A program made the position numbers and the translations under genes. The notes under the pieces were generated by a model. It saw only the letters and a program-made list of their open reading frames with translations, searched no databases and had not been told where the DNA came from. DNA of 64,000 nucleotides from positions 1 through 64,000 of the forward strand of contig NZ_SJSO01000024.1 of the NCBI RefSeq assembly GCF_004331735.1, written 5' to 3'. Shown piece by piece: positions 1 to 64,000 of the stretch (position 1 is the first letter of the stretch; each line of letters begins with the position of its first letter). Origin of the DNA: Pedobacter psychrodurus. GTDB lineage: Bacteria > Bacteroidota > Bacteroidia > Sphingobacteriales > Sphingobacteriaceae.

Positions 1-1
1 A

Positions 2-238
2 GGTAAAACCAGGGTACACCGGATGGCTAATAAAGAGCTTAAAAGATTGCTGCATATGTGTGCATTATCTCTAATTCAACATAATGCGGAATTCAAAACA
101 TATTATAATAGAAAAAAGGATGAAGGGAAGCATAGCATGAGCATAATTAATGCTGTTAGAAACAAGATAGCACTAAGAGTTGCTGCAGTTATAAAAAATC
201 AAGCCAGCTATAAAAATAACTATAATATGGCTGCTTAA
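2..238 (+). CDS. IS110-family transposase, C-terminal end (cut by window edge)
   Basis: The frame is open from base 2, so this is the end of a longer gene; the ATG at 23 is internal. The residues GKTRVHRMANKELKRLLHM followed by a conserved tail (YYNRKKDEGK, then NAVRNKIALRV) match the end of the Transposase_20 domain of IS110/IS116/IS902 transposases, which act as DEDD-type recombinases without terminal inverted repeats. About 79 residues are visible of a usual 320-400. The catalytic RuvC-like part would lie to the left of the window, so intactness cannot be judged. The element end should lie between the stop codon and about 300, where a palindromic repeat begins. Confidence 0.85.
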   Translation, partial: GKTRVHRMANKELKRLLHMCALSLIQHNAEFKTYYNRKKDEGKHSMSIINAVRNKIALRVAAVIKNQASYKNNYNMAA

Positions 239-461
239 AATTTGTTTTTATCATAACAATCATGCTGATCCGATAGCTATCGGATTTATTTCAGCATCTA
301 TCATGCTACAAAGACCCTGAAATAAATTTACTCCGTAGCTTTCCGCTTCGCTACAGGTCAGGGTGACGAATCTGGTAGTATCCTTAAAAGCTGTGGGTTT
401 ATTCACAAAAAAATCCCGTTCAGCATTGCCAAACAGGATTCAAATTTATTTTAGTTAATGA
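239..461. repeat. Palindromic repeat cluster between transposase and accA
   Basis: This spacer has an 18-base perfect palindrome ATCCGATAGCTATCGGAT at 268-285, nested in an outer ATGCTGA / TCAGCAT pair (262-268 and 291-297). A second inverted pair, ACCCTGA / TCAGGGT, lies further right (about 315-365) and ends in CAGGGTGACG. The same 18-base palindrome recurs at 39727-39744. No coding potential is seen here. Confidence 0.75.
406..440 (-). terminator. Rho-independent terminator of accA
   Basis: Read on the minus strand, AATCCTGTT and AACGGGATT pair around a short loop and are followed by seven T. It starts about 20 bases past the accA stop codon. Confidence 0.8.
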
Positions 462-1424
462 TTATTCGTTTACAACACCCATCGCACAGAATTTATCAAT
501 TCTTTGTTCGATCAGTTTATCCGTTTTTAGTTTGCCTAAAGCAGCTAAATCTTTAATAAGGTAGTCTTTTAAAGTTCTGCCCATTAACTCTGGATCTTGA
601 TGCGCACCTCCAAGTGGCTCTGGAATAATGCCATCGATTAGTTTGTTGCCAAACATATCATCAGAAGTTAATTTTAGGCACTCAGCAGCTTTCTCTTTAA
701 AATCCCAGCTTCTCCATAAAATAGATGAACAAGATTCAGGAGAGATTACCGAGTACCAGGTGTGCTCTAACATATAAACTTTATCGCCGATACCAATACC
801 CAAAGCTCCTCCGGAAGCACCTTCACCTATTACAATGCAGATAATAGGTACGCGTAGAATAGACATTTCCAATAAGTTTCTGGCAATAGCTTCACCTTGT
901 CCACGTTCTTCTGCCTCTAAACCAGGGTAAGCACCCATAGTATCGATAAAAGAAACAACCGGTTTATTAAATTTTTCAGCCAAACGCATTAAACGTAATG
1001 CTTTGCGGTAACCTTCTGGGTTGGCCATACCGAAATTGCGGAACTGACGCTCTTTAGTATTTTTACCTTTTTGGTGACCAATAACCATTACCGTTTGACC
1101 ATTTATAGAAGCAAAACCGCCAATAATTGCTTTATCGTCTTTAACCGTTCTATCGCCATGCATTTCAATAAAATCATCACAGATCATATTGATGTAATCG
1201 AGGGTTTGCGGGCGATCGGCATGACGGCTCATCTGAACCTTATTCCAACCGGTTAAATTTTTATATAAGTTATTGGTAGTTTCATCTAATTTACCATCAA
1301 GCTCGTCTAAAGTGGCAGACATATCTACCTTAGTTTTTTCGGCAACTTGCTTAACCTTTTCTATCTGCTGAACTAAATCGGCAATAGGTTTTTCAAAATC
1401 GAATGATGTTTTTATTTGCTGCAT
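462..1424 (-). CDS. accA: Acetyl-CoA carboxylase, carboxyltransferase subunit alpha
   Basis: This is the alpha half of the acetyl-CoA carboxylase carboxyltransferase, which with AccD moves the carboxyl group from biotin to acetyl-CoA to give malonyl-CoA for fatty acid synthesis in the cytoplasm. The start is set at the ATG at 1424 ([14 protein letters not shown]), giving 320 residues, the normal AccA length; the 35 codons further upstream lack family similarity. Family features include the N-terminal coiled helix region (about 10-60), the GDR..DD segment, GHQKGK, the [10 protein letters not shown] motif and [12 protein letters not shown], which form the crotonase-like acyl-CoA fold. The gene is alone between a repeat-rich spacer and its own terminator, so it looks monocistronic. 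No oddities were seen. Confidence 0.97.
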
Positions 1425-2029
1425 AATTGAACCACAAAAATAAGTAATTATTTTTAGTTTGTAGTGAACAGTTTTTTGTTTGCAATTTTGAAGGGAATAA
1501 ATCTCTTTAGCGTATAGGCAAATCAGCATTGCAAATAAACCATTTATTCTTTCCCTTTTTTGATTTGGAAAGCAATTACAGTAGTTTTTCGGTTACGGCA
1601 CCCCCGCCCCCGTTTCTGCCGATAGAAAAATCGGCATCTCACTCCGGTCGGGTTTAGATTACGTCTGTTCTTGCAACTATGAGGGGTTTCCGTGCCACCG
1701 TCCTAACCTATCTAGCCCTGATTGAAGCGGCATACTTTTTTATAGCACTAACTTCAAATATCCTGTCATGCTGAGGCACGAAGCATCTCTCTCCTATGAA
1801 AAAGATGCTTCGTGCCTCAGCATGACACCAACAATAAAAAAGATATAGCTGCAAAGCAGGACTAACGATAATCAATACACTGCAAAGCGCTCCAAACAAA
1901 TCGAAAATTACTTTTAAGAGTTCGCAACTAACTAGCGCGGTGCGAAGAAATCTTTGAGCGATTTATTTGGATTCGATTCAAAGATTTCTCCATGTCGCTA
2001 CGCTTCAGTCGAAATGACGTATGAATAAA
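1425..2029. repeat. Repeat-rich spacer with two inverted repeats
   Basis: No gene is seen in these 600 bases. They hold a perfect 25-base inverted repeat with arms 1764-1788 and 1803-1827 (arm core GCTGAGGCACGAAGCAT), and a second pair GAAATCTTTGA / TCAAAGATTTC at 1947-1957 and 1978-1988 next to the end of the S10 peptidase gene, where it may end transcription. The stretch about 1565-1735 shares short blocks (GGAAAGCAATT, CTAGCCCTGATTGAAGCG) with the spacers at 19840 and 41490, so it is a decayed copy of a dispersed repeat. Confidence 0.75.
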
Positions 2030-3589
2030 TTAAAATTTCGCAGCCTCGCCTGCTTTTGGTAAGGCTTTTTTGATAAACTCACGAATATGGTTATTCGCCG
2101 TTTTAAGATCATCTTTACGTAAATACATCATGTGCCCACTCCGGTAACCTTCCCAACTCATACGGTCTTGCAGTTTGCCTGCAGCATCTAACTGCCACAT
2201 GCTGTATTTCGCGTTGAAATAATCGCAGGCACCATCGTAATAACCCGATTGCACCAATAAATGCAGATACGGATTTTGAGCCATGGCCTGACGCAAGTTA
2301 TCGCCGGTCTGGTCGCCGGTTTTGTCCCATGGGTAAACGGAACCGAACATATTGTATTTTAAATCGGTTTTATAATTCAGCTCATTACGGATGTACATAT
2401 TGATGGCTGGCGTAAAGGAATGCAACCAGGAAGTTAATTCTGCATTGTAATCTGGTCCTTCGCCAGCACTCATTTTATCGATGCCACGATAACGCGAATC
2501 TAACCTGCCAACAGTAAAGCCTTTATCTCTCAATAATTCTTTCCAAAAGAAATCGGTTGGTACGTTGAGGTTATAATCTAAAATTACTTTTTCTGAAAGA
2601 CCAGAGTAACGGGCCATTTTTACGGCAATGGCTTTCTTTTTGTCAGCAGTTAACATCCCACCCTGCGAAATAGCAGGGATTAGCTCATTAATAGTAAAAC
2701 TTTCAACTTCTGGAAGCATCGCCGTTAAATCTTTGCCTTGTAAATCGGCCGCCAGGGCTTTATGGTACCAGGCTGTAGCTGCAAAATACGGCAAACGCAA
2801 AGCTGCATCAACAGGACCGCTACGTTCAATGCCGAGCTCTGTTGGTGAAACCAATACCACACCGTTTAAATACATCCACTGGCTGTTCTGCAGCTCTAAA
2901 GCCAAGCCCGAAACGCGTGTGGTACCATAACTTTCGCCAATTAAAAATTTTGGAGAGGCCCATCGGTTATTGCGGGTTACAAAAGTATTAATCCACTCGG
3001 CCAGGTATTTAATATCGGCACGTACACCAAAAAACTTATTTGTAGGAATATCTTTACTCACCGCCCTCGAATAACCTGTATTAACCGGATCGATGTAGAT
3101 AATATCGGCAACATCTAAAATAGAATATGGATTTTCTTTATAACCATAAGGCTGCACGGGATAACCTTCGTCATCAATATTCAAAACCACAGGACCGGTA
3201 TAGGCGATGTGCATCCAAACTGAAGCTGAACCTGGGCCGCCGTTAAAAGAGATTACTAAAGGTCGCTTATCACGATTTTGCACATCGCTGCGTTCGTAAT
3301 AAGTATAAAATAAGCCTGCAATTGGTTTTCCATCTTCATCCCAAACCGGTAATGTACCTGTAGTGGCCTTGTATGGAACTGCCTTGCCATCGATATTTAC
3401 AGCATGATTGGTCACTACCGAACTCTCCACTTTAATGGTTCTTTCGTTTGCCGAAGATTTAGGTTCGTCTTTAACGGTAACCTGGGTAGTGGTTACGGTT
3501 TCTTTAGATTGGCTTTTTCTTGGTCCCTGTTGTGCATATGCAAAAACGCTTATGCTTAAAAATGTAGCAAGTATAAATCTGAATTTCAT
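2030..3589 (-). CDS. Secreted S10 family serine carboxypeptidase
   Basis: The 519-residue product (start at the ATG at 3589, MKFRFILATF) opens with a Sec signal peptide ending near AYAQ at residue 19. It then carries the alpha/beta-hydrolase carboxypeptidase fold of peptidase family S10: FNGGPGSASVW near 115-125 (oxyanion region), GESYG with the probable nucleophile Ser220, GYYDGACD with catalytic Asp452, and SGHMMYL with catalytic His486. Such enzymes remove C-terminal residues from peptides; here the site of action would be the periplasm or outside the cell. The gene stands alone, separated from locus A by a strong terminator. The substrate cannot be told from sequence. Confidence 0.9.
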   Translation of the reverse strand: MKFRFILATFLSISVFAYAQQGPRKSQSKETVTTTQVTVKDEPKSSANERTIKVESSVVTNHAVNIDGKAVPYKATTGTLPVWDEDGKPIAGLFYTYYERSDVQNRDKRPLVISFNGGPGSASVWMHIAYTGPVVLNIDDEGYPVQPYGYKENPYSILDVADIIYIDPVNTGYSRAVSKDIPTNKFFGVRADIKYLAEWINTFVTRNNRWASPKFLIGESYGTTRVSGLALELQNSQWMYLNGVVLVSPTELGIERSGPVDAALRLPYFAATAWYHKALAADLQGKDLTAMLPEVESFTINELIPAISQGGMLTADKKKAIAVKMARYSGLSEKVILDYNLNVPTDFFWKELLRDKGFTVGRLDSRYRGIDKMSAGEGPDYNAELTSWLHSFTPAINMYIRNELNYKTDLKYNMFGSVYPWDKTGDQTGDNLRQAMAQNPYLHLLVQSGYYDGACDYFNAKYSMWQLDAAGKLQDRMSWEGYRSGHMMYLRKDDLKTANNHIREFIKKALPKAGEAAKF

Positions 3590-3668
3590 TGTTTTGGTTT
3601 GGTTTCTAAATATCAAACTATTGTGCCGTTTATCAAAAAGCGCATTAGAAATGTTACTATAAAAGAAA

Positions 3669-3696
3669 AAGTCTTGGCGTTTGCCAAGACTTTTTT
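3669..3696 (-). terminator. Strong terminator at the end of locus A
   Basis: AAGTCTTGGC and GCCAAGACTT form a perfect 10-base stem with a GTTT loop, with T-rich tracts on both sides, so it can work in both directions. It lies just past the stop codon at 3722 and marks the end of the SusC-SusD-fasciclin operon. Confidence 0.9.
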
Positions 3697-3721
3697 ATTC
3701 AATTTATATCGACGTTCAGGA

Positions 3722-4114
3722 TTAACCAATTAGCGTTTCTGCCGAGGCACTATATATTTGCCAACCTATAGAAGTGTTCCCGGTAACGGTAACGTATATA
3801 TAGTATTCGTATGTACCATCAGAAATGTACCCTTCAAATTTATCAACGTTAATAGTGCCTCCGGAATGAGAAACACTTGTTAAGTTAACCGTGCCAACAC
3901 CTTGTATGGTAGCCACAATATTGGTATACAGCTGGCCTGTATTATACTGGATACTGGCAACTCCTGGCACACTATTATCTGCAGTAAAATCTTTTGTAAC
4001 AACTATTGGTGGAAGATGCTTTTTTGTGCTTTTCGCTGCATCCGATTTAAAACTGCTAAATAAACAAATGGCGGTTGCCATTAAAAATACAAAATAACGC
4101 GTTGTTGTTTTCAT
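3722..4114 (-). CDS. Small secreted protein of unknown function
   Basis: The 130-residue product has a signal peptide (hydrophobic stretch at about 8-20, then SFKSDAA) and no lipobox, so it is predicted to be periplasmic or released. The rest is rich in Thr, Val, Gly and Tyr in alternating patterns, as in a small beta-sandwich. I do not recognise a family. It is the last gene of the locus A operon, 26 bases after the DUF5007-like gene and directly before the terminator, so it is probably made with the SusC/SusD complex. It could be an accessory binding protein, but nothing in the sequence shows a ligand. Confidence 0.7.
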   Translation of the reverse strand: MKTTTRYFVFLMATAICLFSSFKSDAAKSTKKHLPPIVVTKDFTADNSVPGVASIQYNTGQLYTNIVATIQGVGTVNLTSVSHSGGTINVDKFEGYISDGTYEYYIYVTVTGNTSIGWQIYSASAETLIG

Positions 4115-4140
4115 GTTTTTAAGATTTATGGTTTTAGGAT

Positions 4141-5202
4141 TTATTTTTTGGTTGCTGCTAAAATAATCTCGTATAGATATTTACCTGGTCTGTTTATCCT
4201 AGTATTAAACCTAACGTTTAACTTAACCGGTCTTTTGCTCCAAGTACCATAAGGCAATTGCGAAGGTGGGCCCCAAGTTGCAGCACTCGCTGTATCTATT
4301 GAAGCAATATTGTTGGCATTAAGCCTATAGTAACAATTTATACCATTGCTTTGCGTATCCCAGTAAAGTGCTGGGAAAGGGCTTGTTGCATAATCGTACA
4401 ATACTGCAGTATCGGTAACTGTAGTTTTATAGGCAAAAGTAGCCAACGATTTAAGATAACTATTTCCACTTGGCCTTAGCTTATATTCGGAAGGTGTAAA
4501 TAAGGCGCCATTTTTATCTTTAAACTTAAGTACCACCTGATTTGGAAAATCGGCAATCCGTTTAATTTTTAACCAAGCGGTGGTTGAACGGCCGATTGTA
4601 GCATCAATCCAATCAGCGTCATAGGCAAATCTTACTGCCGTCTCGCTATTTGCTTCAACGGCTAATGCATATGGTGCATTAATGTATTCATACTCAACTT
4701 GCGGAGCAAGAATTATTGTACAGATATTATTGTAAACTTTGGTACCATTTGGGTTTTCAACCTGAATATCTAATAGATATTCTCCCGGAGGGATATTGTT
4801 ACTCCCCTCGTTAAAAACCATCTGACCACTCACTGGCGCAACTTCAAAAGGTGTTTTTTTAACCCTCGATCTTTTTGCATTGATTAAAGCAAGTGTAGTA
4901 TCGGTTCTAGGATCATAGGGTAGTTTCCATATGTCTATTTCGTATTCCTTGAAAAATTCTTCTGCACGCTTACCTGTTGCTTTGTTACGAACATTTAGCA
5001 AGGTTACTTTAAATGGCGGTGTAGATGCATCAGGAATTAAACCTTGCGAAAGGTAAAATGAGCCTGCATTTACCCTTAAAGGATTTGAAGAATAACGCAG
5101 GTAATCGCTTAAAAAACCTTCTTTTACTTTTTTACAGGCATTAAAGCCTATCCCAGCAATGATAAGGCACAATATGCCTCCGAATAAATATATCTTTTTC
5201 AT
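4141..5202 (-). CDS. DUF5007-like surface lipoprotein (locus A)
   Basis: The 353-residue lipoprotein has a hydrophobic leader and a lipobox ending at a Cys followed by Lys-Lys, the pattern typical of exported Bacteroidota lipoproteins. The mature part begins FLSDYLRYSSNPLRV, which resembles the start of DUF5007 proteins; family naming is from memory and not checked by search. The order of blocks (an N-terminal strand-rich part, a segment naming an element of fixed length, then a C-terminal domain ending in a beta-rich YEIILAA tail) parallels the protein at 55891-56979. It lies 10 bases downstream of a fasciclin lipoprotein and belongs to the SusC/SusD operon, so a role in binding the imported ligand at the cell surface is likely. 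Confidence 0.7.
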   Translation of the reverse strand: MKKIYLFGGILCLIIAGIGFNACKKVKEGFLSDYLRYSSNPLRVNAGSFYLSQGLIPDASTPPFKVTLLNVRNKATGKRAEEFFKEYEIDIWKLPYDPRTDTTLALINAKRSRVKKTPFEVAPVSGQMVFNEGSNNIPPGEYLLDIQVENPNGTKVYNNICTIILAPQVEYEYINAPYALAVEANSETAVRFAYDADWIDATIGRSTTAWLKIKRIADFPNQVVLKFKDKNGALFTPSEYKLRPSGNSYLKSLATFAYKTTVTDTAVLYDYATSPFPALYWDTQSNGINCYYRLNANNIASIDTASAATWGPPSQLPYGTWSKRPVKLNVRFNTRINRPGKYLYEIILAATKK

Positions 5203-5212
5203 AAAAATTGCT

Positions 5213-5914
5213 TTAAAAATCTTTTACTTTAAATGTCCATGGATGTGAGTTGCTCAGTACATGAACAATACCGTTTGTGGTTTCGATACCTGATGTTTGG
5301 CAAACAGTACTTCTATCCAATAAGCTTTCATCACCGCTTGGATCTTCCATTTTACCATTAACCATAACATCTCTGTCGCCTAAAACTTTTATAAAATAAA
5401 CCAGTTTGGCATCGTTGGTTATAATCCCATCTACCAGGTAGCCAGTTGTTTTGGTATAGGATATAATGAAACTTTCGGCAGGAGCAACAACAGAATGATG
5501 GATCTTACCTTCTTCGGTAAGCTGTGCGTACGAAATTTTACCTTTAAAAACGTAGATACCCAACGAATCGCGGAGCATTGCAGGTGTAAAATATTTAAAT
5601 AGAGAATCCAATGTATATTTTTTGTTCTCATCAATCTGACGGGCTTCGTCGCGTTTAATGTTCAGAAAATTATTAATTGAATAATTGTTTGGAACAAAGA
5701 AAGTAACATTTCCATTTATTACGTCTTTTAAACCAGCCTTATCAATTACCATCAGGGTGGTATCGAAAACTTTTTTAGGATGTGATTTCAGGAAATCGTA
5801 GGTATTAAAATTCACCTTTGGGTTACTTAGTCCGCCATCAATAATGCCGTTTCCTTTTTTACAACTAATGAATACGGCCATAGCTGCAAAAATTATAAAT
5901 ATGTATTTTTTCAT
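5213..5914 (-). CDS. Fasciclin-domain lipoprotein (locus A)
   Basis: The 233-residue protein has a lipoprotein signal (AVFISCKKG, Cys at about 18) and one FAS1 (fasciclin) domain over about 35-225. Marks of FAS1 are the early VTFFVPNNYSINNFL block, the central YFTPAMLRDSLGIYVFKGK block and the closing TNGIVHVL motif. FAS1 domains mediate adhesion or ligand binding; in SusC/SusD loci of this phylum such lipoproteins are thought to sit on the outer membrane. The gene follows SusD by 11 bases. Two other fasciclin proteins occur in locus D in the same place relative to SusD. Confidence 0.85.
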   Translation of the reverse strand: MKKYIFIIFAAMAVFISCKKGNGIIDGGLSNPKVNFNTYDFLKSHPKKVFDTTLMVIDKAGLKDVINGNVTFFVPNNYSINNFLNIKRDEARQIDENKKYTLDSLFKYFTPAMLRDSLGIYVFKGKISYAQLTEEGKIHHSVVAPAESFIISYTKTTGYLVDGIITNDAKLVYFIKVLGDRDVMVNGKMEDPSGDESLLDRSTVCQTSGIETTNGIVHVLSNSHPWTFKVKDF

Positions 5915-5925
5915 GTTGTATCTTA

Positions 5926-7377
5926 TTAGTATTTACCTTTCCAGAATTCGGTTTGGTTAATGAGGTTATTGTTCTGAAGAATGCTGTTAGCAATCGGCCA
6001 TCTCCAGCCTTTAAGTGCTTTTCGGGCATCAGTAAGCCAAATCGGACTACGATTCATCCTTACACCATCAAAGAAATTCTGACCTTCGCCGGCAAGTTCA
6101 CGAACGCGTTCGTTCATAATATCGATTTTTAAAAGGTTGCCCACAGCACTGCTTCCACCTGTATTGGCTCTCACCCGAACAACATTTAGAGCTGTTTTTG
6201 CCTCAGTATCTCTTGTTAATGCATTTAATGCTTCTGCTTTTAACAGATACATATCTGCCAGGCGGTAAATGATCAGGTTACTTTCGATATAAGGTTCTGT
6301 AGGGGTTTTGTATCCAACATCGCTGTATTTTATTAAAAGATCGATATCGGCACTGCTGCTATAACCATAAAATTTCTCTAACCTTACATCTGCTGTATTA
6401 GGGTATATATTAAACAGGAAATCCGAATTGATGTAGTATAATGGCTTGCTGAAACTATTTGTATAAGGTTCCATTAAAGTCTGAAAACCGATACCACCAT
6501 AGAAGTACGCTTCCTTTTTTGCATTAGAAGAAGGAATTACAAAAATATTCTCTTTCGAATTTGCATTTTTAAACGGCATTCTGATATTATCTGCTGTTTC
6601 CAGTCCATAGGCATCAACCCTGTTGATAATCGAATCGGTATAGGCTAGTGTTTTGGCATATTCATGACGCCAGGCAGTTACGTGGGCCAATAAGCCTAAA
6701 GCAGCTCCCTTATTTGCCCTTACCCTTTGGTATTGAGCTGTACCTTCAAAAGTCATCAATGCCGAAGCTTTACCCGCATCGCTAATGACCTGATCGGTAA
6801 TTTTTTCTTCGGGCGATTGCGCCAGAAGCTTAATCTGTTCGGCAGTATAAATAGGTTCGTTTTGCAGGGGTACTTCTCCCCAAACCCTTGCCATATAGAA
6901 ATAGCATAAACCACGTAAGAAATAGGCTTCGCCAACTATATAATTTTTGGCTTTGGCACCTCCTGCAAATGATGCATCTGGTATTGATGGTGTTTTATCG
7001 ATCACCAAATTACAAACGTTTATTACCTTATACCAGTTGGTCCAGGTGTGTGCACCACCTTCGCGATAGTAAACCGCGTTTAAACCACCATTTACATAAG
7101 GGCCCTGCATGTTGGTATCATCTGTTTTAAACTCGCCATACGGTAAGTCGCCCCAAATAAAGAAGGCATTATCGGTATACAAACTTGTTCTTAAAAGTCC
7201 ATATGCGCCGCTTATGGCACCCTGAGCATCTGCTTCAGTTTTCCAGAATTTATCATCATAAGTTGCATTATCCAATTCATTATCTAAAGCCTTTTTACAG
7301 GATGGGGCTATGAGTATGATCAGTAGTGTGGCCATTACCAGCAAACTACTTCTTGTTTTTTTATATTTCGTTTTCAT
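5926..7377 (-). CDS. RagB/SusD family nutrient-binding lipoprotein (locus A)
   Basis: The 483-residue lipoprotein (LIAPSCKKALD leader) carries the SusD fold: an N-terminal TPR-like segment with the sequence AYFLRGLCYFYMARVWGEVPL near 150-170, and a C-terminal SusD/RagB part with YRLADMYLLKAEALN, ALNVVRVRAN and ELAGEGQNFFDGVRMN. SusD proteins cap the SusC channel and bind the substrate on the surface. It lies 11 bases after SusC. The sequence does not reveal the ligand; the shared control with a GH20 enzyme suggests an amino-sugar glycan (inference). Confidence 0.93.
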   Translation of the reverse strand: MKTKYKKTRSSLLVMATLLIILIAPSCKKALDNELDNATYDDKFWKTEADAQGAISGAYGLLRTSLYTDNAFFIWGDLPYGEFKTDDTNMQGPYVNGGLNAVYYREGGAHTWTNWYKVINVCNLVIDKTPSIPDASFAGGAKAKNYIVGEAYFLRGLCYFYMARVWGEVPLQNEPIYTAEQIKLLAQSPEEKITDQVISDAGKASALMTFEGTAQYQRVRANKGAALGLLAHVTAWRHEYAKTLAYTDSIINRVDAYGLETADNIRMPFKNANSKENIFVIPSSNAKKEAYFYGGIGFQTLMEPYTNSFSKPLYYINSDFLFNIYPNTADVRLEKFYGYSSSADIDLLIKYSDVGYKTPTEPYIESNLIIYRLADMYLLKAEALNALTRDTEAKTALNVVRVRANTGGSSAVGNLLKIDIMNERVRELAGEGQNFFDGVRMNRSPIWLTDARKALKGWRWPIANSILQNNNLINQTEFWKGKY

Positions 7378-7388
7378 CTGCTTAATTT

Positions 7389-10300
7389 TTAAAATTCTAC
7401 CTGGATACCTAGTGTGTATTTTTTCGGGATGGGATATCCATCACCAAAATCGTAGCCCTGGGCATTTACAGCTTCGGCATCAATTCCAGAGAATTTCTGG
7501 AACATCACCAGATTATCTGCCATGGCGTAAAGTTTTAGGCGGTTAATGCTAAGTTTTTTCATCCACGGATTACTTTTTGGTACAAAATCATAACCCAGGT
7601 TTACGTTCTTTATCCTTACATACCAGCCTGGTTCTACATAAAAAGTTTGATTACTTCTGAATACATATAAGCCTGCAAAAGGATTTAAGGCAGGAAAAGT
7701 TGCATTATCACCTGCCGCTCTCCAGTAATTATATTGTTCATAATCGCCAATAGATGCTCTTGCCAGGTCTTCTGGATTACCATAAAACAATCCGTTCGAT
7801 AATCTTTGTGCCAGGGTATTGTTCACAATAGTTCTGCCCAAAGTAAAAGTGGTGAAGATCGACAAAGAGAAGTTTTTATACCTGAAAGCATTGTTAATAC
7901 CCCCTGTGGCTTTCGGATTTGGATCGCCATAAAAGGTAATATCGTTTTCACCATTATTATCAGATATTTTGTAATCTCCGCTAATGTCTCTCCATTTTGG
8001 CATCCCTAAAATCAATGTTCCCCATTTGGTACTTCCTACCTGCCCGGTATACGGATTTACCAACAGGTCGTTTATGGAATTAATTACCCCATCGGTAATA
8101 TACATTTGATACATATTTAACGGCTTACCCACAACATAGATAGTACCGTTGCTGTACAAATCGCGGTTTCCGTTTGGAAGTGCGGTAACAATGTTTCTAT
8201 TGAATGAGATGTTAATAGAAGGGCTCCATTGAAAAGCAGATTCAGGTTTAAAAACCCTACCAGAAATTTGAAATTCAAGTCCTGAGTTTCGAACACCAGC
8301 AGCATTACTCAATGATGTACTAAAGCCCGACGTTTCAGGAACCAATACTTTTAACATTTGCCCTGTTGTGTTTCTGATATAAGCATCAGCGGTTATACTT
8401 AGGCGGTGTTTGAAGAGATCTACATCAAGGCCGATGTTGGTTTGTGAAGATTCTTCCCATGTTAAGTTATTATTGGTTAACTTATTAAAGTTTGGATAAA
8501 TTACAGGAACGCCATCGTATGTTCCGGCGCTACTACCGTTGTAACCTGCCCCACCCAGCGAAAAGCTGTTATAACGGTCGTTATCGCCAATACTGGCTTC
8601 ATCACCACTCAAACCCCAGCTAAACCTAACTTTTGCCAAATCGATCCACGAAATATTTTTCATGAAATTTTCTTCTGTTGCTACCCAAGCTGCAGAAAAA
8701 GATGGAAAAACTGCCCATCTATTATCGCGCCCAAATCTTGATGAAGCATCAGCCCTGAGATACGAATCGAAAAGATATTTTTCTTTATAATCGTAATGCG
8801 CACTACCAAAGAAAGATAGTTTTGCATATGTAGAATGATCGGATCCTCCACTCAGATCACCTTGGGCCACACCCGATACAACTTTTATATTATCATTCGG
8901 GATGCCCTCACCAGCAACAGATAACGATTGGTTATCACGGCTCTCGAAAGCCTGACCAGCAAGAAAATTGATATTGTGGGTTTCGTTGATGCTAAAATTA
9001 TATAACAGGGTATTGGTGATCAAATATTTTAACCCTTCACTAAAACCAGAATACGCATAGGCTCTGCCGTTGTATTCGCTTCTGGCCGGACTAAAAAAAT
9101 CGCGTTTGGATGAACTATAGTTAATTGCACCTTCAGTATTAAAAGAGAGATTTTTAACAATATTGTAAGTGAGTTTGGTTACAATACTCACATTATTATC
9201 GGCATTGCTGTTCCGTACCGTTTCGTAGGGTGCCTCTATATCGGCCCTATCCTGATCGGACAAGTAAAATAAAGAAGAAGGCATACCAACAGGATTAATC
9301 TTGAAAGCATTGCGGTAGCCTTGTTCTTCTGGACGGACTCTGCCAACCATTCTTAATCCTCTACTTAACCTTAACGAGGTTTGCATCTGGAATTTCTCGC
9401 TAAAGTTTGCGCCTAAATTGGCGTTTATTGAATAACGTTCATAACCGGTGGCTTTAATAATTCCCTTTTCATTGTAATGGCCAACACCAACGCGGTAATT
9501 GAATTTTTCACTCCCTCCTGAAACGGCTAAATCCTGATTAGATACTGTTCCATTTTGATAAAATAAATCCTGCCAATTGTTATTGTTGTTAAATGATGGA
9601 TTTAAACTGTCTGTCAACATAATCGGAACCTGGTTTCTGATCTGCGTTGGATTTCCATAATTGTAGATCAGGTCCAGCTTCCTCCTTCTCTCTTCAGCCC
9701 CGATAACCGTTTCCAAAAAATCTGGCTTTTTAACTATTCCATAATAGGTATTAAAGCTTACTTTTGGAACCCCTGCAATACCTCTTTTGGTTTTGATCAG
9801 GATAACTCCATTTGCACCCCTCGAGCCATAGATAGCTGCCGCCGATGCGTCTTTTAACACATCTATAGATTCTACGTCGTTTGGATTTAGAGAGGTTAGA
9901 AAGTTGGTTCCGGTTTGCGTAAAGGCTTCAACTTCATCTTCAGATATTGGTAAGCCATCTATCACATAAAGTGGATTACTAAAAGCCCGGTCGCCATCAA
10001 ATTCTCCTGCAGACATAATCCTTGTATTTCCGCGCACCATTAAAGAGGTACTCACACCTGGCTGTCCAGTAAAATTCTGAACGTTTACACCCGGTAATTT
10101 ACCTTGCAAAAGTACATCAACACTTGCTGCTGGTAGATTTTCAATATCCTTACTGGTTACTGTTGAGAGCGCAGCGGTAGAGTTTTTCCGTTTTATCTGT
10201 TGGTATCCCACCACAAGAACATCAGTTAGTGATTGTTGATCGGGATTAAGGCTGACGTTAATTTCGCTGCGCCCGTTTACCTGAACTTCTTTTAGCTTAT

Positions 10301-10538
10301 AGCCTACGTAGCTAAAAATCAGTACAGCATCATTCCCCGCAGTAAGGTTGTAACGCCCGTTACCGTCGGTACTCACAGTTGTTGTTGCGTTTTTTACTCT
10401 TACTGATACGCCAGGTAATGATTGGCCATCATCGGCCCCCTTGACAATTCCGGTTATTTTTAACTGAGCAGCTACGGATGTAGCGGCCAGTAGAAAAACG
10501 ACAAAAAAGCCGATTTTTCGGATGTAAAATTTGGTCAT
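7389..10538 (-). CDS. SusC/RagA family TonB-linked outer membrane protein (locus A)
   Basis: The 1049-residue protein has a signal peptide (FFVVFLLAATSVAAQ), a carboxypeptidase-regulatory-like domain (about 27-105, GIVKGADDGQSLPGVSVRVK), a SusC plug (about 115-235) with the hallmark DASAAAIYGSRGANGVILIKTK, and a long beta-barrel ending in YTLGIQVEF with a terminal Phe. It imports its ligand through the outer membrane with TonB energy, together with the SusD at 5926. It is the first gene of a five-gene operon ending at the terminator near 3680. Upstream lie two CAAACGTTTG palindromes and a TATCTTTA box. Confidence 0.95.
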   Translation of the reverse strand: MTKFYIRKIGFFVVFLLAATSVAAQLKITGIVKGADDGQSLPGVSVRVKNATTTVSTDGNGRYNLTAGNDAVLIFSYVGYKLKEVQVNGRSEINVSLNPDQQSLTDVLVVGYQQIKRKNSTAALSTVTSKDIENLPAASVDVLLQGKLPGVNVQNFTGQPGVSTSLMVRGNTRIMSAGEFDGDRAFSNPLYVIDGLPISEDEVEAFTQTGTNFLTSLNPNDVESIDVLKDASAAAIYGSRGANGVILIKTKRGIAGVPKVSFNTYYGIVKKPDFLETVIGAEERRRKLDLIYNYGNPTQIRNQVPIMLTDSLNPSFNNNNNWQDLFYQNGTVSNQDLAVSGGSEKFNYRVGVGHYNEKGIIKATGYERYSINANLGANFSEKFQMQTSLRLSRGLRMVGRVRPEEQGYRNAFKINPVGMPSSLFYLSDQDRADIEAPYETVRNSNADNNVSIVTKLTYNIVKNLSFNTEGAINYSSSKRDFFSPARSEYNGRAYAYSGFSEGLKYLITNTLLYNFSINETHNINFLAGQAFESRDNQSLSVAGEGIPNDNIKVVSGVAQGDLSGGSDHSTYAKLSFFGSAHYDYKEKYLFDSYLRADASSRFGRDNRWAVFPSFSAAWVATEENFMKNISWIDLAKVRFSWGLSGDEASIGDNDRYNSFSLGGAGYNGSSAGTYDGVPVIYPNFNKLTNNNLTWEESSQTNIGLDVDLFKHRLSITADAYIRNTTGQMLKVLVPETSGFSTSLSNAAGVRNSGLEFQISGRVFKPESAFQWSPSINISFNRNIVTALPNGNRDLYSNGTIYVVGKPLNMYQMYITDGVINSINDLLVNPYTGQVGSTKWGTLILGMPKWRDISGDYKISDNNGENDITFYGDPNPKATGGINNAFRYKNFSLSIFTTFTLGRTIVNNTLAQRLSNGLFYGNPEDLARASIGDYEQYNYWRAAGDNATFPALNPFAGLYVFRSNQTFYVEPGWYVRIKNVNLGYDFVPKSNPWMKKLSINRLKLYAMADNLVMFQKFSGIDAEAVNAQGYDFGDGYPIPKKYTLGIQVEF

Positions 10539-10630
10539 AGAAATTTATTTTGTTGAGATTAGTTGCTTTATAGTAATTGTTACAACAAGTGTAACAAGTG
10601 ATTATTTGAGGACGTTTGTTTGTTAGTTAC

Positions 10631-10640
10631 CTAAAGATAA
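10631..10640 (-). promoter_or_regulatory. Probable -7 element of locus A promoter
   Basis: Minus-strand TTATCTTTAG fits the Bacteroidota -7 consensus TAnnTTTG except for the last base. It lies 93 bases upstream of the SusC start codon. A TTTTG at 10664-10668 could be the -33 element, with a spacer slightly longer than usual. The identical ten bases occur before the GH20 gene at the same distance from the operator. Confidence 0.55.
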
Positions 10641-10676
10641 GGTCAAAAAAATAACATTTTCCACCAAAAGAATGCG

Positions 10677-10686
10677 CAAACGTTTG
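10677..10686. promoter_or_regulatory. CAAACGTTTG operator, proximal site of locus A
   Basis: This perfect 10-base palindrome with a central CG lies in the context GCGCAAACGTTTGAT, which is identical to the site before the GH20 gene. The central CG and palindromic form are typical of LacI/GalR-family operators (family knowledge). It is 36 bases upstream of the probable -7 element. Confidence 0.7.
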
Positions 10687-10822
10687 ATTTCTATTGAATA
10701 AAAACAGCCTAAAATACCACCTAAAAACATAGTAGAAAGCTATTTAAGGTATATTTTGAGGAATTACTACAAGATTCGAAACAGAATTTCTGGTGAGTTT
10801 TAAATTGACGCAAAATGCAGCA

Positions 10823-10832
10823 CAAACGTTTG
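10823..10832. promoter_or_regulatory. CAAACGTTTG operator, distal site of locus A
   Basis: A second copy of the palindrome lies 146 bases from the proximal site, in the context CACAAACGTTTGCTT. Two sites at this distance could act together through a DNA loop (inference). Confidence 0.6.
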
Positions 10833-10868
10833 CTTAAAACATTAATTAAAAATGCGGAGAACAAAAAA

Positions 10869-10896
10869 GCCGACACTGCATATAACAATGTCGGCT
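10869..10896 (-). terminator. Terminator of GH20 gene
   Basis: Minus strand: GCCGACATTG and CAGTGTCGGC pair, followed by TTTTTTGT. It lies 50-75 bases past the GH20 stop codon. It is nearly identical to the terminator at 13462-13488. Confidence 0.85.
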
Positions 10897-10944
10897 GGTA
10901 AAAACTGATTTAATCGAGACGGGTTATAGTTTAATTTTTTTTTA

Positions 10945-13284
10945 TCATTTTAAGGCCAAAATCTCTTTATCTGATAACACCTTGTTCCAAACTTGTAATT
11001 CATCTAACTTTCCTTTAAATCCACCGATTATTTGAAGTGGAAAAAACAAAGTTTCCGATTTGCGTACTTTCGTTTTGTCTTTATCTGTAAACACGATCCA
11101 GTTATCATACAATCGTTTTTCTAGTTTGCCATTTACGTAAAGACTAGTGCCTTTATTGGTTCCGGTTATAACTATATGTGTCCAACTGTTATCAGGCAAA
11201 GCATATCCAAAATCGATATCATAACCTTCTCTCGAAAATCCAAGTTTGCCTGTACCTGTTTGTTTTAATTTTACAGTTGCGTTAGGCGATTTGAATAGCA
11301 CCGCACCATCCGAATTGTTATTGGCAGGATTTACCCAAAAAGAAACCGTATAATTATATCCTATTTCTGTGTAAGGTAACCTGGCATAACTATCTTTTCC
11401 TGAAAATGATAAAGCATTGTTTGAATATCCTTTTGCGTAAACAGCGCCAGTAGTTTTGATTTGATTGTCCTTTTTATCAAAATTAAATTGGGCTATAAAT
11501 GGCGCATCGTTTTTAGAAAGTTTTCCACTGATGTTTAGCGATGGTCCCTCTCCTATCTTTTTGCTTAAAACATTAAAATCATCGAACTTTAAAGTTGGAT
11601 TACTTCCTCCCCACATCTTTTGTGCTAATACCTGCATTGCTGGGAATACCCTGTCGTGTACATCCTTTTCCGTAATCCCATTGCCCACAATATCATTCCA
11701 CACGGCAAAAGAACCACCTAATATAGTAGGATCGCCAGGTTGAAACTGAACGTTTCCAATCATCGAAGGTGTCCATTTATTATAAAGATTTTTAGTATTG
11801 AGGTAATCGTAATAATAGCCCGCTGCTGGTACAATATACAACCATCCATCAGGCGTACTAATTTGCTTATACCCCAATTTCTTCATTTCAATAGGATTGG
11901 CATAACCGTTATACCAGGTATTCATCACCACGTTTTCTACTTTTACAGGAGTAGTGCCCTTTGCATGTGTTAACGCTCCCCAAAGCCTAACATCTTTCCC
12001 AAAACCTTCTACATATTTAATCATGCGATCGGTAAAAGCCCTAAAAACTTCTGCATCTTTTTTAGCATATTCATCTGTACCAATGTGAACCGCTTTACCT
12101 GTAAACACTGGCGTGCTACCAGAAATATATTCTTTAAATACATTTTCCATAACCGTATAACTAAGTGGGTTATGGAGATCAAGATGGTCCATACCATATG
12201 CTTTACTGCCAATTTCGGGAACTACTTTGGTAAAGGCCAGCGCATGTGCGGGTGCATCAATTTCTGGAATAATTCGAACTGCATAGTCATTGGCTAACTC
12301 TTGTAAACCTATAAATTCCTTTTTGGTATAGGAACCATCTTTTGCTGTTAATCCTGGATAGGTTGTATTTTCTAAACGGAAAGCCGAATAGGTATCGGCC
12401 CAATTATCGTTGAAGTATTTTTTAAAGCCATTATCATTTAGGTGAATCTGAAAATCGTTCATTTTGTAATAAGACATGAATTTCACATAATCTCTTAAAA
12501 ACTGCAGGCTAAAGAACTTACGGCCTACATCGAGCACAAATCCGCGCACCTTAAACTCTGGATAATCTCTTGCTAATCCTTTTGGAATGGCATTTTTCTG
12601 TTCCAGTAGTTGCAATAGCGTTCTCGTTCCCCAGAACAATCCCTGATATTTTACCGCACTAATGGTAACATATTCATCCGTATTAAAGTAATAACCTTCT
12701 TCGCCAATGCTTTTATCTTTTGCGTTTAAGGTTAAAAAAACATCCCCTTTCTTAGGCTTACCTTTCACAATCAACAGGTTAAAACCTAACAGATCTTTCA
12801 GCTCTTGTTTTAAAATATTTGCAGCGCTCTGCAACTGTTTTTCATTCTCGGCGTTTAAAACGATTCTGCTAGAGGCTGCTAAAAAGAATTCGCCTTTGGC
12901 ACCGTGCCATTCGCGTAAAGCAGGAATTACAAAAGGTTGTGGGTTAATACCTCCATCAGGAAATTTGCCTGGAACAACGATCTGTTTAGCTACATCATAC
13001 TTTATCGTATCACTTACCTGACTAATCAGCTCGAAGTACAAGTTCACATTTGTTGCAACCAATGGAGTAGTTATGCTTCCAGATTCATCAATAATTGGTG
13101 TGCGATTACTTCCTTTGAATACCAGCGAATAACCTTTCGGACTTTCGGGGAAAACAACTTTCTTATCGCCAGCTTTTATCTCTTTAACATTAGGCACCGA
13201 TTGAATAACTGTGCTGTCGGTTTGACCGAATAAAAGACTTTGAGCAGTGATAATGAAACCAATAGTAAATAGAATGCTTTTCAT
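10945..13284 (-). CDS. GH20 beta-N-acetylhexosaminidase with C-terminal LamG-like domain
   Basis: This 779-residue secreted enzyme has a signal peptide (about 1-20), an N-terminal sandwich region (about 25-110), a GH20 N-terminal domain (about 115-240) and a GH20 TIM barrel (about 245-570). The barrel contains RGFVLDVGRKF, the PEIDAPAHA segment and HIGTDEY, with Asp404-Glu405 as the expected substrate-assisted catalytic pair. Residues about 610-775 form a concanavalin-like (LamG) domain (YTVSFWVNPA, LDELQVWNKVLSDKEI). The enzyme removes terminal GlcNAc or GalNAc from glycans, likely in the periplasm. It has its own promoter region and terminator, but its upstream region matches that of locus A, so the two should be expressed together. 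The LamG part may bind carbohydrate. Confidence 0.92.
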   Translation of the reverse strand: MKSILFTIGFIITAQSLLFGQTDSTVIQSVPNVKEIKAGDKKVVFPESPKGYSLVFKGSNRTPIIDESGSITTPLVATNVNLYFELISQVSDTIKYDVAKQIVVPGKFPDGGINPQPFVIPALREWHGAKGEFFLAASSRIVLNAENEKQLQSAANILKQELKDLLGFNLLIVKGKPKKGDVFLTLNAKDKSIGEEGYYFNTDEYVTISAVKYQGLFWGTRTLLQLLEQKNAIPKGLARDYPEFKVRGFVLDVGRKFFSLQFLRDYVKFMSYYKMNDFQIHLNDNGFKKYFNDNWADTYSAFRLENTTYPGLTAKDGSYTKKEFIGLQELANDYAVRIIPEIDAPAHALAFTKVVPEIGSKAYGMDHLDLHNPLSYTVMENVFKEYISGSTPVFTGKAVHIGTDEYAKKDAEVFRAFTDRMIKYVEGFGKDVRLWGALTHAKGTTPVKVENVVMNTWYNGYANPIEMKKLGYKQISTPDGWLYIVPAAGYYYDYLNTKNLYNKWTPSMIGNVQFQPGDPTILGGSFAVWNDIVGNGITEKDVHDRVFPAMQVLAQKMWGGSNPTLKFDDFNVLSKKIGEGPSLNISGKLSKNDAPFIAQFNFDKKDNQIKTTGAVYAKGYSNNALSFSGKDSYARLPYTEIGYNYTVSFWVNPANNNSDGAVLFKSPNATVKLKQTGTGKLGFSREGYDIDFGYALPDNSWTHIVITGTNKGTSLYVNGKLEKRLYDNWIVFTDKDKTKVRKSETLFFPLQIIGGFKGKLDELQVWNKVLSDKEILALK

Positions 13285-13372
13285 GTGTAAATAATGAATT
13301 ATTATAATTAGCGTTTAGCGTATTCCGTTAAGCACATTACAGTTTTAATACTGAAGATGATGCGCTTATGAG

Positions 13373-13382
13373 CTAAAGATAA
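13373..13382 (-). promoter_or_regulatory. Probable -7 element of GH20 promoter
   Basis: The same ten bases as before SusC of locus A (minus strand TTATCTTTAG) lie 89 bases upstream of the GH20 start codon. A TTG at 13404-13406 (minus strand) is a possible -33 element. Confidence 0.55.
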
Positions 13383-13418
13383 ACTAAACTTCTTTATACG
13401 CTCAAGTAAGCTTTGCGC

Positions 13419-13428
13419 AAACGTTTGA
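13419..13428. promoter_or_regulatory. CAAACGTTTG operator of GH20 gene
   Basis: This palindrome has the same flanks (GCGCAAACGTTTGAT) and the same 36-base distance to the -7-like element as the proximal site of locus A. That makes a shared regulator very likely. Confidence 0.7.
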
Positions 13429-13461
13429 TGAAAATGCAGTAGAAAACAATAGAACAAAAAA

Positions 13462-13488
13462 GCCGACACTGCATAAGCAATGTCGGCT
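13462..13488 (-). terminator. Terminator of locus B
   Basis: The minus strand forms AGCCGACATTG / CAGTGTCGGCT followed by TTTTTTGTT, past the stop codon of the SusD-like gene at 13513. The stem and the flanks nearly repeat the terminator at 10869-10896. Confidence 0.85.
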
Positions 13489-13512
13489 GGTAAAAAACCG
13501 GGATGATAAAAA

Positions 13513-15093
13513 TTATTTATCCCACCAAACTTTTCCCACTAGCTTATCGCCTCCGGGAACAGCGGCCGATGCAGCTTTATAGTTTACTGCATTAGTAACG
13601 CCTTCGAAAAGCGGATAAGGAAACCGACGTGGAATTGAACCGCCAGTATTGGTATTTGGATATACAATAGGTACTAGTGCCGGAATACCTGTTCTTCTCC
13701 AGTTCGACCAGGCTTCATAAAAATCGAGCATGGTAATGGTGTGCGCCCAATATTGAGTACCGATCATTTCTAAACCATTGGCCGCTACATATGGATGGGC
13801 CGTTAAATAAGCCGCAGCATCTGTTCCACTTACAGCCATTGATGCATCGTATTGAGAAAGATAGGTCATTGCAGACGTCACCCCAGCATTATAATGCGTA
13901 GCTGCCGAACCTCCAATACCATAACGTTGTGCCGCTTCTGCCCAAAGCAATTCGGTTTCTGCATAGGTAAGGATAAAAGTATTGCCATCTCTTTTTAACA
14001 TACCTGGGTTTGGAGAAGAATAATCGGTAAAATCAGTGTAAGAAGCATCCTGACGAACATCTCTGCCTGCAATACCACTTAAATCTTTACCATTTGGCAT
14101 CCCTTTTTGTACCGCAGGGTTTGTAACGAAAGCAGGGTTCTGAACCTTGGTTCCATCGGTTAAATATAATTTGGTTACCGCTACCTTGCCCAAACGAGGG
14201 TCGTTATTCGTTTTTAAATAATTGATGAAGGTACTGCTCCACCTGGTGTAATAGTTCTCCTGACCACCATCGCCCAATAAAACCTGTGCGTTTCTGTTCT
14301 GTGTTACACGGGCACCATTGCTATCATGTTTAAACAAAGCGTTATCCGCATCACCAGTCATGGTTTTACCAACTGCTTTGTTGATATAAGTTTGCGCTAA
14401 AGTGGCGTCGGCCTTGGTTAACCTCATTGCCATGCGTAACATTAAACTATTTCCAAAACGTTTCCATTTTGCAATGTCGCCAGCAAAAACAAGATCGCCT
14501 GTTACGTTATCACCACTGGCATTTAAGGCAGTACTAGCCTCATCAACCTCTTTTAACAAATCGGTATAAATAGCTTGTTGTGCATCGTATTTAGGATATA
14601 AATTTGCAGTATAGTATCCTCTTCCTGCATCAAAATAGGGTATATCGCCATATAAGTCCGTTAATCGCTCAAAAATAAGGGCTTTCCAGATCCTACCCAT
14701 CTGGTAAACGTTATTATACTGGGTTTTTCCTTTGGTAAACTCAACTAAATCTGCAGCATATTTAACCTGATCGGGATAAGCTTTTTCCCAATATGCGGCC
14801 GTATAACCTTCATTAAGCATATATTTATCACCTGCCCAATAACCAATTACCGACGACATGCCTTGCATCATGGTAGATGCATAGATTAAATTCCCCCGCC
14901 AGGTTTCGTAAGCAAAATCGATGCTTCCGGTATAATTTAACTGAGCTGTAGATAAAAGAAAGTTTGGATTGTATTGCTCTTGTCCAACTGATGTTGGATC
15001 TGTATTAATTTTTTCAAAGTCTTTGGTACAACCAGCTATCAGGGCTAATCCAGATAATAAAAGTGGTACGTATAATTTTATGATCGTTTTCAT
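13513..15093 (-). CDS. SusD/RagB-like lipoprotein (locus B)
   Basis: The 526-residue lipoprotein starts at the ATG at 15093 (MKTIIKLYVPLLLSG), with lipobox ALIAGC. The upstream in-frame codons overlap the end of the SusC gene and are not needed. The opening FEKINTDPTSVG and the later RIWKALIFERLTDLYGDIPY and FGNSLMLRMAMRLTKAD are typical of the SusD-like_2 branch, which differs from classical starch SusD. It is the last gene of locus B, 19 bases after the STN-type SusC, and is followed by a terminator. Its ligand is unknown. Confidence 0.9.
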   Translation of the reverse strand: MKTIIKLYVPLLLSGLALIAGCTKDFEKINTDPTSVGQEQYNPNFLLSTAQLNYTGSIDFAYETWRGNLIYASTMMQGMSSVIGYWAGDKYMLNEGYTAAYWEKAYPDQVKYAADLVEFTKGKTQYNNVYQMGRIWKALIFERLTDLYGDIPYFDAGRGYYTANLYPKYDAQQAIYTDLLKEVDEASTALNASGDNVTGDLVFAGDIAKWKRFGNSLMLRMAMRLTKADATLAQTYINKAVGKTMTGDADNALFKHDSNGARVTQNRNAQVLLGDGGQENYYTRWSSTFINYLKTNNDPRLGKVAVTKLYLTDGTKVQNPAFVTNPAVQKGMPNGKDLSGIAGRDVRQDASYTDFTDYSSPNPGMLKRDGNTFILTYAETELLWAEAAQRYGIGGSAATHYNAGVTSAMTYLSQYDASMAVSGTDAAAYLTAHPYVAANGLEMIGTQYWAHTITMLDFYEAWSNWRRTGIPALVPIVYPNTNTGGSIPRRFPYPLFEGVTNAVNYKAASAAVPGGDKLVGKVWWDK

Positions 15094-15112
15094 TTTAAAT
15101 TCGTTTAAAGGA

Positions 15113-18100
15113 TTATAACTTAACACTTAAATTTAAACCGTAGGTGCGCACTGGTGGTACTCCACCCAGCTCCATACCCGGAATGGTTGCATTATAGCTC
15201 GATTCAGGATCGATGTTGTCTGTTTTCTTCATCAGGATGAATAAATTACGGCCAACAAAACTCACATTTAAACCTTTAATCTTATTATTGAATATTTTTC
15301 CAGGGAAATTATAGCCCAGAATAACTTGTCTGAATTTGATAAAACTTGCATCCTGAACAAACTGTTTTGATACATTATTGGCAAAAGTGCTGTAATAATT
15401 TGCTGCATTTATGCCTAAAGCATCGCGATTTTCTAAAGTAGCCTGGTGCAAACCAAACACATAACCATAATAATCCGTTGCAGAGAAAATTTTACCGCCC
15501 CATTTACCATCAATCAGGAATGAAAAGTTAACACCTTTATAGTTAAACTCGTTATTCCAACCGGCAGTCCACTTATTATAGGCCGAGCCATAAGGTTTCA
15601 ACTCCCCTCTTTCAGGAATACCATTGGTGTCTTTTATAATATTACCGTTGGCATCGTATTTATAATCGTAAGCCATTACCTGTGCAATAGCCAATCCTTC
15701 TAAATTTTGTAAAAAACCTACGTTACTTCTTGAAGTTGCCAATGGTTGTGATGCAGTTCCTGGAGCTAATGTAATTACCTTGTTATCGTTATAAGATCCA
15801 TTTACACTAGATGTCCAGCTGAAATCTTTATTCTTTAAAACAACGCCCGATACTAAGGCTTCAACACCACGGTTTTGCAACTTGCCAATATTTAAAAATG
15901 CCCCGTTATAACCGGTTGTGGTTGAAGTAGGAACGGCAAGGATTTCATCTTTCGATTTTTTGTTGTACCAGGTAAAATCAACACTAAGGCGATCACCAAA
16001 AAACCTCATCTCTGTACCGATTTCCAGCTCACTGGCACTTGAAGCTTTTAGTGTAGCGTTTGGGATTGCAGCATTCACAATATTTCCGAGCGAGCTACCA
16101 TTAATGGTTTCACTGCGCAAATTATAGTAAAGCTGTGTTTGGAAAGGACTAGTTGCCTGACCAACGTTTGCATAACCTGCCCTTAATTTACCAAAACTCA
16201 AAAAAGACGGTTTCCATAATTCTGTAAAAACAAATGAACCACTTATGGATGGATAAATCGTATTTAATTTATTATCTCTTCCGGGTGTTGCCAAGGTAGA
16301 AAACCAATCGTTACGCGCGCTTCCTGTTAAATATAAAATATCTTTATAGGTTACTTCTAACGTTCCATAAACGGATTGTGTTTCCTGATCGGTCTGATAA
16401 ACTCCAACTGCTTTCCCCCCGGTATTAGCTAAATTATAAACACCAAAAATCTGGAAAGATCCACCGGTATTGGTGGTTCCTGCACCTTTGGTGCGGCGGT
16501 AACTTGCACCAAAATTAGGGGTAATTGAAAAATCATCTATTTTAAAAGATTTACCAATTAATGCATCCACATTGATATCGGAGAATTTACTAATCTGTTC
16601 GGTATAACCTCCGTCGGCATCATAAGCTGTACCAGATGGCGTAACTGCAACGTAATTATCATTATAAGAATCTCTACCGGCACGTGCTTGTAAAAACAAT
16701 CCATTATCGAAGGTATATTTTGCACTAATAGAACTCAATAAACGTTCTCTTTTGGTATTGTGAATAAAATCATAAGCAGCAAACCAAGGGTTGGTAGCGT
16801 AGGTATTACCTGTATTGTATGAAAGCTCAGTTCCATCAGGTTTTTTACCAGGCTTTAGCGTTTCAATATTTACACTGGTTGGTAAAAATGCTGCATTATA
16901 ATTGGCATTACCTGCACCATCTGAAACCATTGGTCTATTTTTGGCCTGTTCTAAAATATAGTTGAAACGTGCATCGATAACTAAGTTCTTTATTGGATCG
17001 AAAGTACCCGATAGCGTAAAATTTTGTCTGTTTAAGCCAGAGTTAGGCACAACCGATCTATTGGTTAAATCACTTGCCGATAAGCGCATTACTCCACCAG
17101 TAAACGATTTGTTTAATGCCAGGGTATTTGTAAAAGTTCCTCCCGTTCTATAAAAATCTTCAATGTTATCCTCTTGGGCAGAATAAGGTCTGCTTACCCC
17201 ATCAAACTGAACCACATTAGAACCATCTAATCTGGCACCCCAGCTCGAACTTCCGGTAGAAGCAGCAGCCAATTGCGTCGCCGGTTTCTGGCCATTTACC
17301 CCTTGCCCGTATATATATTGCCAGTTGGTTCTATCCATAACCTGTTCGGCAACATAATTACTGCTAAACTCAATATTGTTCCCTTTCCCGCTTTTTGTGG
17401 TGATTAGAATTACGCCTGCTTTTGCTCTATTACCATAAAGCGCTGAAGCTGCGGCACCTTTAAGTACCGAAATACTTTCAATATCATCAGGGTTTAAGTT
17501 ACTAATCGCATCTCCTAAATCGGGTGCATTATCGTATTGACCTCCATTGTTGCCAATACCAATTGTGCTGCCAAAACCAACTGGCGCACTTTCCATCGGA
17601 ATACCATTTACGACATATAATGGCTGACTTGATGGGCCTAAGCTGGATACACCACGAATAGTAACGTTTGTTGCGGCTCCGGCACCACCCGAAGTACCTG
17701 CAATATCTAAACCTGCTACCTTACCCACCAAAGAGTTGGTAATGTTATTTTCACGGGCCTGCGTTAAGGTTTCGCCACCAATTTGTGTAACCGAATAACC
17801 TAAGGCTCTTCTTTCTTTTTTAATACCTAGAGCCGTAACCACCACATCAGTAAGCTGTTTGGTATCTTCTGATAGTACAATATCGATATTGGTCTGCGAG
17901 CCGATAGCAATTTCCTTGGTTTGAAAACCAGCATAAGAAATTACCAGAATTGCATTTTCAGGTGCATTTAAAGCAAATTTACCGTTCACATCGGTAGAAG
18001 TACCTATACCTGTTCCTTTTACCCTAACTGTTGCTCCGGGCAAAGCACCTCCAAGTGCATCTTTCACCGTGCCCGCAATTGGGACTTCTTTATTTTTGCT

Positions 18101-18454
18101 AATCACAATCAAGCCACCATCAGAAACAGAATATTTTAGGTTCGTTCTGTTTAAAATGGCTGCCAATACATCAGTAACCAAAGTATTGGTTACAGTAATG
18201 CTTACATCCTTGTTTACCGGGACGTAAGAAGAGCTGTAAACAAAATGGTAACTGCTTTGCTGCTCAATAATCTGTAATACCCTGGCTAGCTTTGTTTTCT
18301 TAACATCTAAAGAAATTTTTTCCTGAGAAAAAACCGATGCCGAAACATTAAGACAGGTAATGAAAACCATAATACAGGCTAGTTTCATTAGCATAATGAA
18401 TTTTAGAAGCGCTTTATATTTTGGGCGCCCTTGCAGTAAGTAATAATAAATCAT
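15113..18454 (-). CDS. STN-domain SusC/RagA TonB-linked receptor (locus B)
   Basis: The start is set at the ATG at 18454 (MIYYYLLQGRPKYKALLKF), giving 1113 residues. After a long basic leader and a signal segment (LACIMVFITCLNVSASVFSQ) comes a secretin/TonB short N-terminal (STN) domain (ISLDVKKTKLARVLQIIEQ to LKYSVSDGGLIVIS, about 40-115), then a carboxypeptidase-regulatory-like domain, the SusC plug (SALYGNRAKAGVILITTKSG) and a barrel. STN domains contact FecR-type anti-sigma proteins, so ligand binding outside is signalled to transcription inside (family knowledge). The fitting FecR and ECF sigma genes lie directly upstream at 18575 and 20447. Confidence 0.93.
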   Translation of the reverse strand: MIYYYLLQGRPKYKALLKFIMLMKLACIMVFITCLNVSASVFSQEKISLDVKKTKLARVLQIIEQQSSYHFVYSSSYVPVNKDVSITVTNTLVTDVLAAILNRTNLKYSVSDGGLIVISKNKEVPIAGTVKDALGGALPGATVRVKGTGIGTSTDVNGKFALNAPENAILVISYAGFQTKEIAIGSQTNIDIVLSEDTKQLTDVVVTALGIKKERRALGYSVTQIGGETLTQARENNITNSLVGKVAGLDIAGTSGGAGAATNVTIRGVSSLGPSSQPLYVVNGIPMESAPVGFGSTIGIGNNGGQYDNAPDLGDAISNLNPDDIESISVLKGAAASALYGNRAKAGVILITTKSGKGNNIEFSSNYVAEQVMDRTNWQYIYGQGVNGQKPATQLAAASTGSSSWGARLDGSNVVQFDGVSRPYSAQEDNIEDFYRTGGTFTNTLALNKSFTGGVMRLSASDLTNRSVVPNSGLNRQNFTLSGTFDPIKNLVIDARFNYILEQAKNRPMVSDGAGNANYNAAFLPTSVNIETLKPGKKPDGTELSYNTGNTYATNPWFAAYDFIHNTKRERLLSSISAKYTFDNGLFLQARAGRDSYNDNYVAVTPSGTAYDADGGYTEQISKFSDINVDALIGKSFKIDDFSITPNFGASYRRTKGAGTTNTGGSFQIFGVYNLANTGGKAVGVYQTDQETQSVYGTLEVTYKDILYLTGSARNDWFSTLATPGRDNKLNTIYPSISGSFVFTELWKPSFLSFGKLRAGYANVGQATSPFQTQLYYNLRSETINGSSLGNIVNAAIPNATLKASSASELEIGTEMRFFGDRLSVDFTWYNKKSKDEILAVPTSTTTGYNGAFLNIGKLQNRGVEALVSGVVLKNKDFSWTSSVNGSYNDNKVITLAPGTASQPLATSRSNVGFLQNLEGLAIAQVMAYDYKYDANGNIIKDTNGIPERGELKPYGSAYNKWTAGWNNEFNYKGVNFSFLIDGKWGGKIFSATDYYGYVFGLHQATLENRDALGINAANYYSTFANNVSKQFVQDASFIKFRQVILGYNFPGKIFNNKIKGLNVSFVGRNLFILMKKTDNIDPESSYNATIPGMELGGVPPVRTYGLNLSVKL

Positions 18455-18542
18455 ATTTTTGTTTTTTTGGTTGCATAAAGTTCTTGGCAGCAATCTGTTT
18501 GCGCATAAACTGCCATTAATTAATCAAAAGAGAAATTTGTAA

Positions 18543-18570
18543 GGGCGGTGCTCCAACACCGTCCTTTTTT
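18543..18570. terminator. Hairpin between fecR-like and STN-SusC genes
   Basis: GGGCGGTG and CACCGTCC pair around CTCCAA and are followed by six T on the plus strand. In the direction of transcription (minus) the T tract is poor, so it may act as a partial stop or as an mRNA stability element between FecR and SusC. Confidence 0.5.
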
Positions 18571-18574
18571 CTTT

Positions 18575-19642
18575 CTATTTCGAGATGGTTACCTGTTTTC
18601 CTTTTATCTCATATTTAAAATTATTTTCGGTTGCTTTTAAAGCGTGTAAAACTTCTTCAATGCTTTCGTTTGTTATGGTTGCCGTAAAACGGTATTTTTC
18701 TATTGAAGGATCTGTAAATTTGATTTCTACGTTATACCATTTTTCTAAAACATTCTTAATCTCATCAAAATCCTGATCATATATTTCGATCCGGTTCTGT
18801 GTCCATGCGGTTTCTACAATGGTACTATCTTTAATCTTTGTGTAATGATTGATCGTAATTTCGGGCGGTAAGGCCGTAGTTTTAAGCAATTTGCTTTTTT
18901 GTTGCGCCGGAACACTCTTGTAAAAAGTAACTTTCTGACTTGGTTTTAAAGTAATGGTTCCACCGTTTCCATTTACGGCCTCCATGGTAATTAGGCCACG
19001 GATTAAAGTGGCTTCTGATGTTATTTCATCAGGATACGCTTTCACATTAAAAGCAGTACCGAGTACATTGATGTTAAAATCGGTTGTGTGCACTTTAAAA
19101 GGTTTATTTTTATCATGGGTTACATCAAAAAAAGCCTCGCCTGTTAAGGTCACCTCCCTAAACTGATCGTTAAAACCTTTGGTAACGGATAAAGAGCTTT
19201 TAGCGTTTAATATTACCGATGTCCCATCCTGAAGCTTAATTTTTTTACGTTCACCACTTTTGGTAGTAAAAGTATAAACCTCTTGTACAGCGTTTTTTGT
19301 ATTACTATCATTAAAGTATGTTTTATAAACGAACACCGAGCCAAGCACTAAAACTAATGCTGCTGCAATTTTAAACCATAAATAACGGTTCAGTTTAACT
19401 ACTTCCGCCTCAGGAAACATAGTTTCCTTCAAACTTTCTGTCTGTTTATTTAATGGGCGTTTATTCCCGCTTAATATCACGTAAAGTTTTTTTGCTTCTG
19501 CAATTACTAAAGCCTGCTCAGGGTGGGCATTAATGTACTTTTCCCAATATCCAATGCAAAGCTTATCTGTTGCAGCGCAATACTGCTGAAAAGTGCTATC
19601 GACAAGAAAATCTTCTGCATTGAATTTACTTCTATCAACCAT
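18575..19642 (-). CDS. FecR-family anti-sigma factor
   Basis: The 355-residue protein has an N-terminal cytoplasmic part (about 1-85) that would bind the ECF sigma factor, one membrane segment (WFKIAAALVLVLGSVFVY, about 88-106), a periplasmic FecR domain (about 125-220, with LQDGTSVILNAKSSLSV, GEAFFDVTHDKNKPFKV and VLGTAFNVKAYPDE) and a C-terminal DUF4974-type domain (about 285-355, ending in KYEIKGKQVTIS) that resembles an STN fold. It would hold the sigma factor at 20447 inactive until the STN-SusC reports ligand. It lies 120 bases upstream of that SusC gene. Confidence 0.93.
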   Translation of the reverse strand: MVDRSKFNAEDFLVDSTFQQYCAATDKLCIGYWEKYINAHPEQALVIAEAKKLYVILSGNKRPLNKQTESLKETMFPEAEVVKLNRYLWFKIAAALVLVLGSVFVYKTYFNDSNTKNAVQEVYTFTTKSGERKKIKLQDGTSVILNAKSSLSVTKGFNDQFREVTLTGEAFFDVTHDKNKPFKVHTTDFNINVLGTAFNVKAYPDEITSEATLIRGLITMEAVNGNGGTITLKPSQKVTFYKSVPAQQKSKLLKTTALPPEITINHYTKIKDSTIVETAWTQNRIEIYDQDFDEIKNVLEKWYNVEIKFTDPSIEKYRFTATITNESIEEVLHALKATENNFKYEIKGKQVTISK

Positions 19643-20446
19643 TCTAATTTGCCTTTTATATATCAGTGCCCAAAAGCTTTACTTTTTCCTAAGGAAATTT
19701 TAACTTTTTTTTAATATAGCGGAATATGTGCCCTGAATGAGAATACAATGAAGAAATTTAATTTGCAGGAATGCTAATTTTAAAGTTTATAAAGGGTCTG
19801 GTAAATATTTTATTGTTTAAATAATCTCTTTTTCTGGGAAAGCAATTGCAGAAGCTCTTCGGTAAATGTTAGCCCTGCCATCCACTTTATCTCACTACGT
19901 TCGATGCCCGCTGCTGTCAGGTTTAGGTGGCGTAGGCTGTTTTACTATTGAGGATTGCAAGGTGCAAAATAAATACCTTATTGTTTTTAAGTCGGTTACA
20001 TTACCAAGAGCACCAACCCGTTGTTTCTAAACCCGGTAGTAACGGAAATCCTTTTTATTGCCTATAACCAAGATTAAAACTGTACATATTGCCGGCAGCG
20101 TTAAATTGCAATAAAAAGATTGGAGTGCATAACGGGGCTACAGCACCTACGGAGACTGGAATGTTTGTTTTCAAAATATAAAACCCACTATCTCAAACTG
20201 GCAGACTGTGAGAATAGAAAGACTTCAGAAGTTTTAAGTTATTAATTTTTTGGGCGTTTGAACACGCTATCCGCTGTATCTTTTGGCTCTCCTTGGACGG
20301 GCTCAGGATGACACCAAAAGGATGCCACTCCTATCGTTAACGCAAAGCACACCATAAACAACTTCAAAAACATAAAATAGAGACTTTTAACCTAATATTT
20401 CCGAAGTTTTGCCACCTCACACTCCAGCTAAACTTCGGAAATAATT
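19643..20446. repeat. 800-base non-coding spacer with decayed dispersed repeat
   Basis: No convincing gene is seen. The part from about 19840 to 19935 shares GGAAAGCAATTGCAG and CCCGCTGCTGTCAGGTTTAG (or its reverse) with the spacers at 1565 and 41560, and a fragment CTCAGGATGACA at 20300 matches other repeat ends. The gap splits the sigma and anti-sigma genes, which are normally adjacent. Confidence 0.65.
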
Positions 20447-21001
20447 TTACGCGTTAAATTCTTTCCTTAGGATTTTAAGTGCATCATAAATGGTGTTATA
20501 GGCCGTTTTAATGGTCTGATTGCTCTGCTCGGCAATCTGTTCGTAGCTTAATCCGTCGAAAAACTTTAAATGGATCAGCTGTTTTTGGCGAAAAGTTAGT
20601 TTTTCGAGGGCATTTTTAAGCTGATGTTGCACCAGTTCATCACTTTGCACCTTAACAATAAACTCTTCATAACTCATTTCCATCCAATCGCCATCGGCCC
20701 CAGCATTAAAAAGCGCATCGTTAATTTTGCGCTTTCTTTCTAATATCCTGAGCAGTTTGCGTTTAAGGAAGGTACGCAGGTAAGCCTCAATATTATCAAC
20801 ACGGGTTAGACTTTCATGTTTCTCCCAAATGGTGGTAAAAACAAGATCGGTAGCTTCACTGGAAGTATCGGCATCTGCACAAACCCTGATCCCGAAATTT
20901 ACAAGCGGGTAATAAAGCTCCTTGTAGAGATCAAAAAACGCATCTTTATCGCCAACCCGTAATCGTTCCCATAATAAGTGATGCGCTAGTTTACTGTTCA
21001 T
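20447..21001 (-). CDS. ECF-type RNA polymerase sigma-70 factor
   Basis: With the start at 21001 (MNSKLAHHLLWERLRVGDK) the product has 184 residues, the usual size for the Bacteroidetes-1 ECF family. Sigma region 2 spans about 15-85 (AFFDLYKELYYPLVNFGIRV, ATDLVFTTIWEKHESL) and region 4 about 125-180, with the helix-turn-helix LSYEQIAEQSNQTIKTAYNTIYDALKILR. It is expected to be held by the FecR protein at 18575 and to switch on the STN-SusC/SusD pair of locus B. It lies 61 bases after the amylase at 21063, so it may also be reached by read-through from the starch locus. Confidence 0.93.
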   Translation of the reverse strand: MNSKLAHHLLWERLRVGDKDAFFDLYKELYYPLVNFGIRVCADADTSSEATDLVFTTIWEKHESLTRVDNIEAYLRTFLKRKLLRILERKRKINDALFNAGADGDWMEMSYEEFIVKVQSDELVQHQLKNALEKLTFRQKQLIHLKFFDGLSYEQIAEQSNQTIKTAYNTIYDALKILRKEFNA

Positions 21002-21062
21002 TAACCTGTTAGTTGTTATCGCAATATTAACTAAAAACAACAAGATTATTACTTACAGATTT

Positions 21063-22997
21063 TTACTTTAAAGCTATTTTACTGAAAATGTGATATTCTC
21101 CCGGCGCTAAAGCTCTGTTATAGCTATTTGATAAAAGGTTAATGCTGCTTCCAACGGCATCGACCCAAGTGCCCGACGAACCAAAATCAATATTGGCCGT
21201 TTGGCTCACCACATCAAAATTCCCCACCACTACAACCGTATTTGCACCCTCTATTAGTTTAATATATTTGATTCCACCAGTCAGGTTATAAGTAGAATTG
21301 GTTGAATTAAAAATGCTGTTATTCTTTTTCAACCTGATAAACTTAGCATAAGCATCGTACAAAGCTTTACGGTTGGGATCGGTATAATAATCCCATTTAA
21401 TTGGTTTTTCTCCCGTTCTTCCATTAAAATCGATGTTGATATCGTAACCAAGCTCACCAAACTGCCAAATCATTTTCGGGCCCGGGATGCTAAACAAGAA
21501 AGCCGCGACCAATTCTTCTCTTTTTAAAGAAGTAGCTAAGTTTCCTTTAATTATATAACTGCCTAACGCATTACCATAGCTAATGTTTTTAAAATTCAAC
21601 CTTTCCTCATCATGACTTTCGCCATATCCAACCAAATTTTCAGACTTCGTAAACCCATGATTGGCATAAAAACCCCATTGAAAATTAGAATTATCTAACC
21701 AACCCATTGTTGCCTCATTCATGTTATAATTCATGTTGTTCCAGAGCATCATTCCGTCATCGGCCAAAACCTTTTCTTCTGATTCTTCTGCAAAATGCTC
21801 CAAAATCACATAAAAATTAGGATCTATAGTTTTAATGTAGCCATTGTAGTCTTTCCAGGTAGCAATCCTACCAGCATCATATAGTCTAAATTGGGCATCA
21901 TCAGTTGACGATTTCTGTGTAAATCCTTTTGACAGATCGAAACGGAAGCCATCAATTTTATATTGTTGCATCCAAAACTTCATTACATCTTTAGAGAATT
22001 TTTTAGTGGCTGGGCTTTCATGATTAAAATCATAACCTACATTAAATGGATGTTTGGCATCAACATTAAACCATGGGCTATTTGTAGTGGGTTTTGAGCC
22101 ATCAAAATACAATTGTACCATTGGTGACTGACCGAAAGAATGGTTCAACACCATATCCATAATTACGGCAATCCCCCTTCCATGGCATTCATCGATAAAG
22201 TTTTGCAGCGCGGTTTTAGTCCCATAATATTTATCTGGTGCAAAATAAAATGATGGATTATAACCCCAGCTTAAATTCCCTTCAAACTCATTTACCGGCA
22301 TTAATTCAATTGCATTGATACCCAAACCAATTAAATAATCGAGTTTGGCCAATGTAGAGGCATAATTATGATCGGTGGTAAAATCGCGGATCAGCAATTC
22401 GTAAATCACCAAATCATTTTTATTTGGACGGGAAAAACTAGTATTTTTCCAAGTGTAAGTTGGCTGGTTAGCTTGCATAACACTTAGAATTCCTGTTGTT
22501 TTACCTGTAGGATAGGCTTTTAAATTTGGGTACGTTGCCGCAGTAATATATTTATCGTTGTCAGGATCAAGTATTTTCTCGCAATAAGGATCAGCCACCT
22601 TTAAGTTTCCATCTACAAAAAACTGATAGGCATATTCTGTATTCGGGTTTAAATTATCTACCTGAACCCACCAATAATTTCCATCGGGCGTATTTTTCAT
22701 TGTTGCTGAAGTGGCAGACCAATCGTTAAATTCGCCAATTAGCACAACTGATTTTTTGCCAGGGGCATATAAGGTTACAATTGCTGATGTACCCTTATTA
22801 ATAAATACCACACCATCTTTGGCCCCTACAGGTAAATCTGCTGTTTGGTTCGTTTGCGTTGGTTCTAGGCCGTCATCTGTTGATGCTTTTTTACAGGCGC
22901 TATTAAGCGTTATTACCAATAGCAATAGGTAGACAATCTTTTTTGCTTTATTCGTTTCGTGCAGACACGAACCGAGGCGGTAAATTATTTTTTTCAT
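21063..22997 (-). CDS. GH13 alpha-amylase lipoprotein with N-terminal CBM48-like domain
   Basis: The 644-residue protein has a probable lipoprotein leader (LLLLVITLNSAC, Cys35). An E-set/CBM48-like domain (about 65-145, VTLYAPGKKSVVLIGEFNDW) is followed by a GH13 barrel with MDMVLNHSFG, DGFRFDLSKGF (nucleophile Asp354), VILEHFAEE (acid Glu400) and GESHDEER (Asp463), and a short C-terminal sandwich. It should cut alpha-1,4-glucans at the cell surface or in the periplasm, a SusG-like role. Residues 6-16 (YRLGSCLHETN) are encoded by a copy of a hairpin repeat also present three times just downstream. It closes the starch gene series. Confidence 0.93.
   Translation of the reverse strand: MKKIIYRLGSCLHETNKAKKIVYLLLLVITLNSACKKASTDDGLEPTQTNQTADLPVGAKDGVVFINKGTSAIVTLYAPGKKSVVLIGEFNDWSATSATMKNTPDGNYWWVQVDNLNPNTEYAYQFFVDGNLKVADPYCEKILDPDNDKYITAATYPNLKAYPTGKTTGILSVMQANQPTYTWKNTSFSRPNKNDLVIYELLIRDFTTDHNYASTLAKLDYLIGLGINAIELMPVNEFEGNLSWGYNPSFYFAPDKYYGTKTALQNFIDECHGRGIAVIMDMVLNHSFGQSPMVQLYFDGSKPTTNSPWFNVDAKHPFNVGYDFNHESPATKKFSKDVMKFWMQQYKIDGFRFDLSKGFTQKSSTDDAQFRLYDAGRIATWKDYNGYIKTIDPNFYVILEHFAEESEEKVLADDGMMLWNNMNYNMNEATMGWLDNSNFQWGFYANHGFTKSENLVGYGESHDEERLNFKNISYGNALGSYIIKGNLATSLKREELVAAFLFSIPGPKMIWQFGELGYDINIDFNGRTGEKPIKWDYYTDPNRKALYDAYAKFIRLKKNNSIFNSTNSTYNLTGGIKYIKLIEGANTVVVVGNFDVVSQTANIDFGSSGTWVDAVGSSINLLSNSYNRALAPGEYHIFSKIALK
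22954..22980. repeat. Hairpin repeat copy inside amylase coding start
   Basis: GTTTCGTG CAGA CACGAACC forms a stem and continues into GAGGCGG. On the minus strand it reads CCGCCTCGGTTCGTG, sharing CCGCCTCGGT with the intergenic copy at 23089. It encodes part of the amylase leader. Confidence 0.7.
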
Positions 22998-23041
22998 TTG
23001 GTTAAAAAATTTTAAGGTTTAATACAAAAAGTGCTTATTCT

Positions 23042-23161
23042 GGTTCGTGGAGACACAAACTAGGGAGATAGACATAACTTATCCGCCTCGGTCAGTGTTT
23101 CCACAGACCGAAATTATATCGTATTGGAATTATATCACATTGGTCTGTAAGGACACAGACC
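23042..23161. repeat. Three related hairpin repeats in amylase-transporter spacer
   Basis: Three short stem-loops follow one another: GGTTCGTGGAGACACAAACT (23042-23061), CGGTC...GACCG with a GTG/CAC inner stem (23089-23110), and GGTCTGTAAGGACACAGACC (23142-23161). They share the GGTyyGTG / CACrrACC form with the copy at 22954 and with those at 41690 and 41879. They fill most of the 175-base gap. Confidence 0.75.
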
Positions 23162-23172
23162 AAGGAATATCT

Positions 23173-24549
23173 TTAAACCGATCTATTTTCTTCTACTCCA
23201 AGCTTTGAAGCTAAAACTTCATCTGTTTTTTTAGTTTCCTTAATGAAAATATAACAGATAATAGCTGCTAAAACCATTAATCCCCCACCGATCTGAACAG
23301 CTAAAAGTCTATCGTTATTTAATACATTGCGCATTAACCAACCGAAACCTAACGAGGCAATAATCTCTGGCAGTACAATAAAAAAGTTGAAAATGCCCAT
23401 GTAGATCCCGATTTTATCTTTGGGTAAAGATCCACTCAACATGGCGTAAGGCATAGAAAGAATGCTGGCCCAGGCAATCCCCACTCCCGTCATACAGAGA
23501 TAAAGCATATTCTTATCATGCACCCATGCCACACTGATTAAACCGATTGCCCCACAGATTAAGCATAAAGCATGTGTGGTTTTTCGCCCTAATGCATCGG
23601 CAATTTTAGGTAGCACTAATGCAAACAGAAAAGTAATTACGCTGTAATAAGCAAGGGTTAAACTTCCAAAATCGGCACCTTGTGCATAAACCGGGTCGGC
23701 AGCATCTTTTCCACCAAAAACATTAACGGCAACGGCCGTGGTATAATAAAACCACATTAAAAATAAACCTGGCCAGGTAAAAAACTGAACCAAAGAAACA
23801 ATCTGCATTCTTTTGGGCATATTCCTTAGGGCATGAAAAATTTCCCTCGCACCACCACCAAAACCTTTATTGCTTTCTTTTACTTTTTCTTTAAAATCTA
23901 CATCCTGAGGTGGATATTCTTTAGTGGTAAAAACCGTCCATAATACGGCAGCGAAGAAGAAAAAAGCGCCGATATAAAAAGAGAACTTTACGTTTTCTGG
24001 AATACTCCCCTGTGCTGCGGTATTGGTTAAGTGGAATACATTGTTCATAATCCAAGGTAAGGCCGAGGCTACACTTCCGCCCAAACCGATCATCATACTC
24101 TGCATAATAAAACCTCTGTTCACCTGACTATCGGGTAATTTATCGGTAACAAATGCACGGAAAGGTTCCATTGCAATGTTCCCAAAAACATCCAGAATCC
24201 AAAGCAAACCAGCTGCCATCCAAAGCACACTGCTATGTGGCATAAAGATTAAGGCAATGCTACTCACAATGGCCCCGATCATAAAATATGGCCTTCTTCT
24301 ACCCCATTTTGGGTGCCAGGTACGATCGCTTAAATATCCAATGATTGGCTGCACAAATAAACCAGTTAAGGGCGCGGCCAAAAACAATAATGGAACCTGA
24401 TCGGGATTGGCACCCAGGTTTTCGTAAATACGGCCCATGTTTGCACGCTGTAAATCCCAACCGAACTGAATCCCAAAAAAACCAACGCTCATGTTAATGA
24501 TCTGTACGAGTGTTAATTTTGGGTTCTCGAATATTGTTTTTAAGCTCAT
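23173..24549 (-). CDS. SLC45/GPH-like MFS sugar transporter, probably for maltose or maltodextrin
   Basis: With the start at 24549 ([16 protein letters not shown]) the protein has 458 residues and about 12 membrane segments. The N-terminal [20 protein letters not shown] and the loop [23 protein letters not shown] are typical of the SLC45-like branch of the major facilitator superfamily, which moves sucrose or maltose with protons. It lies between two amylases and downstream of GH65, so import of maltose or short maltodextrins across the inner membrane is the best reading. The substrate is inferred from context only. Confidence 0.88.
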
Positions 24550-24568
24550 TGTATTTGGTTTAGTTTTT

Positions 24569-24670
24569 AACCGCAAAGGGCACAGAGTGAAGAAGCAAAG
24601 AGACGCAAAGCAGAAATTAAAATCAGATCTCTGCTTACTTTGAGAAGCACTTAGCGTTCTTTGCGGTTAA
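24569..24670. repeat. Inverted repeat TTAACCGCAAAG in transporter-amylase spacer
   Basis: TTAACCGCAAAG (24569-24580) and CTTTGCGGTTAA (24659-24670) are perfect inverted arms, with further imperfect pairing inside (CACAGAGTG, GACGCAAAG). This is a dispersed-repeat type of element between 24549 and 24685, and may form an mRNA hairpin. Confidence 0.6.
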
Positions 24671-24684
24671 TTCATTTTTTTATC

Positions 24685-26553
24685 TTAAAATTCAATCACC
24701 TGTGCACTAACTGGCGCAAGGGTTACGGGTATGCTTGTTCCCGCTGGGATATTTAACTTTCTGTCTGTTAACAGATCTGTAACCGGAGCTGAATGTTTAA
24801 CTTTTAAAATCTGATCAGGGATTTCGATATTGGCAGTTAAGGTTTGTGTCCGATCAAAATTGGCCACTACCAATAAACGTTGTTTACCAGAGTAACGGAT
24901 AAAAGCATACATGCGATTATTCATATTACCTGCAATAGGAACCTCATAAATTTCACCATTAATTACGGCATCGCTCGTTGAAGTAACCTTTAATAACTGT
25001 TGATAATAGGCGCGTAATTTCTGTTCATTTTCAGCTAATTGTTTGCCATCAAAAGCACCATGATTCATCCATTTCTGATGGTTGGGAACACCCCAATAAT
25101 CGAAAATAGTGGTTCGGTTATCATCTCCCCCAAATCCTTCCATACCTTTTCCGGGTTCACCAACTTCCTGTCCGAAATAAAGCATCACGGCACCAGCGCC
25201 CAATGTTGCCGAAACAACCATTGCAGGTAAAGCCAGCTCGGCCTTGCCCGCAAATCCTGGTGATGCAATACGTTCTTCATCGTGGTTTTCTAAAAAGCGC
25301 AACATGTGTTTGCCAAAACCGGCACTCTCTACCTGCCACACCTGTTTAATAGCAGCTACATCTGCAGTTGGTTCATTTCTGATAAGTTTTTTAAGTCCAT
25401 CATACAAACCCACTTTATCGTAGAGGTAATCGAATTTGCCTTCGTCTAAATATTGTTTGTAAACTTTTGGGTTGTAGGCTTCGCCCAGAAAAATTAAATC
25501 GGGATTAACTTTTTTCACTTGTGGAATTACCCAGTTCCAGAACGCAATAGGTACCATTTCAGCCATATCACATCTAAAACCATCAACCCCTTTATTGGTC
25601 CAGTAGGTTAAAATATCGCGCATTTTTAGCCAAACCGGTGGAATGGGATCGAAATATTGTTTTTCACTGTTCTGGTAATCTACACCATAGTTCAATTTAA
25701 TGGTTTCGTACCAATCATCGTATTTAGGTTGTGCAGAAAACACATTGTTTCCTGTTGCTTTTGCTGGGTTCTCATCAAACTTACCATCCTGTAAAACCGA
25801 AATTGGTGTTTGCTTTGTTCCACTTGTTGGTGCTGCAAAGGGCTGACCAGGGTTATAGTAATAATCGTTCCTGGCACTAAAAGCCTTGGTTACATCATCC
25901 TCGGCTCCAAAATCGATTACATTTTTTGGTTTTGCATAGGAATGATAACTTCTGGCTACGTGATTGGGAACAAAATCGATCAGCACCTTTAAGTTTTTGG
26001 CATGTGTTCTTTTCACCAGCGCTTCAAACTCCTTCATCCTGTTTTTAACATCAACAGCCAGATCGGGATCTACATCGTAATAATCGCGGATGGCATAAGG
26101 AGATCCTGCTCTACCCTTTACCACATCGGCATCATCGACCTTAATTCCGTAGGCAGAATAATCTGTCAAGCTAGCATGGGCAAGTGCTCCGGTATACCAA
26201 ACATAGTTGACATGGAGTTCTTTTATACCATCTAAAGCTTTGTCGGTAATATCGTTAAACTTACCAGAACCATTTTGTTCAATTGTTCCGTAAGGCGTAT
26301 TAGTAGTATTTTTATTCCCAAATAAGCGGGGCAATAACTGATAAATAACGATCTGCTTATCGTTCATTTTTGTATGCTGTTTTTGTGCAAAGGATGATAG
26401 TGAAAATAGTAAAAAGAAAACATAAAATATGCAGGTCCTCCCCCTCCCCCCTCTAGAGGGGGACAAATGAGACGTTGAACTGCTCCTTCGTTTCGTTAAA
26501 CCCAGTGGCTTTAACCTTCTACCTTCAACCTTTAAACCCTCAACCTTTCTCAT
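24685..26553 (-). CDS. Secreted GH13 alpha-amylase with repeat-derived N-terminus
   Basis: The GH13 barrel carries VLIDFVPNHV, DGFRCDMAEM (nucleophile Asp329), IFLGEAYNP (acid Glu358) and ENHDEERIAS (Asp425), numbered from the ATG at 26553. A signal-peptide core FYVFFLLFSLSSFAQ occurs only at residues 43-57. The 40 residues before it are encoded by dispersed-repeat DNA (AAGGTTGAAGG-type repeats and the palindrome CCCCCTCTAGAGGGGG). The ATG at 26553 overlaps the GH65 stop codon as ATGA, so translational coupling fits this start. A start at 26367 (MNDKQIVIYQ) would give a protein without leader. The first is preferred because the leader is well formed. The enzyme cleaves starch or maltodextrin, probably in the periplasm. 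Confidence 0.88.
   Translation of the reverse strand: MRKVEGLKVEGRRLKPLGLTKRRSSSTSHLSPSRGGRGRTCIFYVFFLLFSLSSFAQKQHTKMNDKQIVIYQLLPRLFGNKNTTNTPYGTIEQNGSGKFNDITDKALDGIKELHVNYVWYTGALAHASLTDYSAYGIKVDDADVVKGRAGSPYAIRDYYDVDPDLAVDVKNRMKEFEALVKRTHAKNLKVLIDFVPNHVARSYHSYAKPKNVIDFGAEDDVTKAFSARNDYYYNPGQPFAAPTSGTKQTPISVLQDGKFDENPAKATGNNVFSAQPKYDDWYETIKLNYGVDYQNSEKQYFDPIPPVWLKMRDILTYWTNKGVDGFRCDMAEMVPIAFWNWVIPQVKKVNPDLIFLGEAYNPKVYKQYLDEGKFDYLYDKVGLYDGLKKLIRNEPTADVAAIKQVWQVESAGFGKHMLRFLENHDEERIASPGFAGKAELALPAMVVSATLGAGAVMLYFGQEVGEPGKGMEGFGGDDNRTTIFDYWGVPNHQKWMNHGAFDGKQLAENEQKLRAYYQQLLKVTSTSDAVINGEIYEVPIAGNMNNRMYAFIRYSGKQRLLVVANFDRTQTLTANIEIPDQILKVKHSAPVTDLLTDRKLNIPAGTSIPVTLAPVSAQVIEF
26447..26462. repeat. 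CCCCCTCTAGAGGGGG palindrome inside amylase coding start
   Basis: This 16-base perfect palindrome belongs to the same type as CCCCTCTGAAGAGGGG at 41932-41947. Here it is translated as part of the leader of the amylase at 24685. Confidence 0.75.
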
Positions 26554-28868
26554 ACCAATTCTGCGTTATTTACTTCAATTTCGGTATTTCCGGCCAATTT
26601 ATAAATATGGTTTCTGATGCCGATTTCTAAATCTATTGTCGCGTTGTTTTTAATATTAATACCATTTTCGGTAATATTGATCTTTAAGGTAGCTCCCCTG
26701 AAGCCGATGGTAAACGAAAAAGATTTCCATTTGCCAGGTAAGAAAGGATTAAACTGCAGTTTTCCGTCACGCACACGCATACCCGCAAAACCTTCTACCA
26801 CACTCATCCAGGTTCCTGCCATCGAAGTGATGTGCAAACCATCTTCGGTATCGTTGTTGTAATCATCTAAATCTAAACGGGCGGTACGTAAATAGAATTC
26901 ATAAGCACGTGCTTCATCATTTAATTTCGCAGCTAAAATACTGTGTACACAAGGTGATAATGAACTTTCGTGCACGGTACGGGGTTCATAAAAATCGAAG
27001 TTACGTTTCAAAGTATCCAGATCGTAATCTTCTTCAAAGAAATATAATCCCTGTAATACATCGGCCTGTTTAATGAAACATGATCGTAAAATCCTGTCCC
27101 AGCTCCATTTTTGGTTAATTGGTCGTTCGCTGGCTGGCAGGTCTTTAACCAAAGTTTGTTCTTTGTCTAAATAACCGTCCTGTTGTAAGAAAATGCCTAA
27201 TTTTTCATCTTGTGGATAATACATTTTCTCGATGATATCTGCCCATTCGGCAAATTCCTTTTGGTCGAAATTTAAGCTTTTTAACAGGCTGTTATATTTT
27301 TCAGGTTGCTGCGCCTTCACTACTCCGGCAGCCTCGGTTGCATACTTCATACACCATGTAGCCAAAATATTGGTGTACCAGTTGTTGTTTACGTTGTTCT
27401 CGTACTCGTTTGGACCAGTTACGCCAAGCATTACATATTGCTGTTTATCGTTGCTCCAATTAACGCGTTGTTTCCAGAAACGGGCAATACCAATCAACAC
27501 TTCTAAACCAAAATCAGAAAGATAACTTTCATCACCAGTGTAGCGAATGTAATTGAAAATGGCAAAAGCGATGGCGCCATTACGGTGGATTTCTTCGAAA
27601 GTAATTTCCCATTCGTTGTGGCATTCCTCACCGTTCATCGTTACCATTGGATACAGTGCGGCACCATCTTTAAAACCTAATTTCGCTGCATTTTCAATCG
27701 CTTTGCCTAATTGTTTATGGCGATACACCAACAGGTTTTTACTTACTTCCTGTGGAGCAGTTGCCAGGTAAAACGGCACACAATAAGCTTCGGTATCCCA
27801 ATAGGTTGAGCCACCGTATTTTTCACCGGTGAAACCCTTCGGACCAATATTCAATCGATCATCTTTACCGGTATAGGTTTGAAAAAGCTGAAAAATATTG
27901 AAACGAATAGCCTGTTGGGCTGAAACATCACCTTCGATTATGATATCACTTTCTTCCCATTTGCTTGCCCAGGCTTCGGTTTGTTCTTTTAATAAAGTAT
28001 CAAAACCCTTGGCAGATGCTTTGGCAATTACCGATTTTGTTTCTTTTAAAAGTGATTCTTTTGGGTAATTTTCTGAAGATAAATTCGCCACGATTTTAAC
28101 CAGAGTGATCTCTTCGTTTGCTTTAACATCAAGAGAAAAAGTTTGTCCAACGAATTTCTCTTTGCGAACTGGCTCTGGATTAATATCTAATTTCTCCGCA
28201 ATTTTATACAGTTCGATATTACTCCCTGTACAAACTTCAAATTCTGTTTTCTTTGTCCTTAATTTGATGTAGGCTTCCGTTCCCGAAATTTCATCTGTAA
28301 TTTTATCCCAGAATTTTTCGTCGTAGTTACTGTCCTGATTTTTAACATCGCCATCAATAAAAGGCATTAATGTTAATTTACCATCGAAATTTAATGGGGT
28401 AATGCTATAGCGGATTGCTCCTACCTCATCATCTGCAATGCTGCAAAAACGGGTAGATTTAACTTTTAGGGTTTTGCCGCTTTTTAATTTCGCTGTAAAA
28501 GTACGCTCTAAATATCCTGCATGCATATTCAGCACACGTTTAAAATCACTTACCTCAGCGGTTGCCAGATCAAGAATTTCATCGTCTAGTTTTACTTCAA
28601 TACCAACCCAGTTTGCCGCGTTTAGTACTTTGGCAAAATACTCCGGATACCCATTTTTCCACCAACCCACACGGGTTTTATCTGGATAATAAACGCCTGC
28701 AACATAGTTCCCAAGTAAGGTCTCTCCGGTATAAGTTTCTTCAAAATTGGCGCGCTGGCCCATACGGCCATTACCCAAGCTGAAAATACTTTCCGAAATT
28801 TTATTTAAATGTGGATCAAAGCCTTCTTCGATAATATTCCACTCATCTGCTTTAATGTAGTTCTTCAT
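26550..28868 (-). CDS. GH65 maltose phosphorylase (or related disaccharide phosphorylase)
   Basis: Set to start at 28868 (MKNYIKADEWNIIEEGF), the 772-residue protein is a full GH65 enzyme: an N-terminal super-sandwich (about 1-270), linker helices and an (alpha/alpha)6 barrel, with GPNEYENNVNNNWYTN carrying the expected general acid Glu488, at almost the position known for Lactobacillus maltose phosphorylase. RTVHESSLSPCVHS near 640 fits the phosphate-binding loop. There is no signal peptide, so it acts in the cytoplasm: maltose plus phosphate gives glucose and beta-glucose-1-phosphate. The PgmB gene next to it uses the second product, which favours maltose phosphorylase over a hydrolase. Trehalose or kojibiose specificity cannot be excluded. 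Confidence 0.92.
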   Translation of the reverse strand: MKNYIKADEWNIIEEGFDPHLNKISESIFSLGNGRMGQRANFEETYTGETLLGNYVAGVYYPDKTRVGWWKNGYPEYFAKVLNAANWVGIEVKLDDEILDLATAEVSDFKRVLNMHAGYLERTFTAKLKSGKTLKVKSTRFCSIADDEVGAIRYSITPLNFDGKLTLMPFIDGDVKNQDSNYDEKFWDKITDEISGTEAYIKLRTKKTEFEVCTGSNIELYKIAEKLDINPEPVRKEKFVGQTFSLDVKANEEITLVKIVANLSSENYPKESLLKETKSVIAKASAKGFDTLLKEQTEAWASKWEESDIIIEGDVSAQQAIRFNIFQLFQTYTGKDDRLNIGPKGFTGEKYGGSTYWDTEAYCVPFYLATAPQEVSKNLLVYRHKQLGKAIENAAKLGFKDGAALYPMVTMNGEECHNEWEITFEEIHRNGAIAFAIFNYIRYTGDESYLSDFGLEVLIGIARFWKQRVNWSNDKQQYVMLGVTGPNEYENNVNNNWYTNILATWCMKYATEAAGVVKAQQPEKYNSLLKSLNFDQKEFAEWADIIEKMYYPQDEKLGIFLQQDGYLDKEQTLVKDLPASERPINQKWSWDRILRSCFIKQADVLQGLYFFEEDYDLDTLKRNFDFYEPRTVHESSLSPCVHSILAAKLNDEARAYEFYLRTARLDLDDYNNDTEDGLHITSMAGTWMSVVEGFAGMRVRDGKLQFNPFLPGKWKSFSFTIGFRGATLKINITENGINIKNNATIDLEIGIRNHIYKLAGNTEIEVNNAELV

Positions 28869-28880
28869 CCTTTTTACTTT

Positions 28881-28981
28881 CGTCATTGCGAGGCACGAAG
28901 CAATCTCCTTTCAGAGCTTTCATCCTCACAATTGATTTGAATTTCTTTCGTTTTAAGATTGCTTCGTGCCTCGCAATGACG
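28881..28981. repeat. Perfect 25-base inverted repeat between GH65 and pgmB
   Basis: The arms at 28881-28905 and 28957-28981 are exact reverse complements (core TTGCGAGGCACGAAGCAATC), with 51 bases between them. The core GAGGCACGAAGCA is shared with the inverted repeat at 1764-1827. It would form a long mRNA stem inside the starch gene series. Confidence 0.8.
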
Positions 28982-28993
28982 GCTTCAGCGAAC

Positions 28994-29680
28994 CTATAAA
29001 TTCTCTAAATCTTTAACTGTTAATTTGTCTAATCCGCTTACAACCACATCTGCCTGGCTAAGCACACTTTTTTCGCCAATACCGATGGCTTTCATTCCGC
29101 CTCTTTTTGCAGCTTCTACACCTGCAACAGCATCTTCAAAAACTACACATTCATCAGGTTTAAAGCCTAAAAGTTCAGCCCCTTTTAAAAATACTTCTGG
29201 GTCGGGCTTTGATTTGGTGACCATGTTTCCGTCAACAATTTCATCGAAGAAATGGGCAAGGTCGGTTTTCTCTAAAATAATTCCTGAGTTTTTACTTGCC
29301 GAGCCTAAAGCCAGTTTATAACCGGCTTTGTGAATCGCTGTTAAGAAATCAACCGTTCCGGGCAAAACTTCGGCCGGTGTCATCTTAGTAATCATATCTA
29401 CATACCAGCTATTTTTCAAACTAGCGAGTTCTTCCTTTTCAGTATCGGTTTTTTCTACTCCACCCCAGGCAAGGATTTTATTCAAACTTTCTACGCGACT
29501 AACGCCTTTCAACTGTTCGTTCTGCTCTTCTGTAAAATCGAAACCCATGGTATTGGCCAAACGTTTCCAGGCTTTGTAGTGATAAACTGCGGTATCTACC
29601 AGTACACCATCGAGGTCAAAAAGACAGGCTTTGATTTGAGATTTGAGATCTGAGATTTGAGATTTGAGATTTTCTTGCAT
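28994..29680 (-). CDS. pgmB: Beta-phosphoglucomutase
   Basis: The 228-residue protein is a HAD-family phosphomutase: FDLDGVLVDTAVYHYKAWKRLA holds the nucleophile Asp22 and acid/base Asp24; LGSASKN and KSKPDPEVFL with VVFEDAVAGVEAAK complete the HAD motifs, and the cap carries the substrate-specific KGVSR loop. It turns beta-glucose-1-phosphate from GH65 into glucose-6-phosphate in the cytoplasm. The first 16 residues (MQENLKSQISDLKSQI) precede the normal family start and are encoded by a GATTTGA-type short tandem repeat. There is no downstream Met before the catalytic loop, so the extension is probably translated. Confidence 0.93.
   Translation of the reverse strand: MQENLKSQISDLKSQIKACLFDLDGVLVDTAVYHYKAWKRLANTMGFDFTEEQNEQLKGVSRVESLNKILAWGGVEKTDTEKEELASLKNSWYVDMITKMTPAEVLPGTVDFLTAIHKAGYKLALGSASKNSGIILEKTDLAHFFDEIVDGNMVTKSKPDPEVFLKGAELLGFKPDECVVFEDAVAGVEAAKRGGMKAIGIGEKSVLSQADVVVSGLDKLTVKDLENL
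29641..29671. repeat. GATTTGA-type short tandem repeat at pgmB start
   Basis: Units of ATTTGAG and close variants (ATCTGAG) run in tandem and encode the extra residues at the PgmB N-terminus, read as KSQISDLKSQI. Change in unit number would shift the reading frame of the gene. Confidence 0.7.
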
Positions 29681-29773
29681 CTTTATTATAATTTTTTAGT
29701 AAGTATCAGGTTTCAAGACGTAGCTTTATTTTTGGCAAATGGCAATTACCTTCCGCCTTAAACCTTCAACCTT

Positions 29774-31609
29774 TTACCTTAAATCAAACACCAGAGTGGT
29801 CTTAGCAGGTACTTTAATGTTTTTAAAATCGATGTTTTCGCCGGTAATTACATTTTTAGCAGCTGTAATGCCTGTTGTTCTTTCGGCAAAACGATCAGTA
29901 TTTAATATTTTTTCTTTTTCGGTATTGTTTACAATAACCATTACAGTTCCCTTTGGTTCGGTATTGTAGCGGAAATAAACATAAATATCATCCTGCGGAA
30001 CAAACTGCATCAATTTTCCTGTTTGTAAAGCCGGACTTTTTTTACGGAAATTTGCCAGGGTTTTAACAAAGTTGAAGGCTTCATTCTCTTTGTTAGTCCG
30101 GCCATCGGTAATAAATTTGTTTTTTTTATCACCTTCCCAGCCACCAGGAAAATCGGAACGGATTAAACCATCGGGATTAGAAAAGTTTTTCATCAGGATT
30201 TCAGTTCCGTAGTACATTTCCGGAATGCCCCGCATGGTTAACAGGATGCTCATTCCCATTTTATATTTATCAAAATCTTCGCCAACCATCGAATAGAATC
30301 GGCTCATATCGTGGTTATCTAAAAAGATGCAGTTGGTATTTGGGTTTTTATACAGGAAATCGTGGGCCAATGTTGCGTACAAACGATTAATTCCGTCTAC
30401 CCAACCGTTTTTGCCGTTTATTCCTTCGTATATAGCATCTTTTAAAGTGGCATCGGTTATGCCCTGTAAGTGTGTATCAAAACCACGGTTAACGGTATTG
30501 CCACCAGTAAAAAAGGCCTGGTTAGCCACCGCGGTTACCAATGTTTCGCCAAAAACGGATAAATGCGGGAATTCTGCCTGAACTTTTAATGCCCAATCGG
30601 CCATATAAACCGGATCATTATATCCGTAAGTATCCAAACGTAAACCATCAATGCCAGCATATTCGATCCACCATATATGGTTTTGAGTTAGGTAGTTCTG
30701 CACATAAGGATTGGTCTGGTTTAAATCGGGCATTGAAGGCACAAACCAACCATCTAACATCTGTTTACGATCTGCCGCAGAGGCGTGTACATCCATCACG
30801 GTCTGATCGCGGTAACTCGTTTGGGTGTATTTTGGCCATTGGTTTAACCAGCTTTTCATCGGTAAATCTTTATAAAACCAATGCTGCGTACCAATATGGT
30901 TGTGTACGATATCTTTAATCACTTTTAATCCTTTGACATGGGCAATCTCTACATACTTTTTGTAAAGTGCATTCGTACCATAACGGGGATCTATTTTATA
31001 GTGATCGGTTACCGCATAGCCGTGATAAGAAGCTTGTGGCATATCATTTTCTACTTCTGGAGTCATCCAAACTGTAGTTACACCTAAATCTTTCAGGTAA
31101 TCGAGATGGTTAATTACGCCTTGTATATCGCCACCATGACGGTAATACATGCTATCGCGGTTTAATGCCGTTTCAGTTAAACCCTGAACCACATCGTTGC
31201 TTTTATCGCCGTTCGAAAAACGATCGGGCATGAGCAGATAAATAAAATCTTTGTTGGTTACCCCTTGAATCCTACCCGCGCTTTTATTGCGGTTTTTTAA
31301 TTCGTAAGTGTAACTGAATATCTTTTTGCCGTTTAGGGAGAAGTGGATTGGGAAACTTCCGGATTTTACGGTAGTGGTAAGTGTTAAATCGAGAAATAGA
31401 TAATTGGGATTTTCTACTTTATTTACCTTAACGAGTTTAACCCCTGGATAAGTTAAGGTCACGGTGGTATTGGCAATGTTATCGCCGTGCACCAGCAATT
31501 GTAATTTAGGATTGTGCATCCCAACGTACCAGAACATCGGCTCTACACGCTCAAGCTTTTGGGCAAAGAGATTGCTACTGCTAAACAGTACGATAAGGAT
31601 AATGAACAT
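29774..31609 (-). CDS. susA: Neopullulanase-like GH13 enzyme (SusA)
   Basis: Set to start at 31609 (MFIILIVLFSSSNLFAQ), the 611-residue protein has a signal peptide, an N-terminal cyclomaltodextrinase-type sandwich (about 20-110), a GH13 barrel with DIVHNHIG, DGLRLDTYGYND (nucleophile Asp326), LSVFGETL (acid Glu355) and LDNHDMSRF (Asp434), and a C-terminal sandwich. Two leading Met codons further upstream would only lengthen the leader. SusA works in the periplasm on imported malto-oligosaccharides, cyclodextrin and pullulan. The gene follows susE by 171 bases, with a strong hairpin between them. Confidence 0.92.
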   Translation of the reverse strand: MFIILIVLFSSSNLFAQKLERVEPMFWYVGMHNPKLQLLVHGDNIANTTVTLTYPGVKLVKVNKVENPNYLFLDLTLTTTVKSGSFPIHFSLNGKKIFSYTYELKNRNKSAGRIQGVTNKDFIYLLMPDRFSNGDKSNDVVQGLTETALNRDSMYYRHGGDIQGVINHLDYLKDLGVTTVWMTPEVENDMPQASYHGYAVTDHYKIDPRYGTNALYKKYVEIAHVKGLKVIKDIVHNHIGTQHWFYKDLPMKSWLNQWPKYTQTSYRDQTVMDVHASAADRKQMLDGWFVPSMPDLNQTNPYVQNYLTQNHIWWIEYAGIDGLRLDTYGYNDPVYMADWALKVQAEFPHLSVFGETLVTAVANQAFFTGGNTVNRGFDTHLQGITDATLKDAIYEGINGKNGWVDGINRLYATLAHDFLYKNPNTNCIFLDNHDMSRFYSMVGEDFDKYKMGMSILLTMRGIPEMYYGTEILMKNFSNPDGLIRSDFPGGWEGDKKNKFITDGRTNKENEAFNFVKTLANFRKKSPALQTGKLMQFVPQDDIYVYFRYNTEPKGTVMVIVNNTEKEKILNTDRFAERTTGITAAKNVITGENIDFKNIKVPAKTTLVFDLR

Positions 31610-31734
31610 TTTTTTAAATCCCTGCGCATTTGCGTGGACTTTAGTTTGAGCATTAAAGGAAGAAGGAATAATGGAAAGAAAGGTAGCAGAGGTAAGCGAT
31701 TTGATCATGCTAAAACTTTTTAATGATTTTAAAA

Positions 31735-31763
31735 TCCTGCAGAAATCAAAAGATTTCTACAGG
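31735..31763 (-). terminator. Strong hairpin between susE and susA
   Basis: TCCTGCAGAAATC and GATTTCTACAGGA pair with one mismatch around a four-base loop. On the minus strand it is followed by TTTTAAAATC, a short T tract. It could end a fraction of transcripts and lower susA and later genes relative to susC, susD and susE. Confidence 0.65.
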
Positions 31764-31780
31764 AATAGTTTAGTTAATGA

Positions 31781-32779
31781 TTAATTTTTAACCATGGTGT
31801 ATGATCCGGTTTTACCATCAGCATTAACGGTTAAGGTTAAAGTATAGGTTCCGGCATCGGTTACCATGATATCAGCGCCATTGTTGCCGATACTGGTTGT
31901 CCAATCGTGGTTTAATCTGAATTTAAAAGCACCAGCTGTTAAAGCAATTTTAGCTTGCCAGGTACCTTTTCCATCATTAATAAATTTTAAATCGGTATCT
32001 ACCGCCCAATTACTGCCAGGAATTGCATTACCAATAACAGACCAATAATCAGCTTTTGCAATGGTATAAGTTTTCTTATTTAAATCAACTGTGAGTAGTT
32101 TGAACTCTGCAGATACTGAACTGATATCGCCGCCAGAGGTACTGATTGTACCGCCACCAGCATCGCCATAAGCTACATCCCATTTTTTTTCTGGGGTAAT
32201 TTTGAATGGGCTACCGTCAAACTTAATGATCCCTGTATAAACGCCATTACTGGTTAAGGATACCAAACTGTCAGCTGTTGCCGGATTCCAGCCCTGATAA
32301 TTACCAGGTACATAAATCCATGCAGATGCTAAATATGGTGTAGCGGTTAAAGTAATTACATTTGAATAGGTCATGGCATTTGCTGCAGCACCCGATTTCA
32401 ACCTCACTTCTACCTGTGCTGGTGTACCGATGGTTGCACCAAGAGCTAACATCATGGTATTAAAATCGTTTACAGTTGGCGAATATGAAGTTGTACTCAC
32501 TACATACTCTTTAGGCGAAGCAAAGTTTTTTCCTTTAATATCAAACTGAATGGTAGACGTTACCGGTACGGTGTAACCTGTTACCGTTGATGCCGGAAAT
32601 GTTAAGGATAACGCTGGCTTGGTTCCGTTTGCCTGTACCAAGCTTAAGCTAGTAGCCGAAGCGGTAAGTGTACCCGCAGGGCTAACATTCGAAACAGTCT
32701 GCGTTTCGTCTTTTTTGCAAGACCAAAGCGATACCGCTAAACAGCATACCGCTAAGGATTTAAATAATATTGATTTCAT
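31781..32779 (-). CDS. susE: SusE-type outer membrane starch-binding lipoprotein
   Basis: The 332-residue lipoprotein (LWSCKKDE leader) has an N-terminal SusE domain (about 25-145) of Ig-like form, then two starch-binding modules: one opening AWIYVPGNYQGWNPATADSL with SPFKITPEKKWDVAYGDAGGG, and one with YWSVIGNAIPGSNWAVDTDLKFINDGKGTW ending near 332. The Trp residues and the GNYQGWNP pattern are typical of SusE/SusF modules that hold starch on the cell surface. It follows susD by 12 bases. No separate SusF is seen. Confidence 0.9.
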   Translation of the reverse strand: MKSILFKSLAVCCLAVSLWSCKKDETQTVSNVSPAGTLTASATSLSLVQANGTKPALSLTFPASTVTGYTVPVTSTIQFDIKGKNFASPKEYVVSTTSYSPTVNDFNTMMLALGATIGTPAQVEVRLKSGAAANAMTYSNVITLTATPYLASAWIYVPGNYQGWNPATADSLVSLTSNGVYTGIIKFDGSPFKITPEKKWDVAYGDAGGGTISTSGGDISSVSAEFKLLTVDLNKKTYTIAKADYWSVIGNAIPGSNWAVDTDLKFINDGKGTWQAKIALTAGAFKFRLNHDWTTSIGNNGADIMVTDAGTYTLTLTVNADGKTGSYTMVKN

Positions 32780-32791
32780 ATGCGATGAAGA

Positions 32792-34396
32792 TTAATAACC
32801 AGTGTTTTGAACCAGATTCGGATTTGCAATTAAATCGGCATTTGGAATCGGATATAGATTACGGTAAGCAGGCAAACTAGTACCAGCTTTTACGCCACCT
32901 TTAAACGGCCATAAATAAGTAGCTCCGGCAAATTTGCCATAACGGATTAAATCTGTACGGCGGTGTCCTTCCCAATAAAGCTCGCGACCTCTTTCATCTA
33001 AATAAAAATCAGTTGTTAAAGCAGCAGCAACAAGATTACCGCTGGTATTGCCATAAGCACGTTGACGTAAGGCGTTCACATAAGTTAAAGCTTGTGCTAC
33101 TGACCCCCCCGAGCCTCCTCTGGCAACGGCTTCTCCATAAATAAGATACTGCTCTGCCAAACGGAAAAGGGCAAAATCTAAAGAACTGAATGTTCCGTTT
33201 AATGATGCAGGGGTGGTACCGCCTGATGTTAAATTTTTAAACTTGGTAACCTTTAAACCATCATTAGGATCTGAAATGGCATCTATTGTTGCCTTTGGGC
33301 CAACAAAAATACCACGTTTATCAATAGATCCAGTGGTATTTGGAAATAAGGCTGGCAAATTCTGACGGGTACGGTTACCCGCCCATCCACCAAGTGGCAC
33401 TCCATAATCACTAGCCAGCATGCCTGCCGCATCGGCCGAGGCATACACCGCTGCATTGATCAGAAAAGTAGTACCTCCAAAGTTTGTTCCACTCACACCA
33501 TCATAATTAATGGTTAATATATTTTCGGTGTTTCCTATATTGTTATCTGCTTTGAACAGGTTGGCATAACTTGGGTTTAAAGCATAACTGGCTGCAATAA
33601 CTTTGCTCGAATAAGTAATCGCTTCTGTATATTTTGCGGTACCGGCATAAACCTGGGCGTTTAAATATAATCTGGCCAATAATGCCCAATCTGCTCCTTT
33701 ATCTGCACGGCCATACTCGTTAGCACGTGGCTCAGCAAGGTCGACTTCTATTGCTTTCAATTCTGATTCTACATAAGAAAACAATGCTGCACGCTGAATC
33801 TGTTTAGGGTTAACCTTTCCAATTTCATCGGCTTCAGTTACAAATGGCGGATTTCCAAATGCATCTAACAATACCCAATACTGGTAGGCACGTAAGAAAC
33901 GGGCTTCTGCACGGTAACGTGCAACATTAGTTGCATCGGCTCCGGTAATATTACGGGAAGCCAATTTATCGGCAGTACTTTGGCGTAAATAATCGTTAAC
34001 CAGGGTAATCTGCGAGATACTGCGTGAGTATAAACCTCTTAAAAACTGATTATCGGTAGACCAGGTAGCATTGTCTAATTCTGGAATGCCTGTATCGCCC
34101 CAATTACATACCGCCTCATCTGTTACCAGCTCTTGAGAGGTCCAAAATAACCTTAAAAAATCTGCGAAACCTGAGTTTAAGCCACCAACATCACTGTTAT
34201 CTGAACCCGATGGACTTGTTAATCCATAATTTGCATATAACCTCACCAACTGTTGTTTGTAACCTGCAGGCGTAGCGTAAGCAATATCTGCTGTTACATC
34301 ATTGGTTGGTGTTAGATTTAATGCTTCTTTTTTGCATGCGTTTAATGATAGCACTAAAACCGCCGATGCCAATATTATTTTAAATGAGTTTTTCAT
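32792..34396 (-). CDS. susD: SusD starch-binding lipoprotein
   Basis: The 534-residue lipoprotein (LVLSLNACKKEALNLTP) has the full SusD architecture: TPR-like helices with YRAEARFLRAYQYWVLLDAFGNPPF near 165-190, and the C-terminal RLAEQYLIYGEAVARG, YVNALRQRAYG and ERGRELYWEGHRRTDLIRYGKF. It binds starch helices and closes the SusC channel. It lies between susC and susE in a tight operon (12-base gaps). The starch role rests on the surrounding amylases and SusE. Confidence 0.94.
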   Translation of the reverse strand: MKNSFKIILASAVLVLSLNACKKEALNLTPTNDVTADIAYATPAGYKQQLVRLYANYGLTSPSGSDNSDVGGLNSGFADFLRLFWTSQELVTDEAVCNWGDTGIPELDNATWSTDNQFLRGLYSRSISQITLVNDYLRQSTADKLASRNITGADATNVARYRAEARFLRAYQYWVLLDAFGNPPFVTEADEIGKVNPKQIQRAALFSYVESELKAIEVDLAEPRANEYGRADKGADWALLARLYLNAQVYAGTAKYTEAITYSSKVIAASYALNPSYANLFKADNNIGNTENILTINYDGVSGTNFGGTTFLINAAVYASADAAGMLASDYGVPLGGWAGNRTRQNLPALFPNTTGSIDKRGIFVGPKATIDAISDPNDGLKVTKFKNLTSGGTTPASLNGTFSSLDFALFRLAEQYLIYGEAVARGGSGGSVAQALTYVNALRQRAYGNTSGNLVAAALTTDFYLDERGRELYWEGHRRTDLIRYGKFAGATYLWPFKGGVKAGTSLPAYRNLYPIPNADLIANPNLVQNTGY

Positions 34397-34408
34397 TGTC
34401 TTCTTCTA

Positions 34409-37381
34409 TTAAAAACCAACGTTTAAACCTAGCGTGTATGTTCTTGGGCGTGGATACAGGTTATAATCGATACCTGTAGCTAATTCTGGATCAAGACCTT
34501 TGTATTTCGTTACAACGAAAACATTCTGGCAGTTTGCCGAAATTCTCATGGTTGTTGTTCCATCTTTAGATAGTTTGCCAATGTTATAGGCTAAACCTAA
34601 ATTATCCATTTTCAGAAAGGATGCATTCTTGATATAGTAATCGCTTAGGTATTGTGTAGTGGTAAAACCCGTATTCAATAGATCGCTGCTGGCGTTATTA
34701 AGAATACCCACTGTACTCAATAGGTTTGATTTGATACCAAAGTTCGAACTCACGTTATCATAAACGTAATTACCTAAACTGGCTCTTAAAACCGTATTAA
34801 TGCTCCATTTTTTGTAGGTAAACGAGGTATTAAAACCAAAAGTGAATTGAGGATCTGGCGATTTATAGAAATACTGATCATCAGTTGTGATGGTGCCATC
34901 GCCATTTAAATCCTGGAAAACACCTTCTAATGGTTTACCACTTACATCATAAACCTGTTTGTACACAAAATACATTTGAGGAATCTGATTAACCGCATTG
35001 TATTTTAAGTGGATTCCTGTTCCTCCTGTGATATCCCCAGCATCAATTTTGAATCCTGAGTTAGGGTTCAAAGTTAAATTGGTTACCTTTCTTTTGTTAT
35101 AAGATGCGTTTATACCGAAATCCCAAATGGTATTTTCAGTTTTAATGGCCGTAAAATTTAAGCTTACTTCTGCGCCTCTTACATCCATATTACCTACGTT
35201 AGTAACCAGTTCATTGCTAAAGTTTGTTCCTACCGGGATAGTAATCTTACTTAATAAATCGGTAGTTTTTTTATAATAAACATCAATGCTACCATACAAT
35301 CTTCCGCCTAAAAATCCATAATCTAAACCAGCATTATAAGTCGTGGTGCTTTCCCATCTCAAATCAGGATCATATCCGGCTGGGGCATAATAATTATAAA
35401 AAGTATTACCAATCTGATATTGACCTGTATTGCTGTTGGCGTAGTATTTAGCGATGTAATTATAGTTACCAATATCGCCACCATCCTTATTACCTGTTTC
35501 GCCATAACTTAATCTCAATTTCAGATCAGAAAGCACTTTGCTGTCTTTAAGGAAATTTTCTCCGATAATTCTCCAGGTAAAGCCTACTGAAGGGAAATAT
35601 CCCCAACGGTTGCTTTCCGCAAATTTTGAAGAAGCATCAGCACGCATCGTGGCCGATAGGATATATTTTTCTGCTAGTGTATAGTTAAATCTTCCGTAGT
35701 AAGAAAGCATTTTATTACGTTCTACTGAAAATGGGAAAACTGGTGTAACAATTGGCGCACCTAAACCTGTGTAGTTAGTGAAATTATAACTAGTAGTTGC
35801 ATTATCATAATAACCATAACCAGCAGTTACATCAAATCTACTTTTAATGCTTTCTACCGTATGTGCATAATTTAAATAGAACTCAGAAAATTTATCAGCT
35901 CCGGTTTTTAAAGCCCTTGAAAATGAGCCGTTTGTTGATGCAGCTTGTGCCGCGTAGGTTGGCACCGTGATGCTACCATAACCTTTAGATACATCGTAAC
36001 CAAGATTTAAGTTCGCATGCAACTCAGGTAAAAAGTGAAATGAATAATCGAATTTAGCATTACCTACACTCCTTGCGGCGTTACCATTATTATCCTGTAA
36101 CCTAATTAATGCAACAGGGTTACGAGGTGCATTCGGATTTGGAACCATTGCACTTCCTGTACCTTGTGTCCATTCGAAATAGTTACCGTATTTATTATCT
36201 GCGTAAATTGGTTGCGTTGGATCGAACTGAATGGCTGAATTGATTGCACCAGCATTTGCAAAATGCGAATCGGTTAACGATCCTTTTAAGTTTAAATCGA
36301 TTTTTAAATGATCTTTAAACAATCTTGGCGACAAGGTAATTGAACCAGTTCCACGTTTTAACTTATCGGTAATCAATAAACCATCCTGATCTAAATAACC
36401 CGCAGAAACACGGTAAGGCACGCCTTTGAATGAACCTGCGATACTCAGATTATTATCGGAGGTAAATGCATGCTGATAAATAGCATCCTGCCAATCGGTA
36501 TTTGCCGTTCCCAGCAAACTTTTTTGCGTTGCATTGCCGTTTGCATTAACATAAGCACGAACCTGGTCAGCAGAAAGTATATCTACTTTTCTGGCAACCG
36601 TTGCAATGGAATTATTGGTGCTGAAGTTTATTACAGGTGCACCAGAACCACCTTTTTTAGTGGTAATTAAAATTACCCCGTTCGATGCTCTTGAACCATA
36701 AATAGCTGTTGCATTTGCATCTTTCAGTACGGTAAAGGTTTCTATATCGTTCGGATTGATTAAACTTAACGGACTTGGTGCATTATCGATGGTATTACCG
36801 CTAAATGGCACACCATCAATTACGATTAATGGATCGTTACTGGCATTAAGTGATGCTCCGCCACGGATACGGATCTGGCTACCTACTCCAGGTTGACCGC
36901 TGTTAGAGATGATGTTCACCCCTGCTACCTTACCCTGAATTAATTGCTCAGGTGTTGTGATCGCGCCTTTTTGAAAATCTTTCGAATTTACAGTGGTAAT
37001 AGATCCGGTTAGGTTTTTCTTTTCTGCAGTACCATAACCGATTACCACAACCTCGTTCAGTTTTTGTGCATCGGGTACCAATTGAAAATTAACAGTAGCA
37101 TTTGCTGAAATGCTTACGGCTTTATCTAGGGTTTGATAACCGACAAAACTTGCAGATAAAGTTATCGAACCGTTCGATAAACCTGCTAGTTTATAATTAC
37201 CATTCTCATCAGTCGATGTACTTCTTGTAGTTCCTTTTACAACTACAGAAGCACCGGGTAATGGTAGGCCGGTTTCATCAAGCACTTTACCAGATACCGA
37301 TCCGGTTTGTGCTTTTACCATTAATGCTGAAAAAACCAACAGCACCAAAAGCCCCTGTTTTAACAGGTAAAATACTCTCAT
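34409..37381 (-). CDS. susC: SusC starch/maltodextrin TonB-dependent porin
   Basis: The 990-residue protein has a signal peptide (LVLLVFSALMVKAQ), a carboxypeptidase-regulatory-like domain (about 27-105), a plug with DANATAIYGSRASNGVILITTKKG, and a barrel ending in YTLGLNVGF. It imports malto-oligosaccharides with TonB energy. It is the first gene of the starch series. In the 430 bases before it lie two CGGGAACGTTCCCG palindromes that probably bind the LacI-family protein encoded upstream at 37814. Confidence 0.95.
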   Translation of the reverse strand: MRVFYLLKQGLLVLLVFSALMVKAQTGSVSGKVLDETGLPLPGASVVVKGTTRSTSTDENGNYKLAGLSNGSITLSASFVGYQTLDKAVSISANATVNFQLVPDAQKLNEVVVIGYGTAEKKNLTGSITTVNSKDFQKGAITTPEQLIQGKVAGVNIISNSGQPGVGSQIRIRGGASLNASNDPLIVIDGVPFSGNTIDNAPSPLSLINPNDIETFTVLKDANATAIYGSRASNGVILITTKKGGSGAPVINFSTNNSIATVARKVDILSADQVRAYVNANGNATQKSLLGTANTDWQDAIYQHAFTSDNNLSIAGSFKGVPYRVSAGYLDQDGLLITDKLKRGTGSITLSPRLFKDHLKIDLNLKGSLTDSHFANAGAINSAIQFDPTQPIYADNKYGNYFEWTQGTGSAMVPNPNAPRNPVALIRLQDNNGNAARSVGNAKFDYSFHFLPELHANLNLGYDVSKGYGSITVPTYAAQAASTNGSFSRALKTGADKFSEFYLNYAHTVESIKSRFDVTAGYGYYDNATTSYNFTNYTGLGAPIVTPVFPFSVERNKMLSYYGRFNYTLAEKYILSATMRADASSKFAESNRWGYFPSVGFTWRIIGENFLKDSKVLSDLKLRLSYGETGNKDGGDIGNYNYIAKYYANSNTGQYQIGNTFYNYYAPAGYDPDLRWESTTTYNAGLDYGFLGGRLYGSIDVYYKKTTDLLSKITIPVGTNFSNELVTNVGNMDVRGAEVSLNFTAIKTENTIWDFGINASYNKRKVTNLTLNPNSGFKIDAGDITGGTGIHLKYNAVNQIPQMYFVYKQVYDVSGKPLEGVFQDLNGDGTITTDDQYFYKSPDPQFTFGFNTSFTYKKWSINTVLRASLGNYVYDNVSSNFGIKSNLLSTVGILNNASSDLLNTGFTTTQYLSDYYIKNASFLKMDNLGLAYNIGKLSKDGTTTMRISANCQNVFVVTKYKGLDPELATGIDYNLYPRPRTYTLGLNVGF

Positions 37382-37658
37382 ATTTGAAGCTCGTTTAAGT
37401 ATAAAAATTTGGTTAAATATTATAGTGATTTACACATAGGCCTAATTTACAGCTGATAATGATATTTCAAAATTTATTTAAAAAATATATTTCGGGTCGA
37501 AATTGCAGCGGGAAAATCAACATAAAAATTAGCTTTTTGTTACTAGTAAAAAACTACATTAAATAATTGTTAATATTATAATTACTTAATAATCAGCATA
37601 CTATAATTGTTAAATTTCAATTTAAAGTGTAACTATTACACTAAGTCATTTTTAAGGC

Positions 37659-37684
37659 TTTTTTCGGGAACGTTCCCGAAAAAA
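37659..37684. promoter_or_regulatory. Operator 1 of starch locus, 26-base perfect palindrome
   Basis: The core is CGGGAACGTTCCCG, extended by six T on the left and six A on the right. A central CG in a long palindrome is the hallmark of LacI/GalR operators, and the only such regulator in the window is encoded 130 bases away. Confidence 0.8.
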
Positions 37685-37705
37685 TTAGATCAAATTTCAG
37701 TCATC

Positions 37706-37725
37706 TTTCGGGAACGTTCCCGAAA
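37706..37725. promoter_or_regulatory. Operator 2 of starch locus, 20-base perfect palindrome
   Basis: Same CGGGAACGTTCCCG core with three T and three A on the sides. The centres of the two palindromes are 44 bases apart, about four helical turns, so two dimers would sit on the same face of the DNA. Confidence 0.8.
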
Positions 37726-37813
37726 ATCGATCGAAATTCTGCGTATTTTACACTAAGTGAAGAAATTTTTTGAAAATTTTAAGCTGAAAATGGTCCTGTG
37801 TTTAAGGGCTTTT

Positions 37814-38827
37814 TTACCCATTTATGGTCGAGTTCCGCTTGATAATTTTAGACTCCAAAACCACTTCGTTTGGCAGGTTCTTATCGGCATGATCATCTAG
37901 AATAGTAAACAATAATTTAGCCGCTTCCTCTCCTATTTCGGTAGCTGGTTGAGTGATGGTGGTTAGTGAGGGATTTAACAAAGGGGCAATTTCCAAACTG
38001 GAGAAACTGATTACCTTTAAATCTTTGGGAATGTTGATATTGAGATCGTAACAAGCATAGTAAGTGGCAAAGGCCAAACGCTCTACTGAGGTAAAAACAC
38101 CATCGGGTTTTAATTGCGTTAAAGCTTGTTTGATGATAATGCTATTTTCTTCATAACTGTTGCTGCAATCCACTATCAGGTTTTCTTCAAAAGGAATCTG
38201 GTGTTTGGCCAGCGCATCCAGATAGCCCTGCATACGGGTTTTACCTATAGATAAACTTTTATTTACCACCAGGTAGGCAATTCTACTGCAGCCCTGCTCT
38301 ATTAAATGTTCTGTTGCCAGAAAACTGCTGTTATAATCATTTGTAATTACCCTTGGGGTATCAATGTCTTCGTAAATCCGATCGAAAAATACCAACGGTA
38401 ATCTTTTACTTCCAAATTTATTGAGGTAATTATGATCGTTGGCTTCTCCTGAAACCGACATTACAATACCATCGGCCCTACCGTTGTGTAAGTGGCGGAT
38501 AAAAGTTACTTCTTTTTTATAATCATCATCCGTTACATAAATCAGAATATGGTAACCATTTTCTCTGGCTACGCGTTCAATACCGTGAATGGCCTGCGAG
38601 AAATAATTATTAGCCAATTCGGGTACAATAACCGCAATGGTTTTACTTTTTTGCTCCCTTAAATTACTGGCGTAATGGTTGGGCTGATAGTTTAATTCTT
38701 TTGCTTTGGCTAATATACGCGCTTTGGTAGCACCATTAATGTCACTATTATCCCTAAAAGCCCTAGAAATTGTAGAAGTAGATAAATTTAAAGCTTCTGC
38801 TAACTTCTTAATATTAATACTATCCAT
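37814..38827 (-). CDS. LacI/GalR-family transcription regulator of the starch locus
   Basis: The 337-residue protein has the LacI helix-turn-helix (about 5-24, IKKLAEALNLSTSTISRAF), the hinge region (YQPNHYASNLRE, about 50-60) and a periplasmic-binding-like ligand domain (about 62-335, starting KTIAVIVPELANNYF). It is read in the same direction as susC and ends 430 bases before it, with the two CGGGAACGTTCCCG palindromes between. It most likely controls the starch series in response to maltose or a related sugar, in place of the SusR protein of Bacteroides. Whether it represses or activates cannot be told. Confidence 0.92.
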   Translation of the reverse strand: MDSINIKKLAEALNLSTSTISRAFRDNSDINGATKARILAKAKELNYQPNHYASNLREQKSKTIAVIVPELANNYFSQAIHGIERVARENGYHILIYVTDDDYKKEVTFIRHLHNGRADGIVMSVSGEANDHNYLNKFGSKRLPLVFFDRIYEDIDTPRVITNDYNSSFLATEHLIEQGCSRIAYLVVNKSLSIGKTRMQGYLDALAKHQIPFEENLIVDCSNSYEENSIIIKQALTQLKPDGVFTSVERLAFATYYACYDLNINIPKDLKVISFSSLEIAPLLNPSLTTITQPATEIGEEAAKLLFTILDDHADKNLPNEVVLESKIIKRNSTING

Positions 38828-39125
38828 TTTTGGCTATTAAACCCAATTAATTTGAATTAATGCTGTAAATATAAACTTTAAATGTCCGAAATATTTTATA
38901 AGCTTTAAAATTATGCATTTCGTCTTCAATTTATATGCGGTTAGGCAATCGGCCCTGAAATCCTATCTCAAAAGTCTTTGATCGCCCTAATGGTAAAATT
39001 TTTTAAATAAATATTCATTTTTTTTAAAACAAAAAGCATCTTTACCGCTTTAATAATTATACGCTATTGATCATCTTCTCATTTTACCGATTGCAAAACA
39101 AAACCAGATGAAATAAAATTACAAA

Positions 39126-39485
39126 ATGGGAAATAAGAAAATACTCATCGCCGATGATGATGAAGGAATTGTTGATGCTGTGACGATGATTTTGGAAGTG
39201 ATGGGTTATGATGTTGAGTTTACGTATGATGGCGGAGCAGTAATAGATGCAGTAAAAAACAAGCCAGATTTGATTTTGCTCGATATCTGGATGAGTGGAC
39301 ACGATGGCAGAGATATATGCAAACAGCTTAAAAACGATCCGCAATACAAGCAAATCCCCATTTTAATGATCTCGGCGAGTAGAGACATCAGGCAATCTGC
39401 GCTGGATGCAGGTGCGAATGATTTTATGGAAAAACCATTTGAGATGGATTCGTTACTGAACAGGGTAGCAACTTTATTAAATTAG
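39126..39485 (+). CDS. Single-domain response regulator (CheY-like receiver)
   Basis: The 119-residue protein consists of one receiver domain only: acidic pocket Asp10-Asp11-Asp12, phospho-acceptor Asp53 in LLDIWMSG, Ser83 in MISAS, and Lys103 in EKPF. There is no output domain, and no histidine kinase gene is near. It may pass phosphate on in a relay or act by protein binding. It is one of few plus-strand genes, with about 300 bases of AT-rich DNA before it. Confidence 0.93.
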   Translation: MGNKKILIADDDEGIVDAVTMILEVMGYDVEFTYDGGAVIDAVKNKPDLILLDIWMSGHDGRDICKQLKNDPQYKQIPILMISASRDIRQSALDAGANDFMEKPFEMDSLLNRVATLLN

Positions 39486-39827
39486 AAATAAAAAATTGGG
39501 AGAAGGGTTTAAGGTGTAAGGCTAGAACCACCACAAAACATTAATTTCTTAATTCTAAAACCTACACAGTTTTTTGACCACCTAAGACACCTCATTACAT
39601 CAAAACGCTACAAATAGAGGTTTTATCTTAATGCCCTTAAATCCTTAATGATAAAAAAACATAAAACATGAAGGTAAGGTCAACTAAGTTTGATTTAATC
39701 TTATTTGCTAAAAGATCCTGAAACAAATCCGATAGCTATCGGATCAGGATGACGACAGTGTATAAAAGCAGTATTATCTAACCCTACCACACTAATCTTA
39801 AGCCATTCATCCTAAAACACTTAGCGT
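39486..39827. repeat. Spacer with ATCCGATAGCTATCGGAT palindrome
   Basis: No gene is seen. The 18-base palindrome at 39727-39744 lies inside outer arms ATCCTGA / TCAGGAT and ends in CAGGATGACG, the same plan as the repeat at 268-285. Confidence 0.7.
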
Positions 39828-40181
39828 TTATTCAATTTCCTTAAAATAAATCCTTTCAGGCAATTGTTTAAAAACAAACTCCGTTACCTGGCAAAGCCAA
39901 AGTTTATGGTTTTTAAATTCCCCTCTAAAGTTTTCTAACAGGTAGTCTCCACCACCGCCCAAATTCTTTTCACGCACATAAACAAGATCTAAAATCTCGG
40001 CACTTTCAATAGGCGCATCAGCCATCAGTAATTTGCATTCGCTTTCGGCAGTGGCTATCCAGTTTAATAATTCATCGGCGCCTTCTACCATTTGCAAGTC
40101 GGCAATATCTCCACCCCATTCTGGTATATCGGCATACCATTCATGCTTTGCATTTTTATAAAAACGAATTGCTCTCTCCAT
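39828..40181 (-). CDS. Small conserved-looking cytoplasmic protein, possibly DUF6717
   Basis: Starting at 40181 (MERAIRFYKNAKHEWYADIPEW) the product has 117 residues; the longer frame upstream runs into the divergent dinB gene and is unlikely. There is no signal peptide or membrane segment. The pattern WYADIPEWGG, LQMVEGADELL, a GGGGDYLLENF stretch and HKLWLCQVTEFVF resembles what I recall of DUF6717, but this was not checked. It is divergent from dinB with 65 bases between starts. Function unknown. Confidence 0.7.
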   Translation of the reverse strand: MERAIRFYKNAKHEWYADIPEWGGDIADLQMVEGADELLNWIATAESECKLLMADAPIESAEILDLVYVREKNLGGGGDYLLENFRGEFKNHKLWLCQVTEFVFKQLPERIYFKEIE

Positions 40182-40246
40182 ATTTTGTAAAGAAAAAAAA
40201 TCTAGATCAATTATCCTGATAAAAATAACGAAATTTAGATCATTGC

Positions 40247-41347
40247 ATGCCTGATTCAACTCCACCGGTTTTAAGAAAAATAATTCATATTGATATGGAT
40301 GCGTTTTATGCATCTGTAGAGCAACGCGATTTTCCCGAATACCGTGACAAACCCATAGTGGTTGGTGGCAAGCCCGATAGCCGCGGTGTGGTAGCTACGG
40401 CAAGTTACGAGGCACGCCAATATGGAATCCGCTCGGCAATGTCGTGCAGTAAAGCTTACCAGCTTTGTCCAACAGCAATTTTCGTATATCCACGTTTTGA
40501 TGCTTATACTGCAGTTTCGAAAGCGATTAGGGAAATTTTTAGTCGGTACACTGATATTATAGAGCCTCTATCCTTGGATGAAGCCTATCTTGATGTCACT
40601 GAAGATAAGCTCGGAATTGGATCAGCTATTGATATTGCTCAATCCATTAAAGATGCCATTAAAAATGAGTTAAACTTAACCGCCTCGGCAGGCGTATCGA
40701 TCAATAAATTTGTGGCAAAAGTAGCTTCAGACATGAACAAACCAGATGGTTTAACTTTTATTGGCCCTTCCAAAATTGAAACTTTTATGGAAAAACTCCC
40801 GGTAGAAAAATTCTTTGGGGTAGGCAAAGTTACCGGAGCCAAAATGAAGGCCATGCAGATTAATACAGGTGCCGATTTAAAAAAACTAACAGAAGCACAG
40901 CTTATTGCTCAATTCGGGAAATCGGGAAGATTTTATTATAAAATTGTCCGTGGTATTGATGATCGCCCCGTTCAGTCACACCGCGAAACCAAATCAGTGG
41001 GTGCAGAAGATACCTTTTCGGAAGATACCAATGAAGATTCGGTGATGCACGATCTGTTAAAACAGATCAGTGAAACGGTAGCCAAACGTTTGGAAAAATG
41101 TCAGCTAAGGGGAAAAACGGTAACCTTAAAAATTAAGTTTGCCGATTTTAAACTGATTACCCGCAGCCGCTCTTTCCCTGCACCGATTAACAAAGCGGAG
41201 GTAATTTATGCAGAAGCGATTAAACTTTTGGAAGAGGCAGCTATCGGCCTAACCCAGGTGAGGCTTTTGGGCATTACCTTATCTCGGTTTTATGATGATG
41301 TGGAAATCGAAAAGCCTGAAAGCAATCAGCTGGAATTTGAGTTTTGA
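40247..41347 (+). CDS. dinB: DNA polymerase IV (Y-family)
   Basis: The 366-residue protein has the Y-family catalytic signature: HIDMDAFYASVE with Asp16 and Asp18 nearby, YEARQYGIRSAM in the fingers, and PLSLDEAYLDVT with Asp111-Glu112. A helix-hairpin-helix thumb (about 180-235) and little-finger domain (about 240-355) follow. The C-terminus QLEFEF fits a beta-clamp binding peptide. It copies past damaged DNA with low fidelity. No LexA-type box was seen in the 65-base divergent spacer. Confidence 0.95.
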   Translation: MPDSTPPVLRKIIHIDMDAFYASVEQRDFPEYRDKPIVVGGKPDSRGVVATASYEARQYGIRSAMSCSKAYQLCPTAIFVYPRFDAYTAVSKAIREIFSRYTDIIEPLSLDEAYLDVTEDKLGIGSAIDIAQSIKDAIKNELNLTASAGVSINKFVAKVASDMNKPDGLTFIGPSKIETFMEKLPVEKFFGVGKVTGAKMKAMQINTGADLKKLTEAQLIAQFGKSGRFYYKIVRGIDDRPVQSHRETKSVGAEDTFSEDTNEDSVMHDLLKQISETVAKRLEKCQLRGKTVTLKIKFADFKLITRSRSFPAPINKAEVIYAEAIKLLEEAAIGLTQVRLLGITLSRFYDDVEIEKPESNQLEFEF

Positions 41348-42009
41348 TGATTAATGTTTAATACATGAATTTCCTAATTTAAAAAGCCAATTTCCATTTG
41401 GAGCGCAATGCCTGTACAAAAATACTAAGTTTCTTCCTGTTTTGCGCTTATACGCTTCGCGGCCTCGTTCCTCGTCGCTGCAGGGTAACGCTTCAATCAG
41501 GGCTAGGTGGCCAAAACAGCATTTCATTTTTAAGGTTGCAGGGTGCATTAACCTTTGTTCTTAAACCTGACAGCAGCGGTTCTGATCCTTCATCGGAAGA
41601 GCGAATGGCGGGACCAAAGACCGCCAAGAATCACAGGCCAACCATTTCCTAATCATATCTTTCTTGCTTTACGGAATAACACTTTATTTCGGTCGGTGAG
41701 ACACCAACCGATAGGATAACACTTTGCTGGGTGCAGAAACCTTTGTGCCTAAACCCGACAGGAGCGGTTCCGATCCTTCATCGGAAGTAGCGAATGGCGG
41801 GACTAAAAGCAGCCAAGAACCACAAGCCACTCATTTCCTAATCATACCTTTCTTACTTTATGGAATAACACATCATTTCGGTCGGTGAGACACCAACCGA
41901 TAGGATAAGTTAACACCCCGTCCTACGGACACCCCTCTGAAGAGGGGAATAAAAAAGGTCCTACAATTTAATGTAGAACCTTTGATTGTTAATTTTAAGG
42001 GATAAGATT
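41348..42009. repeat. Repeat-rich spacer with 188-base tandem duplication
   Basis: Copies at about 41541-41720 and 41729-41909 are near-identical over 180 bases, with a period of about 188. Each holds AAACC(T/C)GACAG(C/G)AGCGG, an ATCCTTCATCGGAAG stretch, and a hairpin CGGTCGGTG AGA CACCAACCG (41690-41710 and 41879-41899). To the left, 41480-41520 carries the reverse of the CTAGCCCTGATTGAAGCG block at 1712. A CCCCTCTGAAGAGGGG hairpin follows at 41932-41947. Open frames here look accidental. Confidence 0.8.
41954..41983 (-). terminator. Terminator of the DUF4965 gene
   Basis: Minus strand AAAGGTTCTACA and TGTAGGACCTTT pair with one mismatch around a six-base loop, followed by a T tract. It is placed 27-56 bases past the stop codon at 42010. 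Confidence 0.85.
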
Positions 42010-44484
42010 TTATTTACCGGCTAACTTATCAGCAAGCATTTTCATGTAAAAACCCCCCACCACACTGCGGGCTTTAAAGTTATCGCGGATACCGGTATTT
42101 GAATCATAAAAATCGTTCAAAGGCACTCTCGATTCGGTTTCAATAGCATGCTTGTAAACGGGATGAACCAAAGCCTCGAATTCTCTTTGTGTTGGTGCAA
42201 AAGTAGCGGTCCACAAAATCCAGTCATTTTTAGTGTAGGCCTTTCTGCTATCCAAGGGAATACCATATTTATTTTGTTTAGTCAGGTAATATTTGGTTTC
42301 TGTTTCATATATTTTTTGTGGAAACAGGTTTAACTTCAGCACCTTATCCCAAACCAGGTTATACTTTTGGCTCCAGGTATTTTTATTATCAAAAGTTAAG
42401 GCGTAGTGATCGCCAGCATCGGCCATTTCTATCCATTTTGGCACCATACTTTCGGCAATAGTCCTATATTTTTTAGCTACATCATCATAACCTAAGGTTT
42501 GCGCCATCTGCGCATAACAGGCAATACCTACAATCGCTTTTACCGATAAGTTGGCATTACGGGCCAGGTGACCAGCAAAATCATCGGTACATAATTGTGT
42601 TTTTGGATCTAATCCCTCTTTCGTTAAATAATCAACCCAGGTGGTTAAGGTTTTCCAATGTGCTTTGGCATAATCGGCATTTCCCTGTGCTTTGGCAATT
42701 GCAGCAGTTAAAATAATCATGTTACCCGATTCTTCAACCGGCATTGGCTCACCATAAGTTTGTCCGTTTGCTAATGGGTAAGTTCCCAGGTCATGAGCTG
42801 CCCAAGGGTGAGGATATTTTCCGCTTTCGCTGAAATAGAAAATACCGTTCAACATGCCCTGTAATAACTCGGGGTTATAAATCAGGTACAATGGTGCCGA
42901 AGGGTAAGTTACATCGACGGTGTTGATGAAACCACCACTGTTGTTTTCTTTAGATAACCATAAAATTTCACCTTGCGGGCTCTTTACCAAAGTATGTGCA
43001 GCAATGCTCTGGCGATAACCTAAAACACATAAATCGGCGTATTCTTTACCACCCGATTTTAAGGCATCGGAATATAAAGTTTTGTTAAAAGCCTCGCACT
43101 TTTGAATCACGGTTTTGTACTCGTCTGCAGCAGCAGTTAATTGACCTTCGATGGTTTCCTTACCTGAAGTATTCCACCACGGCCTTAAATTTTTGTTAAA
43201 GTATTGAACGGAATAAATTTCATCATAGCCTAGTTCAACGTATTTTTCTACCGCAGCTTTACCTACTGTTCCAAAAGGGATAACGGTATTTAATGCGAGC
43301 ATTTTGCCCTGTTTAGCAGTTGAAGCCGAATTGCCTTTTCTAAAAGCATCGGCAGCGTCTTTTTCGGCCGTTACAAACTGGATGGCATTGCTTGTTTTTG
43401 GCGCAGCCACATAAAAGTAACCCCAATCGATCCGCATGTCATCACTTGCTTTTTGAAGAACTGGCTGTTCTACTGTGCCTGTTTTTAATACTGATAATTT
43501 AACAGTACTATATTTGCTTGCCGTAACTTCTTGTGTAGGACGATAAACCGCAATGTTTGATGATGCACTGAGGTATACTTTTACCTGGTGTGTTTTACCG
43601 TCATTTGCTTTTACCTGATAGGAAACATAAGAAACCGGACGTGCAAATAAACCCAAATCGTTCATTAACAAGGGAGAGGTAAAGGTTAATTTTAGATCTA
43701 TTTTGCCGCAAGTGAAGTTGTAAATAGTCTGCGTAGCATTAATATCAACACTTTTTTGCCTGGCTACCTGTACTTTTTCGGCATTATCTTTTAACCGATC
43801 TACCAAACCAAAATCGAGGAAGCGACCACCAGCGGTATTAATGAGGTGGATGGCAATTACATTCGATCCGGCTTTTAAAGCACTTTTATCGCTATTACTT
43901 AGGGCAATATATTGGAAATTATTGGTCCAGCCTTCTTTGGTGTAAATTTTCTTCCCGTTTAAGTAAACCTCAATATTATCATCGTGATTGATCTTTAAAA
44001 ACAATTCGTTTATTGATGCGGGGTTAGCTATGTTAAAGGTTCTTCTTACCCAGATATCGTGCGATTTCCATAATGTTTTTACATTTTTGGCATCATCTCC
44101 TATTGGTGCATTACCTGCTTGCCAGTTGCTGGCCGTGTAGTTTGCAGCTTTCCAATCGCCCTGAGGTTCGGTTTCTGTATATTTTACTTCGTAACCATTT
44201 TCATCTGAAGCAGGTACAACCGTTTTGTAGGTAGTGGTTTCTTTACCTAAAAAGCGATAAATACCACCATCAACATTAATCATTCCTAAAAGAGAATGAT
44301 CGGCACCCGTCCAATGCTGGGTAGAAGATTCGTTTAATTTATCAGTATTAGACCAAATACTAAAATAGGTATTGTGCGTAATTAAGGGATAAGCCGGGGC
44401 TTTTCGCTCCTGGGCCTTTAGCAAACCGCCTACAAACATGCAGCCCAGTATGCCTAAGAATTTTAAAGTGTTGGTTTTGTTCAT
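42010..44484 (-). CDS. DUF4965/GtaA-like secreted protein with inserted jelly-roll domain
   Basis: The start is set at 44484 (MNKTNTLKFLGILGC), giving 824 residues with a signal peptide; the frame runs on upstream for 43 codons, but these cover the promoter and operator. The order is a DUF4964-type opening (APAYPLITHNTYFSIWSNTDKL near 30-50), a galactose-binding-like insert (about 95-230, DIWVRRTFNI, IEVYLNGKKIY, GRFLDFGLVDRL), a DUF5127 part, and DUF4965/DUF1793 with TDDFAGHLARNANLSVKAIVGI. Fungal relatives were described as glutaminase A, but many bacterial members lie in glycan loci, so the activity is open. It has its own promoter and the same operator type as the large operon upstream. 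Confidence 0.82.
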   Translation of the reverse strand: MNKTNTLKFLGILGCMFVGGLLKAQERKAPAYPLITHNTYFSIWSNTDKLNESSTQHWTGADHSLLGMINVDGGIYRFLGKETTTYKTVVPASDENGYEVKYTETEPQGDWKAANYTASNWQAGNAPIGDDAKNVKTLWKSHDIWVRRTFNIANPASINELFLKINHDDNIEVYLNGKKIYTKEGWTNNFQYIALSNSDKSALKAGSNVIAIHLINTAGGRFLDFGLVDRLKDNAEKVQVARQKSVDINATQTIYNFTCGKIDLKLTFTSPLLMNDLGLFARPVSYVSYQVKANDGKTHQVKVYLSASSNIAVYRPTQEVTASKYSTVKLSVLKTGTVEQPVLQKASDDMRIDWGYFYVAAPKTSNAIQFVTAEKDAADAFRKGNSASTAKQGKMLALNTVIPFGTVGKAAVEKYVELGYDEIYSVQYFNKNLRPWWNTSGKETIEGQLTAAADEYKTVIQKCEAFNKTLYSDALKSGGKEYADLCVLGYRQSIAAHTLVKSPQGEILWLSKENNSGGFINTVDVTYPSAPLYLIYNPELLQGMLNGIFYFSESGKYPHPWAAHDLGTYPLANGQTYGEPMPVEESGNMIILTAAIAKAQGNADYAKAHWKTLTTWVDYLTKEGLDPKTQLCTDDFAGHLARNANLSVKAIVGIACYAQMAQTLGYDDVAKKYRTIAESMVPKWIEMADAGDHYALTFDNKNTWSQKYNLVWDKVLKLNLFPQKIYETETKYYLTKQNKYGIPLDSRKAYTKNDWILWTATFAPTQREFEALVHPVYKHAIETESRVPLNDFYDSNTGIRDNFKARSVVGGFYMKMLADKLAGK

Positions 44485-44535
44485 AATTTGTGTGTGTATT
44501 GAAATCTGATTTATATTCTGGTTAGATTTAACGCT

Positions 44536-44580
44536 AGTTAAACGTTTTACTAAAGTATAAATATAATTTACTTTTTGCAA
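44536..44580 (-). promoter_or_regulatory. Promoter and operator of the DUF4965 gene
   Basis: The imperfect palindrome AGTTAAACGTTTTACT at 44536-44551 (central CG) overlaps a -7-like TACTTTAG (minus strand, 44557-44550). A TTG at 44578-44580 lies 20 bases further upstream as a possible -33 element. The start codon is 52 bases downstream. An operator on top of the core promoter suggests repression. Confidence 0.6.
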
Positions 44581-44628
44581 GGGATGGCGGTTTTTTAATT
44601 GTCTAAATGACATTTAAAATTAAACCTT

Positions 44629-44663
44629 CAAAAAAATACATGAAGTGATTAAGCTCCATGTAT
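44629..44663 (-). terminator. Terminator of the large locus D operon
   Basis: Minus strand ATACATGGAG and CTTCATGTAT pair over ten positions (one G-T), followed by seven T. It lies 32-66 bases past the stop codon at 44695 and separates the operon from the DUF4965 gene. Confidence 0.85.
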
Positions 44664-44694
44664 CTTTCAAATTGTGCATAACACCTATAATAAA

Positions 44695-45540
44695 CTAAGG
44701 TTGTTTTTTGTTGATTGTCCACTCGCCCAATTGAAACACGCGGCTTCCTCTGTTCGATTTGATGTAAAGGCGATAAAACTTATAAGCAACATAATTATCG
44801 AAGTGGAAAAGTTTAGTTTGTTTTCTACTCGGACCATCATTTGTATTCTCCCAAGGGCATACCGTAACCGTATGTAAATCGGTATACTGGATACCATCTA
44901 ACGAGCCCTGCAAAATCCAGAACCTTGGATCGCGGTCTGCGGCATCATTACCAGAGGTTAATGTATACGCGCCCACTATCTGTGGAGTATTTAGCTCGAA
45001 GGTACATTTTTGTGTACCATCGAAACCAGCTTGTAGGAATTTTGTATTTATATCCTGATCAACCAGTTTTTTGGAGCCTTCGCCAGAATCGGCACCTGCG
45101 CCAGCCTCCAGGTTAACTGAAAATTTACCACCAATGGTTTTCATGTAATTTTCGCCACAAATGGAGTAATTTATTGTCGGATCGACCACACTAAGCATCA
45201 CTTCTTTTGCTGCAGTATAACCCTGGCCATTTCTTGTAGTTAAGGTTACCTTATATTTTCCAGGGAAACGGTAAGTATGCTTTGGGTTTACCTCAACAGA
45301 GGTACTGTCATCGCCAAATTGCCACAATAAACCTTTATAATTTGTAGCGCTTCCGGTAAACTGGTACTCTAAAAATTTCAATGTATCGGGTTTTACAAAG
45401 GTAAAACCAGCCGTAGGCTTTGGTTCTTCCACCTCTGGAACAATCTCTACGGTTTCACTTTTTTTACATTTCACCATTAATACCACAATTAGTAGTAAAA
45501 GTGAGCATATACCCAATAATCTTTTCATATTACTTTTCAT
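44695..45540 (-). CDS. Lipoprotein with PKD and F5/8 type C domains (locus D)
   Basis: The 281-residue lipoprotein has a leader ending in MVKCKKSE (an ATG at 45528 is an equally possible start), a PKD domain (about 42-120, with LLWQFGDDSTSVEVNPKHTY and FPGKYKVTLT), and a C-terminal discoidin-like F5/8 type C domain (about 140-278, with DQDINTKFL, YTLTSGNDAADRDPRFW, LQGSLDGIQYTDLH, FQLGEWTI). Both are non-catalytic binding modules. The C-terminal domain is closely similar to that of the fasciclin protein at 57017. It is the last gene of the operon, so it is probably a surface glycan-binding protein. Confidence 0.85.
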   Translation of the reverse strand: MKSNMKRLLGICSLLLLIVVLMVKCKKSETVEIVPEVEEPKPTAGFTFVKPDTLKFLEYQFTGSATNYKGLLWQFGDDSTSVEVNPKHTYRFPGKYKVTLTTRNGQGYTAAKEVMLSVVDPTINYSICGENYMKTIGGKFSVNLEAGAGADSGEGSKKLVDQDINTKFLQAGFDGTQKCTFELNTPQIVGAYTLTSGNDAADRDPRFWILQGSLDGIQYTDLHTVTVCPWENTNDGPSRKQTKLFHFDNYVAYKFYRLYIKSNRGSRVFQLGEWTINKKQP

Positions 45541-45552
45541 ATCTATTCAAGT

Positions 45553-46995
45553 TTAAGGAGTTGGAAATAATTGTGTTCTTGGTACGGCACGTTTACCTGT
45601 TATACCTGCCGATGGAACTTCATATTCGAGATATGCTTGTTGCCCGCCAACATTTTCGCGGTGATGTGCTTCAATTTTATATCTGATACCACGTTCTAAA
45701 CGGATGGTTGCTTTTCGCTCTGGTTTATCCCACTGTGTGGTATAATCGTCGATGATGGCTTTTCCATTAATAAATAATCGCGATCCATCATCCCAACGGG
45801 TTTGATAGAAAACATAATCGCCCCTTACTGGTGCCAGGAACTCGCCAACCCATTTGGTAGCGAAATTATCTCTACTCAAAGAAGCGCCAGCAGTGTTTTT
45901 TACATTATCTGGCCAACCATCGCCCCCGAATTCGATTGTACCATCTACGCGGGTTGCAAAAGGCTCACGCCCGTCATCTGGTGCCAATTGTGTATTGGTG
46001 TAATATTTAGCAATTAAACCTGTTCCTTTTCCAATAATTGGCGAATTGTTATCCAGGTTTACATTGGGATCAATCACCACAATTACTTTTCCTTTTGTAG
46101 GATGGATAACATGGTTGGTATTATCGCTAAGGCTTAAGGCAAAAGCGAATTTTTTATTGGCCACAATGTTTGCATCGAACACAGGCCAAGGAATAGATAA
46201 CCTCACCGTGGCATTCGTCGCGCCTGTATTAAATCTCACCAAAGTATCGATGGTAAAATCTTTTGCAGCCAGGTGGATCACATTACTGAGTGTTCCTGCC
46301 GACAATAAAGTTGCAATGGTATCTATATTATCCTTAATTTTTACGTTAAAGGCTGTAGAAGGTGCATTATCTAAACTGATAATGAGTGGAATCGTAACCC
46401 CAGCAGGTCCAACCTGATAATTAGGTCCTTGAGTTACATTATAAATACCCCCACCCTCAAAATTTAAAAAATGGATGTCGGTAGATTTTAATAATTCTTC
46501 GGTATTGATGATGACCAGGATATTCGATTTACCATTGGCAATTTTATTGCCTTTACCCGGCGCTGAAAGTTTTAAGGCAAAAACCACTTTCTTACCAAAA
46601 TAACGCTCCAATACCGAGCGGCGAACAATGGCTATTCCTTCTGCATTATCTGTTCCGTACGATACATTAATTACGTTTGGATATTCTACAGCCGATGAGG
46701 GCATAAGTACAGCATTGGTTAAACCACCAGTATTAATTAATTGTGTTACGGTATCATTATTTAAGGTTAACCCTACCTGAAAAGCTTCTTCAGCTGCTCC
46801 TGAGAGCGAAATTTTGAAGGGAACTTTAACAAACTGGTTATCTATTGATACATTGCCCACAACAATTCCTTCGCCAGTAATACTTTTGCTTGCCGTAGGT
46901 GGTAGATCCAAATCGTCTATTTGAGATTCTTTACAAGAATAGGCAACAATCATGATTGTTAAGCCCATTAATACGGTGTATATAATTTTTTTCAT
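45553..46995 (-). CDS. PA14-domain lipoprotein with two N-terminal DUF1735-like domains (locus D)
   Basis: The 480-residue lipoprotein (IVAYSCKESQ) contains two similar beta-rich segments (about 40-170 and 175-315), each with a pattern like VPFKISLSGAAEEAFQVGL...VVFALKLS, resembling DUF1735 or Calx-like repeats. A PA14 domain follows (about 325-465, GLIAKYYTNTQL, FLAPVRGDYVFYQTRWDDGSRLFINGKAIID). PA14 domains bind carbohydrate in many enzymes and adhesins. No catalytic domain is seen. It is probably exposed on the cell surface as part of the locus D set. Confidence 0.82.
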   Translation of the reverse strand: MKKIIYTVLMGLTIMIVAYSCKESQIDDLDLPPTASKSITGEGIVVGNVSIDNQFVKVPFKISLSGAAEEAFQVGLTLNNDTVTQLINTGGLTNAVLMPSSAVEYPNVINVSYGTDNAEGIAIVRRSVLERYFGKKVVFALKLSAPGKGNKIANGKSNILVIINTEELLKSTDIHFLNFEGGGIYNVTQGPNYQVGPAGVTIPLIISLDNAPSTAFNVKIKDNIDTIATLLSAGTLSNVIHLAAKDFTIDTLVRFNTGATNATVRLSIPWPVFDANIVANKKFAFALSLSDNTNHVIHPTKGKVIVVIDPNVNLDNNSPIIGKGTGLIAKYYTNTQLAPDDGREPFATRVDGTIEFGGDGWPDNVKNTAGASLSRDNFATKWVGEFLAPVRGDYVFYQTRWDDGSRLFINGKAIIDDYTTQWDKPERKATIRLERGIRYKIEAHHRENVGGQQAYLEYEVPSAGITGKRAVPRTQLFPTP

Positions 46996-47025
46996 TTTCG
47001 ATATTTAAATTATCAATATTCTTGT

Positions 47026-48729
47026 TTATTGGTCTAACCAAACCCTACCATCAAGGGCCCATTGCTGGTTATTGGCAATTTTTAGCCAGTTAACCATTTG
47101 CGCTGGTATATCTGCTGTTTGGGGAACCAAAAGCGCTAAAGAGCTGGTTGAAGGTGGACAGATTAAATCGTTAAAATTTTCCCAAACGTATGGTCCCTGT
47201 AATTTAAAATCGCGGGCCTGTGAAGAAAGATCGATCATCTTATCGCCATTGCCATCGGTAGCTGGCCAGTAACCTACCAAAAAGTTGTAAGAAGGATGAC
47301 TTTGATCGATGGATGTTTCGCAAGAATATTGCTCAATTACACCATCTGGTACAGCTAGTTTAAAGAAACGGATATCAGTTACATAATAATCAGGCTCTCC
47401 ATGCCCCTGGCCATTTAAATAACCCAGTTTCAGTGCGTTTGCATTGGCTAAAGAACCCGATCCGGTGATTTCTAACTCGTTGTTAAATTTTCCGTTGGTA
47501 TAGGTGCGGATAAACCTTTGGTTACCGCGTTGTTCTAATTTAACCGAAAGATTTTCCCATCTGCCCTGAACAATATCTGCGCCTCTACATTGACGATAAT
47601 CGCCATCTTTTGTGCCTCTCCATTCGAAATACCAATAACGGTCTTCTAAATAAATAACCCAACCCACACCTGGGTGCCCGCTAGACCACTCGTTTCTTTT
47701 ACCCAAAATACTAGGGTATGAGATCTGCTCTCTGTTCTTTTTAACTTTAAGCTCGATGGTCATTTTAGTGGTATCGTCTATATTGTAAACAGTTGCATCT
47801 TCACTGGCCACTTCTGCCCTAATGGCTGTACCGGTCATTTTTACGGTTTTGCCCAAATACCTGTTACCGGTAAAAGGCTTTACCAGAATCCGTTTATTAT
47901 AAGCATCGCTATAGTAAATGATAAAAGCATTGTTTGCCGGTTTACTAAAAATGGTTTGATCATCGGTATTGGGCGGAAGTGTAAATGCACCGCCATCGCT
48001 CGAAGCGATAATAACCAGCCAATCTTCGTTAACATAATTAGGCCGTTTTTTTAATGCAGCCATAATCTCACCCACTCCAGTATCAAATTTTTCTATTGCC
48101 AATTTATAGTTCGGGGATGAATTGTCGTAACCATATTGGACACCAGCTTTATCCACATCGGTAAAATGGCCTAAAATTACTGAGGCCGTATCGGTGTTTA
48201 AATCGTTAATTACCGCAGCTTTAACCAGATCATCGCTGCTTACCAAAGTGCTGATATCTGCACCTGTTGTTAATGATTTAAAAACGGTAGATGAGGTATG
48301 TGCCACAATTTTGGTCTGCGGCCTGCTCTCTTTAATTCTTTTGAATATTACAGGGTAATTCTGCAGGTTGTTATTGGTCAGGTTATCATCATTTACCAGG
48401 TGTTTCGCCTTTTTCACCCCAGTTAACATGCTTGCCCAGTTACTGGCATTCTGCGTGGCATCGGGTTCGTTTAAGCTTACCCAGCTGTAAACTGAATGTG
48501 GTAAAAGCGCCGTAATATTTGGGATATTAGCAGCTGCTACCGATTGTCCCCTTGCTCCATCAACAACCAAGTATAAAATCTTACGACTTCCGTACCTTAC
48601 TTTTGTGGTATCGGTACCGTCTTTATCTATAAGTTTTCTATCGAAATCTTTATTGCAGGAAAATATGGCTGTTGTAATTACTGTGGCCATTAAACCCAGC
48701 AGTAATTTATATTTTTTCGTCATGCTCAT
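47026..48729 (-). CDS. DUF4983-like lipoprotein: alkaline-phosphatase-fold domain plus LamG-like domain
   Basis: The 567-residue lipoprotein (TTAIFSCNKDFD) opens with a type I phosphodiesterase / alkaline-phosphatase-fold region (about 45-290: ILYLVVDGARGQS, ASNWASMLTGV, LGHFTDVDKAGVQYGY, WLVIIASSDGG). The metal-binding residues of active relatives look changed: the usual Asp-His pair before Gly-Gly reads Ser-Asp, and the second His of the DxxxH motif is Val. A concanavalin-like part (about 320-460, YWYFEWRGTKDG, GRWENLSVKLEQ) and a C-terminal DUF4983-type region follow. It may have become a binding protein. The family name is from memory. Confidence 0.75.
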   Translation of the reverse strand: MSMTKKYKLLLGLMATVITTAIFSCNKDFDRKLIDKDGTDTTKVRYGSRKILYLVVDGARGQSVAAANIPNITALLPHSVYSWVSLNEPDATQNASNWASMLTGVKKAKHLVNDDNLTNNNLQNYPVIFKRIKESRPQTKIVAHTSSTVFKSLTTGADISTLVSSDDLVKAAVINDLNTDTASVILGHFTDVDKAGVQYGYDNSSPNYKLAIEKFDTGVGEIMAALKKRPNYVNEDWLVIIASSDGGAFTLPPNTDDQTIFSKPANNAFIIYYSDAYNKRILVKPFTGNRYLGKTVKMTGTAIRAEVASEDATVYNIDDTTKMTIELKVKKNREQISYPSILGKRNEWSSGHPGVGWVIYLEDRYWYFEWRGTKDGDYRQCRGADIVQGRWENLSVKLEQRGNQRFIRTYTNGKFNNELEITGSGSLANANALKLGYLNGQGHGEPDYYVTDIRFFKLAVPDGVIEQYSCETSIDQSHPSYNFLVGYWPATDGNGDKMIDLSSQARDFKLQGPYVWENFNDLICPPSTSSLALLVPQTADIPAQMVNWLKIANNQQWALDGRVWLDQ

Positions 48730-48759
48730 CTTAATTTATATTTAATTGGCTTCTGGTTA

Positions 48760-50379
48760 TTATTCGATAGTTACCCTAACGATGTTATAGAAAGGTTGGT
48801 TATCAAAGCGGCTAAAACCTCCGATTAATAACAGTGCTTTTTTGCCATCTGCAGATTTCGTTTCAATCACATCAGAAAGGCCTCCTGAAAATGGTCCGGT
48901 AGCATTATATCCAGGGGCAAGCAACCCTGCTGGTGTAAGCACCATAAAACCGTTTCTGGTTACGTTATTATACTTTTTAAAACCACCACTTACTACGATT
49001 AATCCTCCCGAAATCTGGCGAGCAAAATAAGGGTAGCCGCCTTCAAAGAATTTAGCAGTAAAAGATTCATCCAGGCTGCCATCTTCATTAATTAGTGCCA
49101 TCCCATTTACCGGTTTACCGTTGTATTTTGTAAAGGCGCCCGTAATCAAGTATTTCCTGGTGGTAGCATTATAGGTAAGTGATGTTATTCCATTATCTAC
49201 GCCACTACCCGGGTTAAAGCTTGCATCTTTAGTGCCATTGGCATTTAACCTTAAAATACGTACTGCTGGTTGATCATCGAAGGTGCTGAAGTTTCCAAAT
49301 ACCATCAATTTTTCGAGGTTGGCTGCATCGGTATGCATATAGGTATCAATAGGGCCATTTGCACTCACATTACCTTTATTGGTTGCGGTATTAAAACGAT
49401 AGGTCTTATCTAATGAACCATCTAAATTGAACCTTAAAATCTGGCGGATTTCGGTACTATCCAGAATTACGGTATCTCTGCTAAAGTCGTAATTGTCTTT
49501 ATCGTAAGTTCTTTTTACGTAATACCTAAAGTTACCCGTGGCTAAAATTTTGCCTTGATGTGGGTAAATTCGATTAATGTATTCGTTGGTACCGCCGTTA
49601 AATTTAGGGAACCATTTTTGGGTAACCGTATCGGTTAAGGTTGGTTTACGCTTGGTTTGGATTTTAATGGTATCAATAGCCCCGTTTGGATACAAACTGG
49701 TTATATTACTGATATTTTCTGAACGCTGATTATAACCGCTAAATCCACCGGCGATGATAAAACGGCCACCAATTTCTATTACTCTTGATAGCGAGCCATT
49801 TGCGCCTCTACCCGTTCTAAAAGTACGGTCGTAATCGCCATCTAAAGAGGTTCTGGCAATTCTATTAATTGGTGTGATTAACCCTTTATTATCGTAGTTA
49901 TTAAAACCACCAAGTACAAGTGCCCTTCCATCAAGCATTTCGTAAAACTGACTTACGTAGCCATTTGTGCCGGCTGTTGCCTTAAAAGTGATATCGTTTT
50001 TGATCAGACCTGACACAATAAACTGCGGACCTAAAATCAACTGATCGCCAATAGCGATTGAGGTGATTCCAGTACTTCCGGCTTCTGGAACCTTAACCAC
50101 AATAGTAGATTCGGTAACGCTAAGCACTTCTGCTTTTTCGCCGTTAAACATAAACGTTAACTTATCTTTAAAGGGCAGTAAACCTTTTACCTGTACGGTT
50201 ACGGTGGTACCTACAATCCCTTCTGATGGAACAGGCAATAAAGTTTGGCTAATGGTTATACCCAGTGGTGCTTTACCATCTGCATATGGATCTGCGCCCA
50301 ATTCTTCTTCTTGCTTACATCCCTGTATAACTAAGGAGCATAGAAAAAATACGATTAGCATGTATTTTATTTTTTTCAT
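48760..50379 (-). CDS. IPT/TIG plus beta-propeller lipoprotein, DUF5008-like (locus D)
   Basis: The 539-residue lipoprotein (LVIQGCKQEEE) has an IPT/TIG-like Ig domain (about 40-120) and then several repeats of the type GGFxxYxxxxxxxI.RL..DGSLDxxF, as in the DUF5122 (delta-60) beta-propeller: ALVLGGFNNYDNK, FIIAGGFSGYNQR, LMVFGNFSTFDDQ, YLITGAFTKYNGK, LIVVSGGFKKYNN, LLLIGGFSRFDNQ. Such propellers offer a binding face. The name DUF5008 is recalled, not checked. It is tightly packed in the operon and has no visible catalytic site. Confidence 0.8.
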   Translation of the reverse strand: MKKIKYMLIVFFLCSLVIQGCKQEEELGADPYADGKAPLGITISQTLLPVPSEGIVGTTVTVQVKGLLPFKDKLTFMFNGEKAEVLSVTESTIVVKVPEAGSTGITSIAIGDQLILGPQFIVSGLIKNDITFKATAGTNGYVSQFYEMLDGRALVLGGFNNYDNKGLITPINRIARTSLDGDYDRTFRTGRGANGSLSRVIEIGGRFIIAGGFSGYNQRSENISNITSLYPNGAIDTIKIQTKRKPTLTDTVTQKWFPKFNGGTNEYINRIYPHQGKILATGNFRYYVKRTYDKDNYDFSRDTVILDSTEIRQILRFNLDGSLDKTYRFNTATNKGNVSANGPIDTYMHTDAANLEKLMVFGNFSTFDDQPAVRILRLNANGTKDASFNPGSGVDNGITSLTYNATTRKYLITGAFTKYNGKPVNGMALINEDGSLDESFTAKFFEGGYPYFARQISGGLIVVSGGFKKYNNVTRNGFMVLTPAGLLAPGYNATGPFSGGLSDVIETKSADGKKALLLIGGFSRFDNQPFYNIVRVTIE

Positions 50380-50410
50380 GATTCTATTCTTTTAAATTAT
50401 AACAGGCTAA

Positions 50411-51160
50411 TTATTTATTACTTGGTGTTAACCCAGTGTTATATACATCATTAAAAAACTCATATAAATTGAAACCCAGGTATGCGCCCTGGTGCCTTAA
50501 CGAGTGCACCATTCCGTTGGTTGGTTTAATATCAGATGATGCTACATAATTTGGGTACCAGTTATCGTTAGGTTTTGATACATCGGGGATATAAGAGAGC
50601 ACAAGCTGCCTGTAACCAATATATTTAATTCCGTTGGCATCATAAAAAACTACCCCAATGTTGGCTACGTCGTTATTGTAATCGTAGTGCAGGGCGCCTG
50701 GATAAATACTTCTCAGGTTCAGATCTATCTGTGGATAATCTTTTAACATGTTTACCCCTTTAAACATATAACGTTGCAGGTATTTCCGCCAAATGGCCGG
50801 ACTGATCTGATCGAGGGTTTTTACTGTATCTCTTCCCGATTCATAAAGTAATTGATTTAACGATTCGAACTTTGGATTTCTATCTCTTTCGTTGGTGTGA
50901 ATATTGCCGATCGTTTTTCTCACTACGTCATCATCAAAAGCAAAAAAAGTGAAATTCTCTGAACTAAACTGTTGTTCTATACCGGCCAGTTTTACAATTT
51001 GGGCCACCGTATCAAAAGGAACTTTTTTGGCCTGTAGGTACTGCATCATATTCCCGTCAAACTCTGCCTTCGCCTTACCTCCATCTATATAATACTCATC
51101 ACGCTTACAGGCATTTAAAACAAGTAAAAGTGCTGCACATGCAATAATTAGCTTTTTCAT
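50411..51160 (-). CDS. Fasciclin-domain lipoprotein (locus D, second set)
   Basis: The 249-residue lipoprotein (LLLVLNACKRDE) has one FAS1-like domain (about 35-230) with NFTFFAFDDDVVRK, YLQRYMFKGVN and the closing TNGMVHSLRHQ. It follows SusD by 24 bases, as in locus A and in the first set of locus D. No DUF5007-like gene follows it; the propeller gene stands there instead. Confidence 0.85.
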   Translation of the reverse strand: MKKLIIACAALLLVLNACKRDEYYIDGGKAKAEFDGNMMQYLQAKKVPFDTVAQIVKLAGIEQQFSSENFTFFAFDDDVVRKTIGNIHTNERDRNPKFESLNQLLYESGRDTVKTLDQISPAIWRKYLQRYMFKGVNMLKDYPQIDLNLRSIYPGALHYDYNNDVANIGVVFYDANGIKYIGYRQLVLSYIPDVSKPNDNWYPNYVASSDIKPTNGMVHSLRHQGAYLGFNLYEFFNDVYNTGLTPSNK

Positions 51161-51184
51161 ATCTTGTATAATTTCTATTTAAAA

Positions 51185-52708
51185 TTAATTACCACCATTA
51201 ACCCAATAATCGTTTAACCGCATAAATGGATTGTTATTTAAAGCATTTCCGCTTATTGGCCAGGTCCACGCGCCACGACTAAATTTATCTGACGTGAGTA
51301 CGTTGTACGACCATTGGCTGCTTAAAATTCTCTTGGTGCGCACCAAATCGAAATAATGGTGTCCTTCCCCTATTAATTCTCTAGATCTTTCGTAAAAAAT
51401 AAAATCCTTTAATGTAGAGCCTCCGCCACCAGCATATTTCGATGCCTGTGCTCTATCTCTTATCATATTTACCAGCTTAATGGCTTCGGTATCTTCTCCT
51501 AAATTGGCAAGCGCTTCTGCCGCCAGTAAAATTTCGCCACCATACCTAAAAATCATAAACGTATTATCAGGGTTGGCATCTTCTTCACCTGTAGAGAAAG
51601 AATTCTGCGCAAATTTTAACATCATAAATTTCCCGTTATCGGCAAAAATATCTTCGTTAAACCAGGTCGTAATTCTCTTATCGCTACCATCCAGAAAAAT
51701 TTTCTGCATATACTCACCTCTGAAATAGGCAAAACTTACACGGTGGGTATATTCTGGTCTTTTATATGGATAATGCAAAAACATATCGGCAACCGGCGCT
51801 GTATTGGTATTTTGATCGCCATAGTTTATACTGCGGTAAAATTCGAATAAGCTCTCGTCTGATCTTCCTTTAATTACAGTAGCCCATTCTGTAATCGGCA
51901 ATAATCTGTATGCGCCGCTGGCAATCATTTCGCGTCCCAAATCGGCAGTTTCCTGGTAGTACTTTTTCGAATTGTTCGCATCAAAACCTGCATTCCACAT
52001 GTTCATTTCCATAATTAAGGCAATAATGCTTCCGCGGCTGGCCCTAACACCTTTTAAAGATGGATCGGTATAGGTCCAGGGAATTTGATTTTTATAGGTT
52101 TTAAGATCAGCTATACATTTGTTTAATACTGAAACAAAGTTTTCGCGTGGCAAAGCTGTAGAATGGAAGGCATCGGTATAATACACTACATCGCCATATA
52201 ACCTTACCATGATAAAATAGCTTAGCGAACGGATAAACGCAGCTTCGGCTTTATACTGATTTTTCTGTAAATCGGATAATCCGGGCACACCTTCGTCCAG
52301 CTTCGCAATTAAAATGTTGGCGCCTTGTATGGCACGATAATAATCGGTCCAATCGGTAATTCTGTTGAAGTTGTAAAAATCCCATGGACGACCGCCTGCC
52401 AATAAACCTAAGAGGTTGTTTTTACCCAAAATTTCAACAAACTCGCGGGCTGGGGCTAAATCAGACTGGCTTTCGTATAATACTTCGCCAGAGCGGTACT
52501 CGCCTGTTGCTCCTATAAAATGCGTTTCGTTAAACTTACCGAAAACAATACGCGATAAATCGTAAATATTTGCTTCTACATCTTCTTTAGATTGAAAGAA
52601 GTTATTTCCTGATAACTTATCTAAAGGTTGGATATCCAGAAACTTTTTACAAGCAGGCAATGAAAACGATGCTGCTAAAATCAAAGAATAAATGATAAAC
52701 TTTTTCAT
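51185..52708 (-). CDS. RagB/SusD family lipoprotein (locus D, second set)
   Basis: The 507-residue lipoprotein (FSLPACKKFLDIQPLDKLSG) has the SusD N-terminal helices (NQYKAEAAFIRSLSYFIMVRLYGDVVYY near 150-175) and C-terminal half (RYGGEILLAAEALANLGED, MIRDRAQASKY, YERSRELIGEGHHYFDLVRTKRI). It partners the SusC at 52720, which ends 11 bases before it. Ligand unknown. Confidence 0.93.
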   Translation of the reverse strand: MKKFIIYSLILAASFSLPACKKFLDIQPLDKLSGNNFFQSKEDVEANIYDLSRIVFGKFNETHFIGATGEYRSGEVLYESQSDLAPAREFVEILGKNNLLGLLAGGRPWDFYNFNRITDWTDYYRAIQGANILIAKLDEGVPGLSDLQKNQYKAEAAFIRSLSYFIMVRLYGDVVYYTDAFHSTALPRENFVSVLNKCIADLKTYKNQIPWTYTDPSLKGVRASRGSIIALIMEMNMWNAGFDANNSKKYYQETADLGREMIASGAYRLLPITEWATVIKGRSDESLFEFYRSINYGDQNTNTAPVADMFLHYPYKRPEYTHRVSFAYFRGEYMQKIFLDGSDKRITTWFNEDIFADNGKFMMLKFAQNSFSTGEEDANPDNTFMIFRYGGEILLAAEALANLGEDTEAIKLVNMIRDRAQASKYAGGGGSTLKDFIFYERSRELIGEGHHYFDLVRTKRILSSQWSYNVLTSDKFSRGAWTWPISGNALNNNPFMRLNDYWVNGGN

Positions 52709-52719
52709 AATAATATCTA

Positions 52720-55700
52720 TTAATTGCCTGTATTAAGTTCTAACTGTACACCAAGGTTATAAGTACGCGGAACAGGATATCCTGTAGAAATATCGCGCCC
52801 CAATGTGGTTACGTTTTCAGGATTTGGCCCGGTGTACTTAGAGAAAGTAATTAAGTTATCTGTAGAGGCATATACTCTTAAACTGCTCATTCCGAAACGG
52901 GCGATAAACTTTTTATCGAACATGTAGGAAAGAGTTACATTACTTACTTTTAAATAGGTTCCGCTTTCTTGCCAAAGTGTTTGATCGGCCCTTAGTGGTT
53001 GAATCTGATCAAATCTTTTGTAATCATACGGATAAGGGTATTTTGCAACATCACCAGGTTTCGTCCAGATATTAAGGTCGTTTAATGGCACCACCGATTG
53101 TAGTGAATAAGGATCGCGCATAATGGCTATTCTATCGGCCAGGGCATTATTCAAAATAGTTCTGTCGGCCGTATAAGTAGCATAAACATTTAAGCCCCAT
53201 TTTTTATACCTGATGTTGGTAGAAAGACCGCCCGTAATTAAAGGCTGAGAATTACCCGTAACTTCATAATCGCGGCCATCTAAAATATAATCTCCGTTTA
53301 CGTCTTTCATCATCGGATCACCGCCTAAGAAAAACTGTCCGTTAGATTGATACCTCTTACCCGTTACAGGGTCGGTTGGCACATCGGCATCGGTTTGATA
53401 AACGCCCTGGTTTATCCTTAAGTAGTTAGACAGTGTGTTTCTACCTACCCGGTAAACGTTGTGCTGCAGGTAACCAGAACCATCAAATTTAATGAACTGC
53501 CCATTATACTCTGCCGGAAGTTTTAACAGCACATCGCGGTTAAGTGCACCATTTACCGAAACAGAAACATCAAAATCCTTGCTCGCTATTGGTCTCACGG
53601 TAATCATGATCTCCGATCCATAATTGGCAATACCTAAATCGTTACTCGCCAGTTTATTAAATCCGGTAGTATTCGATAAAAGCCTATCGAATAACAAATT
53701 ATCAACCTTTTTAAAATAAGTATCGAAGTTTACCGAGATTTTATCGTTAAATAACCCCAAATCGAAACCTAAATTGTACTGGCTTGTTGTGGTTGGTTTT
53801 AAGTTAGGGTTTGGAATAATATTATAATCGATTCCAATGGTTGGGTTGTTGTTAAAGTTATTGTTCAGGTTATAAATACCATAAATACTTTGGAGATTAC
53901 CTGTTGGTACAATATTTTGCCCCCAGGTTAACCTCAAGCTACCATACGATAACCATTTCATATCGGCCAGCCAGTTCTCTTTGTTAAAATTCCATCTTAA
54001 ACCAATGGAAGGGTTTTTAGAATATGGATTTTCCAATCCACTGGATGAGGTACCATCTAAACGGTAAGAAAATTCGGCTACATATTTTTTATCATAATCG
54101 TACGATACTGAACCTGCGAACGATGCGATGGTTGCGTTTCTGTAGTTAGACAATACACCTCCACCACGCGAGTAATAGGCATCGTAACCTAATGGTCCCT
54201 GTAACTGATCGTTAGGTGTTCTTTCCTGGCGGGTAACACCAGCCTGGGCACCTTGTTTGTAAATTTCGTTAAAGGTATTTACGAAAAGACTGTGTTTTTC
54301 GCCAAAGGTTTTGGCGTAGGTAATCCCATTTCTATTGTACAACTGGAAATTTCTGCCTACATAATCGTATACTTTAGCAAACTGGCCATTTGCCGCCGCT
54401 GGCGTAAAGGTAGATTCGGTATCGGAAGTATAATCGTAACTTAAAGTAGAAGATACGGCCAAACCAGGAATAAACTCGTAACGTGCTTCTACGTTAGTTC
54501 TTAAGTTTCTGGAGTTGTTATCGTTTAATGTTTGTAATGCCGATAAAACCCCTCCCGATGCCTGATAGAAAGATGGTGGTGGCAATAAGGTAGATACCTG
54601 ACCGTTTGCAGCTACACCCGATTGTAATAAACCAACACCATTTCCTTTATTCTGCTTTCCTACCGAGCCGTTAATAAAACCAAAAAATCTAAACTTATCG
54701 TTTGGCTTAAACTCCATATTCATGTTGAGGTTGTAACGGTTATAGCCTGTGTTTTTTATTACTCCTTTTTCGGTGTAATAACCTAGATTGGCTTTATAGT
54801 TAAACCTAGGATCGCCACCATCTAAAGCCAGGTTATGACTTTGGTTATAGGTATTTTGGAAAAATACATCCTGCCAATCGGTAGAGTTGTTCCAGTATGC
54901 GTTTAAACTATCGGCAAGGAATGAAGTATTAGAAATTCTCCTGATATCATCAACATTGGACGCATTTAAAATAATCTGCTGGATTTTTAATGATCTTTCC
55001 GAATTACCGCCCAAAGTTTCGCGAAGTTTTGGTGGGGTTTTAACAAAGAAATTGGATACATATCTAATCCTTGGCACTTTAGAGTTACCTCTTTTGGTCG
55101 TGATAATAATTACCCCGTATGCCCCTCGCGAACCATACATGGAGGTTGCTTGCGCATCTTTTAAAATCTGGATGTTTTCGATATCTTCCTGAGGGATTAA
55201 TGAAAGTGGACTCACACCCGGCCCTTGACTCTGAAAACCAAACTCCGCAGCTTTATCTGCATCTAACGGAACGCCATCAATTATATACAATGGTGAAGTT
55301 GGCTGTAAAAATGATTCGTTACCACTGCCCGAGATACTTAAACTTGATAATCCACGAACCTGCACCGAACCCCTAAAACCTGGCGCACCGGTATTGTTCT
55401 GAATGTTTAATCCTGGCACTTTACCCTGTAAAAGTTGCTCTACGTTAGAAACCGGTATATCCTGAACCTCTTTTGCCTGAATTAAAACTGATGATCCTGT
55501 AGTGGTTTGTTTAGACCTTTTCTGGTAAGCCACAATAACAATCTGATCCAGCTCTTTGCGGTCTTCAGAAATGGTTACAGTGATGTTATTTTGATTGGTA
55601 ATTTTTACACGCTGTGTATTGTAACCAATAAATTTGAATATTAAGGTAGAACCCTCGGGTACGTTAACTGAAAATTTTCCGCTGCCGTTGGTTTGGGTTA

Positions 55701-55869
55701 AACCTTTATTGGTGCTCTCTAAAATAATAGATACACCCGGAACACCTTGTTTTGTTTCTTTATCAACAACGGTACCATTCACAAGGTTAAATTTCTCCTG
55801 CGAAAAAGCACTGGTGCCAAGCATTATACACACCACAAGTAATGTATAAAAAAGTATATTTCTTTTCAT
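52720..55869 (-). CDS. SusC/RagA family TonB-linked protein (locus D, second set)
   Basis: The 1049-residue protein has a signal peptide ending near SAFSQ, a carboxypeptidase-regulatory-like domain (about 30-110, VNGTVVDKETKQGVPGVSI), a plug with DAQATSMYGSRGAYGVIIITTKRG and a barrel ending in YNLGVQLELNTGN. The C-terminus has a short tail past the usual aromatic end. It lies in the middle of the operon, 21 bases after the DUF5007-like gene. Confidence 0.94.
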   Translation of the reverse strand: MKRNILFYTLLVVCIMLGTSAFSQEKFNLVNGTVVDKETKQGVPGVSIILESTNKGLTQTNGSGKFSVNVPEGSTLIFKFIGYNTQRVKITNQNNITVTISEDRKELDQIVIVAYQKRSKQTTTGSSVLIQAKEVQDIPVSNVEQLLQGKVPGLNIQNNTGAPGFRGSVQVRGLSSLSISGSGNESFLQPTSPLYIIDGVPLDADKAAEFGFQSQGPGVSPLSLIPQEDIENIQILKDAQATSMYGSRGAYGVIIITTKRGNSKVPRIRYVSNFFVKTPPKLRETLGGNSERSLKIQQIILNASNVDDIRRISNTSFLADSLNAYWNNSTDWQDVFFQNTYNQSHNLALDGGDPRFNYKANLGYYTEKGVIKNTGYNRYNLNMNMEFKPNDKFRFFGFINGSVGKQNKGNGVGLLQSGVAANGQVSTLLPPPSFYQASGGVLSALQTLNDNNSRNLRTNVEARYEFIPGLAVSSTLSYDYTSDTESTFTPAAANGQFAKVYDYVGRNFQLYNRNGITYAKTFGEKHSLFVNTFNEIYKQGAQAGVTRQERTPNDQLQGPLGYDAYYSRGGGVLSNYRNATIASFAGSVSYDYDKKYVAEFSYRLDGTSSSGLENPYSKNPSIGLRWNFNKENWLADMKWLSYGSLRLTWGQNIVPTGNLQSIYGIYNLNNNFNNNPTIGIDYNIIPNPNLKPTTTSQYNLGFDLGLFNDKISVNFDTYFKKVDNLLFDRLLSNTTGFNKLASNDLGIANYGSEIMITVRPIASKDFDVSVSVNGALNRDVLLKLPAEYNGQFIKFDGSGYLQHNVYRVGRNTLSNYLRINQGVYQTDADVPTDPVTGKRYQSNGQFFLGGDPMMKDVNGDYILDGRDYEVTGNSQPLITGGLSTNIRYKKWGLNVYATYTADRTILNNALADRIAIMRDPYSLQSVVPLNDLNIWTKPGDVAKYPYPYDYKRFDQIQPLRADQTLWQESGTYLKVSNVTLSYMFDKKFIARFGMSSLRVYASTDNLITFSKYTGPNPENVTTLGRDISTGYPVPRTYNLGVQLELNTGN

Positions 55870-55890
55870 AATATTAGCTTTAAATATTGC

Positions 55891-56979
55891 CTATTCGCTG
55901 ATAAATTTTGGATTATCTGTTTTGAAGTGAAATACAATTTCCCAATCTCCAGCCTGGTAAATGGCAAAATCGACCCCGAAGTTGGCAATGATACGCCCAC
56001 CACCAAAAGAGCCTCTGGAGTAACTCAACTGTGCCTTTGCTCTCGAGCCTCCTGGCGCGTAAAAGGTTGGAATTTCTACCAATGGAATTGGATAGGCTAC
56101 ATCGTACTGCACATACTTATCCGTTTTCTGCATGTTAAAACCATGTATCATTTTATCCCAAACGGTTTCGTTAAAAGACGATGGATTAATTTCAACCCCA
56201 TCTTTATTTAATACTTTAATGCGGAGCGAATGTCCATTCCCACCTGTAAACGGACGGATATATACCACTACATCTTTTTGATCGTTGTTACTGATCAGAT
56301 TTTTGTTGCTTGTAGCGCCAATTACATTGTTTAGGTATGGACGGATGTAATCTCTCAGATTTTTATCTAAAGGAAATTTAGGATCGGGAGCAGGCAAACC
56401 GGTGTAAGCATTAAAATCGTTAGAAGGTTCGTAAGGTCTTTCTCTAAAAGGTCTGATCTGTAAATCTCTGATCAAACGTTCTCCACCGGTATTTTTAATC
56501 TTCACATCAAAAAAGCGGGTATCCTGAGAGAAGTTTGTACTATCAATTGGTCTTGGTTTGATTAACTGGTTGGTAGATGAGCCCCAAAGTATAAACTCTC
56601 CTGAAGAACGTACCTCAAACAAAGGGTGCACTTCTATCTTTCTTTTAGCCTCTATTTCTGCCAGGCTTTTTTCTAACCCGGTATATGGAGCAATGAACAC
56701 GTAAGTGGGTACTTTCTGAAAAATATCGGTAACCGGTTTACCATCGCCAAAGCGTGCATTTACAATTTCGAAGGTAATAGGCTGGGTAGAATTATCGCCA
56801 TTAAAACCTCCCATTAGGTTGGTTCTGCCAATAATCGGTTCAAATACTTTATTACTAAAGTTTACATTATTACTCAGGTAATCTTTTTCTTCAGGCAGAT
56901 CGTATAGTTTTTTGCATCCGCTAAAAGCAATTAATGCAAACAAAACCACAACCATTTCTATTTTTACGATTGACTTCAT
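55891..56979 (-). CDS. DUF5007-like surface lipoprotein (locus D)
   Basis: The start is set at the ATG at 56979 (MKSIVKIEMVVVLFALIAFSGC), giving 362 residues with a clear lipobox; the open frame upstream begins with GTG and would add a charged stretch before the leader. The mature part (YLSNNVNFSNKVFEPIIGRTN, later ITFEIVNARFGDGKPVTDIF) matches the plan of the protein at 4141-5202. It sits right after a fasciclin protein, as in locus A, so the two pairs are paralogous. No catalytic residues are recognised; a binding role is inferred. Confidence 0.72.
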   Translation of the reverse strand: MKSIVKIEMVVVLFALIAFSGCKKLYDLPEEKDYLSNNVNFSNKVFEPIIGRTNLMGGFNGDNSTQPITFEIVNARFGDGKPVTDIFQKVPTYVFIAPYTGLEKSLAEIEAKRKIEVHPLFEVRSSGEFILWGSSTNQLIKPRPIDSTNFSQDTRFFDVKIKNTGGERLIRDLQIRPFRERPYEPSNDFNAYTGLPAPDPKFPLDKNLRDYIRPYLNNVIGATSNKNLISNNDQKDVVVYIRPFTGGNGHSLRIKVLNKDGVEINPSSFNETVWDKMIHGFNMQKTDKYVQYDVAYPIPLVEIPTFYAPGGSRAKAQLSYSRGSFGGGRIIANFGVDFAIYQAGDWEIVFHFKTDNPKFISE

Positions 56980-57016
56980 AAGTTTCGTTATTTTATTTTT
57001 TCTATGTCCCATCACC

Positions 57017-58126
57017 CTAGTTCGATTTGTTTATAGTCCATTCTGCAAGCTGGAAGGTACCACCACTTCTTAGCTCCGTAATATTTATGCGGTAGTATAG
57101 GTACGCAGTGGTATTGGTACATCTAAAAACTTTTTGCTGATACCTTTCTTCGAAAAAGAAATTAGTCACCCGGTGTAACTCGGTCCAGTTAACACCATCC
57201 TGCGAGCCTTCATAAGTCCAGGCTTTTGGATCTCTTTCTACCGCATCGTTTGCCGAAATTAAAGTGTAAACCGACGATACTTCCGGCGTTTTAAGTTTAA
57301 ACTGCATGGTTAAAAATCCTTGCAGATCGCATAAAAACTTAGTATGATCGTCCCCATCGATAACTTTTTTAGAGTTTTCTCCACTGGTTGGTCCACCGCC
57401 ATTTTCGCGGTTAGCAGAGAAAGTACCACCTACTGTAACCATTAAGTTTGGCGGAGGCGGAATAAAAGTTAAGCGGGTAACAAAACCATCGAAACCGAAA
57501 ATATGATCGGGACTAATTACATGCACAATACCATTTTTGGTTTTGATATTGTTTGATGCAGTTGTACTTGTAGACCAGTTTCTGATAAATTTGCTCTTTT
57601 TGGTATTGCTAAACTGAATCACTTCCGGACCGGCTCCCACCTCGCCCGAGGCAGAGCCTCTCACCGATTTGGCATGCATGGGATAAGCTACCTTAGCACT
57701 GGTTAAATTAAGTCCATCCTGCAGTTTTAAAGAATCAGAAGGTTTTACGCCCCTAATAATATAATAAGAAACCATGGTATCCAACTGGATTCCATCAATA
57801 TTCGATAGAAATAGCGGGTCTTTATCCGATTGCTTTCTTAAAGTATTTAAGTTCCTTAATGCCAGCTGAAAACTAGGGTTGGTTACCGCAAAAAGCGTTA
57901 CATTACTATCGGTAAGGGTTTTCTTTAAGCCCATTCTATCAACCGCTACAATTAACGAGTCGTATACCCCTGGCTTGCTTTTTAAATATTCGTATATGTT
58001 ACCATTATATGGTACGGCGGTATCTTCTACATCGTAGTAACCCCCATTCTTTTTACAAGCCGAATAAATGATGGTGAATAACAAGAGTATTGTTAGCACA
58101 CCAATATATTTTATAAAATTTTTCAT
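57017..58126 (-). CDS. Fasciclin plus F5/8 type C lipoprotein (locus D, first set)
   Basis: The 369-residue lipoprotein (IIYSACKKNGG) joins a FAS1 domain (about 40-215: VTLFAVTNPSFQLAL, SYYIIRGVKPSDSL, KNGIVHVISPDHIFGF) to a discoidin-like F5/8 type C domain (about 225-369: DGDDHTKFLCDLQGF, YTLISANDAVERDPKAWTYE, GSQDGVNWTELH, FQLAEWTINKS). The second domain is the close relative of that at 44695. Fusion of both modules differs from the plain fasciclin protein of locus A. Probable surface ligand binder. Confidence 0.87.
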   Translation of the reverse strand: MKNFIKYIGVLTILLLFTIIYSACKKNGGYYDVEDTAVPYNGNIYEYLKSKPGVYDSLIVAVDRMGLKKTLTDSNVTLFAVTNPSFQLALRNLNTLRKQSDKDPLFLSNIDGIQLDTMVSYYIIRGVKPSDSLKLQDGLNLTSAKVAYPMHAKSVRGSASGEVGAGPEVIQFSNTKKSKFIRNWSTSTTASNNIKTKNGIVHVISPDHIFGFDGFVTRLTFIPPPPNLMVTVGGTFSANRENGGGPTSGENSKKVIDGDDHTKFLCDLQGFLTMQFKLKTPEVSSVYTLISANDAVERDPKAWTYEGSQDGVNWTELHRVTNFFFEERYQQKVFRCTNTTAYLYYRINITELRSGGTFQLAEWTINKSN

Positions 58127-58137
58127 ATCAATATTAT

Positions 58138-59652
58138 TTAGCGCCAGTAAGGGTTCTGAGTTAATAAACTGTTTTGAGAGATCAGCCTGCGCGATATTGG
58201 CCAGTAGATCCCGCCCGAATTGATGAGGTTCATAAACTTGGCATCGTTCTGTTTAATTTTATTGTATCTAATTAAGTCGTACCACCTATGGCCTTCTCCC
58301 AATAGTTCGCGGTGTCTTTCTTCGAATATAATTTTGATAATATCATCTTTACTGAAATCGAATTTTATTTCAGTATCAACAGGTAAACGCCTGCTCATTA
58401 CCTGCTTCAACTCATCAGTCGCTCCTTGCTGATCACCTAAAACGGATAGTGCTTCGGCCCTTAACAATACAATATCTTCTAACCGGGTAAAGATTAAGGC
58501 ACTGGTAAAATACCTGAAGTTTGGATCGGTACCGCCGCCCTGAATAACCTTTATTTTACTGAATATTGGATATTTACCATTTAAATTGATGAAATACCTG
58601 TCGAATTTCGATTGGCCCAACGTATCAATTGAGAATCTTTCGTCTTTCGCCAGATTGAAATATTTTAAGATCGAATCTTTTGGCAGATAGATATCAGGAA
58701 CCGATTTGGTAATAACTGGCTCTGCAAGGGTCAATTCTTCAATATGCCCGGTTGATGAACCATCGATATGCCCATAATCTGAATTAAAACCAAACATTTG
58801 TCGGGTATTTTTATTGTAGAAAAACCCGTTTGAGTTGCTTAAATCGGTAGTTGAGGTAAAACCACCACCGCTTCGGCCATAGTTATCTTCAACAAATTTG
58901 GTGTATTTGGCAACACTGGCATAATCTGCATTCCAGGCGGCAACGTGCGATAGTACTGCGTAAGCCGTAACTTTAGTAGCCAAAGCGCCTCCCCATCTTC
59001 CTCCATTTTCATTATAATAATCGCCCGGCTGCTGAATATCGTTTCCACTATAAATAAATGGCAGATCGGCCGCGGCCCTTAACATTTCAGATTCCACCCA
59101 GGCTAAAACCTTAGCTTGTTTTTCTCTGGGTTTATTTTCGAAAGCTCCTTCGTTTGAAGAGATGATAAAAGGAATATCGCCCCAGATACGTACCATGTAG
59201 AAATAAGCAAACGCCCTTAAAAACCTGGCTTGGGCAATATCTACCGTCATGTTATTATCCGAGTAGCGTTTATCCGTTGCTTTAACGTGTGCAATATTTT
59301 CCAGAAAAACATTAGCACCATTAACAATGGCATAAAACCGGGTCCAATCAGAAAGCGATTCTACCACAGGATAAGATGCATTTAAATTGTTGCTGATAAC
59401 CGCTTTTAAATCCTGTCTTTTCGGACTTGTAAATTCGCCTGGTCTTACATCGCCATAAATCCAGTGGCTGTTGTTGTCAGAAAGTGCAGCTCTGGTTAAC
59501 GCATAAACCCCCAGAATTCCGGCGCGGGCATCCTCTACCGTATTCCACATATTTTTTTCGCCTACCACCCTACTCGAGTCGGTTTCTAATGCTTTATTAC
59601 AGCTGGTTAAAGCCATTACAGCAAGCAGAAATGCGTATAATATATTTTTCAT
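58138..59652 (-). CDS. RagB/SusD family lipoprotein (locus D, first set)
   Basis: The start is set at 59652 (MKNILYAFLLAVMALTSC), which gives 504 residues and a proper lipoprotein leader. SusD marks are ARFLRAFAYFYMVRIWGDIPFI near 145-170, RLEDIVLLRAEALSVLGDQ, and ERHRELLGEGHRWYDLIRYNKI. It is the partner of the atypical SusC at 59687, whose stop codon lies 34 bases upstream. Confidence 0.93.
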   Translation of the reverse strand: MKNILYAFLLAVMALTSCNKALETDSSRVVGEKNMWNTVEDARAGILGVYALTRAALSDNNSHWIYGDVRPGEFTSPKRQDLKAVISNNLNASYPVVESLSDWTRFYAIVNGANVFLENIAHVKATDKRYSDNNMTVDIAQARFLRAFAYFYMVRIWGDIPFIISSNEGAFENKPREKQAKVLAWVESEMLRAAADLPFIYSGNDIQQPGDYYNENGGRWGGALATKVTAYAVLSHVAAWNADYASVAKYTKFVEDNYGRSGGGFTSTTDLSNSNGFFYNKNTRQMFGFNSDYGHIDGSSTGHIEELTLAEPVITKSVPDIYLPKDSILKYFNLAKDERFSIDTLGQSKFDRYFINLNGKYPIFSKIKVIQGGGTDPNFRYFTSALIFTRLEDIVLLRAEALSVLGDQQGATDELKQVMSRRLPVDTEIKFDFSKDDIIKIIFEERHRELLGEGHRWYDLIRYNKIKQNDAKFMNLINSGGIYWPISRRLISQNSLLTQNPYWR

Positions 59653-59686
59653 CGTTATTGATGTATTTTTAGTAGCTATTTCCATA

Positions 59687-62600
59687 TTATAATTCCATTT
59701 TAACTCCTAAAGTGTATGTTCTTGGTATGGGTTGACCATAGCCGGTATCGATGCCGTCATAGCTTACCAATTCCGGATCTTGCCCAGTATATGGCGTGAT
59801 GACAAATACATTGCTTACCGTACCGTAAACAAAGAATTTATTAATCTTTATATTTCTCTTTTTCAACAGGTTACCTAGCTCATAACCTACTGATACCGAT
59901 CTTAATTTCAAGAATGAGGCATTTTCTAAGAAAAGATCCTGATCTAAACGGTAAGGAATAACGGTACTCCAAGGATTGTATAGCGGATATTTGCTATAAT
60001 CGCCACGTTTTTCCCAAAAAGTAATTTCTTTCACCGAGCTTACATCGGTATTACCTTCGCGGTTAACAAAATCAAAACGGCTAGCCATTTCCTGGTTAAT
60101 CAGCTTCCTGCCCAGATTGAAGTATAAATTGGTGCTCAGGCTCCAGTTGCCATAGGTAAAAGCGTTATCAAAACCACCCGAAAGCGTTGGCAATGAGTGC
60201 CCTTTTAATACTTTGTCTTTTTCATCAATTACATTATCTCCATTTTGGTCTTTCCATCTCGGATCGCCGGCTTTTAATGCCTGTCCATTATACTTTAATG
60301 GCTGACCATTTACTTCCGGAACTTGTGCAGTAGAAGTATAGATGCCCTCATTTTCTAACAACCAATATTGATCTACCGGTTCTCCAACTCTTAATAACCT
60401 GTTTCCGATTATAATTTCATTTAAGCCTCTTGGCAGTGCTTTTAAGGTGTTGCTATTGTGGTTAAAATTCAATGAAGAATTCCATGAGAATTTATTTTTA
60501 GCCATTACCAATGCGTGGATGGATAAATCCACGCCTGTATTGCTCACATCCATGCCGCTTTCTATTGATTGTTTGTAACCATATTCTGCATACGATGGAA
60601 TACCGATCAACTGGTTTTGATCAGCCTTGGTGTAAAAATCGACTGAAACATGCAGGCGGTTTTTTAGCATGGCTACATCAGCCCCGATATTTAACTGATC
60701 TGAATAGGCCCATGGCACGCCATAACCCACCCAGCCAAACGAATATGGCCTGGTAAGTACACCGAAGGCATTGTATCCCGGCACGGTTAAATTGCCTGTG
60801 TAACCAACTGAAGCGGTATATTGCGGCCCCTGGGCATAATTATCGTAGGTAAACGTTCTGCCTAAACGGCCAACGCTTGCCCTTAAAACTAAATCATCAA
60901 CCAATCTGGTATCCTTTAACCATTCGTTTTTAACATTCCATGCTGCAGCGATTACCGGAGAATAAAACCAGCGTTTGGTTGGTTGTGCGTTAGATGATCC
61001 ATCTAAACGTAATGTTCCGGATACGAAATACTTATCATTATACGAATAGTTTACTTTACCATAAAATGATAACAGGTTATCTGCTGTTTTATCTAAAAAG
61101 CGATAGGTAAGTTCTCTGGGAAATGCTTTTGGTACCAGGTAATTAGGATTATCACCCCCGTTTGGTAATTTTGGATCAGAATCCAATAAGTTAATTTTAA
61201 TATAATCATTGGCACCTTTATACGCATAAGCATAGTTGTACTTATAAATATCCCACATCATCGATTGGCCTAGCTCTACATGGAAATCATGTGCGGTATT
61301 AAGCTTGAAATCGTAAGATGCTTTATTATCAATCATTAACCGTTGGTTAAAGCCATAATAGTTTGAGGCATAGCTATTGCCCTGCAATAAGGTTCTGGCA
61401 TAAAATATATCCCTGTAACCTTCATTATAATCTACATTAAAAGCCGATGATAATTTAACCTTGCCCAGTGTAGCCACTAATTTGGCATACCCCTGGATCA
61501 GGTTGGTTTTATTATCATCAAAACCTTTGCTGTATTCATTTAAATAACTGGCATAATAATCTTTATTGGGCGCAGGTGGCGCACTCAAATCAGGAAAGTA
61601 ATTAATCTGTGCAAACCTATCTCTAAGTGTTCTGTTTCTATCACGGTTTAATCGGTTACCGTTAATCATGGCAGAAAAAAGCAACCATTTAACCGGACGC
61701 ATGTTGATATTGAACATGGCGCTGTAACGGTCTAAACCCGTACCATCGGCAACACTCTGACTTTTTGCATTACCTAACGAAAATCTAAAATTCGCACGGT
61801 CTGACCCACCTGTCAGGCCAAAATTTATACCGTATATCAATGCGTTTTTATAATATAAATCGGTCCAGTTAGATTTACCACTGTATACATTATTAAGCGA
61901 ATCGCTTAAATAAACAGGATATTCTTCATCATCAGAATACCTGCCATTGGTTGTATAAATATCATAGAACCTTTGTCTGAATTCATTTTCATATTTACCA
62001 TTAATGGTATTAACCGTTGGCTTTTGCACCATACCGATATATGAATTAAAGCTAATACTCCTCGAATTGCCCGAAGCCGCTTTTGAGGTTAACACAATAA
62101 CACCGTTTACTCCCCTGGGGCCATAAATGGATGATCCTGCCAAATCACTCAATACCTCTACAGATGCAATGTTATTGATATCGATTCCGGCAAGAAGGTT
62201 AGTTGCCGGACCAATTCTGTTAAAATCGTACTGTTGAATATCGAAGGCAAATGGATGCTCTCCGATTAAGGGAATTCCATCCAATACCACTAATGGCTGT
62301 ACGGCATATAAATCCTTTTTTGACAGTAGTGGCATAGCTGCACCCCTAATGATCATATTCTGGATAGAGCCAGGTTCGCCAGATGGTTCTTGTACATATA
62401 AGCCCGCATAATTTCCTTTTAGGTTTTGCTGTAAGGAAATAGCAGGAAACAGAGAAAGATCTTTAACATCTTTCCGCACACCTCCAGACAATTTATTGTA
62501 AATTGTTTTGAGTTTAATTTGTTCCAAGCTGTCTTTCCTTAAAGAGTCTTTTGGCGATACATACTTAATTTTAGTTGTATCCTGCAGAACAAAAAGATTG

Positions 62601-62701
62601 GTAGTTAGGCCTTTATGAAGTTTTTTGCCCGCCGAAAAAACAGGTAAAACGTTTAATGTAAACGCGGCAAAAAAAACAAGGCACGCCCATAAGTATCGCA
62701 T
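59687..62701 (-). CDS. Atypical SusC-like TonB-linked protein without regulatory N-terminal domain (locus D, first set)
   Basis: The 1004-residue protein has a signal peptide (about 1-24). A charged stretch (YVSPKDSLRKDSLEQIKLKTIY, about 48-70) leads directly to a plug (about 85-215, with LVVLDGIPLIGEHP and SSIYGPRGVNGVIVLTSK) and a barrel ending in YTLGVKMEL. The carboxypeptidase-regulatory-like domain found in the other SusC proteins here, and the usual TonB-box text before the plug, are not visible. The YG-PRGVNG hallmark is slightly changed. It is the first gene of the locus D operon, under two AACGTT-type operators. Confidence 0.88.
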   Translation of the reverse strand: MRYLWACLVFFAAFTLNVLPVFSAGKKLHKGLTTNLFVLQDTTKIKYVSPKDSLRKDSLEQIKLKTIYNKLSGGVRKDVKDLSLFPAISLQQNLKGNYAGLYVQEPSGEPGSIQNMIIRGAAMPLLSKKDLYAVQPLVVLDGIPLIGEHPFAFDIQQYDFNRIGPATNLLAGIDINNIASVEVLSDLAGSSIYGPRGVNGVIVLTSKAASGNSRSISFNSYIGMVQKPTVNTINGKYENEFRQRFYDIYTTNGRYSDDEEYPVYLSDSLNNVYSGKSNWTDLYYKNALIYGINFGLTGGSDRANFRFSLGNAKSQSVADGTGLDRYSAMFNINMRPVKWLLFSAMINGNRLNRDRNRTLRDRFAQINYFPDLSAPPAPNKDYYASYLNEYSKGFDDNKTNLIQGYAKLVATLGKVKLSSAFNVDYNEGYRDIFYARTLLQGNSYASNYYGFNQRLMIDNKASYDFKLNTAHDFHVELGQSMMWDIYKYNYAYAYKGANDYIKINLLDSDPKLPNGGDNPNYLVPKAFPRELTYRFLDKTADNLLSFYGKVNYSYNDKYFVSGTLRLDGSSNAQPTKRWFYSPVIAAAWNVKNEWLKDTRLVDDLVLRASVGRLGRTFTYDNYAQGPQYTASVGYTGNLTVPGYNAFGVLTRPYSFGWVGYGVPWAYSDQLNIGADVAMLKNRLHVSVDFYTKADQNQLIGIPSYAEYGYKQSIESGMDVSNTGVDLSIHALVMAKNKFSWNSSLNFNHNSNTLKALPRGLNEIIIGNRLLRVGEPVDQYWLLENEGIYTSTAQVPEVNGQPLKYNGQALKAGDPRWKDQNGDNVIDEKDKVLKGHSLPTLSGGFDNAFTYGNWSLSTNLYFNLGRKLINQEMASRFDFVNREGNTDVSSVKEITFWEKRGDYSKYPLYNPWSTVIPYRLDQDLFLENASFLKLRSVSVGYELGNLLKKRNIKINKFFVYGTVSNVFVITPYTGQDPELVSYDGIDTGYGQPIPRTYTLGVKMEL

Positions 62702-62844
62702 AGTTAATGGATCTTTAATTGGTAAAAAAAATGATTTCTAAAACTTATTTTTTCGGAAACGGCATGATATGTCCTAGGTTAAAAAGACAGGTACTTCGGT
62801 AGTAATAGTTAGGGGTTCTCATAAAATTTAGTATTTGGTTAATT

Positions 62845-62880
62845 CAAATATATACTATACTAAAACGTTTTAATAACAAA
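62845..62880 (-). promoter_or_regulatory. Promoter and operator of locus D
   Basis: Minus strand TATATTTG (62852-62845) is an exact match to the -7 consensus TAnnTTTG. TTTG at 62880-62877 can be the -33 element, with a 24-base spacer, a little long. The palindrome TAAAACGTTTTA (62861-62872) lies between the two, so a bound regulator would block polymerase. Confidence 0.7.
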
Positions 62881-63079
62881 TTGTCATTTTTATGAAATTT
62901 TTATAAAAAAGCGCAATAATATTTAATTCTATTAAAATAATTGTCAGCCAGACAGGTAAAAAAATAAATATTATCAGAATACCCTAAAAAATTAACATCC
63001 TATAAAACAGTATGTAAGGATGTTTTTAGCCAGTAATTACAATAAATAGAACAATTTTATGTTGCTATTTTCTTAAAAT

Positions 63080-63095
63080 ACTTAAACGTTTTAGT
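63080..63095. promoter_or_regulatory. Second operator upstream of locus D
   Basis: ACTTAAACGTTTTAGT has a central CG and one internal mismatch. It lies about 220 bases from the promoter-overlapping site; the pair could loop. It also resembles the site before the DUF4965 gene. Confidence 0.6.
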
Positions 63096-63241
63096 AAAAA
63101 CATGGAATTTGGAGAAAGCAGTAAAATTAAACTGCCAATAATTGTTTTGGGATGAGGATAGCTATTGCCGTATTTTACTCTACAAGACTAGCTTCATTAT
63201 AAGTGTGGCTTACACCATAAAAAACGAAAGGTTAAATTAAT

Positions 63242-64000
63242 TTATTTTTCGGTAGCCACCCGATAGGTAGGATCTTCTATAATGTTTACTTCTATAATCT
63301 GATCTGCATTTTTCAGCAAGCGCTTACAGTCGTCGCTCAGGTGCTTTAATTGGAGTTTCTTATCAATCGAACGGTAGCGTTCGGTTAGTTTATTCAGCGC
63401 ATCAATGCCCGACATATCAAAAACCCGGCTGTGCTTAAAATCAATTATGATATGTTGCGGATCTTGGGCTACATCAAACAGCTCATTAAAATTAGCAATC
63501 GATCCAAAAAACAGGGGGCCGAATATTTCATAGGTTTTTACACCACTGGCATCGATATATTTAGTGGCACGTATCCGTTTAGAACTTTCCCAGGCGAAAA
63601 CAAGCGCCGAAATAATTACACCTATTAATACAGCAAGGGCCAGGTTATGCAGCCAAACTGTAATTACAGCCACCAGAATACCAATGATAATATCCTGCGC
63701 AGGCATTTTATTAATCACTTTAAAGCTCATCCATTCAAAAGTACCAATGGCTACCATCATCATTACACCAACCAGCGCTGCCATGGGTACACGATCTATT
63801 ACCGGAGCACCTACCAAAATAATAACCAATATAGTTAGGGCAGCAATAATACCCGATAATCTAGCCCTGGCACCTGCCGAAAGGTTAACCAGTGTTTGGG
63901 CAATCATTGGGCAACCACCCATGCCCGTAAAAAAGCCGTTTGCAATATTGGCAATTCCTTGAGCAATACTCTCTCTGTTCCTATCGCCTTTGGTTTCTGT
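63242..64000 (-). CDS. SulP-family anion transporter with STAS domain, C-terminal part (cut by window edge)
   Basis: The frame is open to the right edge, so the ATG at 63922 is internal. The visible 252 residues hold the end of the membrane part (ETKGDRNRES, NGFFTGMGGCPMIAQT, several hydrophobic segments) and a C-terminal STAS domain (about the last 110 residues, with IIIDFKHSRVFDMSGIDAL). SulP proteins move sulfate, bicarbonate or other anions over the inner membrane; the ion cannot be told here. It is convergent in position with nothing and unrelated to locus D. Confidence 0.92.
   Translation of the reverse strand, partial: TETKGDRNRESIAQGIANIANGFFTGMGGCPMIAQTLVNLSAGARARLSGIIAALTILVIILVGAPVIDRVPMAALVGVMMMVAIGTFEWMSFKVINKMPAQDIIIGILVAVITVWLHNLALAVLIGVIISALVFAWESSKRIRATKYIDASGVKTYEIFGPLFFGSIANFNELFDVAQDPQHIIIDFKHSRVFDMSGIDALNKLTERYRSIDKKLQLKHLSDDCKRLLKNADQIIEVNIIEDPTYRVATEK

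Follow-up and report, generated by a model that had tools for sequence, protein, structure and literature searches.

The 64-kb window analysed here (the whole 64,000-nucleotide stretch of Pedobacter psychrodurus DNA) contained eleven minus-strand open reading frames at positions 44695-62701, spanning 18,007 bases when checked against the ORF list. By domain content genes 1 to 11 were ordered as SusC1, SusD1, FAS plus F5/8C, DUF5007, SusC2, SusD2, FAS-like, DUF5008 plus DUF5122, Phosphodiest plus LamG-like plus DUF4983, BT_3987-like_N plus PA14, and PKD plus F5/8C. All nine non-SusC proteins carried a predicted lipoprotein signature, with cysteine at residue 18-34 behind a hydrophobic stretch. 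The features of the operon were as follows.

62845-62852, minus: promoter box TATATTTG, 151 bp before the SusC1 start
59687-62701, minus: SusC1, TonB-dependent receptor without N-terminal extension (NTE); Pfam Plug, TIGR04056 443.8 bits
58138-59685, minus: SusD1 lipoprotein; Pfam, best PDB match 3hdx (450 bits)
57017-58126, minus: FAS1 (fasciclin) plus F5/8C lipoprotein; F5/8C below the Pfam cut-off (24.1 vs 28.2 bits)
55891-57015, minus: DUF5007 lipoprotein, GTG start as called; Pfam 209 bits
52720-55869, minus: SusC2 with NTE; CarbopepD_reg_2, Plug and barrel
51185-52708, minus: SusD2 lipoprotein; Pfam, best PDB match 3iv0 (316 bits)
50411-51160, minus: second FAS-like lipoprotein; below the Pfam cut-off (14.5 vs 22 bits), family profile
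48760-50379, minus: DUF5008/TIG plus DUF5122 beta-propeller lipoprotein; Pfam
47026-48729, minus: gene 9, probable pseudo-phosphodiesterase with LamG insert; domain, alignment and predicted fold
45553-46995, minus: gene 10, DUF1735-like plus PA14 lipoprotein; BT_3987-like_N 24.8 bits, cut-off 25.9
44695-45540, minus: gene 11, PKD plus F5/8C lipoprotein; domain search
44631-44668, minus: terminator hairpin; 15 pairs, 8-base loop, 3' arm running into seven U

A preliminary description of this DNA had reported eleven packed genes running from 62701 to a terminator near 44629, and both the open reading frames and the hairpin fold agreed with it, as did its gene-by-gene domain list apart from details (Pfam, TIGR04056). 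Its estimate of gaps of about 10-35 bases was right as to packing and wrong as to range, as the measured gaps were 1, 11, 1, 21, 11, 24, 31, 30, 30 and 12 bases. The terminator was not among the hits of a consensus terminator scan; folding of region 44620-44672 (-15.4 kcal/mol, z -4.07) nevertheless supports it as real. In the 260 bp ahead of each of the eleven starts, TAnnTTTG, the Bacteroidota-type promoter consensus, occurred only twice, before SusC1 and 195 bp before gene 10 within the coding sequence of gene 9. A single transcription unit is the best explanation for the eleven genes, and jointly with the non-equivalence of the two transporters described below we consider it reasonably probable.

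Plug was the sole Pfam match of SusC1, which also matched the SusC/RagA family model. A B. theta strain whose levan SusC lacked the NTE, the part missing from SusC1, failed to grow.

Accessory lipoproteins and the phosphodiesterase-like protein

The DUF5007 model (pLDDT 89.9) resembled the SusE-like protein BT4661 at Z 9.0 and 2.2 Å over 93 residues, a predicted similarity barely over noise level and effectively of the N-terminal domain only, and Foldseek with this model returned nothing under 0.001. For the DUF5007, propeller and GtaA proteins, searching PDB sequences turned up no relative of use. The family profile of the second FAS protein also scored 75-79 bits on genes of two other loci that are most likely their first FAS genes. 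For BT_3987-like_N we take DUF1735 to be the older name, and the products of genes 10 and 11 are, by their domains, probable surface glycan-binding proteins. Literature searches found nothing on DUF4983 and only a passing mention of DUF5007; for fasciclin with SusD and polysaccharide utilization the word appeared only in a reference list, and the matches shown for SusC with fasciclin were unrelated.

Adjacent susC and susD genes lie in one unit in this operon, as in a polysaccharide utilization locus (PUL), while domain searches of its 11 proteins recognised no carbohydrate-active enzyme and no glycosidase or lyase domain. The preliminary description of a large surface capture and import operon without any glycosidase stands in that respect, and by sequence none of the products is a competent enzyme; it had also named a known hydrolase domain as evidence against itself, and this objection formally applies because gene 9 holds the hydrolase domain Phosphodiest PF01663 (51.3 bits, cut-off 23), though, judging by the alignment, its active site looks erased. 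The predicted fold of gene 9 matched Xac NPP at Z 26.2 and 2.9 Å over 247 residues, placing it with the NPP fold, and the C-terminal portion of this alkaline-phosphatase-superfamily fold is probably what DUF4983 represents. Gene 9 alone found no relative in a PDB sequence search, and its profile found NPPs and sulfatases. Foldseek matches to a toxin, PAPP-A and pentraxin were taken as matches of the LamG-type domain with no functional meaning.

Among 53 aligned phosphodiesterase-like proteins including that of the window, D57 was retained in 53, the nucleophile in 0, D193 in 17, H197 in 0, D244 in 1 and H245 in 15. This check covered six positions, with the third metal histidine outside the set; at most three of the six were retained in any protein, and none carried the NPP nucleophile with its metal set. 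Ser or Thr occupied any one column from 90 to 100 in at most 26/53 proteins. The residue alignment to NPP is weak near the nucleophile, where it scores 3.5 bits. An active hydrolase was rejected on the absence of the nucleophile and first metal histidine from all 53. Gene 9 thus shares fold and PF01663 with Xac NPP and the type I phosphodiesterases and differs in a LamG-like insert and in the nucleophile and metal ligands being largely lost.

Conservation of the module and related systems

The preliminary description had proposed comparing gene order in other Sphingobacteriaceae, and the order proved conserved. All 11 genes recurred in the same order in 8/8 orthologous loci read, so that the arrangement is more than chance and an operon peculiar to the P. 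psychrodurus genome was rejected; frame breaks split the first FAS gene in one relative (G057) and the first FAS gene and SusD1 in another (G041). The first nine genes form a core (SusC1-SusD1-FAS-DUF5007-SusC2-SusD2-FAS-DUF5008-phosphodiesterase) that was collinear in 39 of 40 family loci, which came from 38 genomes as picked full-length matches spread over genera rather than a random draw, DUF5007 matches of about 110 positions being left out. Outside the family the core was present in 5/6 annotated records (B. faecis, B. finegoldii, B. acidifaciens, a Dysgonamonadaceae MAG and Sunxiuqinia, with L119 and L120 left out of the count); the remaining record (L121), 4.5 kb long, is a fragment that holds three of the core genes. 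DUF5007 was found in only 4/296 genomes of a phylum-wide and 6/395 of a class-wide draw, counting the own genome and with a single exception from outside the window's family, and the Bacteroides copies were therefore reached via a PDB sequence.

Two tails followed the core. An M60 gene and a second phosphodiesterase were present in 19/40 loci, the M60 HExxH motif being intact in 17/19 and missing from the M60 protein of the Bacteroides copies, while PA14 and/or PKD-F5/8C proteins, as in the window, followed in 18/40. The tree, with midpoint rooting, nested the window's branch within the M60 branch. Judged by gene order, the window operon is one branch of a conserved module, with its own tail. 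The NTE (Pfam 13715) was present in SusC1 of 0/40 loci and SusC2 of 40/40, and in 5/5 other SusC of the own genome tested; the window's SusC1 also lacks it. Non-equivalence of the two SusC/SusD transporters is the best explanation, held with the same fair confidence as part of the joint reading given above. We propose far more tentatively, and regard as rather doubtful, that both pairs form one obligate asymmetric transporter in which SusC1 would function only beside full-length SusC2, with the retired-enzyme lipoproteins (the phosphodiesterase and, in Bacteroides, the M60 protein lacking HExxH as well) as a roof. If true, large glycoproteins would be handled by a complex with two transporters built in, and several Bacteroidota families would have conserved it.

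Flank tallies covered 91 and 106 proteins with the first 25 Pfam families listed. Proteins below 230 aa, far from the locus or matching the module's own profiles were left out, as were a 1649-aa protein and, in the M60 branch, six stretches that were short or near-duplicates. Several branch-B hits came from one locus, and loci were therefore counted instead. GH92, GtaA or LacI plus ROK neighbours (about 41% identity or more to those of the regulon described below) adjoined 5/18 PA14/PKD-branch loci from five genera and 0/19 M60-branch loci.

B. theta arabinogalactan use is reportedly the subject of a 2018 study, and PUL5 of that species (BT0268 onward) contains glycosidases. The genes from BT0268 onward are described as an arabinogalactan PUL (PMC5061871, PMC6874557). 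PUL5 has the same nine-gene core order, as read in B. faecis and relatives rather than in B. theta itself; the annotation of BT0269-75 and BT0277-79 fits this order (PMC10434189), the gene-by-gene match being inferred from order. Searches on BT0265/BT0290 and BT0272-BT0278 gave nothing further on function. The window thus has the core of the BT0268-type module and lacks the M60-like and second phosphodiesterase-like tail that follows it in the Bacteroides copies. PUL5 is also HTCS-controlled (PMC6874557), in contrast to the LacI-type operators and PA14 and PKD-F5/8C genes of the window. The gene set of the preliminary description holds, and the arrangement is not isolated: its first nine genes are those of a conserved module matching a B. 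theta PUL reported as induced by arabinogalactan (PMC6874557).

Two other systems invite comparison. The B. theta levan and dextran utilisomes unite SusCD and further surface lipoproteins in a single complex, whose four outer-membrane components are those of one SusCD together with an SGBP and a glycoside hydrolase (PMC7618045); the complex proposed for the window operon would instead have two SusCD types, seven further lipoproteins and, by sequence, no competent enzyme. The mucin O-glycoprotein PUL BT4240-50 comprises SusCD, a DUF1735 plus CBM32 SGBP and an M60-like peptidase, and its cargo is proposed to be glycopeptides (PMC11992087). The window resembles it in the DUF1735-like start of gene 10 and the F5/8C domain of gene 11, and differs in lacking M60 and in having two SusCD pairs and FAS, DUF5007, propeller and phosphodiesterase-like proteins.

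Shared operators, trans-encoded enzymes and candidate ligands

Upstream of SusC1 and of a neighbouring gene lay putative operators of one type (given without strand):

63079-63097: distal putative operator TTACTAAAACGTTTAAGTA, 221 bp from the proximal operator
62858-62876: promoter-proximal putative operator TTATTAAAACGTTTTAGTA; first base 24 nt ahead of the start of the TATATTTG box
44535-44553: putative operator TTAGTAAAACGTTTAACTA, upstream of the GtaA-family gene
42010-44484, minus: GtaA-family protein, separate unit with the same operator type; DUF4964, DUF5127 and GtaA six-hairpin

The GtaA-family gene probably starts at 44484, not 44613, by ortholog lengths. The LacI-type operators of the operon and this gene recurred by a LacI gene, GH92 mannosidases and a second GtaA gene elsewhere in the genome; one of three GH92 genes lay directly behind its operator and two are presumed members of operator-headed units. 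The putative regulon also holds GH97, GH127 and ROK kinase genes, and a BSP-type peptidase gene lies in the C15 cluster. Co-control with the DUF4965 protein, suspected earlier, is thereby borne out, while the earlier view of a ligand left undegraded by the locus's own enzymes overlooked an apparent supply in trans, as the operators are common to GtaA, three GH92, second GtaA and other genes. Glycosidases appear from these shared sites to be supplied in trans.

Allowing at most two mismatches, the proximal site lay 23-25 nt before TAnnTTTG in 21/21 genomes with a LacI at least 84% identical, the distal site lay 219-221 bp away in 19/21, and a site was present in 1/8 genomes whose LacI was 57-65% identical or absent; it is important to note that this link between LacI identity and operator tracks relatedness among the genomes. 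At most one mismatch in five genomes gave 50 matches vs 9 for the reversed pattern. Sites adjoined LacI, GtaA, GH92 and ROK genes in three relatives (G071, G057, G041) and LacI and GtaA in a fourth (G081). One genome with a 65% LacI (G014) had no site in the 392 bases searched before SusC1, yet had one beside its LacI gene. The 12-base operator core at up to two mismatches was no commoner than chance in the 64-kb window (11 seen vs 12.4 expected); it is the extended pattern, together with where its sites lie and how they are conserved, that carries the case. The survey was a subset, with many two-mismatch sites of the own genome and several sites of five relatives left out, and some inspected sites had no recognised partner gene. 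Sister loci C4 and C13 of the own genome had no such operator, and the regulon therefore does not characterise the module as a whole. A conserved promoter palindrome with a linked regulator gene, as in LacI-family regulons, was found. The LacI gene within the window (37814-38827) was rejected as regulator because the palindromes between it and a maltose-type PUL differ (TTTCGGGAACGTTCCCGAAA).

Our preferred reading, which we hold to be fairly likely, is that the operon encodes an outer-membrane complex of many lipoproteins that captures and imports material for co-regulated glycosidases, with an alpha-mannose-bearing glycan or glycopeptide as most likely ligand. The FAS, DUF5007, propeller, dead phosphodiesterase, PA14 and F5/8C proteins would act as a utilisome, binding both ligand and barrels, and the imported oligosaccharide or glycopeptide would be cleaved in the periplasm by the trans-encoded enzymes. 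A LacI-family repressor (G000:C15, L105:16311-17315) would silence the operon, the GtaA gene and the GH92/GH97/GH127 genes, with DNA looping across the roughly 220 bp that separate the two operators, until sugar freed by the GH92/GH97/GH127/GtaA enzymes relieves repression. The substrate is perhaps mannose-bearing glycoproteins; GH92 also occurs in many other PULs, and because the regulon includes GH97 and GH127, mannose alone may not suffice to describe the ligand.

Alternatively, the operon may import arabinogalactan or arabinogalactan-protein like its B. theta counterpart, the GH92/GtaA link being incidental. The induction of that counterpart by arabinogalactan (PMC6874557) points this way, as do GH2 (4), GH29 (4) and GH35 (2) in the M60-branch flanks (91 proteins, among the families listed) and the GH127 gene within the regulon. 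The GtaA/DUF4965 family is a proposed glycosidase, and the weak beta-galactosidase activity of a relative would also fit (PMC9668830 for both). We consider this unlikely, as the window sits in the PA14/PKD branch, where tail proteins and neighbours are different, and shares its operators with GH92 genes. Import of peptides or glycopeptides for amino acids in a RagAB-like manner, with sugars secondary, is likewise improbable: the intact M60 motifs of the sister branch and the BSP-type peptidase gene favour it, against the absence of M60 from the window's branch and a regulon whose other identified genes are mostly glycosidases, GtaA and ROK kinase. The same M60 genes make the earlier guess of a glycoconjugate reasonable, the family having an O-glycopeptidase member (PMC11992087). 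Most improbable is a gene 9 product that has kept enzymatic activity through a re-built active site, in which case the operon would contain a hydrolase; its PF01663 score and invariant D57 would allow this, against the nucleophile Thr/Ser and first metal histidine retained in 0/53 by an alignment weak around the nucleophile.

In summary, import loci of the SusC/SusD kind are usually read through their enzymes, and under the preferred reading of a capture complex feeding co-regulated glycosidases an enzyme-less locus would be tied in trans to its glycosidases through a conserved operator, which would aid ligand prediction for similar loci. The capture and transport complex itself seems to be selected, because core order is kept across families while the tail is swapped and the window's operon holds no enzyme that looks competent. 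DUF4983 and DUF5007 gain a context, and the paired unequal SusC/SusD with retired-enzyme lipoproteins may offer a structural target.

Operon layout and a putative shared operator

The preliminary description had proposed eleven minus-strand genes at 44695-62701, and these were found at exactly those positions, with intergenic gaps of 1-31 bases. Domain searching gave the order below, in which three calls (F5/8C of gene 3, the second FAS and DUF1735-like) fell under the Pfam cut-off.

Genes of the operon in order of transcription
59687-62701, minus: gene 1, SusC1
minus: gene 2, SusD1
minus: gene 3, FAS + F5/8C
minus: gene 4, DUF5007
minus: gene 5, SusC2
minus: gene 6, SusD2
minus: gene 7, second FAS-like
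minus: gene 8, DUF5008 + propeller
47026-48729, minus: gene 9, Phosphodiest + LamG-like + DUF4983
minus: gene 10, DUF1735-like + PA14
minus: gene 11, PKD + F5/8C

All nine non-SusC products carry a lipoprotein-type cysteine. The operon terminates at a hairpin (-15.4 kcal/mol, z -4.07) that leads into a U tract, and a TAnnTTTG box, the Bacteroidota-type promoter consensus, lies 151 bp upstream of SusC1; the one other such box within 260 bp of any start is inside the gene 9 coding sequence. A leader ORF of 25 codons (MRTPNYYYRST...; 62745-62822, minus) starts 121 nt before SusC1, and six orthologs (in genomes G071, G034, G057, G047, G081 and G041) have an MR-initial ORF 120-122 nt before SusC1, similar in sequence in most of the six. 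Elsewhere in the window, Flavo-1 RNA (Rfam RF01705) gave three matches over the gathering score (1710-1867, 20025-20143, 20256-20348).

The putative LacI-type operator TTANTAAAACGTTTWANTA occurs twice upstream of SusC1 (62858, 63079) and once upstream of the GtaA-family gene (44535). Its 12-base core by itself showed no enrichment in the 64-kb window. Across the whole genome on both strands, with up to 2 mismatches, the pattern had 49 matches versus 26 for its reverse, counts in which a single site can score on both strands. All ten distinct sites with at most 1 mismatch were inspected, seven of them outside the window: three on contig C15 around LacI, GtaA, GH92, ROK and SusC/SusD genes, one on C56 preceding a third GH92 gene, one on C21 preceding a GH127 gene, and sites on C8 and C14 with no recognised partner gene. 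Of the two-mismatch sites, a minority of which were inspected, one on C56 lies ahead of a GH97 gene. The GH92/GtaA cluster on C15 also has a basic-secretory-protein-type peptidase gene (PF04450; L105:9056-10036) behind an operator. Another palindrome, TTTCGGGAACGTTCCCGAAA, has two copies 44 bp apart (37661-37682, 37705-37726) between a LacI gene (37814-38827) and a maltose-type SusCD/SusE/GH13 PUL.

When at most 1 mismatch was allowed, the operator pattern had 50 matches across five relatives, versus 9 for its reverse. Partner genes, read at part of these sites, were LacI, GtaA, GH92 and ROK in G071, G057 and G041, and LacI and GtaA in G081, where no GH92 or ROK was recognised over the stretch covered. 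Other sites lie ahead of GH127 genes in G071 and G047, and in G081 there are sites ahead of one GH92-like and one GH97-like gene; the sites in stretches L269, L272, L274 and L278 had no partner within the small comparison set. In 21 genomes, the window's own and those of 20 relatives, the proximal operator lies 23-25 nt ahead of TAnnTTTG, and in 19 of the 21 the distal operator is 219-221 bp from it; SusC1 starts were verified in 20 of the stretches compared. These 21 genomes are those with a LacI of at least 84% identity; among eight genomes whose LacI is at 57-65% or that gave no LacI at the chosen cut-off, a site was found in G038 only. This correspondence follows kinship, and is support rather than proof.

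Conservation of the module within and beyond the family

All eleven genes occur in the same order in 8 orthologous loci, with the GtaA-family gene next after the operon in seven (exception G038). Frame breaks split the FAS + F5/8C gene in L048 (G057) and L054 (G041) and also break SusD1 in L054; the remainder of both loci is intact. DUF5007 was present in 128/301 genomes of the Sphingobacteriaceae, 4/296 of a phylum draw and 6/395 of a class draw (own genome counted in each). The sister loci on C4 and C13 of the own genome share the first nine genes, and this core was in order in 39 of 40 selected loci, which come from 38 genomes; in the exception, L143, no first phosphodiesterase was seen. 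One core gene is in pieces in L141 and L148, one each in L141 and L152 was found by six-frame search only, and the L152 contig stops inside gene 9.

Two tails follow the core: M60 plus a second phosphodiesterase in 19 loci (L126-L140, L142, L143, L146, L147), and PA14 and/or PKD-F5/8C in 18 (L145, L148-L151, L153-L165); L141 and L144 have neither, and in L152 the tail is cut off. In a midpoint-rooted SusC2 tree of 51 rows, the PA14/PKD loci with L141, L144 and L152 form one group (SH-aLRT 100) nested inside the M60 loci. Independently of operators, genes for GH92, GtaA or LacI + ROK with roughly 41% identity or higher flank 5/18 PA14/PKD-branch loci from five genera (L145, L155, L160, L163, L164) and 0/19 M60-branch loci; below that identity, the M60 branch has GH92 at 30% in one locus and LacI at 29-34% in three. 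GH2, GH29 and GH35 genes are among the 25 commonest families of its flanks. In the M60-branch locus L128 the M60 genes are doubled in tandem (15307-18266), HExxH being present in both.

The best PDB matches of the two SusD proteins were 3hdx (450 bits, SusD1) and 3iv0 (316 bits, SusD2), presumably BT0269 and BT0273, far above every other chain. A scan with the 3iv0 chain gave eight records, six annotated, of which five hold the core with an M60-like and a second phosphodiesterase-like gene (L118 B. faecis, L122 Dysgonamonadaceae MAG, L123 B. finegoldii, L124 B. acidifaciens, L125 Sunxiuqinia); the sixth, L121, is a short fragment.

Phosphodiesterase-like and M60-like proteins

Gene 9 exceeds the Pfam cut-off for type I phosphodiesterase, so that, taken literally, the earlier view of a locus lacking any hydrolase domain does not hold. 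The gene 9 family profile could be aligned to Xac NPP, weakly around the nucleophile. The alignment reached six columns (those of the catalytic Asp, nucleophile and metal ligands in NPP), conserved in 53, 0, 17, 0, 1 and 15 of 53 aligned proteins, the window's included, and at most three positions are kept in any one protein. A small alignment shift would not restore a conserved nucleophile, since no column from 90 to 100 has Ser/Thr in more than 26/53 proteins. The AlphaFold2 model (pLDDT 90.5) matches Xac NPP with Z 26.2 and 2.9 A over 247 residues, spanning model residues 47 to 567; as the LamG-like domain lies within this range, DUF4983 probably forms the C-terminal end of the phosphatase fold.

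The M60 HExxH is intact in 17/19 M60-branch loci and both own-genome sister loci, and is missing in L126, L127 and five records outside the family (L118, L122-L125). Judged by this motif, the M60-like protein of Bacteroides, Dysgonamonadaceae, Sunxiuqinia and these two family loci is a second retired enzyme of the module, next to the probably inactive gene 9 product.

Unequal SusC proteins and the candidate ligand

An N-terminal extension (NTE) model built from SusC2 matched 40/40 SusC2, 0/40 SusC1 and 5/5 other SusC tested from the own genome. In the B. theta levan system as described in PMC7782687, whose authors state that SusC proteins have an NTE domain, a SusC deleted for the NTE supported no detectable growth when levan was supplied for 24 h. 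The SusCD of that system is a dimer, and by analogy SusC1 and SusC2 may form a mixed dimer.

GH92 enzymes are alpha-mannosidases. The GtaA family is described in PMC9668830 as a proposed glycosidase, one member having weak beta-galactosidase activity and glutaminase activity not being found. M60, whose gene is a feature of the sister branch, has an O-glycopeptidase member according to PMC11992087. The main rival ligand is arabinogalactan-protein: BT0268 is a SusC of the B. theta arabinogalactan PUL, as given in PMC5061871 and PMC6874557, genes corresponding to the operon begin there, and the annotation list in PMC10434189 agrees with the operon's gene order. From the GH92 mannosidases, the GtaA glycosidase proposal and the sister-branch M60, a mannose-bearing glycan or glycopeptide is favoured. 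With all functional steps being inferred, the operon would make a complex for capture and import at the cell surface, and its enzymes appear to be encoded elsewhere and switched on together with it.
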